Source: Spirosoma oryzicola
Lineage (GTDB): Bacteria; Bacteroidota; Bacteroidia; Cytophagales; Spirosomataceae
Length of the DNA stretch: 64,000 nt
Direction: 5' to 3'
Assembly (NCBI RefSeq): GCF_021233055.1
Contig: NZ_CP089540.1
Span: forward strand, 124,001 to 188,000
The number at the start of each line of letters is the position of its first letter. The stretch's first letter is position 1. Shown here piece after piece: positions 1 to 64,000 of the stretch. A program made the translations under genes and the position numbers. The notes beneath the pieces are model-generated. The model did no database searches and was not told the origin of the DNA. It saw nothing but the letters and a program-made list of their open reading frames with translations.

Positions 1-1
1 A

Positions 2-112
2 GGCTTTTTTCCTGAACCTGTTCAGGCCGTAGGGTTAGTGATAGCCACAATAGCGGTCCTGTGGAGCTTTATGTATGTATTGTACAAACAGAAATGGTTT
101 CTCAGATTGTAA
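2..112 (+). CDS. C-terminal end of a membrane protein (possibly NagX/DUF5009-like acyltransferase), truncated by window edge
   Basis: An open frame enters from the left edge and ends at TAA 110-112, giving 36 residues. It has a Pro-Glu-Pro turn, one hydrophobic segment (about residues 10-26) and a basic tail ending KQKWFLRL. This resembles the last helix and tail of the heparan-alpha-glucosaminide N-acetyltransferase-like (NagX, DUF5009) family, which often sits in N-acetylglucosamine loci. That identity is inference from a short tail; any polytopic membrane protein could end this way. Its frame is certain only because it runs into the edge without a stop. It would be the gene upstream of the amino-sugar locus. 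Confidence 0.4.
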   Translation, partial: GFFPEPVQAVGLVIATIAVLWSFMYVLYKQKWFLRL

Positions 113-250
113 GCTGTATAAGCGTAAGTTCAAACAGGAAAAATATTATGTACTTAGTTCAAGCATAAATTGCTCGTTAATTTTCTTTGAATAGAGATGT
201 GCAAAATAAATTTCTGTCAATGATTTGATTGTATTTAATTGTTTTTTACT

Positions 251-270
251 TTTCGGGTACGTACCCGAAA
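251..270. promoter_or_regulatory. 20-bp perfect palindrome, putative operator 1
   Basis: This is a perfect 20-bp palindrome with the core CGGGTACGTACCCG (254-267), lying in an AT-rich stretch 181 bp before the susC start. The same 14-bp core recurs inside the palindrome at 375-408, with the two centres 131 bp apart. A perfect palindrome with a central CG is the usual shape of a LacI-type (or similar dimeric) repressor site. No regulator gene is visible next to it, so the binding protein is unknown. Confidence 0.6.
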
Positions 271-374
271 CCGTTCAAGCTAAAGTAAGAATGTGATCGT
301 CAACGTCCCTGGAAAGGAATAGGCGAGTGGCAAATCATAAAAAAGTAAAGCGTAATCAATTCTGATTATTTTTT

Positions 375-408
375 TGTCTGGTTGCGGGTACGTACCCGCA
401 ACCAGACA
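375..408. promoter_or_regulatory. 34-bp perfect palindrome, putative operator 2
   Basis: The two 17-bp arms are exactly complementary with no loop, centred between 391 and 392. The middle 14 bases (385-398) equal the core of the palindrome at 251-270. The site ends 42 bp before the susC ATG, where a repressor could block the promoter. As RNA it would also fold into a very stable hairpin, so an attenuator or upstream-gene terminator is an alternative. The shared core with the first site favours a protein-binding operator. Confidence 0.6.
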
Positions 409-450
409 GACGTAAACGTAGCCTTACCTATATAGACCAATTCTACATCT

Positions 451-3400
451 ATGATTCGACTAAAACTACTTATCACAGGCATGCTCTGGCTCATCCTGAT
501 AACAGCCGAGGCTCAAACGAAGCGGATATCCGGTAAGGTGCTGGATGCGCAGAATGCTCCGTTACCAGGCGCGTCGGTTCTGCTAAAAGGAAGTACGACG
601 GGTACTGTTACCGATGCCGAAGGCACCTTCACGATTAATGCTCCTGCTAATGCAGTGCTGGTCGTTTCTTACACCGGCTACCTGGCTAAAGAAGTGCCTG
701 TTGGTCAATCGACAACGCTGAACATTACCCTTGCTGAGTCGCCCCAGTTGTTGAGTGATGTTGTTGTGGTTGGTTACGGTACGCAGCGAAAAAGGGATTT
801 GACCGGATCAATTGCTTCTATTTCGCAGACGGAAGTAAAGAATCTGCCCATCGCCCGGGCCGATCAGATTCTACAGGGCCGTATCAGCGGAGTGCAGGTC
901 ACCCAAACCAATGCGGAACCGGGCGGTAACATCAGCATTCGCATCCGGGGGACAAACTCCATCAACTCGGGCAACGAACCGCTGTTTGTGATTGACGGCT
1001 TTCCGGGCGCAGGCGATCTGAATTCCATAAACCCCAGCGATATCGAATCCATTGAAGTGTTGAAGGATGCTTCTGCTACGGCTATCTACGGAAGCCGGGG
1101 GGCCAACGGTGTCGTGATCGTTACGACGAAAAAAGGGTCCAGCAAACAATCATCCATCAATTTTGAAGCGTATCACGGTGTTCAGTCCGTCAGCAAGCTG
1201 TACGATATGATGAACGCCAGAGAGTTTGCGACCTATCTGAATGACGTTCAGGGTCTGATTAATCAGGAAACGCCCGCTTCTGCGAAAGCACTGCCTTACA
1301 CCCCAGAACAGGTTGCGGCATTGGGCGAAGGCACAAACTGGCAAAAAGAAGTGCTGCGAACAGCGCCGATCAGTAACTACCAGCTTAACTTCCTGGGCGG
1401 CAACAGCGATACCCGCTACAACCTGAGCTTCAACTATTTTAACCAGCAGGGTATCGTCATCAATTCGGGCTTCCAGCGAGGCTCTATTCGGTTTAATCTG
1501 GACAAAAAGATAAGCGACAAAATCAATGTTGGCTTCACGTCACAACTGACCCGGTCGGGAGAGAACCGCGCGTTGGTCAATACTGCCGGATCGACGGAAA
1601 TGGGTGGTATTATTCTGGATGCCATGCGTTTTAATCCGGCACTGCCAGTTCGTGATCAGGCGGGAACTTATACGTACCTCAATGGTCCTGCGGGCTATCT
1701 GGAGCTAGTCGGTAACCCTGTCGCCTACGCCAACAAAGTCAAAAATCAGTACAACAACCTGCGGGGTCTACTTAATTTTTTTGCTGACTATGAGATCGTC
1801 AAAGGACTTAAGCTTAGAAGTACCGCCGGAACGGATTTTAATTATGCGTCGCTGGAGTATTATGTACCGTCCGATATTTACGCCGGTTCGAATAGCAAAG
1901 GCACCGCTACGCGCTCATCGGGAAACCGTTACAGCTGGGTTAACGAAAATACCTTGACCTACGACCGGGAGTTCAACAAATCGCACGCGCTCACGCTTCT
2001 CGGTGGTCTGACGTTTCAGGAATTTTACAACACCGACTTCGCGGCATCGAATAGTAATTTCTTCACGAATCTGCTGGAATCCGACAACATCGGCATTGGT
2101 GCCAACGTATTGCCACCGAGTTCAAGCCGTACCAAAAATAGCCTGATGTCTTACTTTGGCCGGGCCAACTACCGCTTTCTGGATAAGTACTTGTTTACGT
2201 TCACGATGCGGGCCGATGGTTCATCGCGCTTCGGACCGAACAACAAATGGGGCTATTTTCCCTCGGGGGCTTTCGCCTGGCGCGTCATCGACGAATCCTT
2301 TATGAAGTCGGTACCCGTCATTTCTGATCTGAAATTACGGGCAAGCTACGGCATCACCGGTAATCAGGAAATCGCATCGTATTCGTCGTTTGCCCGCTAC
2401 ACTAACAACGCTTACACACTGGGGGGCGGCACACGCGTGATTGGTTTATCGCCGAACAACATCCCGAACCCAGGTATTAGCTGGGAATCAACCGCTTCGT
2501 TGGATTTCGGTGTTGACCTGAGTGTGTTAAGCAATCGAATTACGTTTACTGCGGACTATTACTACAAACGCACGAGAGACTTACTACTGAACGTGTCGAT
2601 TCCGGTGTCAACGGGCTACAGCACAGTCCTGTTAAACGCGGGTGGGGTGCAAAACAAAGGGATCGAGCTGAGTGTCAATAGCGTCAATATGAATTCGGGT
2701 CGCTTCAAATGGACAACAGCCGCCAACCTTTCCGCCAACCGCAATAAAGTTCTTGACCTGAATGGCGAATACGAACGCTTTGTCGGTACGTCGAGCGGCA
2801 GTCTTTTCCCGAGTGCCAGCAATGGCGCAACCAGCGTTCTGCGCGTAGGCGAACCGATTGGCTCTTTTTACGGATATGTATTCGAAGGTATCTGGCAAAC
2901 ACCCGACGAAATCAGCGCCAGCAAACGAACGGGTGTTCGTCCGGGCGATCCGCGCTACGCCGATCTCAACGGCGATGGCGTACTCGACGCGAAGGATCGC
3001 ACCATCATTGGTCGGGCGCAACCCAAGTTTATTTACGGACTTACCAACAATTTCACGCTGGGCAATTTCAACCTGAACGTTTTCCTGCAAGGCGTTCAGG
3101 GTAGCGACATATTGAACCTCAACCGGTATTACCTAGAAACGGGCGGCTATATTAACGGCAACAAACTAAAGTCGCAGACGCAGCGCTGGACCGGGCCGGG
3201 TACCAGCAACACCATTGCCAAGGCAAACAGCACTCTACGGCGTGGAACTGGTATCACGAGTGATGTGGTTGAAGATGGCAGTTTTCTGCGCGTTAAAACC
3301 GTTTCGCTTTCCTACACGCTACCGAAGTTAGGCTCAATCAGCAACGTCCTGAAATCGGCGAATGTCTACGTTACCGCTCAGAACCTGTTCACCTTCACCA

Positions 3401-3522
3401 AGTATTCTGGCTACGATCCGGAAGTCAACTCGTTCGGAGCTTCCAACCTCAGTCTGAACACCGACTTCAACGCGTATCCAAACGTCCGAACATTCACCGC
3501 CGGTATTCGCCTTGGCCTCTAA
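451..3522 (+). CDS. SusC/RagA family TonB-dependent outer-membrane transporter
   Basis: This 1023-residue outer-membrane importer would take up oligosaccharides by TonB energy, with the SusD protein encoded 14 bp downstream as its lid. A signal peptide (residues 1-21, ending AEAQ) is followed by a carboxypeptidase-D-like beta-sandwich (about 24-100, SGKVLDAQNAPLPGASVLLKG), a TonB-box/plug region with VVVVGYGTQRKRDLTGSI (about 104-122) and the plug motif AIYGSRGANGVVIVTTKKG (about 212-230). The remainder is a long beta-barrel ending in an aromatic-poor FTAGIRLGL. Length and motif order are normal for SusC. The genes that follow (deaminase, GH20) suggest an N-acetylhexosamine-containing substrate. 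Two palindromes lie upstream and probably control expression. Confidence 0.95.
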   Translation: MIRLKLLITGMLWLILITAEAQTKRISGKVLDAQNAPLPGASVLLKGSTTGTVTDAEGTFTINAPANAVLVVSYTGYLAKEVPVGQSTTLNITLAESPQLLSDVVVVGYGTQRKRDLTGSIASISQTEVKNLPIARADQILQGRISGVQVTQTNAEPGGNISIRIRGTNSINSGNEPLFVIDGFPGAGDLNSINPSDIESIEVLKDASATAIYGSRGANGVVIVTTKKGSSKQSSINFEAYHGVQSVSKLYDMMNAREFATYLNDVQGLINQETPASAKALPYTPEQVAALGEGTNWQKEVLRTAPISNYQLNFLGGNSDTRYNLSFNYFNQQGIVINSGFQRGSIRFNLDKKISDKINVGFTSQLTRSGENRALVNTAGSTEMGGIILDAMRFNPALPVRDQAGTYTYLNGPAGYLELVGNPVAYANKVKNQYNNLRGLLNFFADYEIVKGLKLRSTAGTDFNYASLEYYVPSDIYAGSNSKGTATRSSGNRYSWVNENTLTYDREFNKSHALTLLGGLTFQEFYNTDFAASNSNFFTNLLESDNIGIGANVLPPSSSRTKNSLMSYFGRANYRFLDKYLFTFTMRADGSSRFGPNNKWGYFPSGAFAWRVIDESFMKSVPVISDLKLRASYGITGNQEIASYSSFARYTNNAYTLGGGTRVIGLSPNNIPNPGISWESTASLDFGVDLSVLSNRITFTADYYYKRTRDLLLNVSIPVSTGYSTVLLNAGGVQNKGIELSVNSVNMNSGRFKWTTAANLSANRNKVLDLNGEYERFVGTSSGSLFPSASNGATSVLRVGEPIGSFYGYVFEGIWQTPDEISASKRTGVRPGDPRYADLNGDGVLDAKDRTIIGRAQPKFIYGLTNNFTLGNFNLNVFLQGVQGSDILNLNRYYLETGGYINGNKLKSQTQRWTGPGTSNTIAKANSTLRRGTGITSDVVEDGSFLRVKTVSLSYTLPKLGSISNVLKSANVYVTAQNLFTFTKYSGYDPEVNSFGASNLSLNTDFNAYPNVRTFTAGIRLGL

Positions 3523-3536
3523 TCCACCTGACACCC

Positions 3537-4964
3537 ATGAAAACTACGAAAAAAGGTTTGTTGCTCCTGTTGGGAGCGCTTGCGATGACGGGCGTTTCCT
3601 GCGACAATTTTTTGAAGGAAGAACCCTACGATTTTGTCAGCACCGATAATTTTTACCGGAGCGAGGCCGACGCCGTTACCGCGCTGAACGGTGTATTCAA
3701 TCTCATGCAGAATGGATTGTACTACGCCCGTACGTTCTGGATCTTGTCGGAGTTGACCGGTGATCTGATGAAGGTCGGAAATCCGCAGGCGGGCCGGCCT
3801 GATCTGGATGAACTAACGTATACGTCCACCAATCCGGAAGTAGCCAACTGGTGGACGTACTCGTACCTGATGGTCAACCGCGCGAATGATGTCATTGCTA
3901 ATACGCCGTCGATTAGCATGGATGCCGCCAGACGCGCCAATATCGAAGGAAACGCTCGTTTTCTGCGGGCGCTGGCTTATTTTGATTTGGTGCGTAGTTA
4001 CGGCGATGTTCCGCTGCTGACCAAGCCAACCGGAGCAGATGGTAATTTACGACCCGCCCGAACACCGATCAAAGATGTATACAAGCAAATCGTTGATGAC
4101 CTGACCTTTGCCGAAGCGAACTGCCTTCCTGAAAATAAAATTACGGCGGCTGAAAAAGGGCGCGTATCCAGCGGAGCAGCCGCTTCCTTGCTGGCTAAGG
4201 TGTATCTGACCCGGGCTTCTTCATCAGCTGCCGAAGCAACGGATACTCAGTCAGCCCTCGACGCTACCAACCGGGTGATCAACTCGAAAATTTATTCGCT
4301 GGTGCCTTACGCCAACGTATTCGATGTCGCCACCGAAAATGGTCCTGAACACATTTTCTCAGTTCAGTTCGATTTGCCGCCCAACGCGGGTAACATCACG
4401 GCGCGGATGCATTTGCCTGCGTCGCTAGACGGCAATCAGGCGTTTTACGTTGAGGAATGGTTCTACAACTCGTTCGCGCCTGCTGATACCATTCGTAAGA
4501 ACTGGACGATGACCAAAAAAGCCGGGAGTCAGACATTAGCTAACGCGTATTACGTCAAGTTTCGGGACCCGCTTAGACAAGGAAACAACGCCCGCAACAA
4601 CACGCTGATTTTACGCTATGCCGATGTACTGCTGATGCAATCGGAGGCCATGAATCAACTCAATCCGGCCAATGCGGCCAAATTTGACGGTATCAATGCT
4701 GTCCGGACGAGGGCGGGTATCAGCAAGCTAAGTTTGACGACGACTCCTTCAAAAGAAGACTTTATTACGGCTTTGGTCGATGAGCGGGGTTGGGAGTTCA
4801 GCGCCGAAGGAATCCGTCGGTTCGATCTTCTACGGCTGGGTCGGTACAAGGAAGTTCAGAAGCGGGTGTACAACCGGACCGTTGACAATAAATACCTGCT
4901 TTACCCGATTCCGCAGACCGAAATAACCTTGAATCCTAATCTGACACAAAATCCTGGTTTTTAG
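3537..4964 (+). CDS. SusD/RagB family outer-membrane lipoprotein
   Basis: This 475-residue surface lipoprotein would bind the glycan and cap the SusC channel. It has a lipoprotein signal (MKTTKKGLLLLLGALAMTGVSC; Cys22 lipidated), the N-terminal SusD domain (YDFVSTDNFYRSEADAVTALNGVF), the helical repeat RFLRALAYFDLVRSYGDVPL (about 142-161) and the typical C-terminal RYADVLLMQSEAMNQL ... DERGWEFSAEGIRRFDLLRLGRY ending LNPNLTQNPGF. All are hallmarks of the RagB/SusD family, and length is normal. It lies 14 bp after susC, so the two are surely co-transcribed. Confidence 0.95.
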   Translation: MKTTKKGLLLLLGALAMTGVSCDNFLKEEPYDFVSTDNFYRSEADAVTALNGVFNLMQNGLYYARTFWILSELTGDLMKVGNPQAGRPDLDELTYTSTNPEVANWWTYSYLMVNRANDVIANTPSISMDAARRANIEGNARFLRALAYFDLVRSYGDVPLLTKPTGADGNLRPARTPIKDVYKQIVDDLTFAEANCLPENKITAAEKGRVSSGAAASLLAKVYLTRASSSAAEATDTQSALDATNRVINSKIYSLVPYANVFDVATENGPEHIFSVQFDLPPNAGNITARMHLPASLDGNQAFYVEEWFYNSFAPADTIRKNWTMTKKAGSQTLANAYYVKFRDPLRQGNNARNNTLILRYADVLLMQSEAMNQLNPANAAKFDGINAVRTRAGISKLSLTTTPSKEDFITALVDERGWEFSAEGIRRFDLLRLGRYKEVQKRVYNRTVDNKYLLYPIPQTEITLNPNLTQNPGF

Positions 4965-5007
4965 GCTAATTTAAAGCCAGGATAGTTTTTTACTTAGCAA
5001 CAAAATA

Positions 5008-5775
5008 ATGAGATTAACAGTCGAACAGGTTGACGCTCTGCAAGTGCGCGTTTTTGAAACCAGACAAGAAATGGGTGTCGCTGCCGGCGCGGATGTTGCC
5101 CTTAAAATCAGAGAGCTACAAACCGAGCAGGCAATTCTCCGAATGGTGTTTGCGGCAGCCCCTTCCCAAAACGAAATGCTGGATTATCTAGCCACCGCCG
5201 AGGGTATTGACTGGTCACGGATTGATGCCTTTCACATGGACGAATACGTGGGCCTACCCGCAGACGCACCCCAGCGGTTTGGTTCTTTCTTGACCACAAA
5301 GTTGTTTAGCCGGGTATCACCCCGTACTGTCCATTTGATCGATGATTCAGCGGGCGCAACGGAAGCCTGCCAGCGGTACAAACAGTTGCTGGAGGAAGGG
5401 CCAATCGACATCGTTTGCCTGGGTATAGGAGAAAATGGGCACTTGGCGTTCAACGATCCACCCGTAGCTGATTTTGATGATCCTGAAGTGATTAAGCGCG
5501 TTCAACTCGATGATGTGTGCCGCCAGCAACAGGTAAATGACGGTTGCTTCGATACCTTCGACGACGTTCCAGAAGAAGCGCTGACCCTGACCATTCCGAC
5601 GTTATTATCCGGTCGTCACCTATTTTGTGTGGTTCCCGGCAAAACGAAGCATCAGGCGGTGAAAGCAGTGCTCAATGGGCCAATTACAACGGCCTGTCCC
5701 GCTTCCATACTTCGTCAGCATCCTGACTGTACCCTGTATGTCGATCAGGATTCATACGGAGCTATAACGGAGTAA
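5008..5775 (+). CDS. nagB: Glucosamine-6-phosphate deaminase (NagB family)
   Basis: This 255-residue cytoplasmic enzyme is predicted to turn glucosamine 6-phosphate into fructose 6-phosphate and ammonia, feeding amino sugars into glycolysis. The family motif FHMDEYVGLP is present (about 75-84, catalytic Asp78), as is LGIGENGHLAFNDPP (about 138-152, with His145). In the second motif Asn143 replaces the Asp of the E. coli enzyme (many NagB proteins also have Asn), and an Asp stands where Glu148 is expected, so the proton relay may differ. Relation to another hexosamine-phosphate isomerase is possible. It follows susD by 43 bp and precedes the sugar transporter, consistent with an N-acetylglucosamine pathway. 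No NagA deacetylase is visible in the window. Confidence 0.88.
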   Translation: MRLTVEQVDALQVRVFETRQEMGVAAGADVALKIRELQTEQAILRMVFAAAPSQNEMLDYLATAEGIDWSRIDAFHMDEYVGLPADAPQRFGSFLTTKLFSRVSPRTVHLIDDSAGATEACQRYKQLLEEGPIDIVCLGIGENGHLAFNDPPVADFDDPEVIKRVQLDDVCRQQQVNDGCFDTFDDVPEEALTLTIPTLLSGRHLFCVVPGKTKHQAVKAVLNGPITTACPASILRQHPDCTLYVDQDSYGAITE

Positions 5776-5791
5776 ATACGTTTTATCCGCG

Positions 5792-5854
5792 CGATCAATT
5801 ACCCCCGCGCATTCCCGTATCGTACCGCAGCTAAATCGCGGGAGTAACTGATCG
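5792..5854 (+). promoter_or_regulatory. Intercistronic hairpin between nagB and transporter gene
   Basis: Arms 5792-5809 and 5837-5854 are complementary at 16 of 18 positions, separated by a 27-base loop, in the 129-bp gap between nagB and the transporter gene. There is no T-run after it, so it looks more like an RNA-stability or processing stem that separates expression of susCD-nagB from the distal genes than a terminator. Confidence 0.4.
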
Positions 5855-5904
5855 TAATAAACGTCAACCTAAACGGCCTAACCCAGCTTTTCTGCCCTTC
5901 GACT

Positions 5905-7221
5905 ATGGTTACCACAAACGCAGTAAATAACAAGGCTACCCAAGTGCAGCGAACAACGGGTCCCATTATCATCATTGGGGTGATGTTTTTTGTGTTTGGT
6001 TTTGTGACGTGGATCAATTCCATCCTGATCCCTTATTTCAAAATAGCCTGTGAGCTAACACACTTTCAGTCGTATCTGGTTGCCTTTGCGTTTTACATCT
6101 CCTACCTGGTGATGTCGATGCCCGCATCGGTGCTGCTGAAACGGGTTGGTTTCAAACGGGGCATGATGGTTGGGTTTTTCATTATGTCGCTGGGGGCGCT
6201 GCTGTTTGTTCCGGCTGCATACACGCGAACGTACGCACTGTTTCTGACGGGTCTTTTCACCATAGGAACGGGACTAGCGGTGCTCCAGACAGCCTCTAAT
6301 CCGTACGTAACGATTCTAGGGCCGATCGAGCGGGCCGCCCAGCGAATCAGCATCATGGGAATTTGCAATAAGACTGCTGGCATTGTGGCGCCACTCCTGT
6401 TTGCCGCCGTTATTCTGCGCTCGTCGGACGCTGCCTTGTTTAAGCAACTGCCCCTGATGACAGCCGAAGCGCGTAGCGTGGTGCTCGATGAGTTGATTCG
6501 CCGGGTAATGGTCCCCTACGCCTGCGTAAGCATCGTACTGTTTGGTCTGGGGTTATTCATCCGCTATTCCTCCCTGCCCGAGATTGACACGGAACAGGAA
6601 AGCGCGGAAGTTTCTGTTGCCAACTCCGACAAGACAAGCGTGCTGCAATTCCCGCATCTGGTGCTGGGTGCGCTGGCCATCTTTTTTCACGTTGGTTCCC
6701 AGGTTATTGCGATTGATACCGTCATCGGTTACGCCAGTTCGATGGGAGTATCGTTGCTGGAAGCCAAAGGGTTTCCGTCCTACATCCTGTTTGCGACGAT
6801 CTGCGGCTACGTGATTGGCATCATCACCATTCCCCGGTTCATCCGACAGGTCAACGCGCTCCGAATCTGTACCTTGCTGGGTGTATTATTTAGCGTTGGT
6901 ATCCTGTTTGCATCAGGTAGTCTTACCCTGTTTGGGCATGCTATGCCGCTATCGTTTTGGTTTCTGGTAAGCCTGGGTCTCCCAAATTCGCTGGTTTGGG
7001 CGGGTATCTGGCCGTTGGCGCTAGCCCGGCTGGGACGTTTTACCAAAGCGGGCGGTTCGCTGATGATCATGGGACTTTGCGGGAACGCTCTGATGCCGCT
7101 TGTCTACGGCTATTTTGCGGATTCTTTATCCCTTCGCGAAGCGTATTGGGTGCTTGTACCTTGTTATCTCTACCTGCTCTTTTACGCCGTTTACGGCCAT
7201 ACCATAAAACGCTGGCGGTAA
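5905..7221 (+). CDS. MFS sugar transporter, FucP/NagP (GluP) type
   Basis: This 438-residue inner-membrane sugar:proton symporter has about 12 transmembrane helices. The N-terminal motif VMFFVFGFVTWINSILIPYFKIACELT (about 27-53) and LQTASNPYVTILGP (about 127-140) are typical of the FucP/GluP/NagP branch of the major facilitator superfamily. A central loop (about 225-240, TEQESAEVSVANSDK) links the two six-helix halves. Its place between nagB and a GH20 gene suggests N-acetylglucosamine or related hexosamine as substrate; this is inferred from context, since the family also carries fucose, glucose and galactose. ATG 5905 gives a normal-length N-terminus for the family. Confidence 0.9.
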   Translation: MVTTNAVNNKATQVQRTTGPIIIIGVMFFVFGFVTWINSILIPYFKIACELTHFQSYLVAFAFYISYLVMSMPASVLLKRVGFKRGMMVGFFIMSLGALLFVPAAYTRTYALFLTGLFTIGTGLAVLQTASNPYVTILGPIERAAQRISIMGICNKTAGIVAPLLFAAVILRSSDAALFKQLPLMTAEARSVVLDELIRRVMVPYACVSIVLFGLGLFIRYSSLPEIDTEQESAEVSVANSDKTSVLQFPHLVLGALAIFFHVGSQVIAIDTVIGYASSMGVSLLEAKGFPSYILFATICGYVIGIITIPRFIRQVNALRICTLLGVLFSVGILFASGSLTLFGHAMPLSFWFLVSLGLPNSLVWAGIWPLALARLGRFTKAGGSLMIMGLCGNALMPLVYGYFADSLSLREAYWVLVPCYLYLLFYAVYGHTIKRWR

Positions 7222-7238
7222 TCTGATTCTATCGTATT

Positions 7239-8828
7239 ATGAAACATTTCTTTTTCGCCCTGCTATTCATCGTGCTGGGATTCCAGCCGGGTCTAAGCCA
7301 GCAACTAGCTCAAAGCTCCTCGTCTAAAACGGTGAAAGGATTTCATCTTGATCTGCGGATTCAGGTCATGACGATGAGCGCCCTTAAAGAACTTGCCCAG
7401 AAGCTTCAAAAGCAGGGCGTCAATACCCTGATCATGGAATGGGAAGCCACCTACCCATTTGAGAAGCATCCGATGATTCCCAACCGATACGCGTACAGCC
7501 GGTCGGATGTGACGTCGTTCGTGAAGTATTGCAATGGTCTGGGTATCGACGTGATTCCCCTGCAACAAAGCTTCGGACACGTAGAGTACATCCTGCGCAA
7601 CCCTCGGTATACGACTTTACGGGAAGATCAGAAAGACTTCTCGCAGGTATGTCCCATCGAAAGCGAAGCCAATAAAGCCTTGTTCACGGATCTCTTTCGT
7701 GATCTGGTGTCTACGCATAACTCTCCTTATTTTCATATTGGGGGGGACGAAACGTATCTGCTCGGTCATTGCCACAAGTGCCAGGCAAAAGCCGCCAAAG
7801 AAGGAAAGTCAAAACTGTTTGTCGATCACATCAAGATGCTGTGCGACATTGTTACGAGTTTGGGCAAGCGTCCGGTTCTCTGGGCCGACATCGCGCTGAA
7901 ACATCCTGAATCACTATCGCTGCTTCCCAAAGAAACGATTTTGATAGACTGGAACTACGGCTGGGCGCTGAACCGCTTTGGTGACCCCCGCAAATTAATC
8001 GAAACCGGGTTTGAAATCTGGGGAGCCCCTGCTTTGCGAAGTGGTCCCGATAACTACTTCGTGACCCAGTGGGAAAAGCATTTCAAGAATATCCGTGACT
8101 TTATTCCCACCACGAAGCAACTGGGTTACAAAGGTATTGTGATGACTTCCTGGTCTACTTCCGGCTTGTATTCGCCTGTTTTCGAGTCCGGCTCCGACAT
8201 CGTTGACCTGTATGCCATTCGGCACGTTTATCCCCTGTCTGGTTTTACTATGTTGTTGGCCGCTTATGGCGAAAGTCTGAAAACGACGCAGCCGCTAAAT
8301 ATCGGGCAGTTTGTTGAGACATACACGAGAGACACCTACGGGTTTACCAAAGAACAGGCAAATCAATTCTGGCAGGCGCTGATCACGGCTCCTTATGAAG
8401 TGAAACAAGGTGTGGTTGCTTCCCCCAAACCCATGACGGTCCAGGCATTATTGGACAGCACCCGATGGGCGGCTAAGACCTTACACGACTTAAACCCCGT
8501 CAGGAACAAGCCAGAATTTGAACAGTACCGCCTTATGATGGACATTCGACTGGAATACCTGACTTATCAGGCGCTCGAAAAGGAAGTCAATGAGCCTAGT
8601 TTTACAACCGCGCAGATGCCGACTGTTTTGTCCAAGCTAAAAACCCTGATCGCCGATTCCGAAAAGATCAGCAATCGGTTTATCGCTTTAAACAAAAATT
8701 ACTTCCATCCAGCTGAACTCGAACAAGAAGTTTATTGGCGGACAATTAAACCCCGTTTACTGTACGAACGCCTGGCCCGAGTAACGAGTCAGACTCCCAC
8801 CGATTTCCCTTCAAATCATGGCAACTAA
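7239..8828 (+). CDS. GH20-like exported beta-N-acetylhexosaminidase (hexosaminidase-D type)
   Basis: This 529-residue protein would release terminal beta-linked N-acetylhexosamine. A Sec signal peptide (residues 1-20, ending GLSQ) leads directly into a TIM-barrel beginning KGFHLDLRIQVMTMSALKEL. The GH20 signature HIGGDETYLLG places the catalytic pair at Asp170-Glu171. The N-terminal GH20b domain of classical hexosaminidases is missing, which matches the small hexosaminidase-D-like group. The C-terminal about 130 residues are helical and unassigned. It starts 17 bp after the transporter gene and its last 11 bases overlap the next gene, so it is translated as part of the same operon. Confidence 0.85.
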   Translation: MKHFFFALLFIVLGFQPGLSQQLAQSSSSKTVKGFHLDLRIQVMTMSALKELAQKLQKQGVNTLIMEWEATYPFEKHPMIPNRYAYSRSDVTSFVKYCNGLGIDVIPLQQSFGHVEYILRNPRYTTLREDQKDFSQVCPIESEANKALFTDLFRDLVSTHNSPYFHIGGDETYLLGHCHKCQAKAAKEGKSKLFVDHIKMLCDIVTSLGKRPVLWADIALKHPESLSLLPKETILIDWNYGWALNRFGDPRKLIETGFEIWGAPALRSGPDNYFVTQWEKHFKNIRDFIPTTKQLGYKGIVMTSWSTSGLYSPVFESGSDIVDLYAIRHVYPLSGFTMLLAAYGESLKTTQPLNIGQFVETYTRDTYGFTKEQANQFWQALITAPYEVKQGVVASPKPMTVQALLDSTRWAAKTLHDLNPVRNKPEFEQYRLMMDIRLEYLTYQALEKEVNEPSFTTAQMPTVLSKLKTLIADSEKISNRFIALNKNYFHPAELEQEVYWRTIKPRLLYERLARVTSQTPTDFPSNHGN

Positions 8829-10032
8829 TTTAACTTCCCGCCGACAGTTTATTGAAACGGGGGCTACAGCCCTTACGGGTCTACTCGCAATTGGCTCCGC
8901 AGCCTGGGCCAGACCGACCGCCAAAGCGGATACCCTTCGGCTGGGCATGATTGGCACGGGGGCTCGCGGGGCGGGGCTGGCTACGCTTATCCGGAACATG
9001 CCGGGCGTTGAACTCGTAGCCTGCTGCGACACCATTCCAGAGCACTTACAAAAAGGCATGGCTCTGGCCGCTAAGGGTGCAAAAGCGTATACGGATTACC
9101 GAAAACTACTCGATGACAAAACCATTGATGCGGTTGTCATTGCTACTCCGCTGTATCTGCACTATCCAATGGCGGTGGCAGCCATTCAGGCTGGCAAGCA
9201 TGTCTATTTGGAGAAGTCGATGACGTATGATATTCCGCAGGCGATTGATCTGGTAAAGAAAGTACGCGACGCCAATCTGATCTTTCAGGTAGGGTATCAG
9301 TATCGCTATTATGATCTTTACCACCGGGTGAAGGAAGTGATTAACCAGAACTGGCTGGGCAAGATTACCCACTTTGAGTGTCAGTACAACCGAAACTCCA
9401 ACTGGCGATTTCCAGTGAGTGATCCAAAGCTGGAACGGGCTATCAACTGGCGGATGCACCGGGAATACTGCGGAGGGCCACTGTCTGAACTGTGTGCGCA
9501 TGAAATTGACGTGGTGAATTTTATGCTGAACGCGCATCCCGCCAAAGTGGTGGGTGTTGGCGGAATCAACTATTGGAAAGACGGACGCGATACGTACGAT
9601 AATATTCGAACCGTTTATGAATATCCCAATGGCGTTAAGGCCAGCGTTACGTCGGTTCTATCGAACGCGTACAATGGCTATAGCATCCGGATCCTGGGCG
9701 ACAAAGCAACTGTCGAAATCCTGCGGGATAAAGCGTACATCTACGCCGAATCAACCAACAACGTTCGCGGTACGGTCGATGGGGTGACGGGAGCGACCAT
9801 TGCCGTAACGACTCAGGGTAAAGGCGTTGAACTGGACTTTGGAAAACCCGGTGAACCTAAGCTTGAACCAACAACCTATGCGCTTCAGGACTTTTTTGCC
9901 TGCATTCGTACCAAAAAACAACCCTTCTCGAACGTAGAGACTGGCCGTGATGGGTCTATTGCCATTCACTTGGGTAACGCGGCAGCAGATACCGAAACGG
10001 TTCAGTTCTGGAAGCCTGAGTACTCAGTCTAA
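8818..10032 (+). CDS. Tat-exported Gfo/Idh/MocA family oxidoreductase (GH109-like context)
   Basis: This 404-residue protein starts with a twin-arginine signal (LTSRRQFIETGATALTGLLAIGSAAWA), so it is probably exported folded with its bound nucleotide. The Rossmann motif is LGMIGTGARGAGLA (about 42-55), and the cofactor-domain motif is LEKSMTYDIPQ (about 130-140), with Ser where most members have Pro after Glu-Lys. The C-terminal alpha/beta domain covers about 160-404. Related Tat-exported proteins include the NAD-dependent alpha-N-acetylgalactosaminidases of GH109, which would suit this locus, but the sequence alone does not separate a glycosidase from a sugar dehydrogenase. It overlaps the GH20 gene by 11 bp. 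Confidence 0.85.
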   Translation: MATNLTSRRQFIETGATALTGLLAIGSAAWARPTAKADTLRLGMIGTGARGAGLATLIRNMPGVELVACCDTIPEHLQKGMALAAKGAKAYTDYRKLLDDKTIDAVVIATPLYLHYPMAVAAIQAGKHVYLEKSMTYDIPQAIDLVKKVRDANLIFQVGYQYRYYDLYHRVKEVINQNWLGKITHFECQYNRNSNWRFPVSDPKLERAINWRMHREYCGGPLSELCAHEIDVVNFMLNAHPAKVVGVGGINYWKDGRDTYDNIRTVYEYPNGVKASVTSVLSNAYNGYSIRILGDKATVEILRDKAYIYAESTNNVRGTVDGVTGATIAVTTQGKGVELDFGKPGEPKLEPTTYALQDFFACIRTKKQPFSNVETGRDGSIAIHLGNAAADTETVQFWKPEYSV

Positions 10033-10052
10033 TCCACATTCTCTCAAAGGGC

Positions 10053-11132
10053 ATGGCTGCACAATCCATCAACAAGTCGGCGAAATTTTCGCCTGCTATT
10101 GGCCGACCGCCAGGTAGTAACACCCTGTTATGGTCGGGCGTCGGCCTGTTGATGCTGTGCTTGACTTTTACGTCGTTTCGGGATAATAGATCGCTACAGC
10201 CTTTCCGAATAACGGGTCTGGCTCAGGGAACAAGCTATTCCATTACGTACTACCACCAGCGGGAACTAGTGCATCAGCGGCAAATCGACAGTATTTTCAA
10301 CCGGCTCGACCAATCGCTTTCCATTTATTCGCCGACTTCGCTCATCAGTCGGTTCAATCAGTCCGCAACGGGTATCGAAGTTGACATTCACTTGCGGAAG
10401 GTAACTAAACGATCGCTGGAGATTTTCAACGATACCGATGGCGCATTTGACATAACGGTTTATCCGCTGGTTAAAAAATGGGGGTTTGGCGTAGAGAAAG
10501 TAGCGCTATTACCCGACTCTGCTACGATCCGTTCCATACTGCCTTGCGTGGGTTCGGGAAAAATTCGATTGGTCCAAAACCAGTTGGTGAAGGCTGTACC
10601 GTGTACCCAGATTGACGTGAACGGTATTGCACAGGGCTACAGCGTTGATGTTATTGCGGCTTATCTCGAAAGAAAAGGCATTCGAAACTACCTGGTAGAA
10701 GTCGGCGGTGAACTACGCGTGAAAGGCCGAAAATACCCTGAAAACAAGGTTATGTCCATTGGCATTCAGACGCCAACCGAAAACGATTTCGAATCGGGCG
10801 ACATTCAGCGTGTCATTGAAATCGATCAGGGGGGTATCACAACATCCGGAAATTACCGCAAATACCGGCAAATTGGCTCCCGCCGACTCTCTCATATCAT
10901 TGATCCGAAAACGGGTTTTACGACGCAAAGTGAAATCATCAGCGTTACGGTTCTGGCCAAGGATGCGTTGACTGCCGATGGGTATGATAACGCCTTGCTG
11001 TCTATGGGCTTACCAAAAGCCTTGTCTTTCCTCGAACACCACCCGTCGCTGAACGCTTACATTATCTACCAAAAACAGGATGGATCGGTCAGTGACACAG
11101 CGACTGCTGGCTTTTATAAATCGAACCGATAG
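10053..11132 (+). CDS. apbE: FAD:protein FMN transferase (ApbE)
   Basis: ApbE attaches FMN covalently to Thr or Ser of exported flavoproteins. The 359-residue protein has an N-terminal membrane anchor (about 27-42), then the family motifs RFNQS, GAFDITVYPLVKKWGFG (about 130-146), DVNGIAQGYSVD (about 191-202), YLVEVGGELRVKG, GGITTSGNYRKY and SHIIDPKTG (about 282-290). The late Asp-rich motif appears as KDALTADGYDNALLSMG. Length fits the family. It is the last gene of the + strand cluster, 20 bp after the oxidoreductase gene. No obvious FMN-acceptor protein (Nqr, Rnf, FMN_bind domain) is visible nearby, so its target is unknown. Confidence 0.92.
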   Translation: MAAQSINKSAKFSPAIGRPPGSNTLLWSGVGLLMLCLTFTSFRDNRSLQPFRITGLAQGTSYSITYYHQRELVHQRQIDSIFNRLDQSLSIYSPTSLISRFNQSATGIEVDIHLRKVTKRSLEIFNDTDGAFDITVYPLVKKWGFGVEKVALLPDSATIRSILPCVGSGKIRLVQNQLVKAVPCTQIDVNGIAQGYSVDVIAAYLERKGIRNYLVEVGGELRVKGRKYPENKVMSIGIQTPTENDFESGDIQRVIEIDQGGITTSGNYRKYRQIGSRRLSHIIDPKTGFTTQSEIISVTVLAKDALTADGYDNALLSMGLPKALSFLEHHPSLNAYIIYQKQDGSVSDTATAGFYKSNR

Positions 11133-11157
11133 TGGTCCCGCTGTGCCTGGAACTATG

Positions 11158-12147
11158 CTATACTTTTTCGACCAGGGCATAGCGCCGAAAATTACCCGTC
11201 AACAGGCGAAAGCAACGGGGGCTAATCCGATCTAGAAAGAGAAACAGGCAAAACAGAATCAGCAGGGATAAAAACGGATTAAGCCAGTAAGAAATCGTGC
11301 CCGGTTTCGACCACGCTTTGGAAAGCAAGTAATTAACCGCAGGGTGATACAAGTAAAAAGCCATGGAGTACCGACGGCCATAATGGCTTAGCACATTATT
11401 TTCGGGTATCCGTGATTGCAGGGCTACGAAGAACATACCTACCGAAAAGAGCAGGGTTCCAAGTACAAAATTGAAGTTTAGTGTGTCTTGCCAGCTTTTG
11501 GTTAATAGCCAGGCTTCGACTAGCTGTATTCCTATTCCAACAGCAACCATCTGGCAAGCCATGCGCAGTGAAACATTTATTTCCAGCGTGTACTTGGCAA
11601 TCATGAAACCAATACAAAGAAAAGGAATCGACAAAAGGGAACGGGCGTAAACAGGATGCGCGGGCAAGCCGATCAGGCTACTATAAGGGTTTAGAAAAAG
11701 GATGAGCAGAATAACCTGGCCGGTCAGGTGTGGTATGTATTTTTCATTATTGCACACTAGAAAAAGCCAGAGCACACCATAACCCAACAAGAGTGATGTT
11801 AGAAACCAGAGGTGAAAATAAGTGCCTACGACCAACGTAAAATGAGTCGTGAGTGACTTGATCGAGCCATCTGTAACGCCCACAAACAGCAGATAAAAAG
11901 AATTAGCCAACACATAGATGGTCAACACAGATTTAACTGTCTTCGCAAAAGCGCTGATCGATAGCTTCGTATAAGCTTGCTGAAAATAGTAACCGCTCAC
12001 CATAAAAAAGAAAGGGACCGTCCATCGTCCTATCAGGGCGAGAGCAGGTGCTTGACCGGAATACGCACTATGGTTCACAAAGACCATTAAAGCTGCTAGC
12101 AGTCGAAACAGGTCAATGCTTGCATTCCGATTAGAGGTAACGGACAC
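11158..12147 (-). CDS. Acyltransferase 3 family membrane protein
   Basis: This 329-residue polytopic protein has about ten hydrophobic helices. The start RNASIDLFRLLAALMVFVNHSAYSG carries the family's DxFR...H pattern, and GRWTVPFFFMVSGYYF is the next conserved block. Family members transfer acetyl or other acyl groups to carbohydrates at the membrane, for example in O-antigen O-acetylation. It faces apbE tail to tail with 25 bp between stops. It has no obvious partner gene here, so the acceptor is unknown. Confidence 0.88.
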   Translation of the reverse strand: MSVTSNRNASIDLFRLLAALMVFVNHSAYSGQAPALALIGRWTVPFFFMVSGYYFQQAYTKLSISAFAKTVKSVLTIYVLANSFYLLFVGVTDGSIKSLTTHFTLVVGTYFHLWFLTSLLLGYGVLWLFLVCNNEKYIPHLTGQVILLILFLNPYSSLIGLPAHPVYARSLLSIPFLCIGFMIAKYTLEINVSLRMACQMVAVGIGIQLVEAWLLTKSWQDTLNFNFVLGTLLFSVGMFFVALQSRIPENNVLSHYGRRYSMAFYLYHPAVNYLLSKAWSKPGTISYWLNPFLSLLILFCLFLFLDRISPRCFRLLTGNFRRYALVEKV

Positions 12148-12444
12148 AATTTTGTATTTTCAGGTATATATTTTTGTAAATCTATTATTTATTATTTTAA
12201 AAAATAGTAAACATTTAAATCTTAGTGTTTCTTTCTAATGGATGTTGCTTCACTTTCTGGTAGACTCAATCTAAGCAGTAAAGCTGTCTTTGATATGAAG
12301 TCTCTCAGTTGACTAAGCGCCTGATTAACCTAGTTGAGCAGAAAGTAAAGAGGTGAGCTACATAAAAAATAGTATGGAGAACTCCCCCAATAGCTGACTC
12401 GTAAAGGATAAGTCGTGCTTGCCGAATTGATCCGAGTAATTCTG
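12148..12444. other. Gene-free AT-rich stretch
   Basis: This spacer lies between the start of the acyltransferase gene and the end of the HxlR gene, both on the minus strand. The first 80 bases are very AT-rich and may hold the acyltransferase promoter. I see no convincing reading frame, repeat or hairpin terminator in it. Confidence 0.5.
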
Positions 12445-12738
12445 CTATAATCGCTCTAATTGCTGAAAAATAGGGATTAACGCTTTGCCCTGGTCAGAAA
12501 GCATGTATTCAATATGTAAAGGTTTTTGGCTAATCACTTCTTTCGCCAAATAGCCTTCATCTACCAACTCTTTGAGGGCAATGGCCAGGGACTGTTTATT
12601 GGCACCTTCAATTTCGCGTAGTAATGAATTAAACCGCAAGGGACCACTCAACGCAAGTTGAAAGATTTGCGGTTTTAACTTTCCGGAAAGCAACTTCAAC
12701 AGTTCTTCGGCTGGACACCTATTTCCAACTTTTTGCAT
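12445..12738 (-). CDS. HxlR family winged-helix transcriptional regulator
   Basis: This is a 97-residue DNA-binding protein. The core CPAEELLKLLSGKLKPQIFQLALSGPLRFNSLLREIEGANKQSLAIALKELVDEGYLAKE matches the HxlR winged helix, including the conserved N-terminal Cys (residue 8) that senses thiol-reactive stress in some relatives. I chose ATG 12738 because the family begins about ten residues before this Cys; the frame stays open to 12807 but that extension (SHKVGLVVGSKS...) does not look conserved. It is divergent from the DsbA-like gene, so it probably controls that gene and itself. The single visible conserved Cys suggests redox sensing, which is inference. Confidence 0.85.
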   Translation of the reverse strand: MQKVGNRCPAEELLKLLSGKLKPQIFQLALSGPLRFNSLLREIEGANKQSLAIALKELVDEGYLAKEVISQKPLHIEYMLSDQGKALIPIFQQLERL

Positions 12739-13042
12739 TTTTCTGATAGTCAGGTTTTTTTGACTAATTGACTTGCTGCCTACTACTAAACCAACTTTGT
12801 GGGACAATTACCAGTACAGCAAAATATGATGAGCAATTAAGCTTCGACAGTAGGGTAAACTATGGCTGGTGCACTGGCAGAGTGCGACATCAAAGCTATA
12901 ACGCAGACCGTATCAGAAAATTCAACCTGACGTATTGCGGGACAAATAACATTCAGTTCTTTCATACCAAACAATGAATACCAGTCATTTGGTCTACAAA
13001 CAAGCCGTAGCTGCTTTGAAACGAGATAACTATTCCAAACGG

Positions 13043-14068
13043 ATGAGCTTTTATATTCGAGCACGTTTGGCTACAGTGCATCTACTGTCTTTGTGCCTGA
13101 TTGGCTTCTTAACCAGTGAATGCAATGCACAGGCCGATCGGTTGAACCAAGTAACGAAGAAAACAATGGAAAATAAGATTCAAAACCCACTTTTGTGTGA
13201 TATAGAAACGGGTATGTGTGAAATGCCGGACTCAGCGACCACTGTAGCCGTACAGACCGTTTCGCCCGTAAAAATCATTTACTTTACCGATCCCATTTGC
13301 TCATCCTGCTGGGGCATAGAACCGCAATTGCGTAAGCTAAAACTTGAGTACGGCAAAAGCATTGAGCTAGAATACCGGATGGGCGGACTTCTGCCCGACT
13401 GGAGTTATAATAGTGGTGGAATTAGTAAACCCTCCGATGTGGCCCACCACTGGGATGAAGTAAGTCTGCATTATGATATGCCAATTGACGGAGATGTGTG
13501 GCTAGAAGATCCACTAGACTCGTCCTACCCGGCTTCCATTGCTTTTAAAGCGGCTCAGTTACAGGATCCCCACAAAGCAGTACTCTTTTTGCGGGAAATG
13601 CGCGAAATGGTTTTTCTGCATAAAAAGAATATCGCCAAATGGGAGCATCTGGCAACGGCTGCGCAAACAGTAGGCTTGGACCTCGAACAATTAAAGACTG
13701 ATTATCAGGGTAAAGCTAAAACGCTTTTTCAGGCAGATTTGGCCTTGGGCAAGCAGTTAGGAGTGCGTGGCTTTCCCACGATGTTTTTTGTTGATAGCCA
13801 GGGTCAGCCGGAAAAAGTATACGGCTCCAAACCGTATATCGCCTACGAAGATGCCCTTCAGAAGCAATTACCCTCCGTGAAAAAGACTACCATTGATCCA
13901 AACTGGGAAAGCTTATTTTCCGTCTATCATACACTTACTTCCCGCGAGTTCGCTGAACTGTCGGGCCGCAAGCGCCAGGAGGTTGACAGCTATCTTCAAC
14001 ACTTGACTGATGAGGGAAAGTTGAGAAAAGTAACCACTAAGAACGGCGTCTTGTGGATTCTCCAATAA
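13043..14068 (+). CDS. DsbA-family thiol protein with C-terminal winged-helix-like tail
   Basis: This is a thioredoxin-fold protein of the DsbA/FrnE group. The active-site-like motif is YFTDPICSSCWGIEPQLRKL, with a CSSC pair, and the cis-Pro loop appears as VRGFPTMFFVD. Before it lies a second Cys pair, NPLLCDIETGMCEMP, typical of the Bacteroidota branch. The last 60 residues (TSREFAELSGRKRQEVDSYLQHLTDEGKL) resemble a small winged helix. Three starts are possible: ATG 12974, ATG 13043 and ATG 13166. The 13043 start yields a plausible signal peptide (ending SECNA/QA), implying a periplasmic protein; the 13166 start would give a cytoplasmic form beginning MENKIQNPLL. It is divergent from the HxlR regulator gene. 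Confidence 0.85.
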   Translation: MSFYIRARLATVHLLSLCLIGFLTSECNAQADRLNQVTKKTMENKIQNPLLCDIETGMCEMPDSATTVAVQTVSPVKIIYFTDPICSSCWGIEPQLRKLKLEYGKSIELEYRMGGLLPDWSYNSGGISKPSDVAHHWDEVSLHYDMPIDGDVWLEDPLDSSYPASIAFKAAQLQDPHKAVLFLREMREMVFLHKKNIAKWEHLATAAQTVGLDLEQLKTDYQGKAKTLFQADLALGKQLGVRGFPTMFFVDSQGQPEKVYGSKPYIAYEDALQKQLPSVKKTTIDPNWESLFSVYHTLTSREFAELSGRKRQEVDSYLQHLTDEGKLRKVTTKNGVLWILQ

Positions 14069-14086
14069 ACGCGTTTACTCGTAGGC

Positions 14087-14413
14087 TTACGTGCGTCTAT
14101 CGGTGAGTGAGTCAAATTCACTAGTAGTACAGCACCCATGATTGTCTATTGCCAGGTTTAGTAAGTACGATACCAAATCAACCATTTGTTTGAAATGGTC
14201 CTGAACTGTTTGAAAAGAATCGCTCGATCTTACTTGTCTGTCGTAATGATACGATGGACATGTGAGATAGAGCGACTTTAACGATTGTGAAAAGATACTG
14301 ACTAAATCAAAACTAGGCTGTTTATGATTGATTCGCCGATTTACCCTGCTGAGGTGGAGTGAAACTATTTCCTCAAAACAGGCTTCTTGCAACCTGGTAG
14401 CCGCCCGAACCAT
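14087..14413 (-). CDS. Doubtful 108-codon reading frame
   Basis: An ATG-initiated frame of 108 codons fills most of the 423-bp gap between the DsbA-like gene and the second susD. I recognise no domain, signal or membrane segment, and it has no neighbour that would make it part of an operon. It may be a small hypothetical protein or chance. The rest of the gap (14414-14491) shows nothing I can name. Confidence 0.2.
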   Translation of the reverse strand: MVRAATRLQEACFEEIVSLHLSRVNRRINHKQPSFDLVSIFSQSLKSLYLTCPSYHYDRQVRSSDSFQTVQDHFKQMVDLVSYLLNLAIDNHGCCTTSEFDSLTDRRT

Positions 14414-14491
14414 CCTGAGTAAGCTACAACGAATAATGGTTTTGAATTACTCAGGACGGTGTGTATGGTCTCAATCTTATCTCGGCGGCCG

Positions 14492-15883
14492 TTATTTGCT
14501 TACATCCCACCACACCCGGTCGGTGAGTTTGGCGTCCTGCCCGGATTGCGGATTAGTCGTTAGTTCGGAGCGCGGATACAGAAAACGGCGGGGAATGTCT
14601 GACAACGCATTTGGTACTTTAGCCAGGAGCGGATACCCCGTCCGACGCCAATCGGTATAGTTCTCGGGGGAGAGGTAATTGGCAATTACTTTCTCTTCGA
14701 TGATCAGGCGAAGCGCGTTGCTGCTTGTGAGTTTACCCCGCCGGTTCAGGTACGTACTCGCATCCGTATCCGATACGCCCAACGCGCTCATGTTGGCTTT
14801 CACCGCGCTCTGGTAGATGGGTTCGGCCGCCGTTGCCCCCGATTTGTAGAGCGTAGCTTCGGCTTTCAGGAACAAGGCTTCGGCGTAGGTCAGGATATAC
14901 AGGTTTGCGCTGGCGGCTCCGTAGAAATCGCCCAGAATAGAATAGGAGGCCAGCGAGCCAATGTCTTGTAAACCAATGGCCCGACCCGTGTATTTGCCGG
15001 TTTCGGTAGCAGGCGCGATAATTTTACTCAGCCGGGGATCATTCCGAAGCACCAGTGTATCGACCGCCTGTTTCGACATAATCTGCGTTGATACCGGCAG
15101 GAAGTTCTGATTCTGTTTGTTCTGCTGACCCGCCCCACCGAGGTAAAACATCTTCATGTCGTCGCTGTTGGCAGTCATCCCGTTTTGCAGCGCTGCCAAT
15201 GCTAGATCAGCCTGTGCAGTTACAGTACGACCCGGCGCTTTGATCAGGTGCATGGCAAAGCGGGCTTTGAGCGTATAGGCCGCCCGGCGCCATTTGCTCA
15301 TGTCACCGCCGTAGTAATAATCGTCGCCACTTGGTTTCAGCGAAGACTTTTTGTCGATGCTGGCGATGGCTCGATCAAGCAGGGAGTCGATGCTTTTGTA
15401 AATGTCTTCCTGTTTATCGTAAGCGGGCCGGAAATTGGCGCTGCCCTGAAAGGCCTGCGAGTACGGCACGTCGCCCCACAGATCGGTGGTCATCCCCAGT
15501 GTTAACGCGGTCAGAATATCGGCAATGGCTGAGTAATTGTAGCTGTTGTCGGCTTCGGCTCGCTCACGCAGCACCTTCATATTTTGCAGACAGGTCGTAT
15601 AATTAATCCACCACTGGTTGTTAACCTCTTCGTTCAACTGCCGATACGTTCCTTCGTTGGGAGCCGGCTGGTTGGACGCAATCATCTGAGTCCAGTGGTT
15701 GGTGAACCGGGCCGCATCACCCGCCATCAGCTCGTTGGCGACGGCCAGCTCCAGCGGGGCCAGCAGCAACGCGGGCTGAACCGTGAGAGGCTGGTTGGGA
15801 TTCTTGTTGACGTCGATATAGGTCTGGCAGCCCGTCAGACTCAGCAGCAGGCTTCCCAGGGCAATAACACTGTATTTTTTCAT
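14492..15883 (-). CDS. SusD-like_2/RagB family outer-membrane lipoprotein
   Basis: This 463-residue lipoprotein partners the SusC encoded just upstream. The ATG at 15883 gives a clean lipoprotein signal (MKKYSVIALGSLLLSLTGC, Cys19 lipidated); the open frame extends to 15961 inside susC but is not needed. The motif DVNKNPNQPLTVQPALLLAPLEL followed by ARFTNHWTQMIAS marks the SusD-like_2 subgroup, which pairs with SusC proteins for both glycans and peptides. The C-terminus has LTYAEALFLKAEATLYK and ENYTDWRRTGYPLL, normal for the group. It begins 19 bp after the susC stop. With the hydroxyproline genes next door, a peptide or glycopeptide ligand is plausible but unproven. Confidence 0.93.
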   Translation of the reverse strand: MKKYSVIALGSLLLSLTGCQTYIDVNKNPNQPLTVQPALLLAPLELAVANELMAGDAARFTNHWTQMIASNQPAPNEGTYRQLNEEVNNQWWINYTTCLQNMKVLRERAEADNSYNYSAIADILTALTLGMTTDLWGDVPYSQAFQGSANFRPAYDKQEDIYKSIDSLLDRAIASIDKKSSLKPSGDDYYYGGDMSKWRRAAYTLKARFAMHLIKAPGRTVTAQADLALAALQNGMTANSDDMKMFYLGGAGQQNKQNQNFLPVSTQIMSKQAVDTLVLRNDPRLSKIIAPATETGKYTGRAIGLQDIGSLASYSILGDFYGAASANLYILTYAEALFLKAEATLYKSGATAAEPIYQSAVKANMSALGVSDTDASTYLNRRGKLTSSNALRLIIEEKVIANYLSPENYTDWRRTGYPLLAKVPNALSDIPRRFLYPRSELTTNPQSGQDAKLTDRVWWDVSK

Positions 15884-15902
15884 GATTTGGTGAGCTGAAT
15901 CG

Positions 15903-18900
15903 TTAGAAACTGAAACGAAGTGAGAACATAACCGAGCGCGACGTAGGGGCCGAGTTGGCATATATTCCCTGCGCCGAATTCGACGAACCGTAAGAACTTA
16001 CTTCGGGATCTGGCCCAGTGAAATGTGGCCGGTATATGAACAGGTTACGACCTGTTACGCTCAGCGATGCGGTTTTAAACGGTGTCTTGGCTAATAAGGA
16101 CGATGGAACGGAATAGCTCAGGCCCAAGGTTCGGAGTTTGAGATACGTAACGTCCTGAACAACTGACTCACCGACAGCATTCAGTCGCTGGTAGTAATCC
16201 TGCGCCTGAACTACTTTCGTGTTGGTGCTTCCGTCCGAGGCATTGACCCCGGCAACTACGCGTGACTCGCGATTTTCGGTGACTTTAGGCGTGCCGTAGA
16301 AATAGCCGTAGCGGTCGTCGGAATTGATCACGTCGCCACCTTTACGCATGTCAACGAAGGCGTTGAGCGAGAAAGCACCGTAGCGCAGGCTGTTGTTCAG
16401 ACCCATCAGCCAGTCGGGCGAAAGGTTACCGAGTATACCGGTGCCACCGCTGTAAGGCAGTCCCTGGGCGTCGATCAATAGCTGGCCGTTGTCGTTCCGT
16501 GCAAACTTATTATCGATCAGAACGCCATACTGCTGGCCGACAACGGCCCATGACGTACCGATCTGTACCCGGTCCAGACCACCATTGACCTGCGTAACGA
16601 CACTGCGAATCCGGGTGAATGTGTAGGTCAGATCCCAGGCAAACTTGCCCGCCCGAACCGGCGTTGCGTTCAGCAGAAACTCAAACCCTTTGGTTTGCAT
16701 TGATCCGGCGTTCAGAATAGTACTGCCGTAGCCTGAAGCCGCTGAAACGGGTATTCCGTCGGTAAGTAGGTCAATGCTGTTCTTGCGGAAGTAAGACGTT
16801 TCAAAACTCAGGCGGTTTTTTAAGAAGCGCATTTCCAGTCCTACCTCAAACTCGTTGGTACGTTCGTTGCGTAAATTCGCATTGCCCAGATTAGGACTCA
16901 ACAGAAAGCCGTTCTGTCCCTGGAAAGGAAAAGTATAGGCTCCGTAGCTAATACTAGCCGCCTGAAACGGCGTATTGAGTCGGTAAGCACCAATGTTATC
17001 GTTACCAACGCTGGCCATCGACACCCGTAGTTTACCGAAGCTAATCGCCGATGACAGACTGGCCGGGAGTAGTTCCGAGAAAATGAAAGCAAAAGCAGCC
17101 GATCCATAGGGGTAAAACTGGCGTTCCTGCGACAAGACCGAACTACCGTCGTAGCGGCCTGTTAATGCCAGTACCAGCATCCGGCGGTAATCGAAATTGG
17201 CCTGTGCGTAAAAGCCAATCTTGCGGGTGAGGTAATGATTCTCCGCATACGTTTGTTTTTCGGTGTTCGACATATTGTCGAAGCCAGCGATAGCTACCCC
17301 AACGCCCCTTGTGGTGATGTACTGCCCATACGACGAATACAGGTTGTTGCCCAGCGTCAGACTCATGTCCAGGTCACGAACCTGTTTGCTGGCCCGTACA
17401 ATCAGGTCGTTGTTGAACTGCCGGAACGTGTTGACCTGGTCAACAATTTGCCCGGTAGGTACGTTGGTCGATCCCCGTGCTTCGGAATATTTCACCTGTT
17501 CGCCGTACATATCGGCCCCGGCCCGTTCGGTAATTGTCAGCCAGCTCGTTGGCTGGTAGTTGATCGTTACGACCGGAATGTAGCGGCTGACAAGCGAACG
17601 GTTGTGAATATTATCGAGCCCCCAGAACGGGTTATTTCGCGAAAACCGGAACACGCGCTGACTACCATCGGAATTGGTGGTTGGAAACGGATTCCATGAG
17701 ATCGGTCCAGAATATACGGTCCAGAGCGGACTTTGCAGACCATAGCCTTCCGGTACGCGGTTGTTATCTGTGCTTGAGTAATTCAGCTGAAACGTAGCAT
17801 TGACCTTTGGCGAAATCTGGGTGACGTATTTGGCAAAGAGCGTGTGCCGGAGCAGATCGGTCGTTGGAATAGTTCCTAATTGCTTGAAGAACGTATACGA
17901 TGTAAAGTAAGTAGATCGGTCGCCGGTACTGCCACTCAGGCTGACAGAGTTGTTGGTGCTCACGCCCGTGCGGAAAAATAGGTCGGGCAAAAAATAACGG
18001 GGGGCTGGCTGGCCGTTAATTTTCAAAGTATCCATCAGCGGTCCCCACGAGAGACTCGTTTTCTGATCTTCTCCGTTAAAAAATACGCCCCGGCTACCCT
18101 GTGCGTATTTCTGTTGCAAATCGGGGTACAACGCCTTGTCGAACGATAGATCAGAGGAAACGGCAATAGTGGGCTTACGGTTGCCTGATCCGCTTTTAGT
18201 CGTTATGATTACGACCCCACGCGCTCCGGCTGATCCGTATAACGTAGTAGCGGCTGCTCCTTTCAGTACGTTGACACTTTCAATAATCGACGGGTCTAGG
18301 TCAACCAGTCGACTACCACCACCACCCTGGTCGGCATTTCCCGTTTCATCGTTGTTGATCGGAATGCCATCGAGCACGATCAGTGCCTGGTTGTTTCCCA
18401 GTAGCGACGTAGCGCCCCGCACTACAATCCGGGCCGAAGCACCCGGCATCCCCGATGAACTGGTAATTTGTACGCCCGCTACCTTTCCCGTCAGTGCGTT
18501 CAGGACATTCGGCTCTTTGGCTTTCATGATCTGCTCGCTTTTCAGTTCCTGCGTGCTGTAGGTCAGCGTACGTTTTTCCTGACTGACACCTAACGCCGTT
18601 ACTACGACTTCGTTCAATACGCTACTGCTTTGGGTCAATTGTACATCGATAGCCGTACGATTTTGAAGGGCGATTTCCTGCGTACTAAATCCGATAGCGC
18701 TGACAACTAATGTGCTGCTAGGCGGTACGCTGAGCATAAAACTGCCATCGACAGCCGTTGTCGTACCGGTCTTCTGTGTATTTTTCAAGACGACCGTTGC
18801 GCCCGGTACGGGTGAACCACCGGTTTCGGTTACTTTACCCGTAACCGTCATCTTTACGGCCTGTGCCCAGCCCTGGACCACCGTAAGGCAGAGCATTAGA

Positions 18901-18932
18901 CACATGCACCCGTGTAGTAGTTGCTTTCTCAT
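15903..18932 (-). CDS. SusC/RagA family TonB-dependent outer-membrane transporter
   Basis: This is a 1009-residue importer. Signal peptide 1-23 (ending GWAQ), carboxypeptidase-like domain about 28-105 (VTGKVTETGGSPVPGATVVLKN), TonB/plug region with NEVVVTALGVSQEKRTLTYS (about 107-126) and plug motif TLYGSAGARGVVIITTKSG (about 230-248), then barrel to the C-terminal SVMFSLRFSF, which ends in Phe as outer-membrane barrels do. It forms a two-gene unit with the SusD-like gene. No glycosidase adjoins it directly; the closest neighbours are the AraC regulator and the hydroxyproline catabolism genes, 0.45-1.5 kb away on the other side. Confidence 0.95.
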   Translation of the reverse strand: MRKQLLHGCMCLMLCLTVVQGWAQAVKMTVTGKVTETGGSPVPGATVVLKNTQKTGTTTAVDGSFMLSVPPSSTLVVSAIGFSTQEIALQNRTAIDVQLTQSSSVLNEVVVTALGVSQEKRTLTYSTQELKSEQIMKAKEPNVLNALTGKVAGVQITSSSGMPGASARIVVRGATSLLGNNQALIVLDGIPINNDETGNADQGGGGSRLVDLDPSIIESVNVLKGAAATTLYGSAGARGVVIITTKSGSGNRKPTIAVSSDLSFDKALYPDLQQKYAQGSRGVFFNGEDQKTSLSWGPLMDTLKINGQPAPRYFLPDLFFRTGVSTNNSVSLSGSTGDRSTYFTSYTFFKQLGTIPTTDLLRHTLFAKYVTQISPKVNATFQLNYSSTDNNRVPEGYGLQSPLWTVYSGPISWNPFPTTNSDGSQRVFRFSRNNPFWGLDNIHNRSLVSRYIPVVTINYQPTSWLTITERAGADMYGEQVKYSEARGSTNVPTGQIVDQVNTFRQFNNDLIVRASKQVRDLDMSLTLGNNLYSSYGQYITTRGVGVAIAGFDNMSNTEKQTYAENHYLTRKIGFYAQANFDYRRMLVLALTGRYDGSSVLSQERQFYPYGSAAFAFIFSELLPASLSSAISFGKLRVSMASVGNDNIGAYRLNTPFQAASISYGAYTFPFQGQNGFLLSPNLGNANLRNERTNEFEVGLEMRFLKNRLSFETSYFRKNSIDLLTDGIPVSAASGYGSTILNAGSMQTKGFEFLLNATPVRAGKFAWDLTYTFTRIRSVVTQVNGGLDRVQIGTSWAVVGQQYGVLIDNKFARNDNGQLLIDAQGLPYSGGTGILGNLSPDWLMGLNNSLRYGAFSLNAFVDMRKGGDVINSDDRYGYFYGTPKVTENRESRVVAGVNASDGSTNTKVVQAQDYYQRLNAVGESVVQDVTYLKLRTLGLSYSVPSSLLAKTPFKTASLSVTGRNLFIYRPHFTGPDPEVSSYGSSNSAQGIYANSAPTSRSVMFSLRFSF

Positions 18933-19380
18933 CTGATCAAATAGTGAGGTTAAAGATCTCGCTTAATTGCTAAGCAAAATTACCTATGCATCACCTTTTT
19001 GATTTATCAGCGATTAGCCAAACATAATATTAAATTAACCAGTTGATTATGTTTAATAATCCATAAATAGCTATTTACGCGAAATAAAATTAATATTTAA
19101 TAGCATCATGTTTGTGAAAATAGTACCAGTATGTGTTATTATTTTATTAAGTCGTTTTGCTCATTATACCTATTTATAATCCATTTTGGACACTTTAAAA
19201 ATTCTATACTGTAGGTACCTAAAGTAATCGATTGCGTGAATAGTGACCTCTCACCGGTTTACTACTTGTCCCGTAAACCGAGGGCCGATTTATCAAGGTA
19301 AGATCCTGTTGTTACCCAAGCTTTACTTAATCTTATGGCGCGATAATTCTTGTCAAGTAAAGCCGGATTAAGAACAAACT
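18933..19380. promoter_or_regulatory. AT-rich promoter region of the second susCD; possible -7 box
   Basis: This 448-bp AT-rich spacer separates the susC start from the end of the AraC gene. On the minus strand, 18975-18982 reads TAATTTTG, matching the Bacteroidota -7 consensus TAnnTTTG and lying 43 bp before the susC start. I could not find a matching -33 TTTG at normal spacing. No reading frame or strong hairpin stands out in the rest. Confidence 0.35.
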
Positions 19381-20256
19381 TTAGTCGGGTGACCGGTTGT
19401 AACTGCGGATGTACTCTCCGGGGGGCATACCGGTGATTTCCTTAAACTGGCGATTGAAATTAGACAGGTTGGTATAGCCGCACGAAAAGGCAATCTGACT
19501 GATGGTCTGCTTGGATTCACGCAGGTATCGACAGGCGTGTTCGACCCGGACTTCGTTAAGCAGCGTCGAAAAGGTTTTGCGGGTGTGTTGGCGAAAGAAA
19601 CGGCAGAAAGCGCCCGGCGTCAGATTAGCCGTGTTGGCAACGTCTTCCAGCGTGATAGGAGAATGGTAGTTGTCCAGAATAAACGAAAAAACCCGTTCGA
19701 GACGCTGGTGATCTTCGGGTCGCTGCGGATGCGTAAAGGCCGTTACCGACAGAACCTCGCGGTTGGAGTGGGTGACTAAATAATCCAAAATGCTCAACAG
19801 GGTCAAAAACTGCTCAAGGGGGCGTTGCGTGGGTAAGGCTTCGAACTGAGCTGTCAACGGATGCCCTTCTCCGCACCGGAACCGAACGCCATGCTGCGAC
19901 TCGTGCAGGAGCTGTAGTAAATGCCGGGTCTCGGGCAAACTGAATACGGTCGATTCCATGTGCTCGGCCCGGAAGAACACCGTGGTCGAGGTTGACCGCC
20001 GGGTCGATTCAGGGGCGAAATAGTCCGGGTCACTGCGGAGTACGTGGGGGAGATTAGAGCCAAGCATCAGCACATCGTTGCGGCTAAATCGGTCAATTTT
20101 GTCGCCGACAATCAAGGTGCCTTCGCCTTCCTGAATGAGGGTTAGCTGAATTTCGGGGTGGAAATGCAGCAATCTGTAAAAATGGGAGGAGTCATGCTGT
20201 TCAACCCGAAAGGTGCGATCATCGATTGCCGGAACTTTGAATAATAGTGGCTTCAT
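19381..20256 (-). CDS. AraC family transcriptional regulator with cupin sensor domain
   Basis: This is a 291-residue regulator. The N-terminal half (about 1-150) is an AraC-type cupin with HFHPEIQLTLIQEGEGTLIVGD. The C-terminal helix-turn-helix pair spans about 185-285 (ITLEDVANTANLTPGAFCRFFRQHTRKTFSTLLNEVRVEHACRYL, then ISQIAFSCGYTNLSNFNRQFKEITGMPPGEYI). It is divergent from the hydroxyproline operon with a 146-bp shared region, so it most likely activates that operon in response to hydroxyproline or a pathway intermediate. It could also act on the SusC/SusD pair that lies downstream of it on the same strand. Confidence 0.93.
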   Translation of the reverse strand: MKPLLFKVPAIDDRTFRVEQHDSSHFYRLLHFHPEIQLTLIQEGEGTLIVGDKIDRFSRNDVLMLGSNLPHVLRSDPDYFAPESTRRSTSTTVFFRAEHMESTVFSLPETRHLLQLLHESQHGVRFRCGEGHPLTAQFEALPTQRPLEQFLTLLSILDYLVTHSNREVLSVTAFTHPQRPEDHQRLERVFSFILDNYHSPITLEDVANTANLTPGAFCRFFRQHTRKTFSTLLNEVRVEHACRYLRESKQTISQIAFSCGYTNLSNFNRQFKEITGMPPGEYIRSYNRSPD

Positions 20257-20357
20257 TAGTAGTTTTTTCGCATCCAGACCATGTGTTTTGCGCCAATGTA
20301 GTGAAAATAATATTATTATTGACTAATTGTGAATAATACATTCATACCGTCGGCACG

Positions 20358-20365
20358 TAACTTTG
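20358..20365 (+). promoter_or_regulatory. Possible -7 box of the hydroxyproline operon
   Basis: TAACTTTG matches the Bacteroidota -7 consensus TAnnTTTG, 37 bp before the ATG of the DapA-family gene in the AraC-divergent region. A TTG at 20327-20329 is too far (28 bp) to be a standard -33 element, as would be expected for an activator-dependent promoter. Confidence 0.35.
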
Positions 20366-20402
20366 TAAAGAAATCGTAGTCGCACTTATATCGATCAATC
20401 GT

Positions 20403-21326
20403 ATGAACGTTTCTGTCGCCTGGGAGGGTGTTTATCCTGCTCTTCTTACCCCGTTTACCGCTGACGATCAGCTTGATTTACCCTTATTCGAGAAAAACTT
20501 ACATGCCCAGCTCGATGCCGGTGTGCACGGTTTTATCATTGGTGGATCGCTGGGAGAAGCCAGCACACTGTTGAATCACGAAAAAATTGACCTTCTTCAA
20601 TCTGCACTGGCGGTTTGCGAAAGCAACGTTCCCGTATTGGTAAACATCGCCGAGCAGGCTACCAAACAGGCGGTTGCCTGCGCGCAGGAAGCCGAAGCGG
20701 CTGGTGCCGATGGTCTGATGCTGCTGCCTCCCATGCGTTACCCCGCCGATGCCCGCGAAACCGTTACGTTTTTTAAGACAGTGGCGCAGGAAACCGCTTT
20801 GCCAATCATGATTTATAACAATCCGTACGATTATAAAATCATGACTACCGTTGCCATGTTCGACGAACTGGCTAAGTTGCCGAATATCCAGGCCGTGAAA
20901 GAATCGACCCGTGACCTGACCAACATCACCCGAATGCGGAACGCGTTTGGTGATCGGTTCAAACTAATGGGTGGTGTCGATACGCTGGCTCTGGAAGCCT
21001 TGTTGCTGGGTTGTGATGGCTGGGTAGGTGGCCTGGTCGATGCGTTCCCGCAGGAAACGATGGCGATCTATGAATTGGCCAAAGCCGGTCAGGTTGCCGA
21101 CGCGCTGGAGATTTACCGCTGGTTTATGCCCCTGCTGGAATTAGACATTCACCCTAAGTTGGTACAGTACATCAAGCTGGCGGCTCAGGCTACCGGTATC
21201 GGTTCAGAATACGTACGCGCCCCTCGTCTGCCCCTCATCGGCACCGAACGCGAGCAGGTTCTGAACGTAATTAACACCGCCCTGGCTAAGCGCCCAACTG
21301 CGGAAAAATTGATGAGTTATAAATAA
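20403..21326 (+). CDS. DapA-family deaminase/aldolase, likely 1-pyrroline-4-hydroxy-2-carboxylate deaminase
   Basis: This 307-residue class I aldolase-fold enzyme has the family's Schiff-base Lys166 (IQAVKESTRDLTNI) and Tyr138 (IMIYNNPYDYK), with the GGSLGEASTL loop at about 47-56. The family includes dihydrodipicolinate synthase, KDG aldolase and the hydroxyproline-pathway deaminase that converts 1-pyrroline-4-hydroxy-2-carboxylate to 2-oxoglutarate semialdehyde. Assignment to the last comes from the neighbours: a 4-hydroxyproline epimerase gene follows immediately and a D-amino-acid dehydrogenase after that. The biosynthetic DapA role is unlikely in this setting. Confidence 0.85.
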   Translation: MNVSVAWEGVYPALLTPFTADDQLDLPLFEKNLHAQLDAGVHGFIIGGSLGEASTLLNHEKIDLLQSALAVCESNVPVLVNIAEQATKQAVACAQEAEAAGADGLMLLPPMRYPADARETVTFFKTVAQETALPIMIYNNPYDYKIMTTVAMFDELAKLPNIQAVKESTRDLTNITRMRNAFGDRFKLMGGVDTLALEALLLGCDGWVGGLVDAFPQETMAIYELAKAGQVADALEIYRWFMPLLELDIHPKLVQYIKLAAQATGIGSEYVRAPRLPLIGTEREQVLNVINTALAKRPTAEKLMSYK

Positions 21327-21368
21327 TTGAGTTGGCTGTCCAGCTCATCATTCATTAGTACAAAAAAC

Positions 21369-22373
21369 GTGGCTGAGTATCATTTCTTCTGTATCGACGC
21401 CCACACCTGTGGTAATCCCGTTCGGGTCGTAACGGGTGGGAGTATTCCGTTTTTGCAAGGCGAAAGCATGAGCGAGAAGCGGCAGCATTTTCTGCGCGAG
21501 TACGACTGGATACGTACCGGACTTATGTTCGAACCGCGCGGGCACGATATGATGTCGGGCAGTATTCTATACCCACCCACTGATCCGGCCAACGACGCTG
21601 GAGTGCTGTTCATCGAAACATCGGGTTGTCTACCCATGTGCGGTCATGGCACCATCGGAACCGTTACGGTAGCCATCGAGCAAAACCTGATTCGGCCCAA
21701 AACGCCGGGCGTTCTAAATCTGGAAGTACCCGCTGGTCTGGTACGGGCTGAGTACGTGCAGGAAGGCAAGAAAGTAACGTCGGTAAAGATCACGAACATC
21801 AAATCGTATCTGGCCGCCGAAGCCTTGACCGTCGAGTGTCCTGATCTGGGTACGCTGACTGTCGATGTGGCTTATGGAGGAAACTTCTACGCCATCGTCG
21901 ATCCGCAACCGAACTTTCCGGGGCTGGAACATTACAAAGCTGAGCAGCTCGTTGCCTGGGCGCGGGTTATGCGGCAGCGGCTAAACGAGCAGTACACGTT
22001 CGTTCATCCAGAGAACTCGACCATCAACGGATTGAGTCACATTCTCTGGACGGGTAAACCGCTGGCCGAAACCTCAACGGCTCGCAATGCCGTGTTCTAT
22101 GGCGATAAAGCCATCGACCGGTCCCCCTGCGGCACGGGAACCTCCGCGCGGATGGCACAGCGTTACGGAAAAGGATTGCTTAAACCGGGTGACGTTTTTG
22201 TGCACGAGAGCATCATCGGCTCTATTTTCAACGGGCGGATCGAAGCCGAAACCGAACTGGCGGGCAAGTCAGCCATCATTCCGAGCATCGAAGGGTGGGC
22301 GCGTATTCACGGATATAACCACATCCTGCTCGACGAAGACGACCCCTACGTTCACGGATTTCAGGTAATTTAA
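21369..22373 (+). CDS. 4-hydroxyproline 2-epimerase (proline racemase family)
   Basis: This is predicted to interconvert trans-4-hydroxy-L-proline and cis-4-hydroxy-D-proline, the first step of the pathway. Both catalytic cysteines are present: MCGHGTIG (Cys91) and DRSPCGTGTSARMAQ (Cys254), which excludes the dehydratase branch that has Thr at the second site. I chose GTG 21369, which gives the usual start MAEYHFFCIDAHTCGNPVRVV; a TTG at 21327, right after the previous stop, would add 14 Ser-rich residues. Proline racemase is the main alternative, but gene context favours hydroxyproline. It lies 42 bp after the deaminase gene. Confidence 0.88.
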   Translation: MAEYHFFCIDAHTCGNPVRVVTGGSIPFLQGESMSEKRQHFLREYDWIRTGLMFEPRGHDMMSGSILYPPTDPANDAGVLFIETSGCLPMCGHGTIGTVTVAIEQNLIRPKTPGVLNLEVPAGLVRAEYVQEGKKVTSVKITNIKSYLAAEALTVECPDLGTLTVDVAYGGNFYAIVDPQPNFPGLEHYKAEQLVAWARVMRQRLNEQYTFVHPENSTINGLSHILWTGKPLAETSTARNAVFYGDKAIDRSPCGTGTSARMAQRYGKGLLKPGDVFVHESIIGSIFNGRIEAETELAGKSAIIPSIEGWARIHGYNHILLDEDDPYVHGFQVI

Positions 22374-22383
22374 ACGAGTATCG

Positions 22384-22420
22384 AACGAGTGAGGGGTCTT
22401 TAACAGACCCCTCACTCGTT
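22384..22420 (+). terminator. Perfect 16-bp hairpin between epimerase and dehydrogenase genes
   Basis: Arms 22384-22399 and 22405-22420 are exact complements (AACGAGTGAGGGGTCT and its reverse) with a 5-base loop. There is no T-run, so it may slow or partly stop transcription, or protect the upstream mRNA, rather than be a full terminator. It starts 11 bp after the epimerase stop, and the dehydrogenase gene begins 34 bp after it. Confidence 0.55.
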
Positions 22421-22453
22421 CACCGTGTTATTCACTTTATCGATCTTTCTACA

Positions 22454-23698
22454 ATGCACGTTGGTATTGTGGGCGGAGGCATCGTTGGACTTTGCTCAGC
22501 CTATTATTTACAGAAAGCGGGTCATCAGGTAACCCTGTTCGACCAGAATCCGATTGCAGACGGCTGTTCGTTCGGAAACGCCGGTATGATTGTGCCTAGC
22601 CACATTATACCGCTGGCACAGCCGGGGATGATGGCTAAAGGTATGCGCTGGATGCTTCAATCGACCAGTCCGTTTTACGTCAAACCCCGTCTCAACAAAG
22701 ACTTGATGCGCTGGGGCTGGCTGTTTTACCGGCACGCTACGCCCGAGCATGTCGAACGGTCGATTCCGGTATTGCGCGACCTGAGTCTGTTGAGCAAAAC
22801 GCTTTTTCAGGATTTGGCCAAACCCGCCAGTGATCTGTCGTTCGAGTGGCATGAACGGGGCTTGCTGATGCTATACAAAACAGCCCTATCCGAACACGAA
22901 ATGGCCGAAGAGGCTGAAATTGCCAACCGTGCCGGTATCGACGCGCAAATCCTGAACGGACAGCAGGTACAGGACATGGAGCCTAATGTCCGCGTTGACG
23001 TGCGCGGTGGAATATGGTACCCCGGCGACGCCCACGTCAATCCGGGCGAACTGGTTCGGTCGCTGGTGTCTTATCTGCGGAAAAATAAGGTAGAAATCCG
23101 GGAAAGCTGCCCGGTTGCGGGTTTTACAAAGAGGGGTACCCAGATTACGGAAGTAAAAACAGCGCAGGGACCTGTCAACGTCGATGCGGTGGTGGTAGCG
23201 GGTGGTGCCTGGTCGGCCGATATGGCGCGGCAGCTAGGGATGAACTTGTCGATGCAGGGCGGAAAAGGGTACAGTTTTATGCTGAAAAACATGACCAACA
23301 ACGTGCACGTTCCGGCCATCATGCTCGAAGCCCGCGCCACAGCAACCCCGATGGGAACCGATCTGCGGTTTGCGGGTACGCTGGAAGTAGCCGGTACTGA
23401 CATGACCGTCAACATGAACCGGGTGCGGGGTATCGTGCAATCCATCAACAACTACTACCCGGATGTCAAGGTTGATATGCCAGCGGTTGAAGCCGTCTGG
23501 CGGGGCTTACGGCCCTGTTCGCCCGACGGGTTGCCTTATATCGGCAAGGCCGACCGCTTCGATAACGTGGTACTGGCAACGGGCCACGGCATGATGGGAC
23601 TCAGCCTGGGACCCGCAACGGGTAAGTTGGTTAGCGAAGTGGTCGGCAATCACGTATCAAGCATGGATATTTCCGCCTTCGATCCAAATCGGTTTTAG
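22454..23698 (+). CDS. FAD-dependent D-amino-acid dehydrogenase, likely D-hydroxyproline dehydrogenase
   Basis: This 414-residue DadA/DAO-type flavoprotein should oxidise cis-4-hydroxy-D-proline to 1-pyrroline-4-hydroxy-2-carboxylate, the substrate of the DapA-family enzyme. The FAD-binding motif is MHVGIVGGGIVGLCSAYYLQ at the N-terminus. Further family blocks are DGCSFGNAGMIVPSH (about 36-50), YPGDAHVNPGELVRSL and the C-terminal WRGLRPCSPDGLPYIG with NVVLATGHGMMGLSLGPATGKL. Length is typical for DadA-like single-chain enzymes. Electrons would pass to the respiratory chain. The final pathway enzyme, 2-oxoglutarate semialdehyde dehydrogenase, is not in this window. Confidence 0.88.
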   Translation: MHVGIVGGGIVGLCSAYYLQKAGHQVTLFDQNPIADGCSFGNAGMIVPSHIIPLAQPGMMAKGMRWMLQSTSPFYVKPRLNKDLMRWGWLFYRHATPEHVERSIPVLRDLSLLSKTLFQDLAKPASDLSFEWHERGLLMLYKTALSEHEMAEEAEIANRAGIDAQILNGQQVQDMEPNVRVDVRGGIWYPGDAHVNPGELVRSLVSYLRKNKVEIRESCPVAGFTKRGTQITEVKTAQGPVNVDAVVVAGGAWSADMARQLGMNLSMQGGKGYSFMLKNMTNNVHVPAIMLEARATATPMGTDLRFAGTLEVAGTDMTVNMNRVRGIVQSINNYYPDVKVDMPAVEAVWRGLRPCSPDGLPYIGKADRFDNVVLATGHGMMGLSLGPATGKLVSEVVGNHVSSMDISAFDPNRF

Positions 23699-23729
23699 TG
23701 ATATATTGATCATACTATTTTGTTTTGTA

Positions 23730-23756
23730 AATAAGGCATCGATGAGATGCCTTATT
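23730..23756. terminator. Terminator hairpin between convergent genes
   Basis: Arms 23730-23740 (AATAAGGCATC) and 23746-23756 pair perfectly over 11 bp around a 5-base loop, followed by CTTTTA on the + strand. It ends the dehydrogenase transcript and, overlapping the last codons of the minus-strand glycosidase gene, may serve both directions. Confidence 0.65.
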
Positions 23757-26127
23757 CTTTTACCAGGCGTATTCCGTAAACAGGTCCGGCGGAGTTGGTA
23801 GGTTTAGCCTGAAGTTTGATGGTAACCGACGTTTTACCGGCCGTCAGGGCAGGCGGAATCGGGTACGAAATATCGTAAAAACGGCTCGCCTTGTACTTGT
23901 TCAGGTCTTCGCTGGCAATCTCCTTATCATCGATCAGCACGCTAAACTGACGACCCCGGTTGTCCATGCCCCAATACGTAGCAATCAGGGTATTTTGGGC
24001 GTTGGGATCGGTTTTCATCGTGAAAGTCATAAAACCTCCATTGTTAGCCACCCGAAACTTACGGGTATGGTCTTCGCCTGTTTCCAGCTTGTCGCCGGTG
24101 AACGTATGGTCGCGTTCGGGCTGCATTTCTCCCAGACGAAGCAAATCGATGGTTCGGCGTTCCAGATCGGCGGCTTCCCGGCGCTTCTGCTCGTACACTG
24201 CCTGTTGGTCTTTCCAGCTTTCGGGCGTGAACACATCCCAGTACACTGTGTAATAATTGGATTGAAGGTCGTAAAATGGCTTTAGGCCAACGGTACGCCC
24301 ATCGCCGGTCTGGCTTGTTTCAAAGGAAAGCGGTTCGTTCGTGGGTTTAATCCAGCCGTTCGGGTCAGCCTTGCTCGTCACAAATACGGGTACGCCCTGC
24401 ATTGGATCAGGCTCGCTGGCTCCCAAGTCGCCCGCCAAAAGTACGGGACCAACGAAGAAAGCCTGACGGGCCGGGTTATCAGGCATTGGTACGGAGCGTA
24501 GTTTGGCCGGTAAAGTCAGTTCGATTTTGTCGCCGGTTTTCCAGGTTTGCGACAGCACGATATACCCTTCTTCCAGTTTGCCCGACACCAGTTTGCCATT
24601 AACGGTCACGGCCATATCGCCCGAAAGCCAGTACGGTTTACGAATCCGAATGGGAAACGATTGGTTTTTTTTGGTTTGGACAGTCAATGCTACGTTTGGA
24701 TCGGTAGGCAGGTTGGCGGTCATCGCTACCCGTAGCCCTTTCTCTACCCAGTTTAGTTCGGACGGAATAAACAGGTTGACGTACAGACTACCATCGGCTC
24801 CTTTGAAATAGATGCTTTCCCCGTATTTGACGTGGTTTTCCATGCCTGTACCTACGCAGCAGGTAAACGATTCTTCCTCATCGCTGAAATGCTTCCGCGT
24901 ACCCATCCTGAGCGGTACGAAGTAGCAAACCATACCGGTCTTGTGATGCTGCGATGCCAATATGTGGTTGTACAAACCCCGCTCGTAAAAATCCATGTAC
25001 GATGCGTTGGGGTTCAGCGCGAACAGATGCCGGGTTAGTTTGAGCATGTTATGCGTGTTACAAGTCTCCATCGTATTGTCGGTCAGCTTATCAGACAACT
25101 GATCGGGCGTGCTCAGGTACTCGTAATTGCTGTTGCCACCAGGCGCATAGGTATGATGGTTGACAATGGTTTTCCAGAAAAAATCCGACATGGCAAAATC
25201 CTTTGAATCACCCGTTAATTCGTAGCGCCGGAGCGTACCGATTAGTTTCGGAATCTGAGTATTCGAGTGCTTACCCGGTAGAATGTCTTTCTGAATCGCC
25301 AACGAATCCAAGATCTTCCGGTCGTGAAACTTGTACGACAGATCGAGGTATTTCTTAGTGCCCGTCAACGCGTAGGTATTGACCAGCGCGTCATTCATAC
25401 CCCCGTATTCGCAGAGTAGCATTTTCTGAATTTGGCTGTCATTGAGGTTTTTAAGTGTTTCACCTGTCCAGTCAGCTATGCCTACGTTGACGGCTAAGGC
25501 TTTGTCGTTGTGGCAATACAGATAAGCATCGAACAGGCCCGCCATGACCTTGTGCACAGTATACCAGGGCGACCAGGCTCCGTTGAGATCGAACCCCCGC
25601 GACCGGATATTCCCCTGTGCTACTTCGGCAAATACGGAATCTTCTTTCGGAATGGCTCCGATGTACCCCGTCTTGCGCGCTTTCTGGCATTCGGCTAGCT
25701 CATCGACCATGTAATTGACCCGTTTCAGACATTCAGGATCGTTTGTGGCCGCGTAGTGCAGGGCCAGCGCCGACAGGTAGTGCCCAAGTGAATGCCCGGC
25801 CAGCCCCGACGATTCCCATCCACCGTATTTTTTGTCTTTTGGAGCTAATCCCGAATGAACCCGGAAATCCGACAACAGCCGGTCAGGTTTGAGGTCTAGT
25901 AGAAAGCGAACGTCGGCTTCCTGCGCGGTTTTAAACGGGCCGTCGAGTACCTTGACCTCGTTGAGCGGAAATGTATAGGCCTTGATCGGAACCGCCGTTT
26001 TTACCTTGATTCGAGCATCGTTTTTTTCAGGCAGATACGTCTGGGCTAGTGCGAACGAGTGAAAGAATATTGTAACGGAAAAAAGTAGAGCGTGCTTTCT
26101 ATTAAGGTATTTACGCGATAAGGACAT
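23752..26127 (-). CDS. DUF1680 glycosidase, GH127/GH146-like beta-L-arabinofuranosidase
   Basis: This 791-residue exported enzyme is predicted to cleave beta-L-arabinofuranosides. ATG 26127 is preferred because it gives a signal peptide (MSLSRKYLNRKHALLFSVTIFFHSFALAQ); the frame remains open to 26304 through repeat sequence and that extension is not credible. The (alpha/alpha)6 catalytic core includes GHYLSALALHYA, METCNTHNM (Glu354, Cys356) and FTCCVGTGMENHVKYGE (Cys423-Cys424), the Glu/Cys set that in GH127 holds zinc and provides the Cys nucleophile. The CCVGTGMENH form is closer to the GH146-like branch than to the CCPSN form of the neighbour gene. The C-terminal about 150 residues form a beta-rich accessory domain. 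Confidence 0.85.
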   Translation of the reverse strand: MSLSRKYLNRKHALLFSVTIFFHSFALAQTYLPEKNDARIKVKTAVPIKAYTFPLNEVKVLDGPFKTAQEADVRFLLDLKPDRLLSDFRVHSGLAPKDKKYGGWESSGLAGHSLGHYLSALALHYAATNDPECLKRVNYMVDELAECQKARKTGYIGAIPKEDSVFAEVAQGNIRSRGFDLNGAWSPWYTVHKVMAGLFDAYLYCHNDKALAVNVGIADWTGETLKNLNDSQIQKMLLCEYGGMNDALVNTYALTGTKKYLDLSYKFHDRKILDSLAIQKDILPGKHSNTQIPKLIGTLRRYELTGDSKDFAMSDFFWKTIVNHHTYAPGGNSNYEYLSTPDQLSDKLTDNTMETCNTHNMLKLTRHLFALNPNASYMDFYERGLYNHILASQHHKTGMVCYFVPLRMGTRKHFSDEEESFTCCVGTGMENHVKYGESIYFKGADGSLYVNLFIPSELNWVEKGLRVAMTANLPTDPNVALTVQTKKNQSFPIRIRKPYWLSGDMAVTVNGKLVSGKLEEGYIVLSQTWKTGDKIELTLPAKLRSVPMPDNPARQAFFVGPVLLAGDLGASEPDPMQGVPVFVTSKADPNGWIKPTNEPLSFETSQTGDGRTVGLKPFYDLQSNYYTVYWDVFTPESWKDQQAVYEQKRREAADLERRTIDLLRLGEMQPERDHTFTGDKLETGEDHTRKFRVANNGGFMTFTMKTDPNAQNTLIATYWGMDNRGRQFSVLIDDKEIASEDLNKYKASRFYDISYPIPPALTAGKTSVTIKLQAKPTNSAGPVYGIRLVKE

Positions 26128-26179
26128 AGCACAGGTTATATTTTTCGTCAATGAATGGGTCTCTTTTTGTAGTGTCAAT

Positions 26180-26285
26180 GGGGCCGCCCGCACCGCATAC
26201 TGTGGTGTCGGCGGGGCCGCCCGCGCGGTTCTCAAAACCGACACATCTGGGCAATGGCAGGTGTCGGTTTCTCGAAACCGACACC
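26180..26285. repeat. Cluster of short direct and inverted repeats between the two glycosidase genes
   Basis: GGGGCCGCCCGC occurs at 26180-26191 and 26213-26224. A 26-base inverted repeat at 26260-26285 has 12-base arms (GGTGTCGGTTTC) around a TC loop, and a partial copy of the same arm pair lies at 26226-26244. GGTGTCGG also appears at 26204-26211. The GC-rich, arm-and-spacer character fits REP-like extragenic palindromes. GTGTCGG/CCGACAC arms recur in the hairpin at 32420-32450. Confidence 0.6.
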
Positions 26286-26326
26286 ACGGTCTCGCCGATA
26301 CCACACCGACAAAGCCAGTAAACCCC

Positions 26327-28762
26327 TTATTTTTTACGTTTTGGCTCCTCGACGCTCCATTCCAGAATACCGCTGGAAGCTTCTTTGGGCAGTTGGATGA
26401 CCATCCGCAGGGCCTGGGTCTGCACTGGCTCGAACGTCACCGTGTCGAACGCATCCTTGCTGACTACGTACGGGCTTTTGTTTTTGACGGGCTTCCATTC
26501 GCCGGTTGCGGTTTGGTAAAGCAATTTCCACGAGGCCGGAATGCGGCAACCGCCCCACGGGCTATCGTCGAACCAGTACACCTTCGAGGATGCTACCGTC
26601 GTGGGTTTGGCAAACGTGTACTGCACCCATTGCAGCGTATCTTTCTTGGGCCACCAGTGGTAATAGATATTGTCGTGATCGTTGGAATTTTTGGGCGTAT
26701 CCTGATCGTTGAGGGCCATCAGGGTTTTGGTCGGGTAAGAAGCCGTGAGCTTGCTGGTCGAGGCAATGGTGGGCGCGGCTGTCGGTTTGGCTGCGGCAGG
26801 GCGGGTCCCCATCCAGACTGCCATCTCGCCCGCACCCCGGTTTGCCCAGGTGTAGTACGGAATGGCCGTAAGCGTAGCGGGACTGGTCTCCAGCTGATTG
26901 GTTGCTGTCCGCTTTACTTTTTCAACCTGACCGGTAATCACCTCTACTCCCCCCAGCAAATCGGGTTTGAACTCGGCTTGAAGCGAAGCCTGCGCGGGCA
27001 GTACAAGATCCAGTACGTGTCCGTTCGGCGAGTCGGGCCATTCGGCGCAGTACACAATCGGTCCCCGCTCCAGGGCTACCTTACCCTCGTCGGCCTTCAC
27101 GTTTTTGCTGGCCATTACGCGCCGGATTTCCATCGGTAGCGATAACCGAATCACGTTGCCCGGTTGCCAGGTCTGGCTTAGAATTGCGTACCCATCTTCC
27201 AGCTTGTAATCCACTTTTTTGCCATTGATAGTCAGTTCAACAGGTGCTGACGACTGATTAGCAAACGCATACAGATTGCCCGGCACGGGTTGATTACGCG
27301 CCCAGCCCGGAATCCGAATGGCTAGTTCGAAGGCTTTTGCCGTTGCCGGATTAACCGTAAACGCAATAGCACCTTCCCACGGGTAGCGGGTTTCCTGGGC
27401 TACGCTAAGGGGCATACCATCGAGGGTCACGTTAGCGGTACTATTGACAAACAGGTTGGCATAGAGCCGATTTCCCCGCTGGGCATATATGTAACCCGGC
27501 ATCGATGGAATAAACCGACAGACATTGCTGGGGCAGCAGGCACAGCCAAACCATGCGCTACGAGCGTGCTGGCCTTTTGATTCGAGAGGGTTGGGATAAA
27601 AGAAACGGTCGCCACTTAGCGATACACCCGACAACATGCCGTTGAAAAGCGTACGTTCCAGCACGTCGTAAAACTTCGCGTCGCCGTGCAGCAGAAACAG
27701 GCGCTGGTTCCAGTAGATGTTGCCGATGGCCGCGCAGGTTTCGTTATAAGCCGACATATTCGGTAAATCGTAGGCGGGGCCAAACCCTTCGTGTCCCCCC
27801 TGCGCGCCGATGCCGCCCGTAATGTAATATTTGTCGTACACGACGTCGTGCCAGATTTGGTCGATGGCTTTCAGATACGCTTTGTCGCCCGTAATAGCGG
27901 CCACGTCGGCCATGCCTGAGTACATGTACGTAGCTCGTACAGAGTGACCCACGGCTTCCGCTTGTTCGGTTACGGGTTTGTGATCCTGGCTATACTCCTG
28001 GCCCTTACCGCGTACGTCGAGCAGAAATTTAGCCAGATCGAGGTATTGTTTATTCCCCGTTGTGCGGTAGAGCTTCACCAGACCCATTTCCACAATCTGG
28101 TGGCCGGGCGCGTAGCTGAGCTTGCCGGGCCCAAAATCCTTCACCAGCAAATCGGCGTTTTTGAGGGCTACGTCGAGCAGCGTTTTCTTGCCCGTAGCCT
28201 GATAATGGGCGACAGCCGCTTCAAACAGGTGACCGCTGTTGTAGAGTTCGTGGCTCAGATCGGATTCTTTTTCCCAACGTTTCAGGCCCGACCAGGGGTG
28301 CGGATGGGCCGGGTCAATGGTGCGGGCCGTGTACAGATAACCGTCAGGCTCCTGCGCGCTGGCTACGTAGCTAATCAGCGAATCGACCTGCTTATCCAGT
28401 TTTTTGTCGGGAAACGTTTGCAACGAATAGCTGGCCCCTTCGATGATCTTGTAGATGTCGGTATCATCGAACGGATATTCGGTGCAAAACTTCGTTCCCG
28501 GTTTCAGGTGGCCCGCTACCAGAAAATTATCGACCCGCCCCGTACTGTAGCAGTGCTTGAGAGCAATCGGAATTGTTACATCGTGGTTGAGCCGAATGCG
28601 GGGTGCCCAGAATTGATCCGTCACCTTCACCGCCGTAAACGGAACGGGCTGAATCGGATAATCGCCCCCCAATTTTGGTTGAGCCGTACCCGGACGGACC
28701 AGACTTACAACGGTTAGCCCGGTAATAAGCAGGCTCAGCAGAGGTCGATGAAGTAGATGCAT
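26327..28762 (-). CDS. GH127 beta-L-arabinofuranosidase
   Basis: This 811-residue enzyme has a signal peptide (about 1-27, ending GTAQ) and a full GH127 core. It shows GAQGGHEGFG with the acid/base candidate Glu325, YNETCAAIGNIYWNQRLF with Glu341 and Cys343, and FGCACCPSNVCRF with Cys409-Cys410, matching the zinc-bound Cys nucleophile site of the Bifidobacterium longum enzyme HypBA1 that removes beta-L-arabinofuranose from hydroxyproline-linked chains. After about residue 650 a linker leads to a discoidin-like domain (SKLTASYPTKTLMALNDQDTPK ... YHWWPKKDTLQWVQYTFAKP) that may bind glycan. It lies 199 bp upstream of the GH127/146-like gene on the same strand, so the two are probably co-transcribed. 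Confidence 0.92.
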   Translation of the reverse strand: MHLLHRPLLSLLITGLTVVSLVRPGTAQPKLGGDYPIQPVPFTAVKVTDQFWAPRIRLNHDVTIPIALKHCYSTGRVDNFLVAGHLKPGTKFCTEYPFDDTDIYKIIEGASYSLQTFPDKKLDKQVDSLISYVASAQEPDGYLYTARTIDPAHPHPWSGLKRWEKESDLSHELYNSGHLFEAAVAHYQATGKKTLLDVALKNADLLVKDFGPGKLSYAPGHQIVEMGLVKLYRTTGNKQYLDLAKFLLDVRGKGQEYSQDHKPVTEQAEAVGHSVRATYMYSGMADVAAITGDKAYLKAIDQIWHDVVYDKYYITGGIGAQGGHEGFGPAYDLPNMSAYNETCAAIGNIYWNQRLFLLHGDAKFYDVLERTLFNGMLSGVSLSGDRFFYPNPLESKGQHARSAWFGCACCPSNVCRFIPSMPGYIYAQRGNRLYANLFVNSTANVTLDGMPLSVAQETRYPWEGAIAFTVNPATAKAFELAIRIPGWARNQPVPGNLYAFANQSSAPVELTINGKKVDYKLEDGYAILSQTWQPGNVIRLSLPMEIRRVMASKNVKADEGKVALERGPIVYCAEWPDSPNGHVLDLVLPAQASLQAEFKPDLLGGVEVITGQVEKVKRTATNQLETSPATLTAIPYYTWANRGAGEMAVWMGTRPAAAKPTAAPTIASTSKLTASYPTKTLMALNDQDTPKNSNDHDNIYYHWWPKKDTLQWVQYTFAKPTTVASSKVYWFDDSPWGGCRIPASWKLLYQTATGEWKPVKNKSPYVVSKDAFDTVTFEPVQTQALRMVIQLPKEASSGILEWSVEEPKRKK

Positions 28763-29003
28763 GAGAAAAAAGGTAACAACAAGCTAGGGGAATTAAACAG
28801 CACAACGAAGATACTAGGCTACTTAGGTGCGGGTTTTGCAAAGATTCGCCGGTAGTAATAGTTTATTAACAAATGCAGCTATCAGGCTATTTGACTATGC
28901 GGCTAAACCATTTACTTACCATATAATTGACTGGCTAACGCCAGCTGACCCAAAATTTATTCGGCCTAACTGGTTGTTACTACCCACTACGAGAACCCCC
29001 GCC

Positions 29004-30413
29004 ATGAATAAACCTTTTCACGAATTTATACCCCGTTTGGGCTTACTAGATGCTACCATGATCGTAGCTGGCTCTATGATCGGATCGGGTATTTTTATTG
29101 TACCAGCCGAAATTATCCGTAGTGTTGGCGGAGCAGGCTGGATGCTGGGTATGTGGCTGCTGGCCGGTCTGATCACGGTTATTGCTGCGGTGAGCTATGG
29201 CGAGTTGGCGGCCATGTTTCCCCGAGCGGGTGGTCAGTATGTTTACCTGCGTGAAGCCTATAATTCATTGGTTGGGTTCCTATACGGCTGGTCTTTTTTC
29301 GCTGTTATTCAGACTGGTACCATTGCCGCCGTGGGTGTAGCGTTCGCCAAGTTCACGGCTTACCTGGTCCCCGCCTTTAGTGATACCAATGTTCTGTTTC
29401 GTCTCGGTTTTGTCAATGTGTCGGCTGCGCAGCTCGTTTCGATTGGCGTCATTACCTTGCTGACTTACATCAATAGTAGGGGGGTGAAACACGGCGCGGC
29501 CCTGCAAACCTTCCTGACGATTATTAAACTAGTTTCCTTGTTTGGGCTGATTAGCTGTGGATTTATCTGGGGAGCCCGTGCTGATATCTGGAACGCCAAC
29601 TGGCAGAACGCCTGGAATTTATCGAGTTTGACCTTGTCGGGCGGGGCACTTTCGTCCTCTTCGCTTTCTGGTCTGGCGGCTTTTGGCGCCATCGCCATTG
29701 CCATGAAAGGAACCTTATTTTCGAGTGATTCCTGGCACAGTATTACATCGATTGCGGGAGAAGTCAAACAGCCTCAGCGCAACATCGGCCTGAGCTTGGT
29801 GCTGGGCACGCTAATTGTTACAGTAATCTACGTCCTGACCAACATCATGTTTCTGGCCGTCGTGCCGCTGAAAGACATTGCCTTTGCGCCCAGTGACCGG
29901 GTAGGCGTAGTGGCGGCCGATTACATTTTTGGCAACAGCGGTACCGTGATTATTGCCGTAATGGTCATGATTTCGACGTTTGGTTGTAACAACGGGCTGA
30001 TTCTGTCGGGGGCACGGGTCTACTACATCATGGCTAAAGACGGGCTATTTTTCCGGCAGGCTGGTACGCTCAATAAAAATGAGGTACCAGGCTACAGTCT
30101 GTGGACCCAGTGTATTTGGGCGAGTATACTTTGCTTGACGGGCGAATACAACAACCTGCTGGCCTTGGTAATTTTCGGTGTCCTGATTTTTTACGTCCTG
30201 ACTATTTTAGGAATTTATCGCCTACGCCAGCGTCGACCCGACTTACCCCGACCGTACAAAACGCCCGGTTATCCTTTTCTGCCCGCTATTTATGTCGTGA
30301 CGGCCCTCGCGCTGGCGGTTCTGCTGCTCATTTTCGAGACGCGCTACACTCTGCCGGGGCTGGGCGTCATTCTGGCGGGTATACCCGTGTATTACGTGAT
30401 CGTGCGACGGTAA
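29004..30413 (+). CDS. APC superfamily amino-acid permease
   Basis: This 469-residue inner-membrane transporter has about 12 helices. ATG 29004 gives the standard N-terminus FIPRLGLLDATMIVAGSMIGSGIFIVPAEI, with the GSGIF motif of the amino-acid/polyamine/organocation family. The frame is open back to 28827, but those 59 residues are not membrane-like or family-like. Other typical blocks are GGQYVYLREAYNSLVGFLYGWSFF and the C-terminal RRPDLPRPYKTPGYPFLPAIYV. It is divergent from the GH127 gene and directly precedes the DUF885 gene. Hydroxyproline, proline or a small peptide is a reasonable substrate guess from context only. Confidence 0.9.
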   Translation: MNKPFHEFIPRLGLLDATMIVAGSMIGSGIFIVPAEIIRSVGGAGWMLGMWLLAGLITVIAAVSYGELAAMFPRAGGQYVYLREAYNSLVGFLYGWSFFAVIQTGTIAAVGVAFAKFTAYLVPAFSDTNVLFRLGFVNVSAAQLVSIGVITLLTYINSRGVKHGAALQTFLTIIKLVSLFGLISCGFIWGARADIWNANWQNAWNLSSLTLSGGALSSSSLSGLAAFGAIAIAMKGTLFSSDSWHSITSIAGEVKQPQRNIGLSLVLGTLIVTVIYVLTNIMFLAVVPLKDIAFAPSDRVGVVAADYIFGNSGTVIIAVMVMISTFGCNNGLILSGARVYYIMAKDGLFFRQAGTLNKNEVPGYSLWTQCIWASILCLTGEYNNLLALVIFGVLIFYVLTILGIYRLRQRRPDLPRPYKTPGYPFLPAIYVVTALALAVLLLIFETRYTLPGLGVILAGIPVYYVIVRR

Positions 30414-30452
30414 CGAGTTGTGATACCTAACATACAATAGCGTTTTATTCTT

Positions 30453-32198
30453 ATGACTCTATCTACCTTTCGCTTATACACTGGCGCGTTAGCCATTGGC
30501 TTACTGCTAGTTGTTCGTACCGGTATCACGGCCCAACCCAATCCATTGATTGGTGTTGATCCACAAACCAGCGCCGTACACCATCTGCTCACACAGTTCT
30601 ACGCCGATCGGGGAAGCCTGAACCGCTTCTACATTGTCACGGGGTCGCCGGAGCGTCGGGTGCGCTTCCAGACGTTCTATACCGATTACCTGAACCGGCT
30701 GGAAGCGCTGAATTTTGACCGGATGAACACCGACAGTCGGGTTGACTACCTGCTTTTCAAGCGTGATTTGGCTGAGCAATTGCACAAGCTAAACATTGAA
30801 GCCGTTGAACGAGACCGTATCAACGCCTGGTTTCCCTTCGCGGATTCTCTGTATGCCGTCGAGAAACGGCGTCGTCGGGGTCATCTACCCAACGCCCAGC
30901 AGTTTGCCCGCAACCTGACCGATCTTGCCAAACAAATCAGCGAGCTTCATATCAAACTGGATAAAGAAGACAAACCCGATCCGTCGTTGATGCGTCGAGC
31001 GGCATCAACGGCAAATGGATTGCAGATCGCGTTACGTAGCGTTTACTCGTTCTACAACCATTACGACCCCAGCTTTAGCTGGTGGATCCCTAAACCCTAT
31101 CAGCAGGCAGACAGTCTGCTTGGGGCTTACGAGTCAGTTTTTCGGCGTAAAAGCCGGGAGTCGTCTCCCGTCAACGATGAGAGCGGTATCGTGGGCGTTC
31201 CGGTTGGACGTGACGAGTTAGTACGACAGTTACAGATCGAAATGATTCCGTACAGCCCGGAAGAATTAATCCAGATTGCCAATAAAGAGTTTGCCTGGTG
31301 CGACCGCGAACTGCTGAAAGCTTCCCGCGAGATGGGGTTTGGCGATGACTGGAAAGCGGCCCAAGAAAAGGTCAAAAACAGTTACGTCCCCATTGGCAGA
31401 CAACCCGAAATGGTTTTGGGCTTGTTCAATGAGTCCGTTGCGTTTTTGAAAGCGAAAAACCTGATTACGATTCCGCCAATTGCCGAAGAAACGTGGCGCA
31501 TGGGCATGATGTCGCCGAGCCGTCAGCTTGTCAATCCGTTTTTTACCGGGGGTGAAGAACTGTCGATCTCTTACCCAACTGACGACATGAATTACGCCGA
31601 TAAAGTGATGAGCATGCGGGGTAATAATCCTCATTTTTCGCGGGCCACGGTTCATCACGAGCTTATTGCCGGGCATCATTTGCAGGGATTCATGAATAAC
31701 CGGTACAAAGTTTACCGCAATTTCGACACACCTTTCTGGATTGAAGGCTGGGCCTTGTATTGGGAAATGCTGCTATGGGATCAGGGCTTTGCCAAGTCTC
31801 CCGAAGATCGGATTGGTATGTTGTTCTGGCGGATGCATCGCTGTGCCCGAATTATTTTCTCGCTAAATTTCCACCTTGGCAAATGGAGACCGCAGCAATG
31901 CGTTGACTTTTTAGTAGACCGTGTAGGTCATGAGCGGGCCAATGCTATCGGTGAAGTCCGACGGTCGTTTCTCGGTGTTGATCCTCCATTGTACCAGCTG
32001 GCTTACATGACGGGCGGTTTTCAGTTTCTGGCGCTCAAAAAAGAACTGGTTGATACAGGAAAAATGACCTACAAACAGTTTCATGATGCCGTTCTGCAAA
32101 TCAATTCCATGCCCGTCGAAATGATCCGTGCCATCCTGACGAATCAGTCTTTTCCAAAGGATTTCAGGACTAAGTGGCGATTTTATGATCTTAATTAA
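30453..32198 (+). CDS. DUF885 exported metallopeptidase-like protein
   Basis: This 581-residue protein has a signal peptide (about 1-27, ending GITAQP) and belongs to DUF885. The signature VHHELIAGHHLQGFMNNRY (about 398-416), followed by WIEGWALYWEMLLWD, is the zinc-peptidase-like HE...GHH plus downstream Glu arrangement of the family. DUF885 proteins are mostly uncharacterised but are considered peptidase-like. It begins 39 bp after the permease stop, so the pair probably forms an operon for peptide breakdown followed by amino-acid uptake. In this locus it could act on Hyp- or Pro-rich peptides; that is inference. Confidence 0.88.
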   Translation: MTLSTFRLYTGALAIGLLLVVRTGITAQPNPLIGVDPQTSAVHHLLTQFYADRGSLNRFYIVTGSPERRVRFQTFYTDYLNRLEALNFDRMNTDSRVDYLLFKRDLAEQLHKLNIEAVERDRINAWFPFADSLYAVEKRRRRGHLPNAQQFARNLTDLAKQISELHIKLDKEDKPDPSLMRRAASTANGLQIALRSVYSFYNHYDPSFSWWIPKPYQQADSLLGAYESVFRRKSRESSPVNDESGIVGVPVGRDELVRQLQIEMIPYSPEELIQIANKEFAWCDRELLKASREMGFGDDWKAAQEKVKNSYVPIGRQPEMVLGLFNESVAFLKAKNLITIPPIAEETWRMGMMSPSRQLVNPFFTGGEELSISYPTDDMNYADKVMSMRGNNPHFSRATVHHELIAGHHLQGFMNNRYKVYRNFDTPFWIEGWALYWEMLLWDQGFAKSPEDRIGMLFWRMHRCARIIFSLNFHLGKWRPQQCVDFLVDRVGHERANAIGEVRRSFLGVDPPLYQLAYMTGGFQFLALKKELVDTGKMTYKQFHDAVLQINSMPVEMIRAILTNQSFPKDFRTKWRFYDLN

Positions 32199-32419
32199 AC
32201 GATGACTGGGTTTGTGTCAACAATTAGAGAAATTGTCTTTAACGCTTTAGAGTAGCAGATCAAGAAAATTGAGTTTGAGACGACAAGTGGTGGTGTTCAT
32301 GGTGATCGTCACTAGCAATTTTACCACTTGATGTGAAGAAACGTCCGTTTTATGACTACTGAGTCGAATCATAGACATGAATTAGATTCGAGCCGTCTGT
32401 ACTGTTAGGAATTTGCTCT

Positions 32420-32460
32420 TGTGTCGGACCGCTACCGCCGATCCGACACAACTTTTTTAA
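32420..32460 (+). terminator. Hairpin plus T-run, probable rho-independent terminator
   Basis: Arms 32420-32428 (TGTGTCGGA) and 32442-32450 pair perfectly over 9 bp and are followed by ACTTTTTTAA, the form of an intrinsic terminator reading +. It lies 222 bp after the DUF885 stop. The arms share GTGTCGG with the repeats at 26204-26285. The rest of the 853-bp gap to 33052 holds only short, unconvincing frames. Confidence 0.55.
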
Positions 32461-33051
32461 TTTAATGATGATCGGTAAACGGAGTGAATTGTAACGACTC
32501 TCTTTTTTCTGACGAATAATGTCAAGGTGTACCGGTCGGCCGCGTCCAGTGGGTTCACCGTGTGCGTTTAGCCGAGCTGTCTTTTAAAGGCAATGGACCC
32601 ACCATCGAAGCGCCGTAAGCCATAAAATCGGGCCCGTTCAGGTGGGCTTCAAAAACAGGGAAAAACCCTCCCAGGGGAGGTGCGGATTACGCACAAGCGT
32701 CGCTTTTTTGAAGGCTGATTTAGCGGGTGCAATCGCGTATGCGTTTGATCTTAGTAGCATTACCTGAGCCGCTACGGCTTCTCTTCCGCCGATAAATTCC
32801 AGACAACACGTTGGGCGTAACCAAAGCATAATACATGGCGTCAAGACTCTAGCCGTAAGTGTGAGGTACGCCAGCAGTATCTCATAAAACATGGGGTAGG
32901 GCCTCTCGTTTTTATGGACCTGTGAACACCGTATTGGGCATAGGCTACTAAATTGAGCAGTACTAAGCAAATCGTAAGCAATTTTATGAACAGCTATATG
33001 AAATAGAGGATGAAGGGTTAACAGGCACTTACTCAGGAACATCAATTAGGA

Positions 33052-35454
33052 CTATTCGCTTTTTAGGTAATGAACGGGATTCATACAGGCCGCTTTTAAG
33101 GCCTGACGGGAGACGGTTAGGGCTGTGATGAGCCCGGTCAGGATAAATGTTCCGGCTAATAACCAGCCGTTGACCGAAATGCGGTGTGCATACTGCTGTA
33201 GCCAGCCCGACAACACCCACGCCCCGATGGGCGCGGCCACCAGAAAACCTAGCCCGAGAAGTTTACCGAACTCCCGTCCCAACAACCATAGCAACTGCTC
33301 GGTGCGTGCTCCCAGCACCCGCCGGACACCAATCTCCTTTGCTTTAGCTTCGCTTAAAAACGTAACCAGCCCATAGAGACCCAGACAACTCAGGCCAATC
33401 GCTACCAAGGCAAGGGCCTGAACCAGACCTGCCAGTAGATACTCGATTTCCGTAAAATGATTCATGATCGTCAGTAGGTCTTCACCGTGATAAACCTCAT
33501 CTGGTAGCACTTTATCCCACGCCTGCTGGATACCCCGCTGAGCGCTGGATGCCTTTGCCGGGTTTAGGCGAAGCATTGCTACCCGGCTATGCGGAAAATC
33601 GTTGATAAGTGTGATGGGCAAAACAGGCTGGTGTAAATCTCCACTACGAAAATCCCGCACGACGCCTACAATAACCCGATCGGTATCTTTCACCCGGATG
33701 GATTTACCCACCACCGCATTCGGTGAGGAAATGCCCAACTGCTTTACCAATGTTTCATTGACCAGCACATCATGCCCTGTCGTATCAGTTGGCCGGACGT
33801 TTTGGCCAGCTACCAGCGATAAGCCGAAGAGGGACAGATAATGATCATCAATGGCCCGCACTCGTGTTTCAAACGATTCTGGTTCAGTGGCTGTGTGGTA
33901 GCTGAATGCCGAAGGACGGTTATAGGGCGACGCGGGGGGATCACTCCCGAATGTTACGCCCTCGACGCCCGGTACACGTAACCACTGTTCGCGCAAGGGT
34001 TCCCTTGGTACAATGCCTCGTTGGGGTAAGAAAACTACCTGTATCGATTCGCGATTGAAACCCCAGGTGACTCGCTGCATAAACTGGAGCTGGGTCGAGA
34101 TGACCAGAACGCTAAGGATAAAGAACTGCATAAGAACAAACTGCCCCCAAATAAGTCCCTGCCGGACGGTAATTCGACCGACAAATCGAGTGGTCAATTG
34201 GTTGGTGAGAGCTTTTGCGGGATTGAAACGGGCCAGCACAAGCGCAGGATATAGACCCGAAAGAAGAATAACGCCGACAAGTAATCCCAGAAACCAGCCA
34301 ATCGCCCGGGGCTGAATCACATTGGCAATGGAAAGATTTGGCCGAAGCATGTCAGCCGCATTCGCCAATGTGTGATTAACAAGAGGTAAGGTCAGTTGGG
34401 TCAGCAGCAGCGCGACAATCATAGCCAAGAGAACTAACAAACTGGTTTCGAGCATGAACTGGCCGATCAACTGCCAGCGCGTACTACCCATTACTTTGCG
34501 CACCCCCACCTCACGCGCCCGTTTGAGCGCTCGGGCAGTTGCCAGGTTGATGAAGTTGATACAACCAGCCATCACCATGAGTATTCCCACCGCAATCAGG
34601 GCGTAAAGGATCGGTCTCGGAGCCATACCACTACGTTGGTGATTGAGTTCGGCCAGGGGCAGCACGTGGTAGTCGAACATACTCGCTTCTTTCGGAGACA
34701 GATACTTTCGTCTGATAGCGGGTAGGCGCTGGCGGAGCAGGTTTGGATCGGTACCTTCTCGCAGTCGGACAAAACACATGGCCTGCAAGCCCTGCCAGTC
34801 GGCCAAAGCGGATGGTCCCTCAAGAACCGGAATGGTAGCGTAGGAAACGAAAGCATCGTACCGAAGCTGGGTATTAGCCGGAGGGTTTTTTACAATGCCT
34901 GTTACCGTTAAGTTCGTTCGATTGTCTAACCGCAAAATCCGTCCCATGGCTGGGGCGTTGTCAAAATATTTGCGGGCGTAGCGTTCGCTGAGCACAATGG
35001 TATTCGGGGTTGCCAGAGCCGTTTTGGGATTGCCACTTACCCACTCGACACCAAACATCTCAAAATATTGGGGCTCTGTAAAACAAACGACACGGGCCTC
35101 CCCAAACTTTTTCAACCAACCCCGCTTTCCGTTTGGGATGCTAAGGGTTCTCCCGAAAAATGTTTCCAGCCGGACAGCGCTTTCTACAAAGGCATAATCA
35201 CGTCGCAATACGTCGGCTAATGGCCTGGGAGCTGCATCAGTAGGCTGTGTTGTTTCATGCTTTATGTCCGTAACAATCCAGTAGGAACGATCAAGGTGCG
35301 GATGGTAGCGGTCGAAGCTAAACATGTAATTGACTAGCAGAAATATGACTAGTCCACTAGCTAAGCCAATTGCTAGGCCTAATAGGCTGATTAAATTGAC
35401 ATGCCAATGCTGCCATAAGTGGCGCCGGGCCACCCTGAGGTAGTGAATGATCAT
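33052..35454 (-). CDS. FtsX/MacB-type ABC transporter permease
   Basis: This 800-residue inner-membrane protein has two copies of the MacB-periplasmic plus FtsX arrangement. TM1 is at about 20-45 (LISLLGLAIGLASGLVIFLLVNYMF), a periplasmic domain follows to about 280, then the FtsX block NLATARALKRAREVGVRKVMGSTRWQLIGQFMLE. A second periplasmic part spans about 460-670, and a second FtsX block reads LSEAKAKEIGVRRVLGARTEQLLWLLGREFGKL near the C-terminus. Such proteins usually work with an ATPase in export of peptides, lipoproteins or drugs, but none is encoded here. It forms an operon with the two small genes upstream. Confidence 0.93.
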   Translation of the reverse strand: MIIHYLRVARRHLWQHWHVNLISLLGLAIGLASGLVIFLLVNYMFSFDRYHPHLDRSYWIVTDIKHETTQPTDAAPRPLADVLRRDYAFVESAVRLETFFGRTLSIPNGKRGWLKKFGEARVVCFTEPQYFEMFGVEWVSGNPKTALATPNTIVLSERYARKYFDNAPAMGRILRLDNRTNLTVTGIVKNPPANTQLRYDAFVSYATIPVLEGPSALADWQGLQAMCFVRLREGTDPNLLRQRLPAIRRKYLSPKEASMFDYHVLPLAELNHQRSGMAPRPILYALIAVGILMVMAGCINFINLATARALKRAREVGVRKVMGSTRWQLIGQFMLETSLLVLLAMIVALLLTQLTLPLVNHTLANAADMLRPNLSIANVIQPRAIGWFLGLLVGVILLSGLYPALVLARFNPAKALTNQLTTRFVGRITVRQGLIWGQFVLMQFFILSVLVISTQLQFMQRVTWGFNRESIQVVFLPQRGIVPREPLREQWLRVPGVEGVTFGSDPPASPYNRPSAFSYHTATEPESFETRVRAIDDHYLSLFGLSLVAGQNVRPTDTTGHDVLVNETLVKQLGISSPNAVVGKSIRVKDTDRVIVGVVRDFRSGDLHQPVLPITLINDFPHSRVAMLRLNPAKASSAQRGIQQAWDKVLPDEVYHGEDLLTIMNHFTEIEYLLAGLVQALALVAIGLSCLGLYGLVTFLSEAKAKEIGVRRVLGARTEQLLWLLGREFGKLLGLGFLVAAPIGAWVLSGWLQQYAHRISVNGWLLAGTFILTGLITALTVSRQALKAACMNPVHYLKSE

Positions 35455-35503
35455 CAGAAAAGGGGGTTATGATGAATAGCGGAGTGGTAGGAGCAAGGCA
35501 GGG

Positions 35504-35995
35504 TTAAGCCATAGTAAACAGCTTTGATTTACTAGAGCGACGCGTTAGCCACCAGCGGATTATCAGTACACCCGTTAGACTAGTCAGACCCATTCCCCAC
35601 GCTGTTTGAAAGACGCCAATTGGTATTGAAAGAGGACGACTAACTACGATGAGAAAACCCATCAGGACCAGGAACGTGAGTACGCTGGATAGTAGCATGT
35701 ATTGAAACGGTTTTGTCGCCGGACGCCGTTTTTGTCTTATTTTAAGCCTTGTTGTGCGCGCAGTACTACCTCCAAACTCCCGGCTATAAACCTGTCGTAA
35801 CTGATTCATAGCCTGTACAGTAGCTTGTTGCGTTAATTGGTTATAAGCTGCTGAGAAGTCTTCCCCCTGGTCCATTCGCTGTTCAATCAATGAGGCCATG
35901 TGATCTATTAGTTCGGCCTGTAGCGCATGATGCGGTTTGGCTTGCTGGATGTGTTGGACAACTAGGTCGAGTTGAGCGCGAGTTAGTTTGTTCAT
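35504..35995 (-). CDS. Small two-TM membrane protein of the PadR-permease operon
   Basis: This 163-residue protein has a helical N-terminal half (LDLVVQHIQQAKPHHALQAELIDHMASLIEQRM) resembling the permease-prefix domains found fused to or beside FtsX permeases in Cytophagales. Two hydrophobic segments follow at about 104-126 and 131-152, and the C-terminus is basic. It lies 49 bp before the permease gene and 44 bp after the PadR gene. Function is unknown; a regulatory or assembly role with the permease is inferred. Confidence 0.75.
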   Translation of the reverse strand: MNKLTRAQLDLVVQHIQQAKPHHALQAELIDHMASLIEQRMDQGEDFSAAYNQLTQQATVQAMNQLRQVYSREFGGSTARTTRLKIRQKRRPATKPFQYMLLSSVLTFLVLMGFLIVVSRPLSIPIGVFQTAWGMGLTSLTGVLIIRWWLTRRSSKSKLFTMA

Positions 35996-36039
35996 ACGTT
36001 AAAGTGATGCTGCTTGAGTTAAGGAAAGGTTATAGTGGG

Positions 36040-36393
36040 TTATTTGCCAAAGGCCATGTTTGGAGAAGGACGAATAAGAAGCTTAATCAGCTGGATGAAT
36101 CGTTCAAACTCACCCGCTTTGCGAACGGCTGTTGCACTACCCATCGAAGTAAGCTGATAATACTTGCGTAACCGACCGTCTACCTCTTGACTCTGGGTGA
36201 TTAATAAACCCTCGTCTTCAAGTTTGTGAAGTACAGGATACAAGGCACCAAAAGTAAGAATTAACTCGCCACCCGTTCGCTCGTCAACCGATTGGGTGAT
36301 TTCGTAACCATACATCCTTCCTTTTTGCGCCAGTAACTGAAGTACAATTGTTTTGATCGTCCCTCGGATAAATTCTTGGTTAGCGGAGTTCAT
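36040..36393 (-). CDS. PadR family transcriptional regulator
   Basis: This is a 117-residue winged-helix protein. RGTIKTIVLQLLAQKGRMYGYEITQSVDERTGGELILTFGALYPVLHKLEDEGLLITQSQEVDGRLRKYYQLTSMG covers the whole PadR domain, with the conserved YGYEI and ALYPVLHKLE motifs. It is the first gene of the three-gene permease operon and probably represses it until an effector, often an aromatic or antibiotic-like compound in this family, is bound. Confidence 0.93.
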   Translation of the reverse strand: MNSANQEFIRGTIKTIVLQLLAQKGRMYGYEITQSVDERTGGELILTFGALYPVLHKLEDEGLLITQSQEVDGRLRKYYQLTSMGSATAVRKAGEFERFIQLIKLLIRPSPNMAFGK

Positions 36394-36550
36394 AAGTCTA
36401 GATGATTACATAGCTCTATTATGAGACAAATATATAAAGGAAAATTATATATACAAGTTAAATTTTCGCGCATAGATTATCTATGTTGAAGCGGTCGATT
36501 CCTATTTGATCGGTTATATAAGTGTAGCTAGAACGCACTTATGAGTTGCG

Positions 36551-36599
36551 TAGCACTTCTTAATTCTCTCCAAGTTTTGGAGAGAATTAAGAAGTGCTA
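36551..36599. other. Perfect 22-23-bp intergenic hairpin
   Basis: Arms 36551-36572 and 36578-36599 are exact complements; A36573-T36577 adds one more pair, leaving a GTT loop. It stands alone in the 506-bp gap between PadR and the small lipoprotein gene, 157 bp beyond the PadR start and 300 bp before the next gene. There is no T-run. A TATATTTG sequence at 36788-36795 fits the -7 consensus for the following gene. Nothing else is visible in the gap. Confidence 0.55.
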
Positions 36600-36899
36600 T
36601 TCAGTTATTAGAATCGCACGCACGATTCAGAAAACCGACAGAGGTCAGGGTTAAGAATATGTGGCCCTACGACTTTATTCGCTAATTTCAGCCTATCTAT
36701 GGAATACACCTAAGCAATACGGAAGGATTTGACAACGGTATAGATTAACTTTTTACATTTGCTATGTGTGGTCACAGTATATATGTGTATATTTGTCCGA
36801 TTTATGGCATAAATAATTTACAAAAACGCTTAATAGTTAATTCATTTATGAACTTAATGCGTAAAAATCTATATTAAAAACGATATTTGTTCTATATCA

Positions 36900-37316
36900 A
36901 TGATTAAACGATTTTCACTATTCGTAGTCTGGCTCTGGGTCAATGCTTGCAGTTCGCCCCCCAATATTGCTCCTTCATCTCGCATTGCCGGTTCTTACAA
37001 ATTCACTCAGTACTCAACAGCTAGCAAAGACGATCTGGCTCCTGTAGGCTTGGTCACTTTGACAGTGGTTGATGAGCAGCACATTGACCTCATAGTTAAG
37101 GGTTCTTCGGGAAAGTCTAAAATTGACTATTCTTACCACAATGTTGATGTCGTTAATGACGAACGCAACTACTTAGGTGAAGATACGTTTAGCTTGATTT
37201 ACAAGAAAAGTCAAATCGGGATTGTCACGAGTAACGAGCAGGGGCACTATATTTCGTTAACCCCAAAGCCTTATACCACCTTATTGGCTTCGTTACCAGG
37301 AGATGAGGATTGGTAG
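36900..37316 (+). CDS. Small lipoprotein of unknown function
   Basis: This 138-residue protein has a lipoprotein signal (MIKRFSLFVVWLWVNAC; Cys17). The mature part, starting at about residue 30 (AGSYKFTQYSTASKDDLAPVG), has alternating hydrophobic residues suggesting a lipocalin-like or small beta-barrel fold, and the C-terminus is acidic. I do not recognise the family. It is a single gene with long AT-rich flanks. Confidence 0.7.
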   Translation: MIKRFSLFVVWLWVNACSSPPNIAPSSRIAGSYKFTQYSTASKDDLAPVGLVTLTVVDEQHIDLIVKGSSGKSKIDYSYHNVDVVNDERNYLGEDTFSLIYKKSQIGIVTSNEQGHYISLTPKPYTTLLASLPGDEDW

Positions 37317-38101
37317 GTTAGTGATCGCTCATAAACCGCATAGCAACTCGTGTTCTATCTGTTTCGCAGGAGCAGTGCTAAACCCTGCCTATTCATCGAA
37401 CTAGTGGTATCATAAGGCGAAAGCTTTTTCCTCCTTACTTGTTTCAAGAGATCGAATGGAGATTAATCAGACTCTTCATATGAATTCTTACAACAACACG
37501 CACAAAGTGCAAACATTATGTCCAATAATTTAACTTTATCGGAATAAATAGATCAATAGTAATTGTGCAATTGTCATAAAAGCTTTTAGAAAGAAAACTG
37601 AATAGGTGGCTTCTGCACAATTTTTGGTTTCAATTCTGCTCGAATTATTACCAGACTATTCATTGGCACTAATTCAATCAATAAACGATCTGCTCCAATT
37701 CAATCTATCTTTTACCCGCCTGCTTTATAAGCTCATCTATAGCGTTTTACTGATCTATATTGTAGACAAATGATCAAATAAAGTCCTAGTTGTATCGTCA
37801 GACGCATAACCTCAGAAAGATTGGCTTTGTCCAGACTATCAGTCATAAATAAAGACTTGTAAATCAGACTTGTGTAGCTCTATCTATAAGGAATTACAAA
37901 ATTATCCTCCTATCATAGCAGTAAATTAAATCAACAGGCTGTTTTACTAACAGCAGGAATCAATGTCTCGTATTCTTAAAGAAAGCCTACTTACTTTGAT
38001 GTAAATATTGCCTGACACAGGTCTATCCAGAATGTATACAAATGTATGTGGCACTTAAGTATCATTTATCAATTGACCCACTGTTTCATCTCTACCTATC
38101 T
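37317..38101. other. Gene-free AT-rich stretch
   Basis: This stretch of nearly 800 bp between the lipoprotein gene and the GH39 gene has stops in all frames at short intervals. I see no RNA gene, terminator with T-run or strong palindrome. The last part presumably contains the GH39 promoter. Confidence 0.5.
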
Positions 38102-39823
38102 ATGAATCAACTTAAGACAAAATTTCGGCGAGTTTCGTCCGCCTTATTGCTGTCAACATTTTACCTGGCAACGCTTACCAACTGCTTAGCGCAGGCTAAT
38201 GGGGAAAAGCCCGTCACCATTCAGGTAGACTTAGCAAAAAGCATGGGACCTCTGAAGCCTATATGGGCTTGGTTCGGTTACGACGAACCGAACTACACCT
38301 ACATGAAGGACGGCAAAAAACTACTCACTGAATTATCCACTATAGGCAAAGCCCCTGTGTATGTTCGAGTGCATAGCCTACTGGTGACTGGCGATGGGGA
38401 GGCCGCGTTGAAATGGGGCTCTACCAATGCGTATACGGAAGACGCCAATGGGAAACCCGTTTACAACTGGACTATCGTAGACAAAATTTTCGATACGTTT
38501 ATTCAGCGGGGCATGAAGCCTATTGCTCAGATTGGCTTCATGCCGCAAGCGCTTTCGGTGAAGCCTGAACCGTATCGCCATCACTGGAAGCCGGGAGATA
38601 ACTACAATGATATTTACCTGGGTTGGGCTTATCCGCCTAAAGATTACAACAAGTGGGCCGAGCTGGTTTATCAGTGGGTAAAGCACTCGGTCAAGCGGTA
38701 CGGCCAGAAAGAAGTGGAGAGCTGGTACTGGGAATTGTGGAATGAGCCTAATATTAGCTATTGGAAAGGAACTGTGGATGAGTACATTAAACTCTACGAT
38801 TATACAGCCGATGCGGTTAAGCGGGCGCTGCCCACTGCCCGAATAGGTGGTCCTGAGGTAACCGGACCTGGTTGGGAGGGTTCAAGAAAGTTTTTCATTC
38901 CGTTTATGGAACACGTAGTCAACGGGAAAAACTACGTAACAGGTGAAACGGGTAGCCCAATCGATTTTATAACGTTTCACGCCAAAGGTGCTCCTAAAGT
39001 GGTGGATGGGCATGTGCAGATGAACATGGGCACGCAACTGCGCGACATTGATAAAGGCTTCGAGATTGTTGCTTCTTACCCAAAACTAAAAAACTTGCCA
39101 ATCATTATCGGCGAGTCCGACCCGGAGGGCTGTGCGGCCTGTTCCGAAGATGTTAATCCAGAAAACGCCTACCGCAATGGCACGATGTATTCCAGTTATA
39201 CGGCGGCTTCATTCGCGCGCAAGTATGACTTAGCGCAGGCACGGAGTGTGAATCTGGCGGGGGCTGTTACGTGGGCGTTCGAGTTTGAAAATCAACCCTG
39301 GTTTCGGGGCTTCCGCGATCTGGCGACCAATGGCGTTGATAAGCCTGTACTGAATGTCTTTCGCATGTTTGGCATGATGCCGACCACCCGCGTCGAAGTA
39401 AAGAATGACCTTGCTTATGACTACATCCGGGTGCGGGACGAAAGCGTACGAAAAGAAGCGGATATTAACGCACTGGCCTCTAAAAATGATGAATCGGCAG
39501 CGGTAATGGTTTGGAACTACCACGATGATAACGTAGCTGGCCCGGATGCATCCGTTTCACTTCGTTTAAGCGGATTGCCCAACAAAGGCGTTACCGTGCA
39601 TCATTACCGGATTGATCAAAAATTCAGCAACTCATACGAGGCATGGAAAAAAATGGGGTCCCCCAAAACACCTACAAAAGAGCAGATCGCTGAACTTGAA
39701 AAGGCGGGACAACTGCAACAATTTGCAGCACCACAACGCTTACAAGTAACGAATCAGGAGGCTACTCTTAACTTTGCTCTACCTCGACAAGGTGTTTCGC
39801 TGTTGAAATTAACCTGGAATTAA
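38102..39823 (+). CDS. GH39 glycosidase (beta-xylosidase-like), exported
   Basis: This 573-residue enzyme has a signal peptide (about 1-30, ending NCLAQ). ATG 38102 is preferred over 38042 because the signal then starts properly. The GH39 barrel shows the acid/base motif WELWNEPNISYW (Glu215) and the nucleophile motif IIIGESDPEGC (Glu338), 123 residues apart as expected for clan GH-A. A C-terminal beta-sandwich runs from about 450. Characterised GH39 enzymes are beta-D-xylosidases and alpha-L-iduronidases; this one is closer to the xylosidase type. It is a single transcription unit and may assist plant cell-wall use. Confidence 0.88.
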   Translation: MNQLKTKFRRVSSALLLSTFYLATLTNCLAQANGEKPVTIQVDLAKSMGPLKPIWAWFGYDEPNYTYMKDGKKLLTELSTIGKAPVYVRVHSLLVTGDGEAALKWGSTNAYTEDANGKPVYNWTIVDKIFDTFIQRGMKPIAQIGFMPQALSVKPEPYRHHWKPGDNYNDIYLGWAYPPKDYNKWAELVYQWVKHSVKRYGQKEVESWYWELWNEPNISYWKGTVDEYIKLYDYTADAVKRALPTARIGGPEVTGPGWEGSRKFFIPFMEHVVNGKNYVTGETGSPIDFITFHAKGAPKVVDGHVQMNMGTQLRDIDKGFEIVASYPKLKNLPIIIGESDPEGCAACSEDVNPENAYRNGTMYSSYTAASFARKYDLAQARSVNLAGAVTWAFEFENQPWFRGFRDLATNGVDKPVLNVFRMFGMMPTTRVEVKNDLAYDYIRVRDESVRKEADINALASKNDESAAVMVWNYHDDNVAGPDASVSLRLSGLPNKGVTVHHYRIDQKFSNSYEAWKKMGSPKTPTKEQIAELEKAGQLQQFAAPQRLQVTNQEATLNFALPRQGVSLLKLTWN

Positions 39824-39902
39824 ACCCCGGTCTGTTGGCTACACGATACTTTACTTCTCTGATTAACTGTATTATCGGTTGTCCTGCTTAGCTGTTAACC
39901 AA

Positions 39903-40018
39903 TGAAAACGGCTTCAATGCAGCACCTAGTACGATTGTACGAATGGGCTGGATTGAAGCCGTTTTCAACGAGTAATAGGCTTCATTTGTCACCGGCTAAT
40001 TGGTGACTAATAAGCCTA
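39903..40018. terminator. Two compound hairpins between convergent genes
   Basis: The first stem pairs 39903-39918 with 39952-39967 perfectly over 16 bp, with an inner CAGC/GCTG stem and a GTAC-GATT-GTAC tip. The second pairs 39976-39982 with 40012-40018, enclosing GTCACC/GGTGAC. They fill the 257-bp gap between the stop of GH39 (+) and the stop of the NusG-like gene (-), so they most likely act as a two-way terminator. Confidence 0.55.
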
Positions 40019-40080
40019 CAGACGCATAACGTTCGCTGGCCCATAAACTTCGGTTTGTGTATCGCCTTTGATCCCGATCA

Positions 40081-40590
40081 CTAGTTGATTATTGTACCGA
40101 AAGCGCCTACCTTCTCGATTTTGGTTTTGCTACTATCGATCGAGATACATAGGCCCATTGACTCGAGTTGCACAACAATTGTTTTTCCCTGTTGGGAAAC
40201 CATTTCGCCCTCTTGGTCCATGAAGACCCCCGACGTAATTTTGAGTCGATCAGCTGGTTTGAAATCAATTACTTCGAGCGCGTCATGTTCAAAGTCGTTC
40301 AGCATATTTTTTATTTGATCAATTTCGTGCTGTTTGACAATAGCCGGTTTTTTCAACCAGTACAGGTAATTAACTACCCCAGGTACACCAAAAACCAGCG
40401 AACGCTGGCGCTCCTCCAGATTGACAAAGCAATACGAGCGAAACAGTGGCTCCTCGACTGTTTTTATTCGATCCGACCAACGCCGTTTCGTTATCCGGAG
40501 CGGGCAGTATACTTCCAGCCCAAGTTGCCGTAAGCCTTTTGCGACTAATTTTTCTGATTTTGATTTCGTGTAAAGAACAAACCATGCCAT
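40081..40590 (-). CDS. NusG/UpxY-like transcription antiterminator
   Basis: This 169-residue protein has an NGN domain (MAWFVLYTKSKSEKLVAKGLRQLGLEVYCPLR, about 1-105) and a KOW-containing C-terminal part (ADRLKITSGVFMDQEGEMVSQQGKTIVVQLES, about 120-160). It is of the specialised NusG paralogue type that lets RNA polymerase read through long polysaccharide operons. UpxY genes normally come first in their operon; here it is the most downstream gene of the cluster, 114 bp beyond the epimerase gene. It may act in trans on the cluster's promoter, or be a leftover of another locus. Confidence 0.88.
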   Translation of the reverse strand: MAWFVLYTKSKSEKLVAKGLRQLGLEVYCPLRITKRRWSDRIKTVEEPLFRSYCFVNLEERQRSLVFGVPGVVNYLYWLKKPAIVKQHEIDQIKNMLNDFEHDALEVIDFKPADRLKITSGVFMDQEGEMVSQQGKTIVVQLESMGLCISIDSSKTKIEKVGAFGTIIN

Positions 40591-40704
40591 GCGCGTTTTT
40601 GGATAAAGAGTATCACTCGTTTTATTTTTTAGACTTCACTTTTCTGTAGAAGGAGTAGAACTAAAGCCCGAACAGCCTGCCAATTTATCTAAAGGTGGTA
40701 GAGC

Positions 40705-41847
40705 CTATAGAATTAATAGATTTAAAAGCTGCGCAGCCGCATCGCCCTCCCCATAAATTGGGTTGAAAGTGATGCTAGTAGGCCCTTCAAAGGATTGAAA
40801 AGCCTCTATAATCTGAGTTGGATCAGCGTCACAAAGCACCGCGGCCCCCTGATCCACTATTTCAACCCACTCTGTTTCTGCGCGTAAAATGATACACGGT
40901 TTTTTGAAGAAGTAGGCTTCCTTCTGAACACCCCCCGAATCGGTAATAATTAGTTTGGCATGCTGTTCGAGTACGATCATTTCCAGGTACGATACCGGTG
41001 GACACAGTTGTATAGCTGGGTGATTAATTATCGACTGATGTAGTTCGGATGATAGGAGAGCACTCATCTGTTTCAGCGTGCGCGGATGCAACGGCATAAC
41101 CAGATTGATACGATACTTCTCAACTAGTATCAGCAGGGCTTCAAAAATTGAATTTAATCGACTAGCATCGTCGGTATTGGCATTTCGATGGATCGTTACG
41201 AGCACATACGTTTCCGGCTGAACGCCCAAACGTTCCAGTATATACGTTTTCTGTTTAGCCAGGTCAGCAAAATAAAGTGTGTTGTCGTACATGATGTCGC
41301 CCACATTAAACACCCCAGGATTATCGATGGTGTAAGGCGGCTGATTATCCGTCCGAAATCCTTCCCGGATCAGATTATTTACACCGGTTTGCGTTGGCGA
41401 AAAGAGGTAGGTAGATACATGATCGGTTAGGACGCGATTAATCTCTTCGGGCATGGTTTTGTTGTACGACCGGAGTCCTGCTTCGATGTGTACAATGGGA
41501 ACGTGCACCTTAGAGGCTGCAATGGCACCAGCTAATGTCGAATTTGTATCGCCGTATAACACGATAAAATCGGGACGCTCAGTAACTACAATTTCTTCAA
41601 TACCCTTGATCATTCGGCCAGTTTGCTCGCCATGATTGCCTGAACCAACACCCAGGTTGTAGGTTGGCTGTGGGATAGCAAGTTCGTCGAAGAAAACGCC
41701 CGACATATTTTCGTCGTAATGCTGACCGGTATGAACCAGAACTTCAGTAATCTGATGGGCAAAACGCGTCCGAATAGCGCGGCTGAGAGCTGATGCCTTA
41801 ATAATCTGCGGCCTGGCTCCAATAATTGTTATTAATTTGATTCCCAA
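40705..41847 (-). CDS. wecB: UDP-N-acetylglucosamine 2-epimerase family enzyme (WecB/WbpI type)
   Basis: This 380-residue enzyme of GT-B fold inverts C2 of a UDP-sugar, giving UDP-ManNAc or, in the WbpI subgroup, UDP-2,3-diacetamido-mannuronate. Typical motifs are LITIIGARPQIIKASALSRA, VLVHTGQHYDENMSGVFFDEL, VLYGDTNSTLAGAIAASK, HIEAGLRSYNKTMPEEINRVLTDH and IITDSGGVQKEAYFFKKPC. I chose TTG 41847, 14 bp after the deacetylase stop, because it puts the family N-terminus at residue 3; the ATG at 41928 would add 27 unlike residues inside the previous gene. With the amidotransferase cassette upstream, the WbpI role is attractive but cannot be separated from WecB by eye. Confidence 0.9.
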   Translation of the reverse strand: MGIKLITIIGARPQIIKASALSRAIRTRFAHQITEVLVHTGQHYDENMSGVFFDELAIPQPTYNLGVGSGNHGEQTGRMIKGIEEIVVTERPDFIVLYGDTNSTLAGAIAASKVHVPIVHIEAGLRSYNKTMPEEINRVLTDHVSTYLFSPTQTGVNNLIREGFRTDNQPPYTIDNPGVFNVGDIMYDNTLYFADLAKQKTYILERLGVQPETYVLVTIHRNANTDDASRLNSIFEALLILVEKYRINLVMPLHPRTLKQMSALLSSELHQSIINHPAIQLCPPVSYLEMIVLEQHAKLIITDSGGVQKEAYFFKKPCIILRAETEWVEIVDQGAAVLCDADPTQIIEAFQSFEGPTSITFNPIYGEGDAAAQLLNLLIL

Positions 41848-41861
41848 AACGCGAGGATAGG

Positions 41862-42650
41862 TTATTTTACGTAGAAGTATTGCTTGACTACATTTTTGGT
41901 CTTTTGAAAAACCAGTTCCTGCAACCAATAAATGGGATTGTTATTCCAGCGCTGCGGATGAAACGTAAACATGACCTGACTTGAGAGCTGTTTGTTTTTT
42001 AGTCCAGCAATCAGATCGGCGGTGCTTCTGAACGGATGATTAAAACCCGCATTTACTTTGTCCCGAACGCTTACCTTGTGACCGTCCCATCGTCTACCCG
42101 TATCGGTCAGATAGGCAACCTTCGAGAAATCAACGTCCAGATACGGTTCGCCCACTATATCGAAGTCGCTGTATGAATAGGTTTTCCAAAGATCTTTGGA
42201 ATCATACTTCGACATCGGACTTCCATGCATGCATATAGTGGACACTGGGGCCAGTCTGCGTAAGGCTGTCAAATTTTTCTCGAAATCCAGAATAGCTAAT
42301 TCTTTGTTGCCCTTACAGGTAGTCAGGCACTCATAGTGGTAACCTACCTCGTGTCCCATATCAGCAATCTGCCGAATAATTCGGTCATTCCAGCTGCCGG
42401 AAGTTGCCCGAAAATAATACACACCCCGAATGTTCTGGCTGTGCTGAATCTGGGCGAACGCCAATGAGTTTTGGGGCATGGCGTCTACATCATGCCGAAG
42501 AATGAACGTATTGGGTGTAGGATTGCGTAAAAAGGCTTCGAGTGTTGAAAAGCTATAGCCAGCAGCCTGCATGGCCTGAAGCAGTTCGGTGTACATGCGG
42601 ATTGTAAAGTCCATCGCTGTAGGTATGCTGATTTGCTCACCGATAAGCAA
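41862..42650 (-). CDS. Polysaccharide deacetylase-like protein
   Basis: This 262-residue protein is of the NodB-like carbohydrate esterase type. The metal-binding motif is LRHDVDAMPQNSLAFAQ (about 51-67), followed by GHEVGYHYECLTTC (about 102-115) and HGSPMSKYD, which supply the Asp and His set. The C-terminal FTFHPQRWNNNPIYWLQELVFQKTKN is seen in the branch found in surface-glycan loci. It would remove an N-acetyl group from a sugar in the cytoplasm or membrane face. The start overlaps the DUF354 stop by 14 bp; ATG 42614 (residue 13) is an alternative. Confidence 0.82.
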   Translation of the reverse strand: MLIGEQISIPTAMDFTIRMYTELLQAMQAAGYSFSTLEAFLRNPTPNTFILRHDVDAMPQNSLAFAQIQHSQNIRGVYYFRATSGSWNDRIIRQIADMGHEVGYHYECLTTCKGNKELAILDFEKNLTALRRLAPVSTICMHGSPMSKYDSKDLWKTYSYSDFDIVGEPYLDVDFSKVAYLTDTGRRWDGHKVSVRDKVNAGFNHPFRSTADLIAGLKNKQLSSQVMFTFHPQRWNNNPIYWLQELVFQKTKNVVKQYFYVK

Positions 42651-43716
42651 CTTCCGCTTTGGCTTCGGCTACACTTTGTGGATAGTTTAAGATCAGTGCT
42701 GTTAAAAAAGAGGTTAAGTCAACTTTATCGGCCAGCATACTTTCTTTACGATCCTGCCACACCGCCTTACTGTCGCTATTCAAAGCCAATTCTTTGACCG
42801 TACGCATCATAGCCGGAAAATTGTCAGGCTGGAAGGAATAGCAGAGTTGGTATTTTTGCTCGATCTCGTTTGGAATCGACAGTTGCCCGGCAAACGTATT
42901 GAGTTTTATAGCCGGTGTACCCAGCAAAGCCGCTTCCGTAGTCATGGTCTGGCTATCGCCAACAAAAAGCGTTGCGTAGTAAAGAAGGGTGTGTATTTTC
43001 TCGGGTGAAATGGGCAATTGATACAGGGCCAGCTCCGGCTCAGTGGTTCGTTCTGTGGTGATAAAAACCCGACCGAATCGTTTCAGAAAGTCAACCAATT
43101 CAATTTTCTGGTCAAGAGTCAAGCCTTTCGCCCCTCCGTCGTGGTGGGCTTTGAACGCATTAAATCGTAACACAAAGTAGGCGTCACCAGGCGTTAACCC
43201 TAGTTCGGTCAAAACGTCAGGATCAGGTCTGAATCGATTGGGATGTAGGTACGCCAGTTCGTGATAGCTCGGATGAGAGATGCGTTGTTTTCCTCGGTCT
43301 TCGTGAGCCAGCGCGCTGGGAGTGAGGATGACATTGGCGTATGACGTGAACTTACCAAAGATAGGCGTAGCTACCAGATCGTCGTCGTCGAGCGCAAACG
43401 ACTTCATGACGGTTAGCTTCGATACGACAGGCAATACCATCGATATACCGATACCGTAATCGATTCGTCGGCCAAGCACAATGCCAAGCACTTTCAGCAG
43501 GTGAAAAAACTCATAGACGTATTTCCACAACAGGTGATCTTTCTTGCGGCCCGTGCTGATGTAGGGAATATGGTACAGATCCAGCAGCTTTGTAATTGAT
43601 TCAACGTTTTTTGACGTGACAATGACTTTGTATCCCCTACTTTTAAGCTCTTTTATAAGATGCTTAAACAGGTGTACATGAGCTGGATGATTGATGTCAA
43701 CTAAAACTTTCTTCAT
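42637..43716 (-). CDS. DUF354 family GT-B-like protein
   Basis: This 359-residue protein is of the DUF354 family (MKKVLVDINHPAHVHLFKHLIKELKSRGYKVIVTSKN at the N-terminus). The C-terminal half has GDSQTMTTEAALLGTPAIKLNTFAG, the UDP-sugar epimerase/glycosyltransferase-like nucleotide site, and ends MLADKVDLTSFLTALILNYPQ. DUF354 genes are common in polysaccharide clusters but lack a proven reaction. It is a paralogue of the protein at 45926-47017, sharing the MLAD...SFLT...NYP end. It overlaps the aminotransferase gene by 20 bp. Confidence 0.82.
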   Translation of the reverse strand: MKKVLVDINHPAHVHLFKHLIKELKSRGYKVIVTSKNVESITKLLDLYHIPYISTGRKKDHLLWKYVYEFFHLLKVLGIVLGRRIDYGIGISMVLPVVSKLTVMKSFALDDDDLVATPIFGKFTSYANVILTPSALAHEDRGKQRISHPSYHELAYLHPNRFRPDPDVLTELGLTPGDAYFVLRFNAFKAHHDGGAKGLTLDQKIELVDFLKRFGRVFITTERTTEPELALYQLPISPEKIHTLLYYATLFVGDSQTMTTEAALLGTPAIKLNTFAGQLSIPNEIEQKYQLCYSFQPDNFPAMMRTVKELALNSDSKAVWQDRKESMLADKVDLTSFLTALILNYPQSVAEAKAEVAYR

Positions 43717-44896
43717 GGGTGGGTAGTGGATGCCGCGTAAAATGGTGCAGGCTTTGGTTAATGATTTCTAAATCGCGCTGCGTTAAGCCATAGTGACACG
43801 GTATGGTCAATAGGTTGTCAACAAGTTGTTCAAACTGCGGGCATTGACCAGATTGATAGCCAAATTCCCGAGTCCAGATTTTGGCGTGCTGAAAGTGTTT
43901 GGCACCACCAATGCCCTTTTCCCGCAAGTAATTATATAGGTCGTTGCGGTTTTTACACAGCAGGACTACAACATATGCATTTTCCTGCGCTGATTTGTTT
44001 AGTACGGTAAAACTTGATCGGTTGTGATCGATCAGGAGCCGGGCGTTTTCGCGCTGCGTTGCCGCACGTTCGACAATCCGACTGATGTAAGTTGGCAACC
44101 CAGATGCTACGCTACGGTGAGCTTTTTTGAAACGATCAGGAAAGGCTGAAACAGCACTGTTTCGCTTACTGACAATCGTTTCGCTCACTAACCATTTCTG
44201 AAGAATACCACCCATTCGGGAATGGACCGCAGCTTTTAGGATTCGTTTGCCAATTAAAGCCAATTCGCTCAGCAGACCGGGCTCAGCTAGTTCGCTCACC
44301 ATCTCCGCAATACGTCTGCCGTAGACGTGATTATTTACGACCAGTAATGCTCCACTTCCGAACGACGGAAACTTGCCATCACCAAACGAGAAAACGGCGC
44401 AATCGAAAAAATTTCCGACAAGCGTACCATCGTAGTAACTTAAGAACGCGTGAGCACAATCTTCAATGACAGGCAGGTTTCCTACAATTTGTCTGATCTG
44501 ATGGATATTAGCGGGTTTCCCAAACGTATGCGTTACGATCAGTGCATCCAACTGTACTTGTTTACATTGTAGGTCGTTCGTATCAATAGTCAGATGTTCG
44601 TCAATATCGATAAACAAGGGTTTATACCCAGCTGCAACAATGGCCGACAACACCGATGAGCAGGTATATGGCTGCACACCTACACGGGCTCCCGGTACAA
44701 GATCAAACGCTTTGAGCGCTAGGAAAATACCCACACGTGCCTGACTAACGAAATGAAGCGTCGCTTGCGGAAATAACGCGTTTATGGTTTCATAATTTGT
44801 AGGCTGCTTGTCGATTAGCGATTGAAGTGCATTCCAGAAATCACCCACTGAATACGAATAATTAAACCGTGGGATCATCGTTTTACTGCTCTCCAA
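43697..44896 (-). CDS. DegT/DnrJ/EryC1 family PLP-dependent aminotransferase
   Basis: This 399-residue enzyme would put an amino group on a keto-sugar nucleotide. The fold is recognisable from GARVGVQPYTCSSVLSAIVAAGYKPLFIDID (about 69-99), VIEDCAHAFLSYYDGTLVG (about 143-161) and the PLP-lysine region CAVFSFGDGKFPSFGSGALLVVNN, where Lys is Schiff-base candidate. The sequence is divergent from standard sugar aminotransferases, for example in the CSS motif. It overlaps its neighbours on both sides (22 bp upstream, 20 bp downstream), showing tight translational coupling. Confidence 0.83.
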   Translation of the reverse strand: MESSKTMIPRFNYSYSVGDFWNALQSLIDKQPTNYETINALFPQATLHFVSQARVGIFLALKAFDLVPGARVGVQPYTCSSVLSAIVAAGYKPLFIDIDEHLTIDTNDLQCKQVQLDALIVTHTFGKPANIHQIRQIVGNLPVIEDCAHAFLSYYDGTLVGNFFDCAVFSFGDGKFPSFGSGALLVVNNHVYGRRIAEMVSELAEPGLLSELALIGKRILKAAVHSRMGGILQKWLVSETIVSKRNSAVSAFPDRFKKAHRSVASGLPTYISRIVERAATQRENARLLIDHNRSSFTVLNKSAQENAYVVVLLCKNRNDLYNYLREKGIGGAKHFQHAKIWTREFGYQSGQCPQFEQLVDNLLTIPCHYGLTQRDLEIINQSLHHFTRHPLPTHEESFS

Positions 44897-45891
44897 AGCG
44901 TAAATAATTTGTTCGCCACTGCGAGCAAAGCAGGGTAATGGTTTTTCTCATACCGACCATGATTGATGAAGCTGCCGCCAAATTTCTTTTTGTAGTCCCG
45001 CACACCATAGGGCACATCGGGTTTGCCAGCTCCCCCGAAGTCGAACCAGGAAAAACCGTTTTCTTTTCCCCACATGAATACTGCCCAGGGTAATAGATCA
45101 TTCGGATACTTGCTGTAATAGCGGCTGTAGGCTCCGGCATAATAATCGTATAGCGTGTCGCCACAAGCCAGACAGAGGACGCACCCGATGATCTGCCCTT
45201 CCCACATCGCCGTGAAAAGGCGAAGTCCTATCTGATCGGTTGAATGCTGCCAGATAGCGTCAAAATGGCTGTAATTGGGCAATGGCAGTTTTGCCCGTTG
45301 GTACACTTCGGTGAGTATTGCGTAGCATTCGGTCAGCGCTTCCGGATTTTTATTCAGTACAACCGTACAACCTTCTTTTTCGGCCCGTCGGATTTCGTTG
45401 CGCCGTTTGGTATGCACCTGTTTCCAAAGCTCATCTTGCGGGTACGTCAGATCAACTAAAATGTTCAAGTGATCATCATAGCGAAACCCAGCCTCTTCAA
45501 ACACAGACTGCACGGAATTAGTATCCTGAAAATTACGCACCTGGGTATACAGGCTCTTTAATCCGTACGTCCGGTAAGCATCCAGCAACCCCTGCGTAAT
45601 CACTGCGTTGTTATGAGCAACCACTGGACCACCAATGATTAGATTACGGCTGCTCAGAAAACGAACAACCGGCAGACCAAGCTGCAATTGTCTATACGCA
45701 AGCAAAACACCCACGATTTCGTTTTCCTGTCTGGCAATCACGTAAAAAGGTTCAGACCGTTCTGAGGACCGGCATACATTGAAAAAAACCGGAGACTGAA
45801 AATAATGAAAGCCGGGACAGGTCAGTAAAAACTGAGTTATAGCCTGTTCGTCTGTTGGGGTTAACTTGCGTAGCAGACTATACTGATACAT
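44875..45891 (-). CDS. FemAB-like GNAT-fold acyl/aminoacyl transferase
   Basis: This 338-residue protein has two GNAT-like halves as in FemAB proteins. The central VHTKRRNEIRRAEKEGCTVV and the C-terminal WFDFGGAGKPDVPYGVRDYKKKFGG are the family's characteristic blocks. Members attach amino acids to peptidoglycan precursors or acyl groups to sugars; in exopolysaccharide loci they probably decorate an amino sugar. Here it sits directly beside an aminotransferase, which could supply the accepting amine. That coupling is inference. Confidence 0.83.
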   Translation of the reverse strand: MYQYSLLRKLTPTDEQAITQFLLTCPGFHYFQSPVFFNVCRSSERSEPFYVIARQENEIVGVLLAYRQLQLGLPVVRFLSSRNLIIGGPVVAHNNAVITQGLLDAYRTYGLKSLYTQVRNFQDTNSVQSVFEEAGFRYDDHLNILVDLTYPQDELWKQVHTKRRNEIRRAEKEGCTVVLNKNPEALTECYAILTEVYQRAKLPLPNYSHFDAIWQHSTDQIGLRLFTAMWEGQIIGCVLCLACGDTLYDYYAGAYSRYYSKYPNDLLPWAVFMWGKENGFSWFDFGGAGKPDVPYGVRDYKKKFGGSFINHGRYEKNHYPALLAVANKLFTLWRAVKR

Positions 45892-45925
45892 GCGGTAGTG
45901 GACGAAAGCGGTTCGTCGCGCTTTG

Positions 45926-47017
45926 TTATTCAGGCGTTGATGATGCTTCGTACTTACCCTGCTTACTAGCCGGATAATTCTGAAAAAACGATGTCAGGAA
46001 TGCACTGACGTTAATCTGATCGGCAAGCATCTTCTGCCGCTTTTCCTGAAAGATTTCCCCTAAATTATTGGTTGTCAGTAAATCATAGAGTTTAGACAAC
46101 AACCGATCAGGTTGTCCGGTTGTAATCCCAAACGTTAATCCGTACCGATGTTCCAGTTCGCTTAATATAGATATTTTGCTTGTAAAACCGCTGTACCGTA
46201 TTGACGGTATGCCTAACATTGCCGCTTCGACGCTCATACTCTGACTGTCTGATATCAGCAACGTTGCGTAGGCCAGGACATGGTGCATATCAGATGGATG
46301 GATCGGCAATTGATAGGCTTTATACATTTCCGCAAGCTTGCCTTCTGCACTGATCCAGACTTGGTAGCCATAGCGATTCATAATTTCGTGAATGATTTCA
46401 TCAAGCAACCGTTGATCAATTCCCCGCATACCAATATCATGGTGGGCCGCCAAGCGGGAAAGTCGGATAAGTACGTATTTTTTTGTAAGCGAGTACGTGG
46501 CCAGGACAGAAGCGTCGGGACTGAATACAGTTGGGTGCAAATAGCCCAGTTTCATATAGCCTCGGTAACCAAATTTCTTTGCCCCCCAGTTGCCTACCTC
46601 GCAGATTTCCGGGCACAGAATTGTTTGGGTAAACGGATAAGTCAGATCGGCTAATTTTTTGATAACTCCATAATCGTCTTCAACAATAGTAATCCGGTTG
46701 ATGCGAAGCAGTCGGCCAAGCTGAGCGATGGCGGCATCAGTTCCAATCAGTAAGTCAGGTTTACTTCTGATCAGCACGGGCAGCATGATGGCCATGCGCT
46801 TCAACAAACTAATCAGCATCGCTAGCCTGGAGTGGCCACGCTCGACAGGCAGAATGTTGCGGTGGGGAATACCGTCTTTCTGAATGAGTGTCTCCAGTAC
46901 ATCCTTACTTCTAATTAGCACGGTCACCTGATTTTCATTCTTGGCCAGTAAACTGCGGATGGTTTCGCGCATGGCGAGGTACTGAGCCGGATGGCCAAAG
47001 TAGAAAAGAAATTTCAT
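45926..47017 (-). CDS. DUF354-like GT-B-fold protein, paralogue of the 42637-43716 product
   Basis: This 363-residue protein begins MKFLFYFGHPAQYLAMRETIRSLL, like the HPAHVHLF start of DUF354, and has SDSQSMSVEAAMLGIPSIRYSGF (about 255-277) and MLADQINVSAFLTSFFQNYP at the end, matching the paralogue. A CAP-like basic region and no membrane segment suggest a cytoplasmic enzyme acting on a nucleotide sugar. The reaction is unknown. Its ATG overlaps the amidotransferase stop by 4 bp (ATGA). Confidence 0.78.
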   Translation of the reverse strand: MKFLFYFGHPAQYLAMRETIRSLLAKNENQVTVLIRSKDVLETLIQKDGIPHRNILPVERGHSRLAMLISLLKRMAIMLPVLIRSKPDLLIGTDAAIAQLGRLLRINRITIVEDDYGVIKKLADLTYPFTQTILCPEICEVGNWGAKKFGYRGYMKLGYLHPTVFSPDASVLATYSLTKKYVLIRLSRLAAHHDIGMRGIDQRLLDEIIHEIMNRYGYQVWISAEGKLAEMYKAYQLPIHPSDMHHVLAYATLLISDSQSMSVEAAMLGIPSIRYSGFTSKISILSELEHRYGLTFGITTGQPDRLLSKLYDLLTTNNLGEIFQEKRQKMLADQINVSAFLTSFFQNYPASKQGKYEASSTPE

Positions 47018-48171
47018 GATTGACGGGATGAACCCAGTGCTTCATTAGCCATTACAGTCATCGGTGTGAACGCATACAATCGGCGAACAAGTGGTCTTAA
47101 GCCACTGGCAAGCTTGACAATCAGACTGTAATTCGACGGATAATCGAACGTATTTCTAGCCACTGCTGACCAGATCTTTCCGAAAGCGTCATCGGTTAGC
47201 GACAGTTTTTTCTGCACGTAGGCGCGGGTTGCTTCCAGTTCATGATCCGGTGCAAACGGCTTATTCAACTGCGCTAGTGCCTCGTCACGTGTGATAGCGT
47301 TGCTGAGCACCTGTGCCGACAAGTTAATCTTTCGTTTGTCGATGCCAAACTTACGCGGCAGCCAATAAGCCATGGCGAATTTTGTAAACAGGTTTTCGTG
47401 ATGATGGCCTCCGTAGTCTTTCCAATCGTACAGTTCCATCATCAACTGCCGGGCATCCTGCTTTTTGTAATCCAGATAGTAGTATGGGCGAACATCTTTA
47501 ACACCTTTGATCAGTCCCGAATAAGCCATACGGGGTAGTGTCAGCATCGGGTACGTTTTTAGTGGCACGCCTGACCCATACCGCTTGTGAATATAACGTA
47601 ACTGCCGGTCGTCAGCGTAAGTCCACTCTTTGGGTTGTTTGCCTTCGGACCGAAAATCGTTTCCCCGCAAAATATATTGAATACCTTCAGCCTGCGCTAC
47701 TTTATACATGCAGGCTTTAATAGCCAGATCAGTAGGCGCATCAATCCAGGGAATACCGGCTTTCATATATGACCGTAGAAGATCCTGAATTTCTGCGTAG
47801 TCGATCACGTAGGTTTCGAGGTCGATACCCAGCGCCGACGTCACTTTATAGATATTCTGAACCGCGATTTCGCTGCTAAATCCGTTATCGAGATTAACGG
47901 CCAGAGGGCGCAAGCCGTACTGAATAGCAGTGTGCAGAAGATATGAACTATCTACGCCCCCACTCACGCCTACCACACAATTGTAGCGTTGGTTATGTCC
48001 AGCCTTTTTGATTGCCGTAACGAACGCATTCCACGTAGCCAAACCCTTTTCACCACGTGGATAGGTATCCATCATGGTTTCCTGCAATTTGCAAAAGTTT
48101 GATACGCCGTTCTCATCAAACGTGATACCCGGAATTGTTTCATCCCAAACGCCTTTGGTACAGATTTTCAT
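47014..48171 (-). CDS. N-acetyl sugar amidotransferase (WbpG/PseA-like)
   Basis: This 385-residue PP-loop ATP pyrophosphatase uses ATP to activate an acetamido group so that ammonia can form an acetamidino group. The P-loop VVGVSGGVDSSYLL has its core at residues 70-76. The N-terminal zinc region, normally two CxxC pairs, reads CTKG...SNFC, so two of four cysteines are missing; this seems a subgroup trait or a lost zinc site. Other blocks are NLDNGFSSEIAVQNI and YILRGNDFRSEGKQPKEWTY. It overlaps hisF by 4 bp (ATGA). HisH and HisF would supply and channel ammonia, as in the P. aeruginosa WbpG-HisH2-HisF2 set. Confidence 0.9.
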   Translation of the reverse strand: MKICTKGVWDETIPGITFDENGVSNFCKLQETMMDTYPRGEKGLATWNAFVTAIKKAGHNQRYNCVVGVSGGVDSSYLLHTAIQYGLRPLAVNLDNGFSSEIAVQNIYKVTSALGIDLETYVIDYAEIQDLLRSYMKAGIPWIDAPTDLAIKACMYKVAQAEGIQYILRGNDFRSEGKQPKEWTYADDRQLRYIHKRYGSGVPLKTYPMLTLPRMAYSGLIKGVKDVRPYYYLDYKKQDARQLMMELYDWKDYGGHHHENLFTKFAMAYWLPRKFGIDKRKINLSAQVLSNAITRDEALAQLNKPFAPDHELEATRAYVQKKLSLTDDAFGKIWSAVARNTFDYPSNYSLIVKLASGLRPLVRRLYAFTPMTVMANEALGSSRQS

Positions 48172-48935
48172 GCCAGATTGAAAAGATTTACTAATTCGTC
48201 GTTTTTCGGGTAATTCACCAGAACAGCTTTGCGAGGACCATGATAGACAAACAATGACCCAGCCGCTACGGCTGACGCATGGGCTTCCTCGACAGCCAAT
48301 TTAAAATCAGCTAATTGCCCGGCCCCGCCAGCGGCTACAACCGGAATGCTCACGGCAGCAGCTATGGTACGCGTCAGGGTCAGGTCATATCCCTGCATCA
48401 TACCGTCATGCTCAATGGATGTTACCAGCAATTCACCCGCGCCATTGGCTTCCATCTGCTGTGCCCACGCTACCGGATCATGACCAGTTGCCCGGCTGCC
48501 ACCTGCTGTGTATACCTGCGCTTTTCGCCAGAAATTTTTCTTTACGTCGATAGCCACCACGATAGTCGAACTGCCAAACTCATCGGCAGCGGCTTTCACG
48601 AAAGCGGGGTTTTGTAATGCGTATGTGTTCAGCACTACTTTTTCGGCGCCAGCGTTAATCAACTCTTTGATTTGTTGAATGGTCTGAATACCTCCGCCCA
48701 CCGCAAACGGCATATTCGCTTCATCACCCACTTGCCGCACAAAATCCAGATCGATGACGCGATTTTCTTTCGTCGCCAGAATATCGACCAACACTAACTC
48801 ATCGGCGCGCAGGTCGTTAAAAATCTTAACGGCATTGATTGGGTCACCGACGTAAGTATAATCGCGAAACTTCATCGACTTGACCAAACCTTTATTTCGC
48901 AGCAACAACAGCGGTATAACACGGGGCCTAAACAT
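48168..48935 (-). CDS. hisF: HisF-like ammonia-channel subunit of the amidotransferase cassette
   Basis: This 255-residue TIM barrel is homologous to the HisF cyclase of histidine synthesis. The N-terminus MFRPRVIPLLLLRNKGLVKS has Leu where the catalytic Asp11 of true HisF (IPCLD) should be, so cyclase activity is probably lost and the protein serves as ammonia channel. Asp near 130 (VVAIDVKKN) and VVAAGGAGQLADF remain. The gene starts at ATG 48935, immediately after the TGA (48936-48938) of a truncated copy created by a 117-bp tandem duplication. It is therefore likely to be translated by coupling to that leader frame. Confidence 0.93.
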   Translation of the reverse strand: MFRPRVIPLLLLRNKGLVKSMKFRDYTYVGDPINAVKIFNDLRADELVLVDILATKENRVIDLDFVRQVGDEANMPFAVGGGIQTIQQIKELINAGAEKVVLNTYALQNPAFVKAAADEFGSSTIVVAIDVKKNFWRKAQVYTAGGSRATGHDPVAWAQQMEANGAGELLVTSIEHDGMMQGYDLTLTRTIAAAVSIPVVAAGGAGQLADFKLAVEEAHASAVAAGSLFVYHGPRKAVLVNYPKNDELVNLFNLA

Positions 48936-49062
48936 TCAGAAAATTACGGCATTGATTGGGTCACCGACGTAAGTATAATCGCGAAACTTCATCGACTTGA
49001 CCAAACCTTTATTTCGCAGCAACAACAGCGGTATAACACGGGGCCTAAACATTCAGAAAATT
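48829..49062. repeat. Exact 117-bp tandem duplication at the hisH/hisF junction
   Basis: Bases 48829-48945 and 48946-49062 are identical over all 117 positions, and identity stops at both outer ends. The unit holds the last codons of hisH plus the first 35 codons of hisF. The hisH copy next to the gene is intact, as is the hisF copy farther down. Before the event the two genes would have overlapped by 8 bp (ATGTTTAG). Confidence 0.92.
48936..49052 (-). pseudogene. Truncated 38-codon hisF copy acting as a leader frame
   Basis: From the original ATG at 49052 the frame reads the first 36 hisF residues, then Ile-Phe and TGA (48936-48938). Its ATG overlaps the end of hisH, whose stop is at 49045-49047, so it is likely still translated. 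Its TGA abuts the ATG of the full hisF gene, re-creating a stop-start junction. The peptide is too short to fold as HisF; it is a by-product of the tandem duplication. Confidence 0.8.
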
Positions 49063-49671
49063 TGCGATTAGTTGTTCGCCCCAGTCGTGACTTTTTTCTG
49101 GATGGAATTGTGTACCGTAGATGTTCTCTTTCTGGATGGCCGATGCAAACGCGTAATCATAGGTGGTTAGCGCCAGTGCATCCTGCGGTTGCCGACAAAC
49201 CACGTGGTACGAATGGACAAAATAAAACATGGCTTCCGGCGACATATTCGCGAACAGACCCGATGTTTTCGCCGTCTCGGCTGTGTTCCAACCCATATGC
49301 GGCACTTTGTAGGTCAGGCAGTTACTAACAGCAAATCGCCTAACGTCAGCATCAAACCACCCGAGCCCCTCAACGTCACCTTCTTCGCTCCAGCGAGCCA
49401 TCAGCTGCATGCCAAGACAAATACCCAGAATAGGCGTGCGCTCGATAATCACTTTGTGATTCAACGCATTCCATAGCCCCAACTCTTTTAATTTGCGAAC
49501 GCCATTGGCAAAATGACCCACGCCGGGTAGTACGAGTTTATCAGCTCGAGCCAGTACGTTAGGGTCCGACGAAATGCGGACATTAGCCTTGAGCCGATCA
49601 AACGTTTTCTGTACCGACCGCAAGTTACCCATGCCGTAATCAACAATCACAATCAGATCGGACGGACTCAT
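49045..49671 (-). CDS. hisH: HisH-like glutamine amidotransferase of the acetamidino-sugar cassette
   Basis: This 208-residue class I glutaminase releases ammonia from glutamine. The nucleophile is Cys85 in GICLGMQL, and the His/Glu part of the triad is in GTQFHPEKSHDWG near the C-terminus. IVDYGMGNLRSVQK at the start and LVLPGVGHF are family blocks. Its position next to the HisF-like and WbpG/PseA-like genes, with no other histidine genes around, points to sugar modification and not histidine synthesis. The last codons overlap the leader copy of hisF by 8 bp. Confidence 0.93.
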   Translation of the reverse strand: MSPSDLIVIVDYGMGNLRSVQKTFDRLKANVRISSDPNVLARADKLVLPGVGHFANGVRKLKELGLWNALNHKVIIERTPILGICLGMQLMARWSEEGDVEGLGWFDADVRRFAVSNCLTYKVPHMGWNTAETAKTSGLFANMSPEAMFYFVHSYHVVCRQPQDALALTTYDYAFASAIQKENIYGTQFHPEKSHDWGEQLIANFLNV

Positions 49672-49722
49672 TGCTACGCTTTATGAATGTTATAAAGGGA
49701 AAGAGCGTATTTGTTTTAGCGA

Positions 49723-50466
49723 CTAAGACACGCTAAATCCAAAATTCATTGTACCAAATTTGGAATCAATTAACGCTCTGTTCATTAGTCGATCGCCTTC
49801 AAACGAATGTCTTCCGTGCAGCCATCTACCGTTTTGCACAATATATCCTTGACCATTATCTAACTTGAAAACATGTTGGCACTGATAAACTAGTGTTAAG
49901 AACACGCTCAACGCCTGAATTATTTCTGCTGAAAAATAGGCTATGTCGTCATAGCGGAACCGTATGTACTTACTGGCAGAACCCTGGCTATTAAAGATAG
50001 CCGAGCTATATTGGTGACTGCCCCTACCAAAAATCGCTCCGTCCGGCTGTTCCAGCAAACTTAATTCTGAAGGAAAACGGTTTTTCATTACATCATATAT
50101 CTCTTTACCATCCGCCAGAATCGTATCGCCACCATGCGCAGCGGTTTTTATACAAAGCAGAGACGTATAAAACGGAGGATCAGCTACCGTTGCCCGATCT
50201 GTATGAGGCACCAGATTTTTGTCGGTGAGACCGGGTACGCCAGGTCTATCGATGCCATCTACTTTATGCGTAATCTGGGTCAGACCGTTTACGTCGGCGT
50301 CGGGATGATTAAAAAGAGGACCTATTTTACTACAAAGATCCAGAAAACAATCTATCTCAAAAATGCCATTGAACGTTATAATACCATGCTTGTCTAAAGC
50401 ATCAAGAATGCTTTCTTCGTTCGCCTTATCAACGTCGATAAGATGCTTGAGAAAGAAGGAGTCCAT
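49723..50466 (-). CDS. TauD/TfdA-like Fe(II)/2-oxoglutarate dioxygenase
   Basis: This 247-residue protein has the double-stranded beta-helix dioxygenase pattern: the HxD motif in LVPHTDRATVADPP (His88, Asp90), GGDTILADG, and the distal metal His with the 2-oxoglutarate Arg in NGRWLHGRHSFEGDRLMNR (His217, Arg230 region). It would hydroxylate or oxidise a substrate made by the cluster, perhaps an amino-sugar side chain, a lipid or an amino acid. Such enzymes are rare in polysaccharide loci. It is 51 bp upstream of hisH, so it is probably in the same transcript. Confidence 0.85.
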   Translation of the reverse strand: MDSFFLKHLIDVDKANEESILDALDKHGIITFNGIFEIDCFLDLCSKIGPLFNHPDADVNGLTQITHKVDGIDRPGVPGLTDKNLVPHTDRATVADPPFYTSLLCIKTAAHGGDTILADGKEIYDVMKNRFPSELSLLEQPDGAIFGRGSHQYSSAIFNSQGSASKYIRFRYDDIAYFSAEIIQALSVFLTLVYQCQHVFKLDNGQGYIVQNGRWLHGRHSFEGDRLMNRALIDSKFGTMNFGFSVS

Positions 50467-50579
50467 TATAAATAGTTATCTATAAAGTGAATGAATTGTA
50501 GGCTGTTCTGTACGAGATATTCGGTGTATTGTTACCTGTTTCATTAATCAAGACCTTCTGAAGCGACCTGAGTGAGCAA

Positions 50580-51515
50580 TTACAGTTGCTGGTAAACAGC
50601 ATTGATTTGTTGCGCGATGAGTCGGCTATCGAACTGCGGTATATGTTCTCGTGCCTTAATAGGCTGCGGATTGTTCAGCACTAGCCGCAGTTTATCGGCC
50701 ACATCGACAGGATCGTAGGTAGTGATATAACAGCCTTGAATTGACTGAATAACAGTACGGACATCTCCCACATCGGTTGATACAACGGGACAGTTACAGG
50801 CCAAGGCTTCTTTTACAAACTGCGGTGATCCTTCCCAAAATGAGGTCATCAGAGCCGCATCGACAGCCGTCATTAGGATGGCTACTTCCTGTCGGCTATA
50901 ATTTTTCAGCTCTAGTAACTCGACGCTATCATCATGGAGCAAGCCAATTGCCTGTTTCGCCAATGGATAATTTTTGACTGCTGTAGCAAAGTTCGACGAA
51001 AATAGCACGTAGCGTTTATGCGGCAAAAGACCCATATGCTGACGGCTCTGTTGCTTGGGTCGTGGCCTGAATAGTTCGAAATCGACCCCGCACGGAACGA
51101 CAACTCGTTTACGATGATCCGTAAAAATGGCCTTCTCAACCAGTGGCTGCGTAATATAGATCGTTCGGTGGCTTAACCAATCGACTAATGAGGACACTCC
51201 ACGCAACACGGGTACGACGATGTCTGATCCATGAAATGTGGTCACAACCGGCACCTTTCGTTGAAGGTTAGCTAATAAACCCGCCACCGCTACGTGAGCA
51301 TGGATGCAGTGATACATTTGACTATCAAGCTGTTGTTCCAGGGCGTTCAGGCACGACAGGTAGCCCGTCAGTCCTTTCCCTTTGATAAAAAAATAATCGA
51401 ACTGGAGCGTATCGTTCACCTGTTTCAGCGCTTCCACCTGGTCGTAAATGAACGCCTGATGTTTCTCGAAATTGAAATTCAGTGCGTTGCCGCTGCACAC
51501 AACAAGAATACGCAT
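50580..51515 (-). CDS. GT4-like glycosyltransferase
   Basis: This 311-residue GT-B glycosyltransferase begins MRILVVCSGNALNFNFEKHQAFIYDQVEAL; ATG 51515 is preferred since it follows the previous stop (51518) by 2 bp, while ATG 51551 would overlap it. HAHVAVAGLLANLQRKVPVVTTFHGSDIV and the C-terminal SFWEGSPQFVKEALACNCPVVSTDVGDV with the EAxxxGxPV-type donor site are typical of GT4. The sugar and linkage are unknown. A 113-bp gap separates it from the dioxygenase gene. Confidence 0.88.
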   Translation of the reverse strand: MRILVVCSGNALNFNFEKHQAFIYDQVEALKQVNDTLQFDYFFIKGKGLTGYLSCLNALEQQLDSQMYHCIHAHVAVAGLLANLQRKVPVVTTFHGSDIVVPVLRGVSSLVDWLSHRTIYITQPLVEKAIFTDHRKRVVVPCGVDFELFRPRPKQQSRQHMGLLPHKRYVLFSSNFATAVKNYPLAKQAIGLLHDDSVELLELKNYSRQEVAILMTAVDAALMTSFWEGSPQFVKEALACNCPVVSTDVGDVRTVIQSIQGCYITTYDPVDVADKLRLVLNNPQPIKAREHIPQFDSRLIAQQINAVYQQL

Positions 51516-51517
51516 AG

Positions 51518-52960
51518 CTATGACCGTCCGGCTATTTTGAACCAGTTCCAACCAACAATCAGCAGAACGATAAATACTAAGTAGGGCTGGTAATATTTTT
51601 TGTTTCTCTGGTTCATCTGTGAAATACCATAGGCAGCAAACATTAGCAGAAAAGGCAGCAGAGGCAGATGAAACCGCTCCGACAGCGCAAAACCACTTGA
51701 GGCTAGTATGAGAATATACGAAGCAATGAACGCCAGTAACAGTACATGTTCGCGTAGTTTTCTTTGCTTGAACAAAGTAATGAGCGCTACGAAAACAAAG
51801 AAAGCATACACATTTCGGGTGAAGTAAGCGCCGGCCAGCATCATGGCACTCTGTTGCTCAGCAATGTTGACTAACGTGGGAAAGGGGGCCATAAGCATCA
51901 GCGGCAGAAATACACTGGTGGAGCCATAAACGGCCAGTTTGTTGTTTTCCCCTTTCGCTCTGTGGGCAGAGAAATTACGCATCTGGCTCGAAACGTTATT
52001 GCTACTATTCGCCAGGTATTCGTTTACATTATCCGCCAACGGTGTGGTTGCCAAGAGCATAATTCCGGTTAATAGGATGAGTACTAATCCGATCCGTTTG
52101 GCTAATCCCGAAATTCGACTTGATGTAAACAAAGCCGCTATGAACATTGAAGCGATCAGGCAAGCCGCCAGTACTGTTCGGAAGAAAAACAAGACGATAG
52201 CGAGCAAGCTGAGCAAGGCAAAATCAGCAAGTTTCAATTGGCGCGATCGAATAACCCGATCACCCAAATAAATAAAGCTTACTACCACAAAAACCATTTC
52301 CGTTTCTTTCAGGTGCAGGCCGGTATAGTAAATCAGATTGGGAACAAGCATGGTCATGATACCAGCCATTCGTCCGGTCGCTTCACCAAAGTTATTCCGA
52401 GCGAGTTTGTAGGTAATGAGCGCCCCAAAACTGCCGATCACTGCTTTTAGTAGACGGGGAATCAGCAGGTTTTCGCCTACTATGTAATAGACAAGGCCCA
52501 AATACATCGGATAACCCATATCCGAGTAATTCTTACCGATATACGACACGTATTGACTCCATTTGTTATCCTTAATAAGACCGAGTAACCAGAGCGCTTC
52601 CCCGTGATACCCCTTTGCATCGCCGGCTTCGAACTCAAACGGTTCGCCCAACATAGTGGTATAGAAAACGTAACTGAAAACAACCCAGACAATCCGAATC
52701 CAAAGCGAAGTCCGGAAGAGTTTTTTTTCAAAAACGGCGTTCGAAACATGGCTCCATCGCCGGGTCAGTTTATGAAGAAAAAAGAAAAAGCAGTAAACCT
52801 CCGCAAACCCGAACAAAATCCACAAGGGTGGTAATAATCGACTAAAAAAGAAAGCTGAACAAAGCAGAAAAGCGGTAAAAAAAGCCGTAATGCTTTTTTG
52901 CGTAAAAAATCGAGGTATGTAGCCAAGTAACGCTGCTGGAGCTCGCATGGAAATAAACAA
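51518..52960 (-). CDS. GT-C (GT39/ArnT-like) membrane glycosyltransferase
   Basis: This 480-residue membrane protein has about 12 hydrophobic segments. Between the first helices is GEPFEFEAGDAKGYHGEALWLLGLI, the acidic loop position used by GT-C enzymes, and YPMYLGLVYYIVGENLLIPRLLKAVIGSFGALITYKLAR is typical of the PMT/ArnT-like group. It would transfer a sugar from a polyprenyl-phosphate donor at the outer face of the inner membrane. A role as polysaccharide polymerase cannot be excluded. It lies 2 bp from the next gene. Confidence 0.78.
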   Translation of the reverse strand: MFISMRAPAALLGYIPRFFTQKSITAFFTAFLLCSAFFFSRLLPPLWILFGFAEVYCFFFFLHKLTRRWSHVSNAVFEKKLFRTSLWIRIVWVVFSYVFYTTMLGEPFEFEAGDAKGYHGEALWLLGLIKDNKWSQYVSYIGKNYSDMGYPMYLGLVYYIVGENLLIPRLLKAVIGSFGALITYKLARNNFGEATGRMAGIMTMLVPNLIYYTGLHLKETEMVFVVVSFIYLGDRVIRSRQLKLADFALLSLLAIVLFFFRTVLAACLIASMFIAALFTSSRISGLAKRIGLVLILLTGIMLLATTPLADNVNEYLANSSNNVSSQMRNFSAHRAKGENNKLAVYGSTSVFLPLMLMAPFPTLVNIAEQQSAMMLAGAYFTRNVYAFFVFVALITLFKQRKLREHVLLLAFIASYILILASSGFALSERFHLPLLPFLLMFAAYGISQMNQRNKKYYQPYLVFIVLLIVGWNWFKIAGRS

Positions 52961-52984
52961 AAAGTAGAGCGTTAATTGTACCCT

Positions 52985-54139
52985 TCAGCTTTTGTACAAG
53001 TTGGTGAGTGTTGCTGCTATGTGACTCCAGCGGTACTGCTCCGCCTGAATCAAATTGTTTTGACTAAAGTAATCGTGAAGTGGTTTGTCGATTAGTATCT
53101 GTACAATACTACGAGCGAAGGTATCAACATCACCATAAGTCGTTAGGAGCCCATTAAGACCATGGTTCACTACGTACGGAATACCCCCTACGTTGGTCGC
53201 TACAATGGGCTTACCGAGTGCCATTGCTTCACAAAACACAATACCCTGCGACTCTTCGTGCGAATGCAAAATAAAAAGGGCAGCCTGTTGCAGATAGGCC
53301 AAAAGCTGGTCCTGGCTCGCATCGGTAATAACGTGTACGCAATCCAGTAGCGCCAATGTTTCAATCAAGCGGATCAACTTCTGATAGTACGCTTCATCGT
53401 TTCGAAAGCCAATGATATACAGATGCTGACCGGGCAGGGATGTCCGCACCTGCCCAAACGCACGAATGGTATACTCAAATCCTTTGCGTTCCGAGATGGA
53501 CCCAATAGAAACAAGGTGTTGCTCCTGCTTGCCTGTTGACGGCTGGTAATAGCGTTCGTCAATTCCTTGCGGAACAACCATCAACTGTCGACAAGGCAGC
53601 AGCCGGTGTCGTTGTACCCATTCTTTGACGTAATCGGTGTCGACAACTATCTTCGCTGTATTGTTGATAAGTAGCCATTCAATAAAACCGTAAAGCCATT
53701 GCTTCACTAAAAAGGTTTTACGCCGGTTGCGTTCATAGGCTTTCTGGTATTCTACATTGGCTATACCATGCACTGTTACCACGTAGTTACACCCCGACAA
53801 TCGGAGATATATTGATATCAGAAAAACCAGCAGTGTCGTACCGTGCAGGTGGCACATATCCGGTTCATAATTTCTGATTTCGCGAATCAACGTACCAACC
53901 GATAATACCGAAAGTACCGTATAAGCGTAGCGGTTAGGGAGTCGTACCACCTCAAGGTTAGCCGTCGAATGATCACGTTCAAACACCAGGTATTGTTGAT
54001 CAGGATAGGTAATTACTTTTACGTGTACGTTTGGCTGTTGCGTTAGTGCCTTGGTCAGCCCATAAACCGACGCTTCCATACCCCCTTTAATCAGGTCGTA
54101 GCTTTGCGGATAGACGCCATACTGAATTACTTTATACAC
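52985..54139 (-). CDS. GT4 family glycosyltransferase
   Basis: This 384-residue GT-B enzyme carries YPQSYDLIKGGMEASVYGLTKAL at the N-terminus, HLHGTTLLVFLISIYLRLSG in the acceptor domain, and in the donor domain SIGSISERKGFEYTIRAF (about 214-231) and HSHEESQGIVFCEAMALGKPIVATNVGGIPYVV (about 298-330), with the EAMALGKP nucleotide-sugar site. Retaining mechanism follows from the family; the donor sugar cannot be told. It is 24 bp upstream of the GT-C gene. Confidence 0.93.
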   Translation of the reverse strand: MYKVIQYGVYPQSYDLIKGGMEASVYGLTKALTQQPNVHVKVITYPDQQYLVFERDHSTANLEVVRLPNRYAYTVLSVLSVGTLIREIRNYEPDMCHLHGTTLLVFLISIYLRLSGCNYVVTVHGIANVEYQKAYERNRRKTFLVKQWLYGFIEWLLINNTAKIVVDTDYVKEWVQRHRLLPCRQLMVVPQGIDERYYQPSTGKQEQHLVSIGSISERKGFEYTIRAFGQVRTSLPGQHLYIIGFRNDEAYYQKLIRLIETLALLDCVHVITDASQDQLLAYLQQAALFILHSHEESQGIVFCEAMALGKPIVATNVGGIPYVVNHGLNGLLTTYGDVDTFARSIVQILIDKPLHDYFSQNNLIQAEQYRWSHIAATLTNLYKS

Positions 54140-54165
54140 GTGTATTACCGGAGAGATTTGGTTAT

Positions 54166-55176
54166 TCAGACGACAACCAAGTGTTTTGTCAGCAGGCGCT
54201 GTAGAACAGCTCTTGGCTGAACGTAATCGAGGTAATACTGCCGAGCCCCCTGTTCGAGCGATTCACGGTAGGTTGTGTCGGACAGCACGTGCTCTACAGC
54301 CTGCCGAATTTCGCCTTCTGAGCCCAAAACAAAATGAACATGCTTACCATTAATCAATTCAAAGGGCAATTCGTTGACCAATGGCGTTGTTATGATGGCT
54401 TTGCCTAGCGCCAGGTATTCAGCGAGTTTCCAGCCATGACATAGATCCCAGGCAGGCGTATTAAAAACAAGCACCGACTGCTTTGTTTTGGCTAAGTACT
54501 CTGTTTTAGGCAACCATTTGTCCGTTACAAAAGACTGAAATAGCGGATTCAAGTTTCGCTTCGTGCTGTAGATAAAACCAACCTCATTGTGTAACCCCGA
54601 TTGCTGCGTGATAACCTTGTAGAAATTGTAGCGTTTTTGGTTTACAGTCTCGTCGTTCCTGATCCACTCATCACTATTCCACAACGTATTGAACGAAAAA
54701 GCGTAGTCCGGTTTCACTTCACCTGGACTGTACTCAGTGATCGGTAAATGCCTGATTTGTTTAGCGTAACCTGATACAAACCGCTTCGTATAAAGACCGG
54801 TCCGAAGCATATTGACAAAGCATAACCACAGCGTAGGAATAAGACCCCATATTCGAATACCAAAGCTTGGTGGAATATTAACTATTTTCTGCTGATCGTC
54901 CTCGAACAAACCCGCCCGCAGATTTATCTTCCCGTAACAGTCGCACCAGCAGTAAGCAACCTGGCTGATGGCCGAAACATCATTGTAGTCGATTGTGTAG
55001 CGGATAATGATATTGTCCTGCTGAACCACAAAGTTCAGATTTGAATCGTCGGGCAGTTCGGAAAAATAGTGCTGGTTAAAACGTACATTCGTTCGACCAA
55101 ACAGATCGTACAACCCTTTGATGTAAAAGGCGCTGTACTCGATGTTAGCTCTCGGATCGATATAAACACGCGGCAT
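54166..55176 (-). CDS. Putative glycosyltransferase (GT-B-like)
   Basis: This 336-residue protein starts MPRVYIDPRANIEYSAFYIKG at ATG 55176, 10 bp after the previous stop; the longer frame to 55224 would overlap that gene. The C-terminal part, DLCHGWKLAEYLALGKAIITTPLVNELPFEL, resembles the donor site of GT-B enzymes. The N-terminal half is less familiar. The middle holds a hydrophobic stretch (IWGLIPTLWLCFVNML) that may touch the membrane. It is assigned mainly by this donor-like block and context. Confidence 0.65.
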   Translation of the reverse strand: MPRVYIDPRANIEYSAFYIKGLYDLFGRTNVRFNQHYFSELPDDSNLNFVVQQDNIIIRYTIDYNDVSAISQVAYCWCDCYGKINLRAGLFEDDQQKIVNIPPSFGIRIWGLIPTLWLCFVNMLRTGLYTKRFVSGYAKQIRHLPITEYSPGEVKPDYAFSFNTLWNSDEWIRNDETVNQKRYNFYKVITQQSGLHNEVGFIYSTKRNLNPLFQSFVTDKWLPKTEYLAKTKQSVLVFNTPAWDLCHGWKLAEYLALGKAIITTPLVNELPFELINGKHVHFVLGSEGEIRQAVEHVLSDTTYRESLEQGARQYYLDYVQPRAVLQRLLTKHLVVV

Positions 55177-55186
55177 GAAAAGAAAT

Positions 55187-56158
55187 TTACAGGGTTGTAG
55201 GAATACGACGGCCCAATCGCACAAGTTTCTGTTTGCTTCGAGCTCCTATTTTCATTAGCCTGAAATAGAGTTGCAATAATAGTCTTGGGGTTTGATAGGC
55301 CCACCGGTAATAAACAGGTTGCTGAGGAAAGTCGACCTTCGCCAAAATCGCCTGTACTTCCGATTTATATTTATTGGCTAAATAATACGGCAGTAGTGTA
55401 CGAACCCGCAGACCGTCGAGCAACCGTTTCATCGCTACTGATTGCTGCTCGGCAGCTTTTAGGTAATCGGCATTGAAAATAAAATGAGCATCCGGATGAT
55501 ACAACTTGTACCCCCCAATGGCGCGGCTTTGGGCAATAACGTCTTGATTGGAGTAAGCCAAAGGCGTGTTCAGATAAGCCACTTTCCCAACTAAAGCCAG
55601 GCGTATCCACAGATCGAAATCTTCGCTAAACCGGAGGTTAGGTTTGAAGCCACCAACGTCTAGAAAAGCCTGCTTTTGAACGACCACAAATGAACAATTA
55701 AGCAATACGCAAAACTGCGAACTATACGCCGAGATATAGTCTATATAGCCATCCCTGAATGTTTCGGTTAAGCCCTTCGGCTCAACTTTGCATCTGCCGT
55801 GTTTGACATAGTAGTAATTGCATCCAAACAGAATAGCCTCGTTGTATTTCTGAATCAGCTGTGCCATTTGCTCCAGAAAGGTTGGCTCCCACCAATCATC
55901 AGCATCCAGAAAAGCTACGTACTCAAAGCTAGCGACCAAAACACCCCGGTTGCGAGTCACAGATACACCTGCGTTTGGTTGGTCAATGAGCTGAATTCTA
56001 GCGTCATTATAGCGAGCCACTCGTTGCCAACTGTCATCAGTAGATCCATCGTTGATGATAATAAGCTCAAAAGTTGGGTAAGTCTGTTGTAAAACAGACA
56101 CCACAGCCTTTTCAATGTAGTCGGCTTTATTGTAAAGTGGAATGACAACCGAGAACAT
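55187..56158 (-). CDS. GT2 family glycosyltransferase
   Basis: This 323-residue GT-A enzyme starts FSVVIPLYNKADYIEKAVVSVLQQTYPTFELIIINDGSTDDSW, with the metal-binding site in AFLDADDWWEPTFLEQM (about 83-99). The region FSEDFDLWIRLALVGKVAYLNTPLAY (about 178-203) holds the typical ED catalytic motif. The C-terminus is basic. This is the ordinary GT2 inverting type, unlike the three WcaA-like paralogues farther upstream. A 146-bp spacer precedes it, the longest within this half of the cluster, and may contain a promoter. Confidence 0.93.
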   Translation of the reverse strand: MFSVVIPLYNKADYIEKAVVSVLQQTYPTFELIIINDGSTDDSWQRVARYNDARIQLIDQPNAGVSVTRNRGVLVASFEYVAFLDADDWWEPTFLEQMAQLIQKYNEAILFGCNYYYVKHGRCKVEPKGLTETFRDGYIDYISAYSSQFCVLLNCSFVVVQKQAFLDVGGFKPNLRFSEDFDLWIRLALVGKVAYLNTPLAYSNQDVIAQSRAIGGYKLYHPDAHFIFNADYLKAAEQQSVAMKRLLDGLRVRTLLPYYLANKYKSEVQAILAKVDFPQQPVYYRWAYQTPRLLLQLYFRLMKIGARSKQKLVRLGRRIPTTL

Positions 56159-56304
56159 AGGCTCTGCATTTAGCTTTTTTTCACTGTTGCAAGGTGTTTC
56201 AAGCTTAAGTGTGCATCCGCCAAAACAAGCCTAACTTTTGAACAACGACGTTGACTTTAGTCGACAATTTTTGTTTTTCAACCAGCTATTAGCTTCTAAG
56301 CTTT

Positions 56305-57111
56305 CTACGCGAACAGTTTATCAGTCCAGAACAGGACTCTGTACAGATTGACAACCAAAAACCAGGTGAACCGATTGGCTTTTAGACGGCCTAAAATAAT
56401 ACTATCCGTAGCAAAACGCTCGTAATCAGCCAGAATGCGTTGAGGTAATTCCTGCTTTAGCACAGCAGCTCTTTCGTATTGATCCAGCGCTTGGTTTAAG
56501 GTACTAATGCCTGTATTGTCGAACCAAACTAAATCGATATTGCAGTATGCTACCTGTTCATTTTGCAATCCAACGGCAACGAGGTAGAACTTCCAGTCAG
56601 AGACTATCTTAAACGACTCGTCATATAGACCATACTTATCAAAGAGCGATCGTTTGATGTAAGCTGAGCCGTGAAAAATTGTGCCTCGGTACAGGTCCAG
56701 AAACGTAATTGGCCGACCGGCGTAGCTTTTTTTAACTACCCGTTTGTTACCAATGTCTCTAATTTCATTACCGTACACAATGCTGCAATCGCTGGGCATA
56801 TCCGTCAGCATGCGTTCAGTTACCTCAGAAGCAAGCAAATAATCGCCTGAGTTCAAAAACTGGCAATAATCGCCCGTCGCCTGCCTTATCCCTTTATTCA
56901 TAGCGTGATAAATACCGCGATCCGGCTCAGATACCCAATAACTTAAGCTCTTTTCGTACTTTTTTATTATGTCGAGGCTACCATCTCTTGACCCTCCGTC
57001 AATGACAATATATTCATAATCTGTTGACGTTTGCGTGATCACACTTTCAATCGTTTTTGCTAAACCAACCGTATTGTTATAGTTTATAGTAATGATGGAT
57101 AGCCTAGGCAT
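56305..57111 (-). CDS. GT2 family glycosyltransferase, paralogue A of a three-member set
   Basis: This is a 268-residue GT-A enzyme starting MPRLSIITINYNNTVGLAKTIESVITQ; ATG 57111 is chosen over 57123 because it gives the family start. The motif YWVSEPDRGIYHAMNKGIRQ (about 77-96) and FLNSGDYLL are shared with the genes at 60044 and 61596, marking one paralogous group of the WcaA-like type. FHGSAYIKRSLFDKYGLYDESFKIVSDWKFYL is the C-terminal catalytic block. Donor sugar unknown. Confidence 0.92.
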   Translation of the reverse strand: MPRLSIITINYNNTVGLAKTIESVITQTSTDYEYIVIDGGSRDGSLDIIKKYEKSLSYWVSEPDRGIYHAMNKGIRQATGDYCQFLNSGDYLLASEVTERMLTDMPSDCSIVYGNEIRDIGNKRVVKKSYAGRPITFLDLYRGTIFHGSAYIKRSLFDKYGLYDESFKIVSDWKFYLVAVGLQNEQVAYCNIDLVWFDNTGISTLNQALDQYERAAVLKQELPQRILADYERFATDSIILGRLKANRFTWFLVVNLYRVLFWTDKLFA

Positions 57112-57148
57112 ATACATGTACACTTACTGCTTTGACGCAGAAATGCGA

Positions 57149-57874
57149 CTATAACTCGTAGTACTTTGAAAGCAGCCGATGTATATATTGGTCAGGTTGC
57201 CAGTAGCTTTCTTCTACATCTAGCAGCTGCTTAATATCGGTGCGAATGTCGAAAGATATACCTTTTTCAACTTGCTCATACACCGCACGCTTACCTATAT
57301 ACGTCTCAATAGCTTCAACAATTTGAAGCGGTTTTACAGAGTATGGATTGACGAGAGTAAGTATTCGATTTTGATAGGACCCACAGAGAACGGCCTGTTC
57401 GACCGCCAAATACAGATCATCAAGGCCAATCAGGTTACGTGTTGCGTGTTGCCAAATGGCAAATGACTTGCCTTGTTGAATATGCTCCCAGAAATAATTC
57501 ATAATGGTGTGTCGGTTTCCCAATCCACCAACTACGTTTGATGCCCGAACAATCAAATAGTTCGGTGCCCAAGTGCTTATCAGTTGTTCAGCGGCCAGTT
57601 TATGAAGTATGTAAGGACTGTTTTTTTCCGTTGGATCATTTACACTCGCCGTACTGAAGTATACGAACAACTGGTCGGTCAGTTTGGCTAGTGTTTTTTC
57701 TAAGAGTACCCGTTCTCGGATGTAGGGTGCCGTACGAGTCTCTTTTGAGTTCGACACGCCAGAGGCAAATAATACAATATCAGTTTGACCTGTATACTTC
57801 CTAAAGCGTTGCGCAATCATACCGTTACCAATGACGGTGGCTGGAGCTAACAGCGAGTTAAATACCTGGTTCAT
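57149..57874 (-). CDS. NAD-dependent epimerase/dehydratase-like (extended SDR) protein
   Basis: This 241-residue Rossmann protein starts at ATG 57874, overlapping the previous stop by 4 bp (ATGA); the frame extends further but lies in the upstream gene. The nucleotide motif is VIGNGMIAQRF (about 14-24), a variant GxGxxA. The SDR catalytic region appears as YFSTASVNDPTEKNSPYILHKLAAEQLI, with Ser, Tyr (SPYILHK) and Lys in the YxxxK arrangement. It is shorter than usual epimerases (300 or more residues), so it may reduce or dehydrate a nucleotide sugar with a reduced substrate domain. Confidence 0.8.
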   Translation of the reverse strand: MNQVFNSLLAPATVIGNGMIAQRFRKYTGQTDIVLFASGVSNSKETRTAPYIRERVLLEKTLAKLTDQLFVYFSTASVNDPTEKNSPYILHKLAAEQLISTWAPNYLIVRASNVVGGLGNRHTIMNYFWEHIQQGKSFAIWQHATRNLIGLDDLYLAVEQAVLCGSYQNRILTLVNPYSVKPLQIVEAIETYIGKRAVYEQVEKGISFDIRTDIKQLLDVEESYWQPDQYIHRLLSKYYEL

Positions 57875-59112
57875 GTCTGTATCAGTTGGGACATCCTCTC
57901 GAGATAGCTTTCGTTGCCACCGTACATATTGATCACGAAATTTCGACTGTCTTGTCGAAGTTGTTGTAACTCGCACTCCGATAGGTTCAGCAGATAGTTG
58001 ATACCAGCCGCTAAGTCCTGAGAATCATTATGCTTGGCCCGGTAACCTGTCTTACCGGTATAGACTAAATCACCACCAATACCTGTTTCAAAAGAAACGA
58101 CTGGCGTCCCACACATGACTGCCTGATTAATCATTGTTGGTCCAGAATCCTCCAAAGTGGGGCAGACGAAAAGATCAGCAGCCTGATATGCCTTTATAAG
58201 TTGCTCTTCGGTTAGATTACCTACCAGCTTAAACTGAGGACGCTCTTCGGATAGTGGTGCCGACCCAGCAACTAGATACGTTACATTTTTCGCTTCAATG
58301 TGTTCTAATGCATTAATTAACAAATGCATTCCCTTTCGTTTTTCGACTAGTGAAGTAGCGCCAAAAAATACGACTCGCTGTTTTTCGTCAATGTTAAAAA
58401 AAGCTTTTGCATCCGACTGATTCCCTGGTCTGTACTTGGTTTCATCGACAAGGTATCCCGGTAATTTTATAATTGATTTATGCTTAAACAAGGCAGAATT
58501 TCTAGCTCTCTTCAGGTCGTTATCAGAAAAAACCAGTAGTGTCACGTCATCGGGAAGGTATTGTTTTTTGAGCGCTAAATTCTTTTTTGGAATCGCTTTG
58601 ATACTTGCTTTCAGCATCGCCGGACAACCGCTGCAATCTGTTTCGAAACCTGCACAATCCCAGGGATAATGACATCCCCCCGTGATTGGAGCGTTATCCA
58701 GCATCAAGATGTATACTTTGGCACCAGATCGCTTTTGTAATTCATGCAACGTCTCAGCATTGATAAAATCGCTGACCCAATGAACAATAATAACATCTGG
58801 TTTAACAGGTAGCAAAGCCAGTATTTTACCGGCTGTTATCGTAGAAAACCGATCATAAAGTGTATAAAAATAATAGTCATTTGCTGTATCAGATTCCGTG
58901 TACTGCTGCTTTGCTAATTTTCTTTGCAGTTTGGCGATAGGTTTTTCAAGACCTTTAGGATAGGGTATCAGATGAGGATAACTCGTCTTCACATCCATAA
59001 CAACCAGATACGTATTACAATCTGTCTTTCTCAGGAGATCATTGAAATGTAGCGTAAACTTGCCTGCACCACCGTAATCAAAAGCCGAAAGATTTAGTAC
59101 TACTTTTTTCAT
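57871..59112 (-). CDS. GT4 family glycosyltransferase, WcaC-like
   Basis: This 413-residue enzyme starts VVLNLSAFDYGGAGKFTLHFNDLLRKTD. The Cys-rich motif GGCHYPWDCAGFETDCSGCP (about 147-166) is typical of the WcaC-like glycosyltransferases of exopolysaccharide loci. The donor domain shows FFGATSLVEKRKGMHLLINAL and CPTLEDSGPTMINQAVMCGTPVVSFETGI. It starts 3 bp after the stop of the preceding gene and overlaps the next by 4 bp. Confidence 0.92.
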   Translation of the reverse strand: MKKVVLNLSAFDYGGAGKFTLHFNDLLRKTDCNTYLVVMDVKTSYPHLIPYPKGLEKPIAKLQRKLAKQQYTESDTANDYYFYTLYDRFSTITAGKILALLPVKPDVIIVHWVSDFINAETLHELQKRSGAKVYILMLDNAPITGGCHYPWDCAGFETDCSGCPAMLKASIKAIPKKNLALKKQYLPDDVTLLVFSDNDLKRARNSALFKHKSIIKLPGYLVDETKYRPGNQSDAKAFFNIDEKQRVVFFGATSLVEKRKGMHLLINALEHIEAKNVTYLVAGSAPLSEERPQFKLVGNLTEEQLIKAYQAADLFVCPTLEDSGPTMINQAVMCGTPVVSFETGIGGDLVYTGKTGYRAKHNDSQDLAAGINYLLNLSECELQQLRQDSRNFVINMYGGNESYLERMSQLIQT

Positions 59113-59115
59113 TAA

Positions 59116-60042
59116 TCAAACCGTTGATGCTGTTAAAATCTTGATCAGTTTAAGGGTTACCCTTTTAAAAGTAGTGCGCTTTTCCTGGCTAATAAACCGC
59201 TCAAACAGATACCAGTCAAACAGCTTATCCAGCTTTTTTGCAGGTGCCTTTAACGGGAGGTCCATACGATATAAGGGAATATTGGCTAACAGATCGTTTT
59301 CGTAAAACGAGTGCGTTGCATCAGCATTAAAGCCTATGTTCTCAACTAAGTTAACGGCTGGAACGGCTGTCTTTCCGCCGTTTACCCATCTGGCAAAAGC
59401 CCACTGAAAGTCCCAGACGTCATCCGGTCTTGTCGCCTGATACTTCGAAAATTCGGTCTGATAATGGTTGAAATACGCTTGATTAAATAGCGTGTTTTTC
59501 ACCTTTTGCTGGCCGGCAGAAGTGTCCCAGCCAGTCATCTCATAGTCAAAGGTGTTCCAGGCTCTTCGCCAGGTAGCCCACCCCAGACTATGAGCCATAT
59601 AACTAAAAAAGTAGCTGCATTTCTGGTAACCCCATTTTCGTAAGGCATTGGTACCCGTAATCATATATACCTGTTCATCATGCCTGTATTTTTCCAGCAA
59701 TGATTGACAGTACGGAAAGAAACTGGGGTCTGGTACACAGTCGTCTTCCAGAATAATACCTTCTTCAACTTGCTCGAAAAACCAAGTGATTGCCTCCGCC
59801 GGACCACGGCCACACCCCCGGTTTTCGGTTCTGAATAACGTCTTAACTGTACAGGGCCAGTCAATCTGTTCGATTACTGCCCGCGCAGCTTGGCACCGCA
59901 CTACATCCGTCGGTTTGTCGGGGCGTGGGCCATCACCAGCTACAAACAGGTATTGAGGCTTTGCGGCACGAATGGCGTCGAATGTTCGCTGGGTGGTGTC
60001 GGGGCGATTAAAAATAAGTAGTAAGATAGGGATCTCGAACAT
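59116..60042 (-). CDS. HlpA-like nucleotide-diphospho-sugar transferase
   Basis: This 308-residue GT-A-type protein begins PILLLIFNRPDTTQRTFDAIRAAKPQYLFVAGDGPR. The metal site is in GIILEDDCVPDPSFFPYCQSLL (about 95-116), and MAHSLGWATWRRAWNTFDYEM follows. This organisation is known from proteins annotated hemolytic protein HlpA-like, found in surface-glycan loci. It shares blocks (WATWRRAW, DDVWDFQW, GFNADATHS) with the partial gene at 63534-64000, which is its paralogue. Donor and acceptor unknown. Confidence 0.83.
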   Translation of the reverse strand: MFEIPILLLIFNRPDTTQRTFDAIRAAKPQYLFVAGDGPRPDKPTDVVRCQAARAVIEQIDWPCTVKTLFRTENRGCGRGPAEAITWFFEQVEEGIILEDDCVPDPSFFPYCQSLLEKYRHDEQVYMITGTNALRKWGYQKCSYFFSYMAHSLGWATWRRAWNTFDYEMTGWDTSAGQQKVKNTLFNQAYFNHYQTEFSKYQATRPDDVWDFQWAFARWVNGGKTAVPAVNLVENIGFNADATHSFYENDLLANIPLYRMDLPLKAPAKKLDKLFDWYLFERFISQEKRTTFKRVTLKLIKILTASTV

Positions 60043-60043
60043 A

Positions 60044-60895
60044 TTATTGGTCAGACTTACGCGCGAACAATCTTTGCTTCAAAGCGACTATTCCAACCGC
60101 TCGATCATATATGAACTGTATTGTTCCATAAAGCAGTCCTTTCGATTTTACCCACTCCCACATGCTTAATTCAATTCTTTTGACCATCCAGGTTTCATAA
60201 TCAGCTAATACCCGTTCAGGAACTACCTGTTGAAGAATCTGCCGGATCTCTTCCTGCGATTGAACGCTATATTCAGGTCTGTTCGAGAGGCCCTCCAAAT
60301 TATAATCGGCAACGACGAAATCAAGCATAGCGACAGAACATTGATGCGTAATAACGGACCGAATCCAGAATTCGTAGTCACCGTGGATCTTGTATGTTTC
60401 CCTATAATTACCCAGCCTATCGAAAAGCGCTTTTTTTATGAAAGTTGACTGGTGTGGAATCGTAGTTTTATAAAATGAATTGAATGTTATTTCTCCAGTC
60501 GGTTTATACGTATGAATGATGCGTCCATTTTTTGATACATGACAACCACCAATCAATAAATCAGCCGTTTGTCTTTCGTTAAAACACCGTTCAAGAACCT
60601 GCTCATCTACGAACCAATCCCCCGAATTGAGAAAAAGACAGTATTGCCCCGTTGCCCGTTCGATGCCTTTGTTCATCGCATGGTAGATACCTCTATCGGG
60701 CTCAGATACCCAATAACTAATCGCATCAGTATAGAAGTCAATTATTTCGTGACTTCCGTCATTGGAACCACCATCTATTATTAAAAACTCGAAGCTCGTA
60801 AATTTCTGATTTATAACACCTTGTATTGTTTGCTCTAGGCCTGCCCGGTTGTTTAGGTTAACCGTAATAATTGACAGGAGTGGCGCAGTCTTCAT
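60044..60895 (-). CDS. GT2 family glycosyltransferase, paralogue B
   Basis: This is a 283-residue GT-A enzyme, LLSIITVNLNNRAGLEQTIQGVINQKF at the start, YWVSEPDRGIYHAMNKGIER and FLNSGDWFVDEQVLERCF in the middle, and IPHQSTFIKKALFDRLGNYRETYKIHGDYEFWI later. It is close to the genes at 56305 and 61596. Its ATG overlaps the FkbM stop by 4 bp, and its stop is 1 bp before the HlpA-like start, so it is translated in a coupled chain. Confidence 0.92.
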   Translation of the reverse strand: MKTAPLLSIITVNLNNRAGLEQTIQGVINQKFTSFEFLIIDGGSNDGSHEIIDFYTDAISYWVSEPDRGIYHAMNKGIERATGQYCLFLNSGDWFVDEQVLERCFNERQTADLLIGGCHVSKNGRIIHTYKPTGEITFNSFYKTTIPHQSTFIKKALFDRLGNYRETYKIHGDYEFWIRSVITHQCSVAMLDFVVADYNLEGLSNRPEYSVQSQEEIRQILQQVVPERVLADYETWMVKRIELSMWEWVKSKGLLYGTIQFIYDRAVGIVALKQRLFARKSDQ

Positions 60896-61599
60896 CGAAA
60901 AAAATAGCCTTCCACTTGTAGCAGTTCGCCTGTTTCATAATTACGATGTCCACTATCGATAAGTTTTAGCTTATATCCTTCCTCCCGCAGCAGATTTATC
61001 ATTTCCTCCATTAACGTTTCCCCTTCATACATTGGCTGAAGCGAAAGTTCCATCTGGAATCCTTTGATTTTGTTGAACGACTGCCGACTTCCTTCAAACA
61101 CCTGTCGCTCAAAACCCTGCGTGTCGATTTTTACGTATAAGTTTTTGCCAGGTCTGTAATACTGATCAATGATTGAATCAATTTTCTGTACACGAATGGT
61201 TTCCTGTCGAGTGTAGACGGCGTCAGGAGCACTTTCAATATGCACGGGCAGCATATCAAGTATTGAACTACTGTATGAATTTGTCGACACATTTATTTCA
61301 GTAGAACCATCATAATGACCTATTGCACAATGCACCGTTTTCCAGTTTGGATCGGATGCCACATTCGTCTGTAGTTGCTGGTGTGTATCAGCAATTGGTT
61401 CAAACGAGACAAGTTCCCCTGAATAACCTAACGTCCGGGCTCTTCGTCCAAACTGTCCAGTATTGGCGCCCACGTCAAAAATTAGGTTAATCTGGAAGGC
61501 ATTTATTAAGTCGAGCCACTGCCGGACAATCGGGTCCGTTGGCAGATGCAGGATGTCGTAGCCGAACCGCTGGGCGACGTTCTTTACTAATTTTCTCAC
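60892..61599 (-). CDS. FkbM family SAM-dependent methyltransferase
   Basis: This 235-residue methyltransferase has the SAM motif LIFDVGANTGQFGRRARTLGYSGELVSFEP (about 39-68), the FkbM block LYVKIDTQGFERQVFEGSRQSF, and C-terminal LREEGYKLKLIDSGHRNYETGELLQVEGYFFR. FkbM enzymes O-methylate sugars or polyketides; in this cluster it would methylate a glycan residue. It lies between two paralogous GT2 genes, overlapping each by 4 bp. Confidence 0.93.
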   Translation of the reverse strand: MRKLVKNVAQRFGYDILHLPTDPIVRQWLDLINAFQINLIFDVGANTGQFGRRARTLGYSGELVSFEPIADTHQQLQTNVASDPNWKTVHCAIGHYDGSTEINVSTNSYSSSILDMLPVHIESAPDAVYTRQETIRVQKIDSIIDQYYRPGKNLYVKIDTQGFERQVFEGSRQSFNKIKGFQMELSLQPMYEGETLMEEMINLLREEGYKLKLIDSGHRNYETGELLQVEGYFFR

Positions 61600-62453
61600 G
61601 AAGTACGCTGATTAAAAAAAGTTCGCTGTAGAAAACGCTTCAAGCGGTGACCAAACACGCCTACGCGGATAACGCCCGTACGTTTCAGAAAGTGATAAAC
61701 CTGATATTCTCGGCTTTGTAACCACAGTTGGCTCTGGCTCTCAAGGGCACTAAGCTCTTCATAATCAGCCATGAATAACGGATATCGTTGTTGTAGAACA
61801 TTCAATTGCTCTCGGCGCGGCAACAAGGCTGTGTTGGGGTTGCAGCTTATTCCGTCCATGTTGAAGTTCGCAACTGTAACGGGGTAATGCTGGTACGAAC
61901 AACCATGAATGAGTAGCGCTTCTAAAAAAAACAACCAGTCGGACGTGATTTTCAACTGTTCATTGTACAAACCAACGGCGTCAAACAAACTGCGCCGAAT
62001 AAAGGTGGCTTGATGAGGCAACGTACCCAGAAACAAGGTTTTAGCAGTGAGCTTATCGGGTGAAGGGACGAACCATTTAACCGCGCTCGTCTGGGTATCG
62101 TAAAAATAAATGTCACCTGCCACGATGTCGGCTTTCGGCTTCTTGGCAAAGACAGTTGCCAGCGTTGTTGACTCCACAAGCCAGTCACCCGAATTTAAAA
62201 ACAGGCAGTACTCACCTGTAGATGCTTGTATTCCTTTGTTCATCGCATGGTAGATACCCTTGTCGGGTTCGGATACCCAATACGCCAGTTTATCAACGTG
62301 TGATTTCACTAGTTCAACACTACCATCGGTGGAGCCGCCATCGATTATAATAAATTCATAATCAACAAATGTCTGATCGAGGAGACTTTTAATTGTTTTA
62401 GCTAATCCGTCAACATTGTTTAGATTAACAGTAATAACCGATACCAAACTCAT
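61596..62453 (-). CDS. GT2 family glycosyltransferase, paralogue C
   Basis: This 285-residue GT-A enzyme starts MSLVSVITVNLNNVDGLAKTIKSLLDQTF at ATG 62453; the frame extends to 62507 but without family-like sequence. YWVSEPDKGIYHAMNKGIQA and FLNSGDWLVESTTLATVF show kinship with paralogues A and B, and LPHQATFIRRSLFDAVGLYNEQLKITSDWLFFL is the catalytic second half. Its stop overlaps the FkbM start by 4 bp. Confidence 0.92.
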   Translation of the reverse strand: MSLVSVITVNLNNVDGLAKTIKSLLDQTFVDYEFIIIDGGSTDGSVELVKSHVDKLAYWVSEPDKGIYHAMNKGIQASTGEYCLFLNSGDWLVESTTLATVFAKKPKADIVAGDIYFYDTQTSAVKWFVPSPDKLTAKTLFLGTLPHQATFIRRSLFDAVGLYNEQLKITSDWLFFLEALLIHGCSYQHYPVTVANFNMDGISCNPNTALLPRREQLNVLQQRYPLFMADYEELSALESQSQLWLQSREYQVYHFLKRTGVIRVGVFGHRLKRFLQRTFFNQRTS

Positions 62454-62510
62454 AACACACAAGACATCTGCCAAACGCTTTTCGAATGATGGGGGTCTTG
62501 GTAGCAAAAC

Positions 62511-63491
62511 TTACCAGTAACATCCGTCTTCAATCAACGTAAATTTTTGGGGTCTTTCGCTATCCGAGGGTCTTACCCAATGGTCATTCATCAATTCGCG
62601 ACTACCATCGTACTTCTCCCAGCGCTTGCCTCTTATGCCGAAAAGCATTTGGGTAGCCCCGCCTAAGTGAATACCAATTTTATTATTTCGTTTCGCATGA
62701 GCCGCTAAATGAAACCCGTAAGCACCGCATCCAACAATAGCAATGTCATAGTCTCGCTGATCCATTTGTGCTTTCATGTAGTTGAGCGATTGAAACCAGT
62801 CAGCAAACTGCGTTTTTGATTGACCAGCACTTTGCACAGCCTTTAATACATCTAACTGTAAGTCAGGTAAAACGCGCTTATCGTCAAATAAAAGATGGCG
62901 AAGCAAGTACTGCTTTCTGATGGTGTCCTCAAACGGATGAACTACCAAAACCTTTTTCCCGGCCAGCACTTCGCTCCAGGGATTTTGATGATAGTAAGGC
63001 TCAAGGTCCGGCAGCTGCACTTTTATTACATGACGAAGTTCGGGGGTAAGCAACCGCTCGCGGTATAGCCAAGAACCCAAAATATCTAACTGTCGTATAT
63101 CCTCTAACACTAAGTTGGTGTATCGGTGAGCGTTTGTTAAACTGTACGGAAAGAAGCCCGAAACATTTATCATATCATCGATAACCCTATTTTCCCAGCC
63201 GAATGCTCGGATCTGGTTACGAACATAGTAAAGCCTTTTTCGAAGCCACCAGCTCTTTTCTTCTGTTATAAGATACGTTGTCAGGAATGCAAGCTCGGTT
63301 GCTCCAAAGCGGGCAACCATCAAAGGTTTACCCGCAGTGATCCGTTCTTTAATTAAGTCAGACGCGACCTGCCCTCGAAACTGGGCATCTTCGAAATGGT
63401 ACGATACACCATCGTACGATCCGTTTTGAGGATGCAGGTTATTAACTAGTATTTTTAATAACGACAAGGTTTTTCGCTCAACCACATTCAT
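62511..63491 (-). CDS. GT-D-like (DUF1792-like) glycosyltransferase
   Basis: This 326-residue protein has KPLMVARFGATELAFLTTY near residues 54-72, a variant of the RxGDGE donor motif of GT-D enzymes, and DYDIAIVGCGAYGFHLAAHAKRNNKIGIHLGGATQMLFGIRGKRW near residues 245-289, the C-terminal block seen in the same group. No membrane segment or signal is present. The Ala-Thr replacement in the motif (GATE for GDGE) is notable because the Asp usually helps bind the metal-donor complex. Role: probably sugar transfer in the cluster. Confidence 0.65.
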   Translation of the reverse strand: MNVVERKTLSLLKILVNNLHPQNGSYDGVSYHFEDAQFRGQVASDLIKERITAGKPLMVARFGATELAFLTTYLITEEKSWWLRKRLYYVRNQIRAFGWENRVIDDMINVSGFFPYSLTNAHRYTNLVLEDIRQLDILGSWLYRERLLTPELRHVIKVQLPDLEPYYHQNPWSEVLAGKKVLVVHPFEDTIRKQYLLRHLLFDDKRVLPDLQLDVLKAVQSAGQSKTQFADWFQSLNYMKAQMDQRDYDIAIVGCGAYGFHLAAHAKRNNKIGIHLGGATQMLFGIRGKRWEKYDGSRELMNDHWVRPSDSERPQKFTLIEDGCYW

Positions 63492-63533
63492 ACTCAGCTA
63501 TTTTACAACCTGTCAGCGCAACCGCGCGAATCG

Positions 63534-64000
63534 TCAGGCAGTTTGTTTATAACGAATTATTCGCTTTATCAGCCTTTTGAATTTCTTGAAACGGGTATCA
63601 ACATCCATAGCACCAAATAGCGTGTTTTGAATGAATTCATCAGCTTCATAATTACGCTGAATTTTGCCTGGATGACGTACCGGAAACGCTAGATCATGAG
63701 TGGGCACATTCGCAAAATAATTAGTAGGGTCTTTCGAATGTGTTGCGTCGGGACCATAGCCAATATTAGAAATCAGGTTTGCCGCCGGTATAACCGCAAG
63801 TTGATTTCGCTTCATGCAGTGGTAATGGAATTGGATGTCCCAAGTATCATCCGGTTTTTTTTCATACGCCCAATCGAAGAGTTGTTTCCAGAACAACTGG
63901 TATTTCTTTTCCCGAAAAAGTGAGTTTAGAAATCTCTTCTGGTCCAGCGTTGGCCAAGATGCGATATGGTATTCATAAGCGTCCCAGCTTCGTTTCCAGG
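63534..64000 (-). CDS. HlpA-like nucleotide-diphospho-sugar transferase, 5' part beyond window edge
   Basis: The C-terminal part of a transferase like that at 59116-60042. The frame is open to the window edge; the region before the internal ATG at 63896 also encodes family-like sequence (WKRSWDAYEYHIASWPTL, then FLNSLFREKKYQLFWKQL), aligning with WRRAWNTFDYEM and TLFNQAYFNHYQ of the paralogue. Hence the true start lies outside. PDDTWDIQFHYHCMKRNQLAVIPAANLISNIGYGPDATHS corresponds to the conserved DDVWDFQW-GFNADATHS block. The C-terminal tail is basic. Confidence 0.85.
   Translation of the reverse strand, partial: WKRSWDAYEYHIASWPTLDQKRFLNSLFREKKYQLFWKQLFDWAYEKKPDDTWDIQFHYHCMKRNQLAVIPAANLISNIGYGPDATHSKDPTNYFANVPTHDLAFPVRHPGKIQRNYEADEFIQNTLFGAMDVDTRFKKFKRLIKRIIRYKQTA

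Follow-up and report, generated by a model that had tools for sequence, protein, structure and literature searches.

Gene content of the locus

The window, by which we mean the whole 64,000-nucleotide stretch of DNA analysed, derives from Spirosoma oryzicola (GCF_021233055.1, NZ_CP089540.1, positions 124,001-188,000, forward strand), and the locus described here occupies positions 14492-32198 of it. All of the genes that a preliminary description had listed for this interval are present, each with a whole-protein family match:

14492..15961, minus strand: SusD-like lipoprotein (SusD-like_2; PF12771, 6.3e-75), with an LTGC lipobox after M27
15903..18932, minus strand: SusC TonB-dependent importer (TIGR04056, 593 bits, cut-off 368)
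19381..20256, minus strand: AraC-family regulator, divergent from the hydroxyproline (Hyp) genes (PF12833)
20403..21326, plus strand: DapA/DHDPS-family protein, predicted pyrroline-4-hydroxy-2-carboxylate deaminase (PF00701, 3.6e-55)
21327..22373, plus strand: 4-hydroxyproline 2-epimerase, HypE (PRK13971 of NCBIfam, 591 bits, cut-off 376)
22454..23698, plus strand: DAO-family D-amino-acid dehydrogenase, predicted cis-4-hydroxy-D-proline dehydrogenase (PF01266, 2.6e-71)
23752..26304, minus strand: GH146-type beta-L-arabinofuranosidase, predicted exported (PF07944, 1.1e-122; GH127 middle domain; DUF6805)
26327..28762, minus strand: GH127 beta-L-arabinofuranosidase with a C-terminal F5/8-type domain, predicted exported (PF07944, 5.4e-113; PF20736; PF20737; PF00754)
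28827..30413, plus strand: APC-family amino-acid permease, predicted to take up Hyp or amino acids (PF13520, 5.5e-56)
30453..32198, plus strand: exported DUF885 protein, possible peptidase (PF05960, 1.1e-46; signal sequence assigned by eye)

Likely starts, judged by eye on sequence and on the lengths of homologues, were revised to M60 (~26127) for GH146, M60 (~29004) for the permease and M27 (~15883) for SusD, and the start of HypE (TTG) is uncertain. The locus has the features of a PUL, namely a SusC/SusD pair, linked degradative enzymes and a regulator; in the window, the glycosidase genes lie on the opposite strand from the Hyp genes.

Hydroxyproline catabolic genes

The two-cysteine 4-hydroxyproline epimerase of the preliminary description is borne out by both cysteines (in MCGHG and DRSPCGTG), in alignment with the solved proline racemase 7pb3. 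The DAO-family protein scores 265 bits against PRK00711, below the cut-off of 383. A three-enzyme Hyp core (HypE, DAO and DapA) is kept, the exact activities of DAO and DapA being predicted, and the 33 HypE loci retrieved from Spirosoma have the three genes together. No 2-oxoglutarate semialdehyde dehydrogenase, the fourth enzyme of the pathway, lies within the locus; an aldehyde dehydrogenase encoded in a related locus has a 57% match at another site of the S. oryzicola genome. An alternative role for DapA as 2-keto-3-deoxy-L-arabonate dehydratase, an enzyme of oxidative arabinose catabolism, was considered. While sequence relatives place the protein in the DHDPS superfamily only, its position beside HypE and DAO disfavours this role and argues for a Hyp deaminase.

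Beta-L-arabinofuranosidases

The preliminary description had named a GH127 enzyme and a GH127/GH146-like partner, and domains, solved relatives and zinc-site residues agree with that pairing. Among solved structures, the product of 23752..26304 matches 5opj best (503 bits, E 1.6e-149), which we take to be the GH146 enzyme BT0349, compared with 231 bits for 8k7x (Bll3HypBA1) and 45 bits for the GH127 structure 3wkw. By sequence it is therefore assigned closest to GH146 enzymes, with the Cys3-Glu zinc site (E413, C415, C482, C483) kept and invariant among 13 orthologues. The GH127 protein has GH127 catalytic, middle and C-terminal domains, and its residues H171, Y174, H221, R276, E341, C343, C409 and C410, which comprise the Cys3-Glu zinc site and the substrate residues of HypBA1, align with 3wkw and are invariant in 10 orthologues; its PF00754 (F5/8-type) match falls under the cut-off. 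Its best solved relative is 6ex6 (789 bits, E 3.9e-236), presumably BT3674. No GH121 (HypBA2) enzyme was found among the ten annotated locus proteins, the HypBA2 model being touched only by the F5/8-type tail of GH127.

These relatives are shared with two other ways of reading the locus. In the first, it would serve pectic or arabinose use, with GH146 acting on arabinan side chains, the substrate of GH127 being RG-II or arabinan, and the Hyp genes lying nearby for some other reason, such as a shared niche in wall debris. In keeping with this, passages of PMC10850190 describe BT0349 as acting on arabinan-derived oligosaccharides and place it in a rhamnogalacturonan-I PUL, and the GH127 protein scores 479 bits against the model for aceric acid hydrolase, though it misses the cut-off of 950, for which reason RG-II was set aside as the substrate. 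In the second, the locus would serve AGP utilisation, the Hyp backbone being the same and the beta-arabinofuranosidases trimming type II arabinogalactan instead of Hyp-arabinosides. AGPs likewise combine arabinose and Hyp; passages of the same source have BT3674 working with exo-galactanases on larch arabinogalactan and the GH146 enzyme Bll3HypBA1 acting on rice AGP (PMC10850190).

Linkage within Spirosoma and Spirosomataceae

Of the gene-order linkage across Spirosoma and its relatives that the preliminary description had put forward for comparison, the part inside the genus proved patchy, while beyond the genus linkage is found again in several families, with differing gene orders. By the preliminary description's own measure, under which missing linkage in relatives would refute it, the outcome favours its interpretation. 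The close glycosidase pair occurs in 6 of 36 Spirosoma genomes, and only in S. oryzicola is HypE adjacent. Partial versions occur in the genus as AraC-DapA-DAO-GH146-GH127 without HypE (G021) and as AraC-GH146-GH127-permease-M61-DUF885 (G003). Elsewhere in Spirosoma, the Hyp genes usually lie beside proBA-aat, GH16/GH39 or M1/DPP4 genes, with GH39 and GH16 next to them in 9 loci. These neighbours could point to two independent units that merely adjoin, a cluster for collagen-derived or free Hyp and a beta-arabinofuranosidase pair, and the genus survey taken by itself suggested a local accident or species-specific insertion; the latter was overturned by the surveys of the family, the phylum and named genomes.

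In Spirosomataceae, GH146 and HypE lie within 20 kb of each other in 8 of the 20 genomes having both, across five genera, and the phylum sample gives linkage in 4 of 7 (window included in both counts). HypE is itself far commoner than close GH146 in the Spirosomataceae survey (160 versus 21 of 222 genomes, under different E-value limits). Lower-identity Spirosoma relatives of the glycosidases never lie near HypE (0/38 for GH146 and 0/42 for GH127, excluding one GH146 and two GH127 rows from genomes without HypE). It is important to note that these relatives were defined by identity, not by tree: GH127 matches at 53-55% in Spirosoma are hardly below the 56-58% orthologues of other genera, and one of the 38 GH146 relatives (G013:C3, 48%) falls within the E-value limit of the family survey.

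Linkage among named GH146 loci

Among the best 80 of 447 named GH146 loci, HypE lies within 10 kb in 29, DapA in 33 and DAO in 32, with at least one of the three in 41; GH127 is found in 37, DUF885 in 33, the permease in 20 and an aldehyde dehydrogenase in 19. At 45% identity or more, SusC of the window type occurs in 20 of these loci, and SusD, with coverage above 80% as well, in 19. HypE, DapA, DAO, GH127 and GH146 are all present in 14 of the 80, eight of which also have SusCD, while each of 12 control genes occurs in only 0-3. Since AraC, DPP4, M1, DAO and SusC belong to large families, low-identity matches to them weigh less. Seven of the 80 loci come from family-survey genomes, none of them among the 29 with HypE, and at least two phylum-sample genomes (G320 and G582) match loci in this set (L128 and L125).

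Counting five genera of Spirosomataceae and seven others named, linkage is found in at least 12 genera and in several gene orders. In Chryseolinea (L067), permease-DapA-HypE-DAO-GH127-GH146-DUF885 share one strand and are spaced 15-133 bp apart; G472 (L139) has DapA-Aldedh-HypE-GH146-DAO on one strand, with GH146 between HypE and DAO; and G075 has GH146-(171 aa)-DapA-HypE-permease-GH127, again on one strand. In a 93-tip tree of GH146 in which 36 tips are labelled as linked (midpoint root, 6 duplicate tips dropped, 8 tips from the family survey given this label manually), linkage requires 22 parsimony changes, compared with a mean of 28.8 and a minimum of 21 in 500 shuffles; this weak clumping disfavours a simple inherited block.

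Because the Spirosoma relatives are never near HypE and control genes reach 0-3 of 80 loci, chance co-location is very unlikely, the linkage probabilities being rough since they treat genomes as independent. Recurrence in at least 12 genera and several gene orders, set against the same control counts, leaves two independent adjacent units with hardly any probability.

The flanks of 51 of the 80 loci hold no HypE, and only 12 of these 51 have shortened flanks. Genes for arabinose use also recur near GH146: GH51 in 11 loci, an NrtR-like regulator in 8, an FGGY kinase in 7, and L-arabinose isomerase and an SSF symporter in 6 each, of which one GH51 locus, one NrtR-like locus and none of the others are HypE-positive. 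We had considered that GH51, isomerase, kinase and symporter might form, next to the Hyp genes, the half of the system that deals with arabinose, but they almost never occur together with those genes. In loci of this type GH146 may serve simply arabinose or arabinan use, which slightly lowers our confidence in the Hyp-arabinoside reading and is in keeping with pectic use. Against pectic use, the orthologues of GH146 and GH127 lie near HypE while their lower-identity Spirosoma relatives do not, GH146 stands within one-strand runs of Hyp genes, and no pectin lyase or polygalacturonase appears among the families shown (a partial list); we consider this reading improbable.

AGP utilisation, which could also draw on the GH39 and GH16 genes beside Spirosoma Hyp genes and on GH43 in 4 of the 80 loci, finds no clear galactanase family among the annotated recurrent families (one representative each, 20 of 30 gene groups) or among the 25 of 80 families shown for 86 proteins of HypE-positive loci, GH43 being represented there by 2 members. 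None of the 80 GH146 loci has a homologue of the Spirosoma GH16 or GH39. We regard AGP as an unlikely target, though a less remote one than pectin.

Importer, regulator and peptidases

The best solved relative of SusC is BT2264 (5fq6, 7e-113), and a 1012-aa SusC orthologue adjoins GH146 in genome G188. The permease sits between HypE and GH127 in six genomes (G075, G152, G153, G154, G155 and G156). AraC-family matches occur in 45 of the 80 loci, in part a family-size effect given identities of 31-41% outside Spirosoma. In DUF885, a HHExxxGH motif has H401, H402, E403 and H408 invariant in 11 sequences, while HExxH is found in none of 33 homologues longer than 480 aa; the protein is a possible peptidase. 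A DPP4, M1, M61 or DUF885 gene is present in 48 of the 80 GH146 loci and in 19 of the 29 HypE-positive ones, and aminopeptidase P (M24) in 6, four of which are HypE-positive.

Proposed substrate and mechanism

Arabinan contains no hydroxyproline and collagen no arabinose, which makes plant or algal Hyp-rich glycoproteins the natural joint substrate; collagen as the Hyp source was set aside on this general knowledge. We consider it probable that the locus uses arabinosylated Hyp-rich glycoproteins of plants (or green algae), and among joint substrates extensin-type Hyp-arabinosides fit best. Several lines of evidence lead to this reading: the GH146-HypE linkage recurs, Hyp and glycosidase genes mix on one strand, peptidases recur, and the nearest solved relative of SusC comes from a peptide-complexed SusCD. 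In addition, passages of PMC10850190 report that the GH146 enzymes XeHypBA1 and Bll4HypBA1 cleave Araf-beta-Hyp. We counted against it the patchy linkage in Spirosoma, the loci lacking HypE, the much greater frequency of HypE, the opposite strands in the window, a GH146 nearer to BT0349 than to Bll3HypBA1, the lack of GH121, and a DUF885 that is only a possible peptidase.

In the proposed scheme, the peptide-type SusCD would import Hyp-rich glycopeptides into the periplasm, where the exported GH127 and GH146 would remove beta-linked arabinofuranose, GH146 most likely also taking the last sugar on Hyp. Exported peptidases would then release Hyp, perhaps DUF885 here and, in some relatives, DPP4/prolyl oligopeptidase, M1, M61 or aminopeptidase P. 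The permease would carry Hyp into the cytoplasm, where HypE would convert trans-4-hydroxy-L-proline to cis-4-hydroxy-D-proline, the DAO-family enzyme would oxidise the latter, and the DapA-family deaminase would yield 2-oxoglutarate semialdehyde, which a dehydrogenase with its gene elsewhere in the genome would turn into 2-oxoglutarate. The AraC-family protein may control these genes.

The cluster, of which other bacteria from soil or associated with plants have rearranged forms, thus appears to strip arabinose from plant Hyp-rich wall proteins and to burn the freed Hyp. Such glycoproteins, extensins among them, have a structural role in the plant wall and are considered difficult to break down. 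We lean towards a broader view in which Ara(n)-Hyp serves several Bacteroidota families as a nutrient, with a single locus importing the glycopeptide, removing arabinose (used via genes elsewhere), cutting the Hyp-rich peptide and burning Hyp; soil and plant-associated Bacteroidota would then be specialised consumers of extensins, which owe their resistance to degradation to Hyp-arabinosides. The recurrent locus offers a testable answer to how soil bacteria recycle extensin and to what substrate feeds bacterial Hyp catabolism outside animals, and could mark Hyp-rich glycoprotein breakdown in rhizosphere genomes. If true, the PUL idea would be widened to loci that catabolise a modified backbone amino acid.

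Comparison with known systems

To the preliminary description this looked like an undescribed utilisation system, and in the passages of open-access literature searched we likewise found no earlier description of beta-arabinofuranosidases paired with Hyp catabolism. The peptide-type SusCD systems BT2263/BT2264 and RagAB are related through BT2264, the nearest solved relative of the locus SusC, and we know of no glycosidases or Hyp genes beside either. Passages of PMC7782687 refer to a complex of BT2263/64 with peptide and to RagAB as a peptide transporter.

The Bifidobacterium longum system of HypBA1 (GH127), HypBA2 (GH121) and Bll4HypBA1 (GH146) resembles the locus in aiming GH127 and GH146 at Hyp-linked arabinose, and the substrate and zinc residues of HypBA1 are kept in the locus GH127. 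It differs in importing sugar via an ABC transporter (passages of PMC7263609), and neither Hyp catabolism nor SusCD nor peptidases are described in the passages on it. In Xanthomonas euvesicatoria, XeHypAA, XeHypBA2 and XeHypBA1 degrade Ara4-Hyp of extensin and solanaceous lectin, with an adjacent prolyl oligopeptidase gene that is a pseudogene in the strain described (passages of PMC6085000); the main text mentions no epimerase or racemase (PMC6085000). Given the absence of GH121, the locus is proposed to work like these Hyp-arabinoside systems and is not classed as one.

Clusters for trans-4-hydroxy-L-proline (4HypE, DAAO, DHDPS and aldehyde dehydrogenase) share the same four enzyme families and chemistry, according to passages of the genome-neighbourhood study (PMC4113996), whose main text is without glycos-, SusD, arabino- or Bacteroidetes; to these the Spirosoma locus adds glycosidases and SusCD. 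The mucin O-glycoprotein PUL BT4240-50 of Bacteroides thetaiotaomicron likewise joins SusD, a peptidase, glycosidases and onward metabolism for a glycoprotein (passages of PMC11992087), but there the substrate is animal mucin with GalNAc, and what is metabolised onward is the sugar, not a modified backbone amino acid (PMC11992087).

Gene content of the locus

All of the genes claimed in the preliminary description between 14492 and 32198 were confirmed by open reading frames (ORFs) and domain matches, as follows.

Genes of the locus (window coordinates, strand, product and basis)
14492-18932, minus strand: SusD and SusC (ORFs and domain matches)
19381-20256, minus strand: AraC (ORF and domain match)
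20403-23698, plus strand: DapA-family protein (predicted deaminase), two-Cys 4-hydroxyproline epimerase (HypE) and D-amino-acid dehydrogenase (DAO); HypE scores above the NCBIfam cut-off
23752-28762, minus strand: GH146-type protein and GH127 protein (ORFs and domain matches)
28827-32198, plus strand: amino-acid permease and DUF885 protein (ORFs and domain matches)

The best solved relatives of the GH146 and GH127 proteins are 5opj and 6ex6, respectively, and zinc-site residues were invariant across 13 aligned GH146 orthologues and 10 GH127 orthologues. Counted on the alignment, residues H171, Y174, H221 and R276 of the window GH127 align with H142, Y145, H194 and R273 of HypBA1, which are reported to bind sugar (PMC10850190). 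BT2264, reported as a member of a complex observed with peptide (PMC7782687), is the closest solved relative of the SusC. Judged by eye, the N-termini of GH127, GH146 and DUF885 carry predicted export-type signals, and that of SusD a putative lipobox. At other sites, the same genome encodes a candidate aldehyde dehydrogenase for the step lacking from the locus (contig C1, 57%), a GH51-type protein and three DPP4-type proteins (29-39% identity), and the hydroxyproline (Hyp) pathway can therefore be complete though dispersed.

Linkage of GH146 and HypE

Restricted to Spirosoma, the survey at first resembled a refutation of the proposed locus. HypE is present in 33 of 36 genomes and close orthologues (at least 78%) of GH146 and GH127 in six of 36; the two adjoin in all six, with HypE adjoining the pair only in the window. 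Two of the other five genomes carry part of the cluster, namely G021 (AraC-DapA-DAO-GH146-GH127 plus a SusCD, without HypE) and G003 (AraC-GH146-GH127-permease-M61 peptidase-DUF885). In genome G018 (locus L003, C1:3083380-3085802) the GH127 orthologue is divided between two ORFs (382 and 483 aa) and may be a decaying gene. Control relatives, defined by lower identity and not by tree, were never within 20 kb of HypE in Spirosoma (GH146, 0/38; GH127, 0/42).

Linkage in related genomes had been set beforehand as a check, and it recurs beyond the genus. Among 222 Spirosomataceae genomes, GH146 was detected in 21 (E ≤1e-190) and HypE in 160 (E ≤1e-110), the two counts using different limits. Both genes lie within 20 kb of each other in eight of the 20 genomes with both, across five genera, and not in the other 12; distances are 1.4 kb in the window, 2.0 kb in G075, 3.7 kb in G145, 4.5-5.2 kb in G152, G153 and G155, and 13-14 kb in G213 and G216. 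They are separated by 39 kb in G154, and in G156 both are close to contig ends, which suggests a single locus split by assembly. In a phylum sample of 395 evenly drawn genomes, GH146 (E ≤1e-220) occurs in 12, seven of which have HypE, and the two lie within 20 kb in four of the seven, the window counted.

Gene neighbourhoods of GH146

Neighbours were surveyed in named genomes around the best 80 of 447 GH146 relatives, with flanks of approximately 10 kb per side and matches covering at least 60% of the query.

Loci with each gene (best 80 of 447)
AraC 45; GH127 37; DapA 33; DUF885 33; DAO 32; HypE 29; permease 20; SusC 20; SusD 19; aldehyde dehydrogenase 19; DPP4-type peptidase 12; M1 11; DUF5695 11

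At least one of HypE, DapA and DAO was found in 41 of these 80 loci; HypE, DapA, DAO, GH127 and GH146 occur together in 14, eight of them with SusCD too, and four loci had no other tested gene. Twelve control genes taken from Spirosoma neighbourhoods were each found in 0-3 of the 80. Of the 29 loci with HypE, 13 are from Mucilaginibacter, seven from Chitinophaga and three from Pedobacter; the others come from Hymenobacter, Ferruginibacter, Cnuella, Chryseolinea, [Flexibacter] and a Sphingobacteriales bin. HypE was not in the flanks of the remaining 51 of the 80, contig ends shortening the flanks in 12 of these. Labelled neighbours within 1.5 kb of GH146 in the best 80 of 447 were GH127 (34 loci), DUF885 (18), SusC on the opposite strand (15), AraC (8) and DapA (5), plus others.

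Gene order varies. In Chryseolinea (L067), permease-DapA-HypE-DAO-GH127-GH146-DUF885 run on a single strand with gaps of 15-133 bp, preceded by a POT-family transporter gene; GH146 stands between HypE and DAO in G472; GH146, DapA, HypE, permease and GH127 are all on the same strand in G075; and Mucilaginibacter oryzae (L084) has every window component within 22 kb, plus an aldehyde dehydrogenase. This variation favours retention of function over inheritance as a single block. On a GH146 tree, the linked state changes frequently.

DUF5695 (approximately 910 aa), a candidate enzyme of the same system, lies near GH146 in L062, L064, L065, L066, L074, L076, L081, L118, L131, L132 and L134, four of these 11 (best 80 of 447) having HypE, and also occurs in L049 (12278-15025) and L140.

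A second kind of neighbourhood is indicated by arabinose-use genes that almost never join HypE. Near GH146 in the best 80 of 447 loci were GH51 alpha-L-arabinofuranosidase (11; our reading of Pfam Alpha-L-AF_C), NrtR-like regulator (8), FGGY kinase (7), class II aldolase (7), L-arabinose isomerase (6) and SSF symporter (6). A cross-check of the GH51, regulator, kinase, isomerase and symporter groups found HypE in only one GH51 and one regulator locus. Loci with arabinose-use genes and no Hyp genes include L107, L113, L122, L124, L126, L130 and L133, among others. Such loci may cover the other half of one diet; alternatively, GH146 may serve arabinan in them. Their recurrence slightly lowers our confidence in a Hyp-glycoprotein substrate and in a system spanning several families, and slightly raises that in GH146 and GH127 acting on arabinan or rhamnogalacturonan II, with the Hyp genes adjacent for another reason, an explanation we still regard as highly improbable for the window.

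Other loci in the window and in Spirosoma

A second SusCD opens the region at 451-11132 (plus strand), followed by glucosamine-6-phosphate isomerase-family, MFS, GH20-like, Gfo/Idh/MocA and ApbE proteins; it looks like an amino-sugar utilisation locus. At approximately 40000-63491 (minus strand) lies a long ORF run, probably for surface polysaccharide synthesis; among six members sampled are glycosyltransferases, DUF354 and a FemAB/GNAT protein. A GH39 protein (38042-39823, plus strand), 6 kb past DUF885, has GH39 beta-xylosidases as nearest solved relatives. Its orthologues (75-79%) lie near HypE, with GH16 and aldehyde dehydrogenase, in nine other Spirosoma loci (L006, L007, L014, L016, L021, L022, L026, L027, L038), where the Hyp genes stand beside proB, proA and aat; homologues were found in 0/80 GH146 loci (best 80 of 447). 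Two Hyp loci of identical gene content and equal HypE scores (L032 and L033, G020:C27) lie approximately 220 kb apart, through either recent duplication or an assembly effect.

Peptidases and substrate

A DPP4, M1, M61 or DUF885 gene is present in 48 of the best 80 of 447 GH146 loci, including 19 of the 29 with HypE, and aminopeptidase P (M24) in six of the 80, four with HypE. Among 86 additional proteins encoded in loci with HypE, three are M28 peptidases. In other Spirosoma genomes, Hyp genes lie beside M1 and DPP4/prolyl-oligopeptidase genes (L019, L030, L031, L034-L037).

Arabinan is not known to contain Hyp, nor collagen arabinose, and the pairing therefore indicates Hyp-rich glycoproteins of plants or green algae as the substrate. 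No clear galactanase family was seen among the families shown, a partial list, and on that list extensin-type Hyp-arabinosides appear to fit better than arabinogalactan-proteins. We consider it probable that the window holds a locus for arabinosylated Hyp-rich plant or green-algal glycoproteins, most likely extensin-type. We lean slightly towards a system spanning several Bacteroidota families, in which one locus would import Ara(n)-Hyp glycopeptide, remove arabinose, cut the peptide and burn the Hyp. The preliminary description had proposed such a course; linkage supports its main point, and the biochemistry stays a prediction from gene content.

Comparison with known systems

Beta-arabinofuranosidases and the Hyp pathway are each already known, separately. 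The GH146 enzymes XeHypBA1 and Bll4HypBA1 are reported active on Araf-beta-Hyp, and HypBA1 (GH127) on the beta-1,2 disaccharide freed from Ara3-Hyp (PMC10850190). Coupling of Hyp catabolism to GH127/GH146 or SusCD was not found in the portions of the open-access literature covered, an absence that is provisional; the main text of a genome-neighbourhood study of Hyp enzymes has no words beginning glycos, SusD or arabino (PMC4113996). Extensin deglycosylation in a Latescibacteria paper was deduced from GH127 alone. The locus described here is predicted to be a variation on known SusCD systems, one that catabolises the modified backbone amino acid besides removing its sugar.
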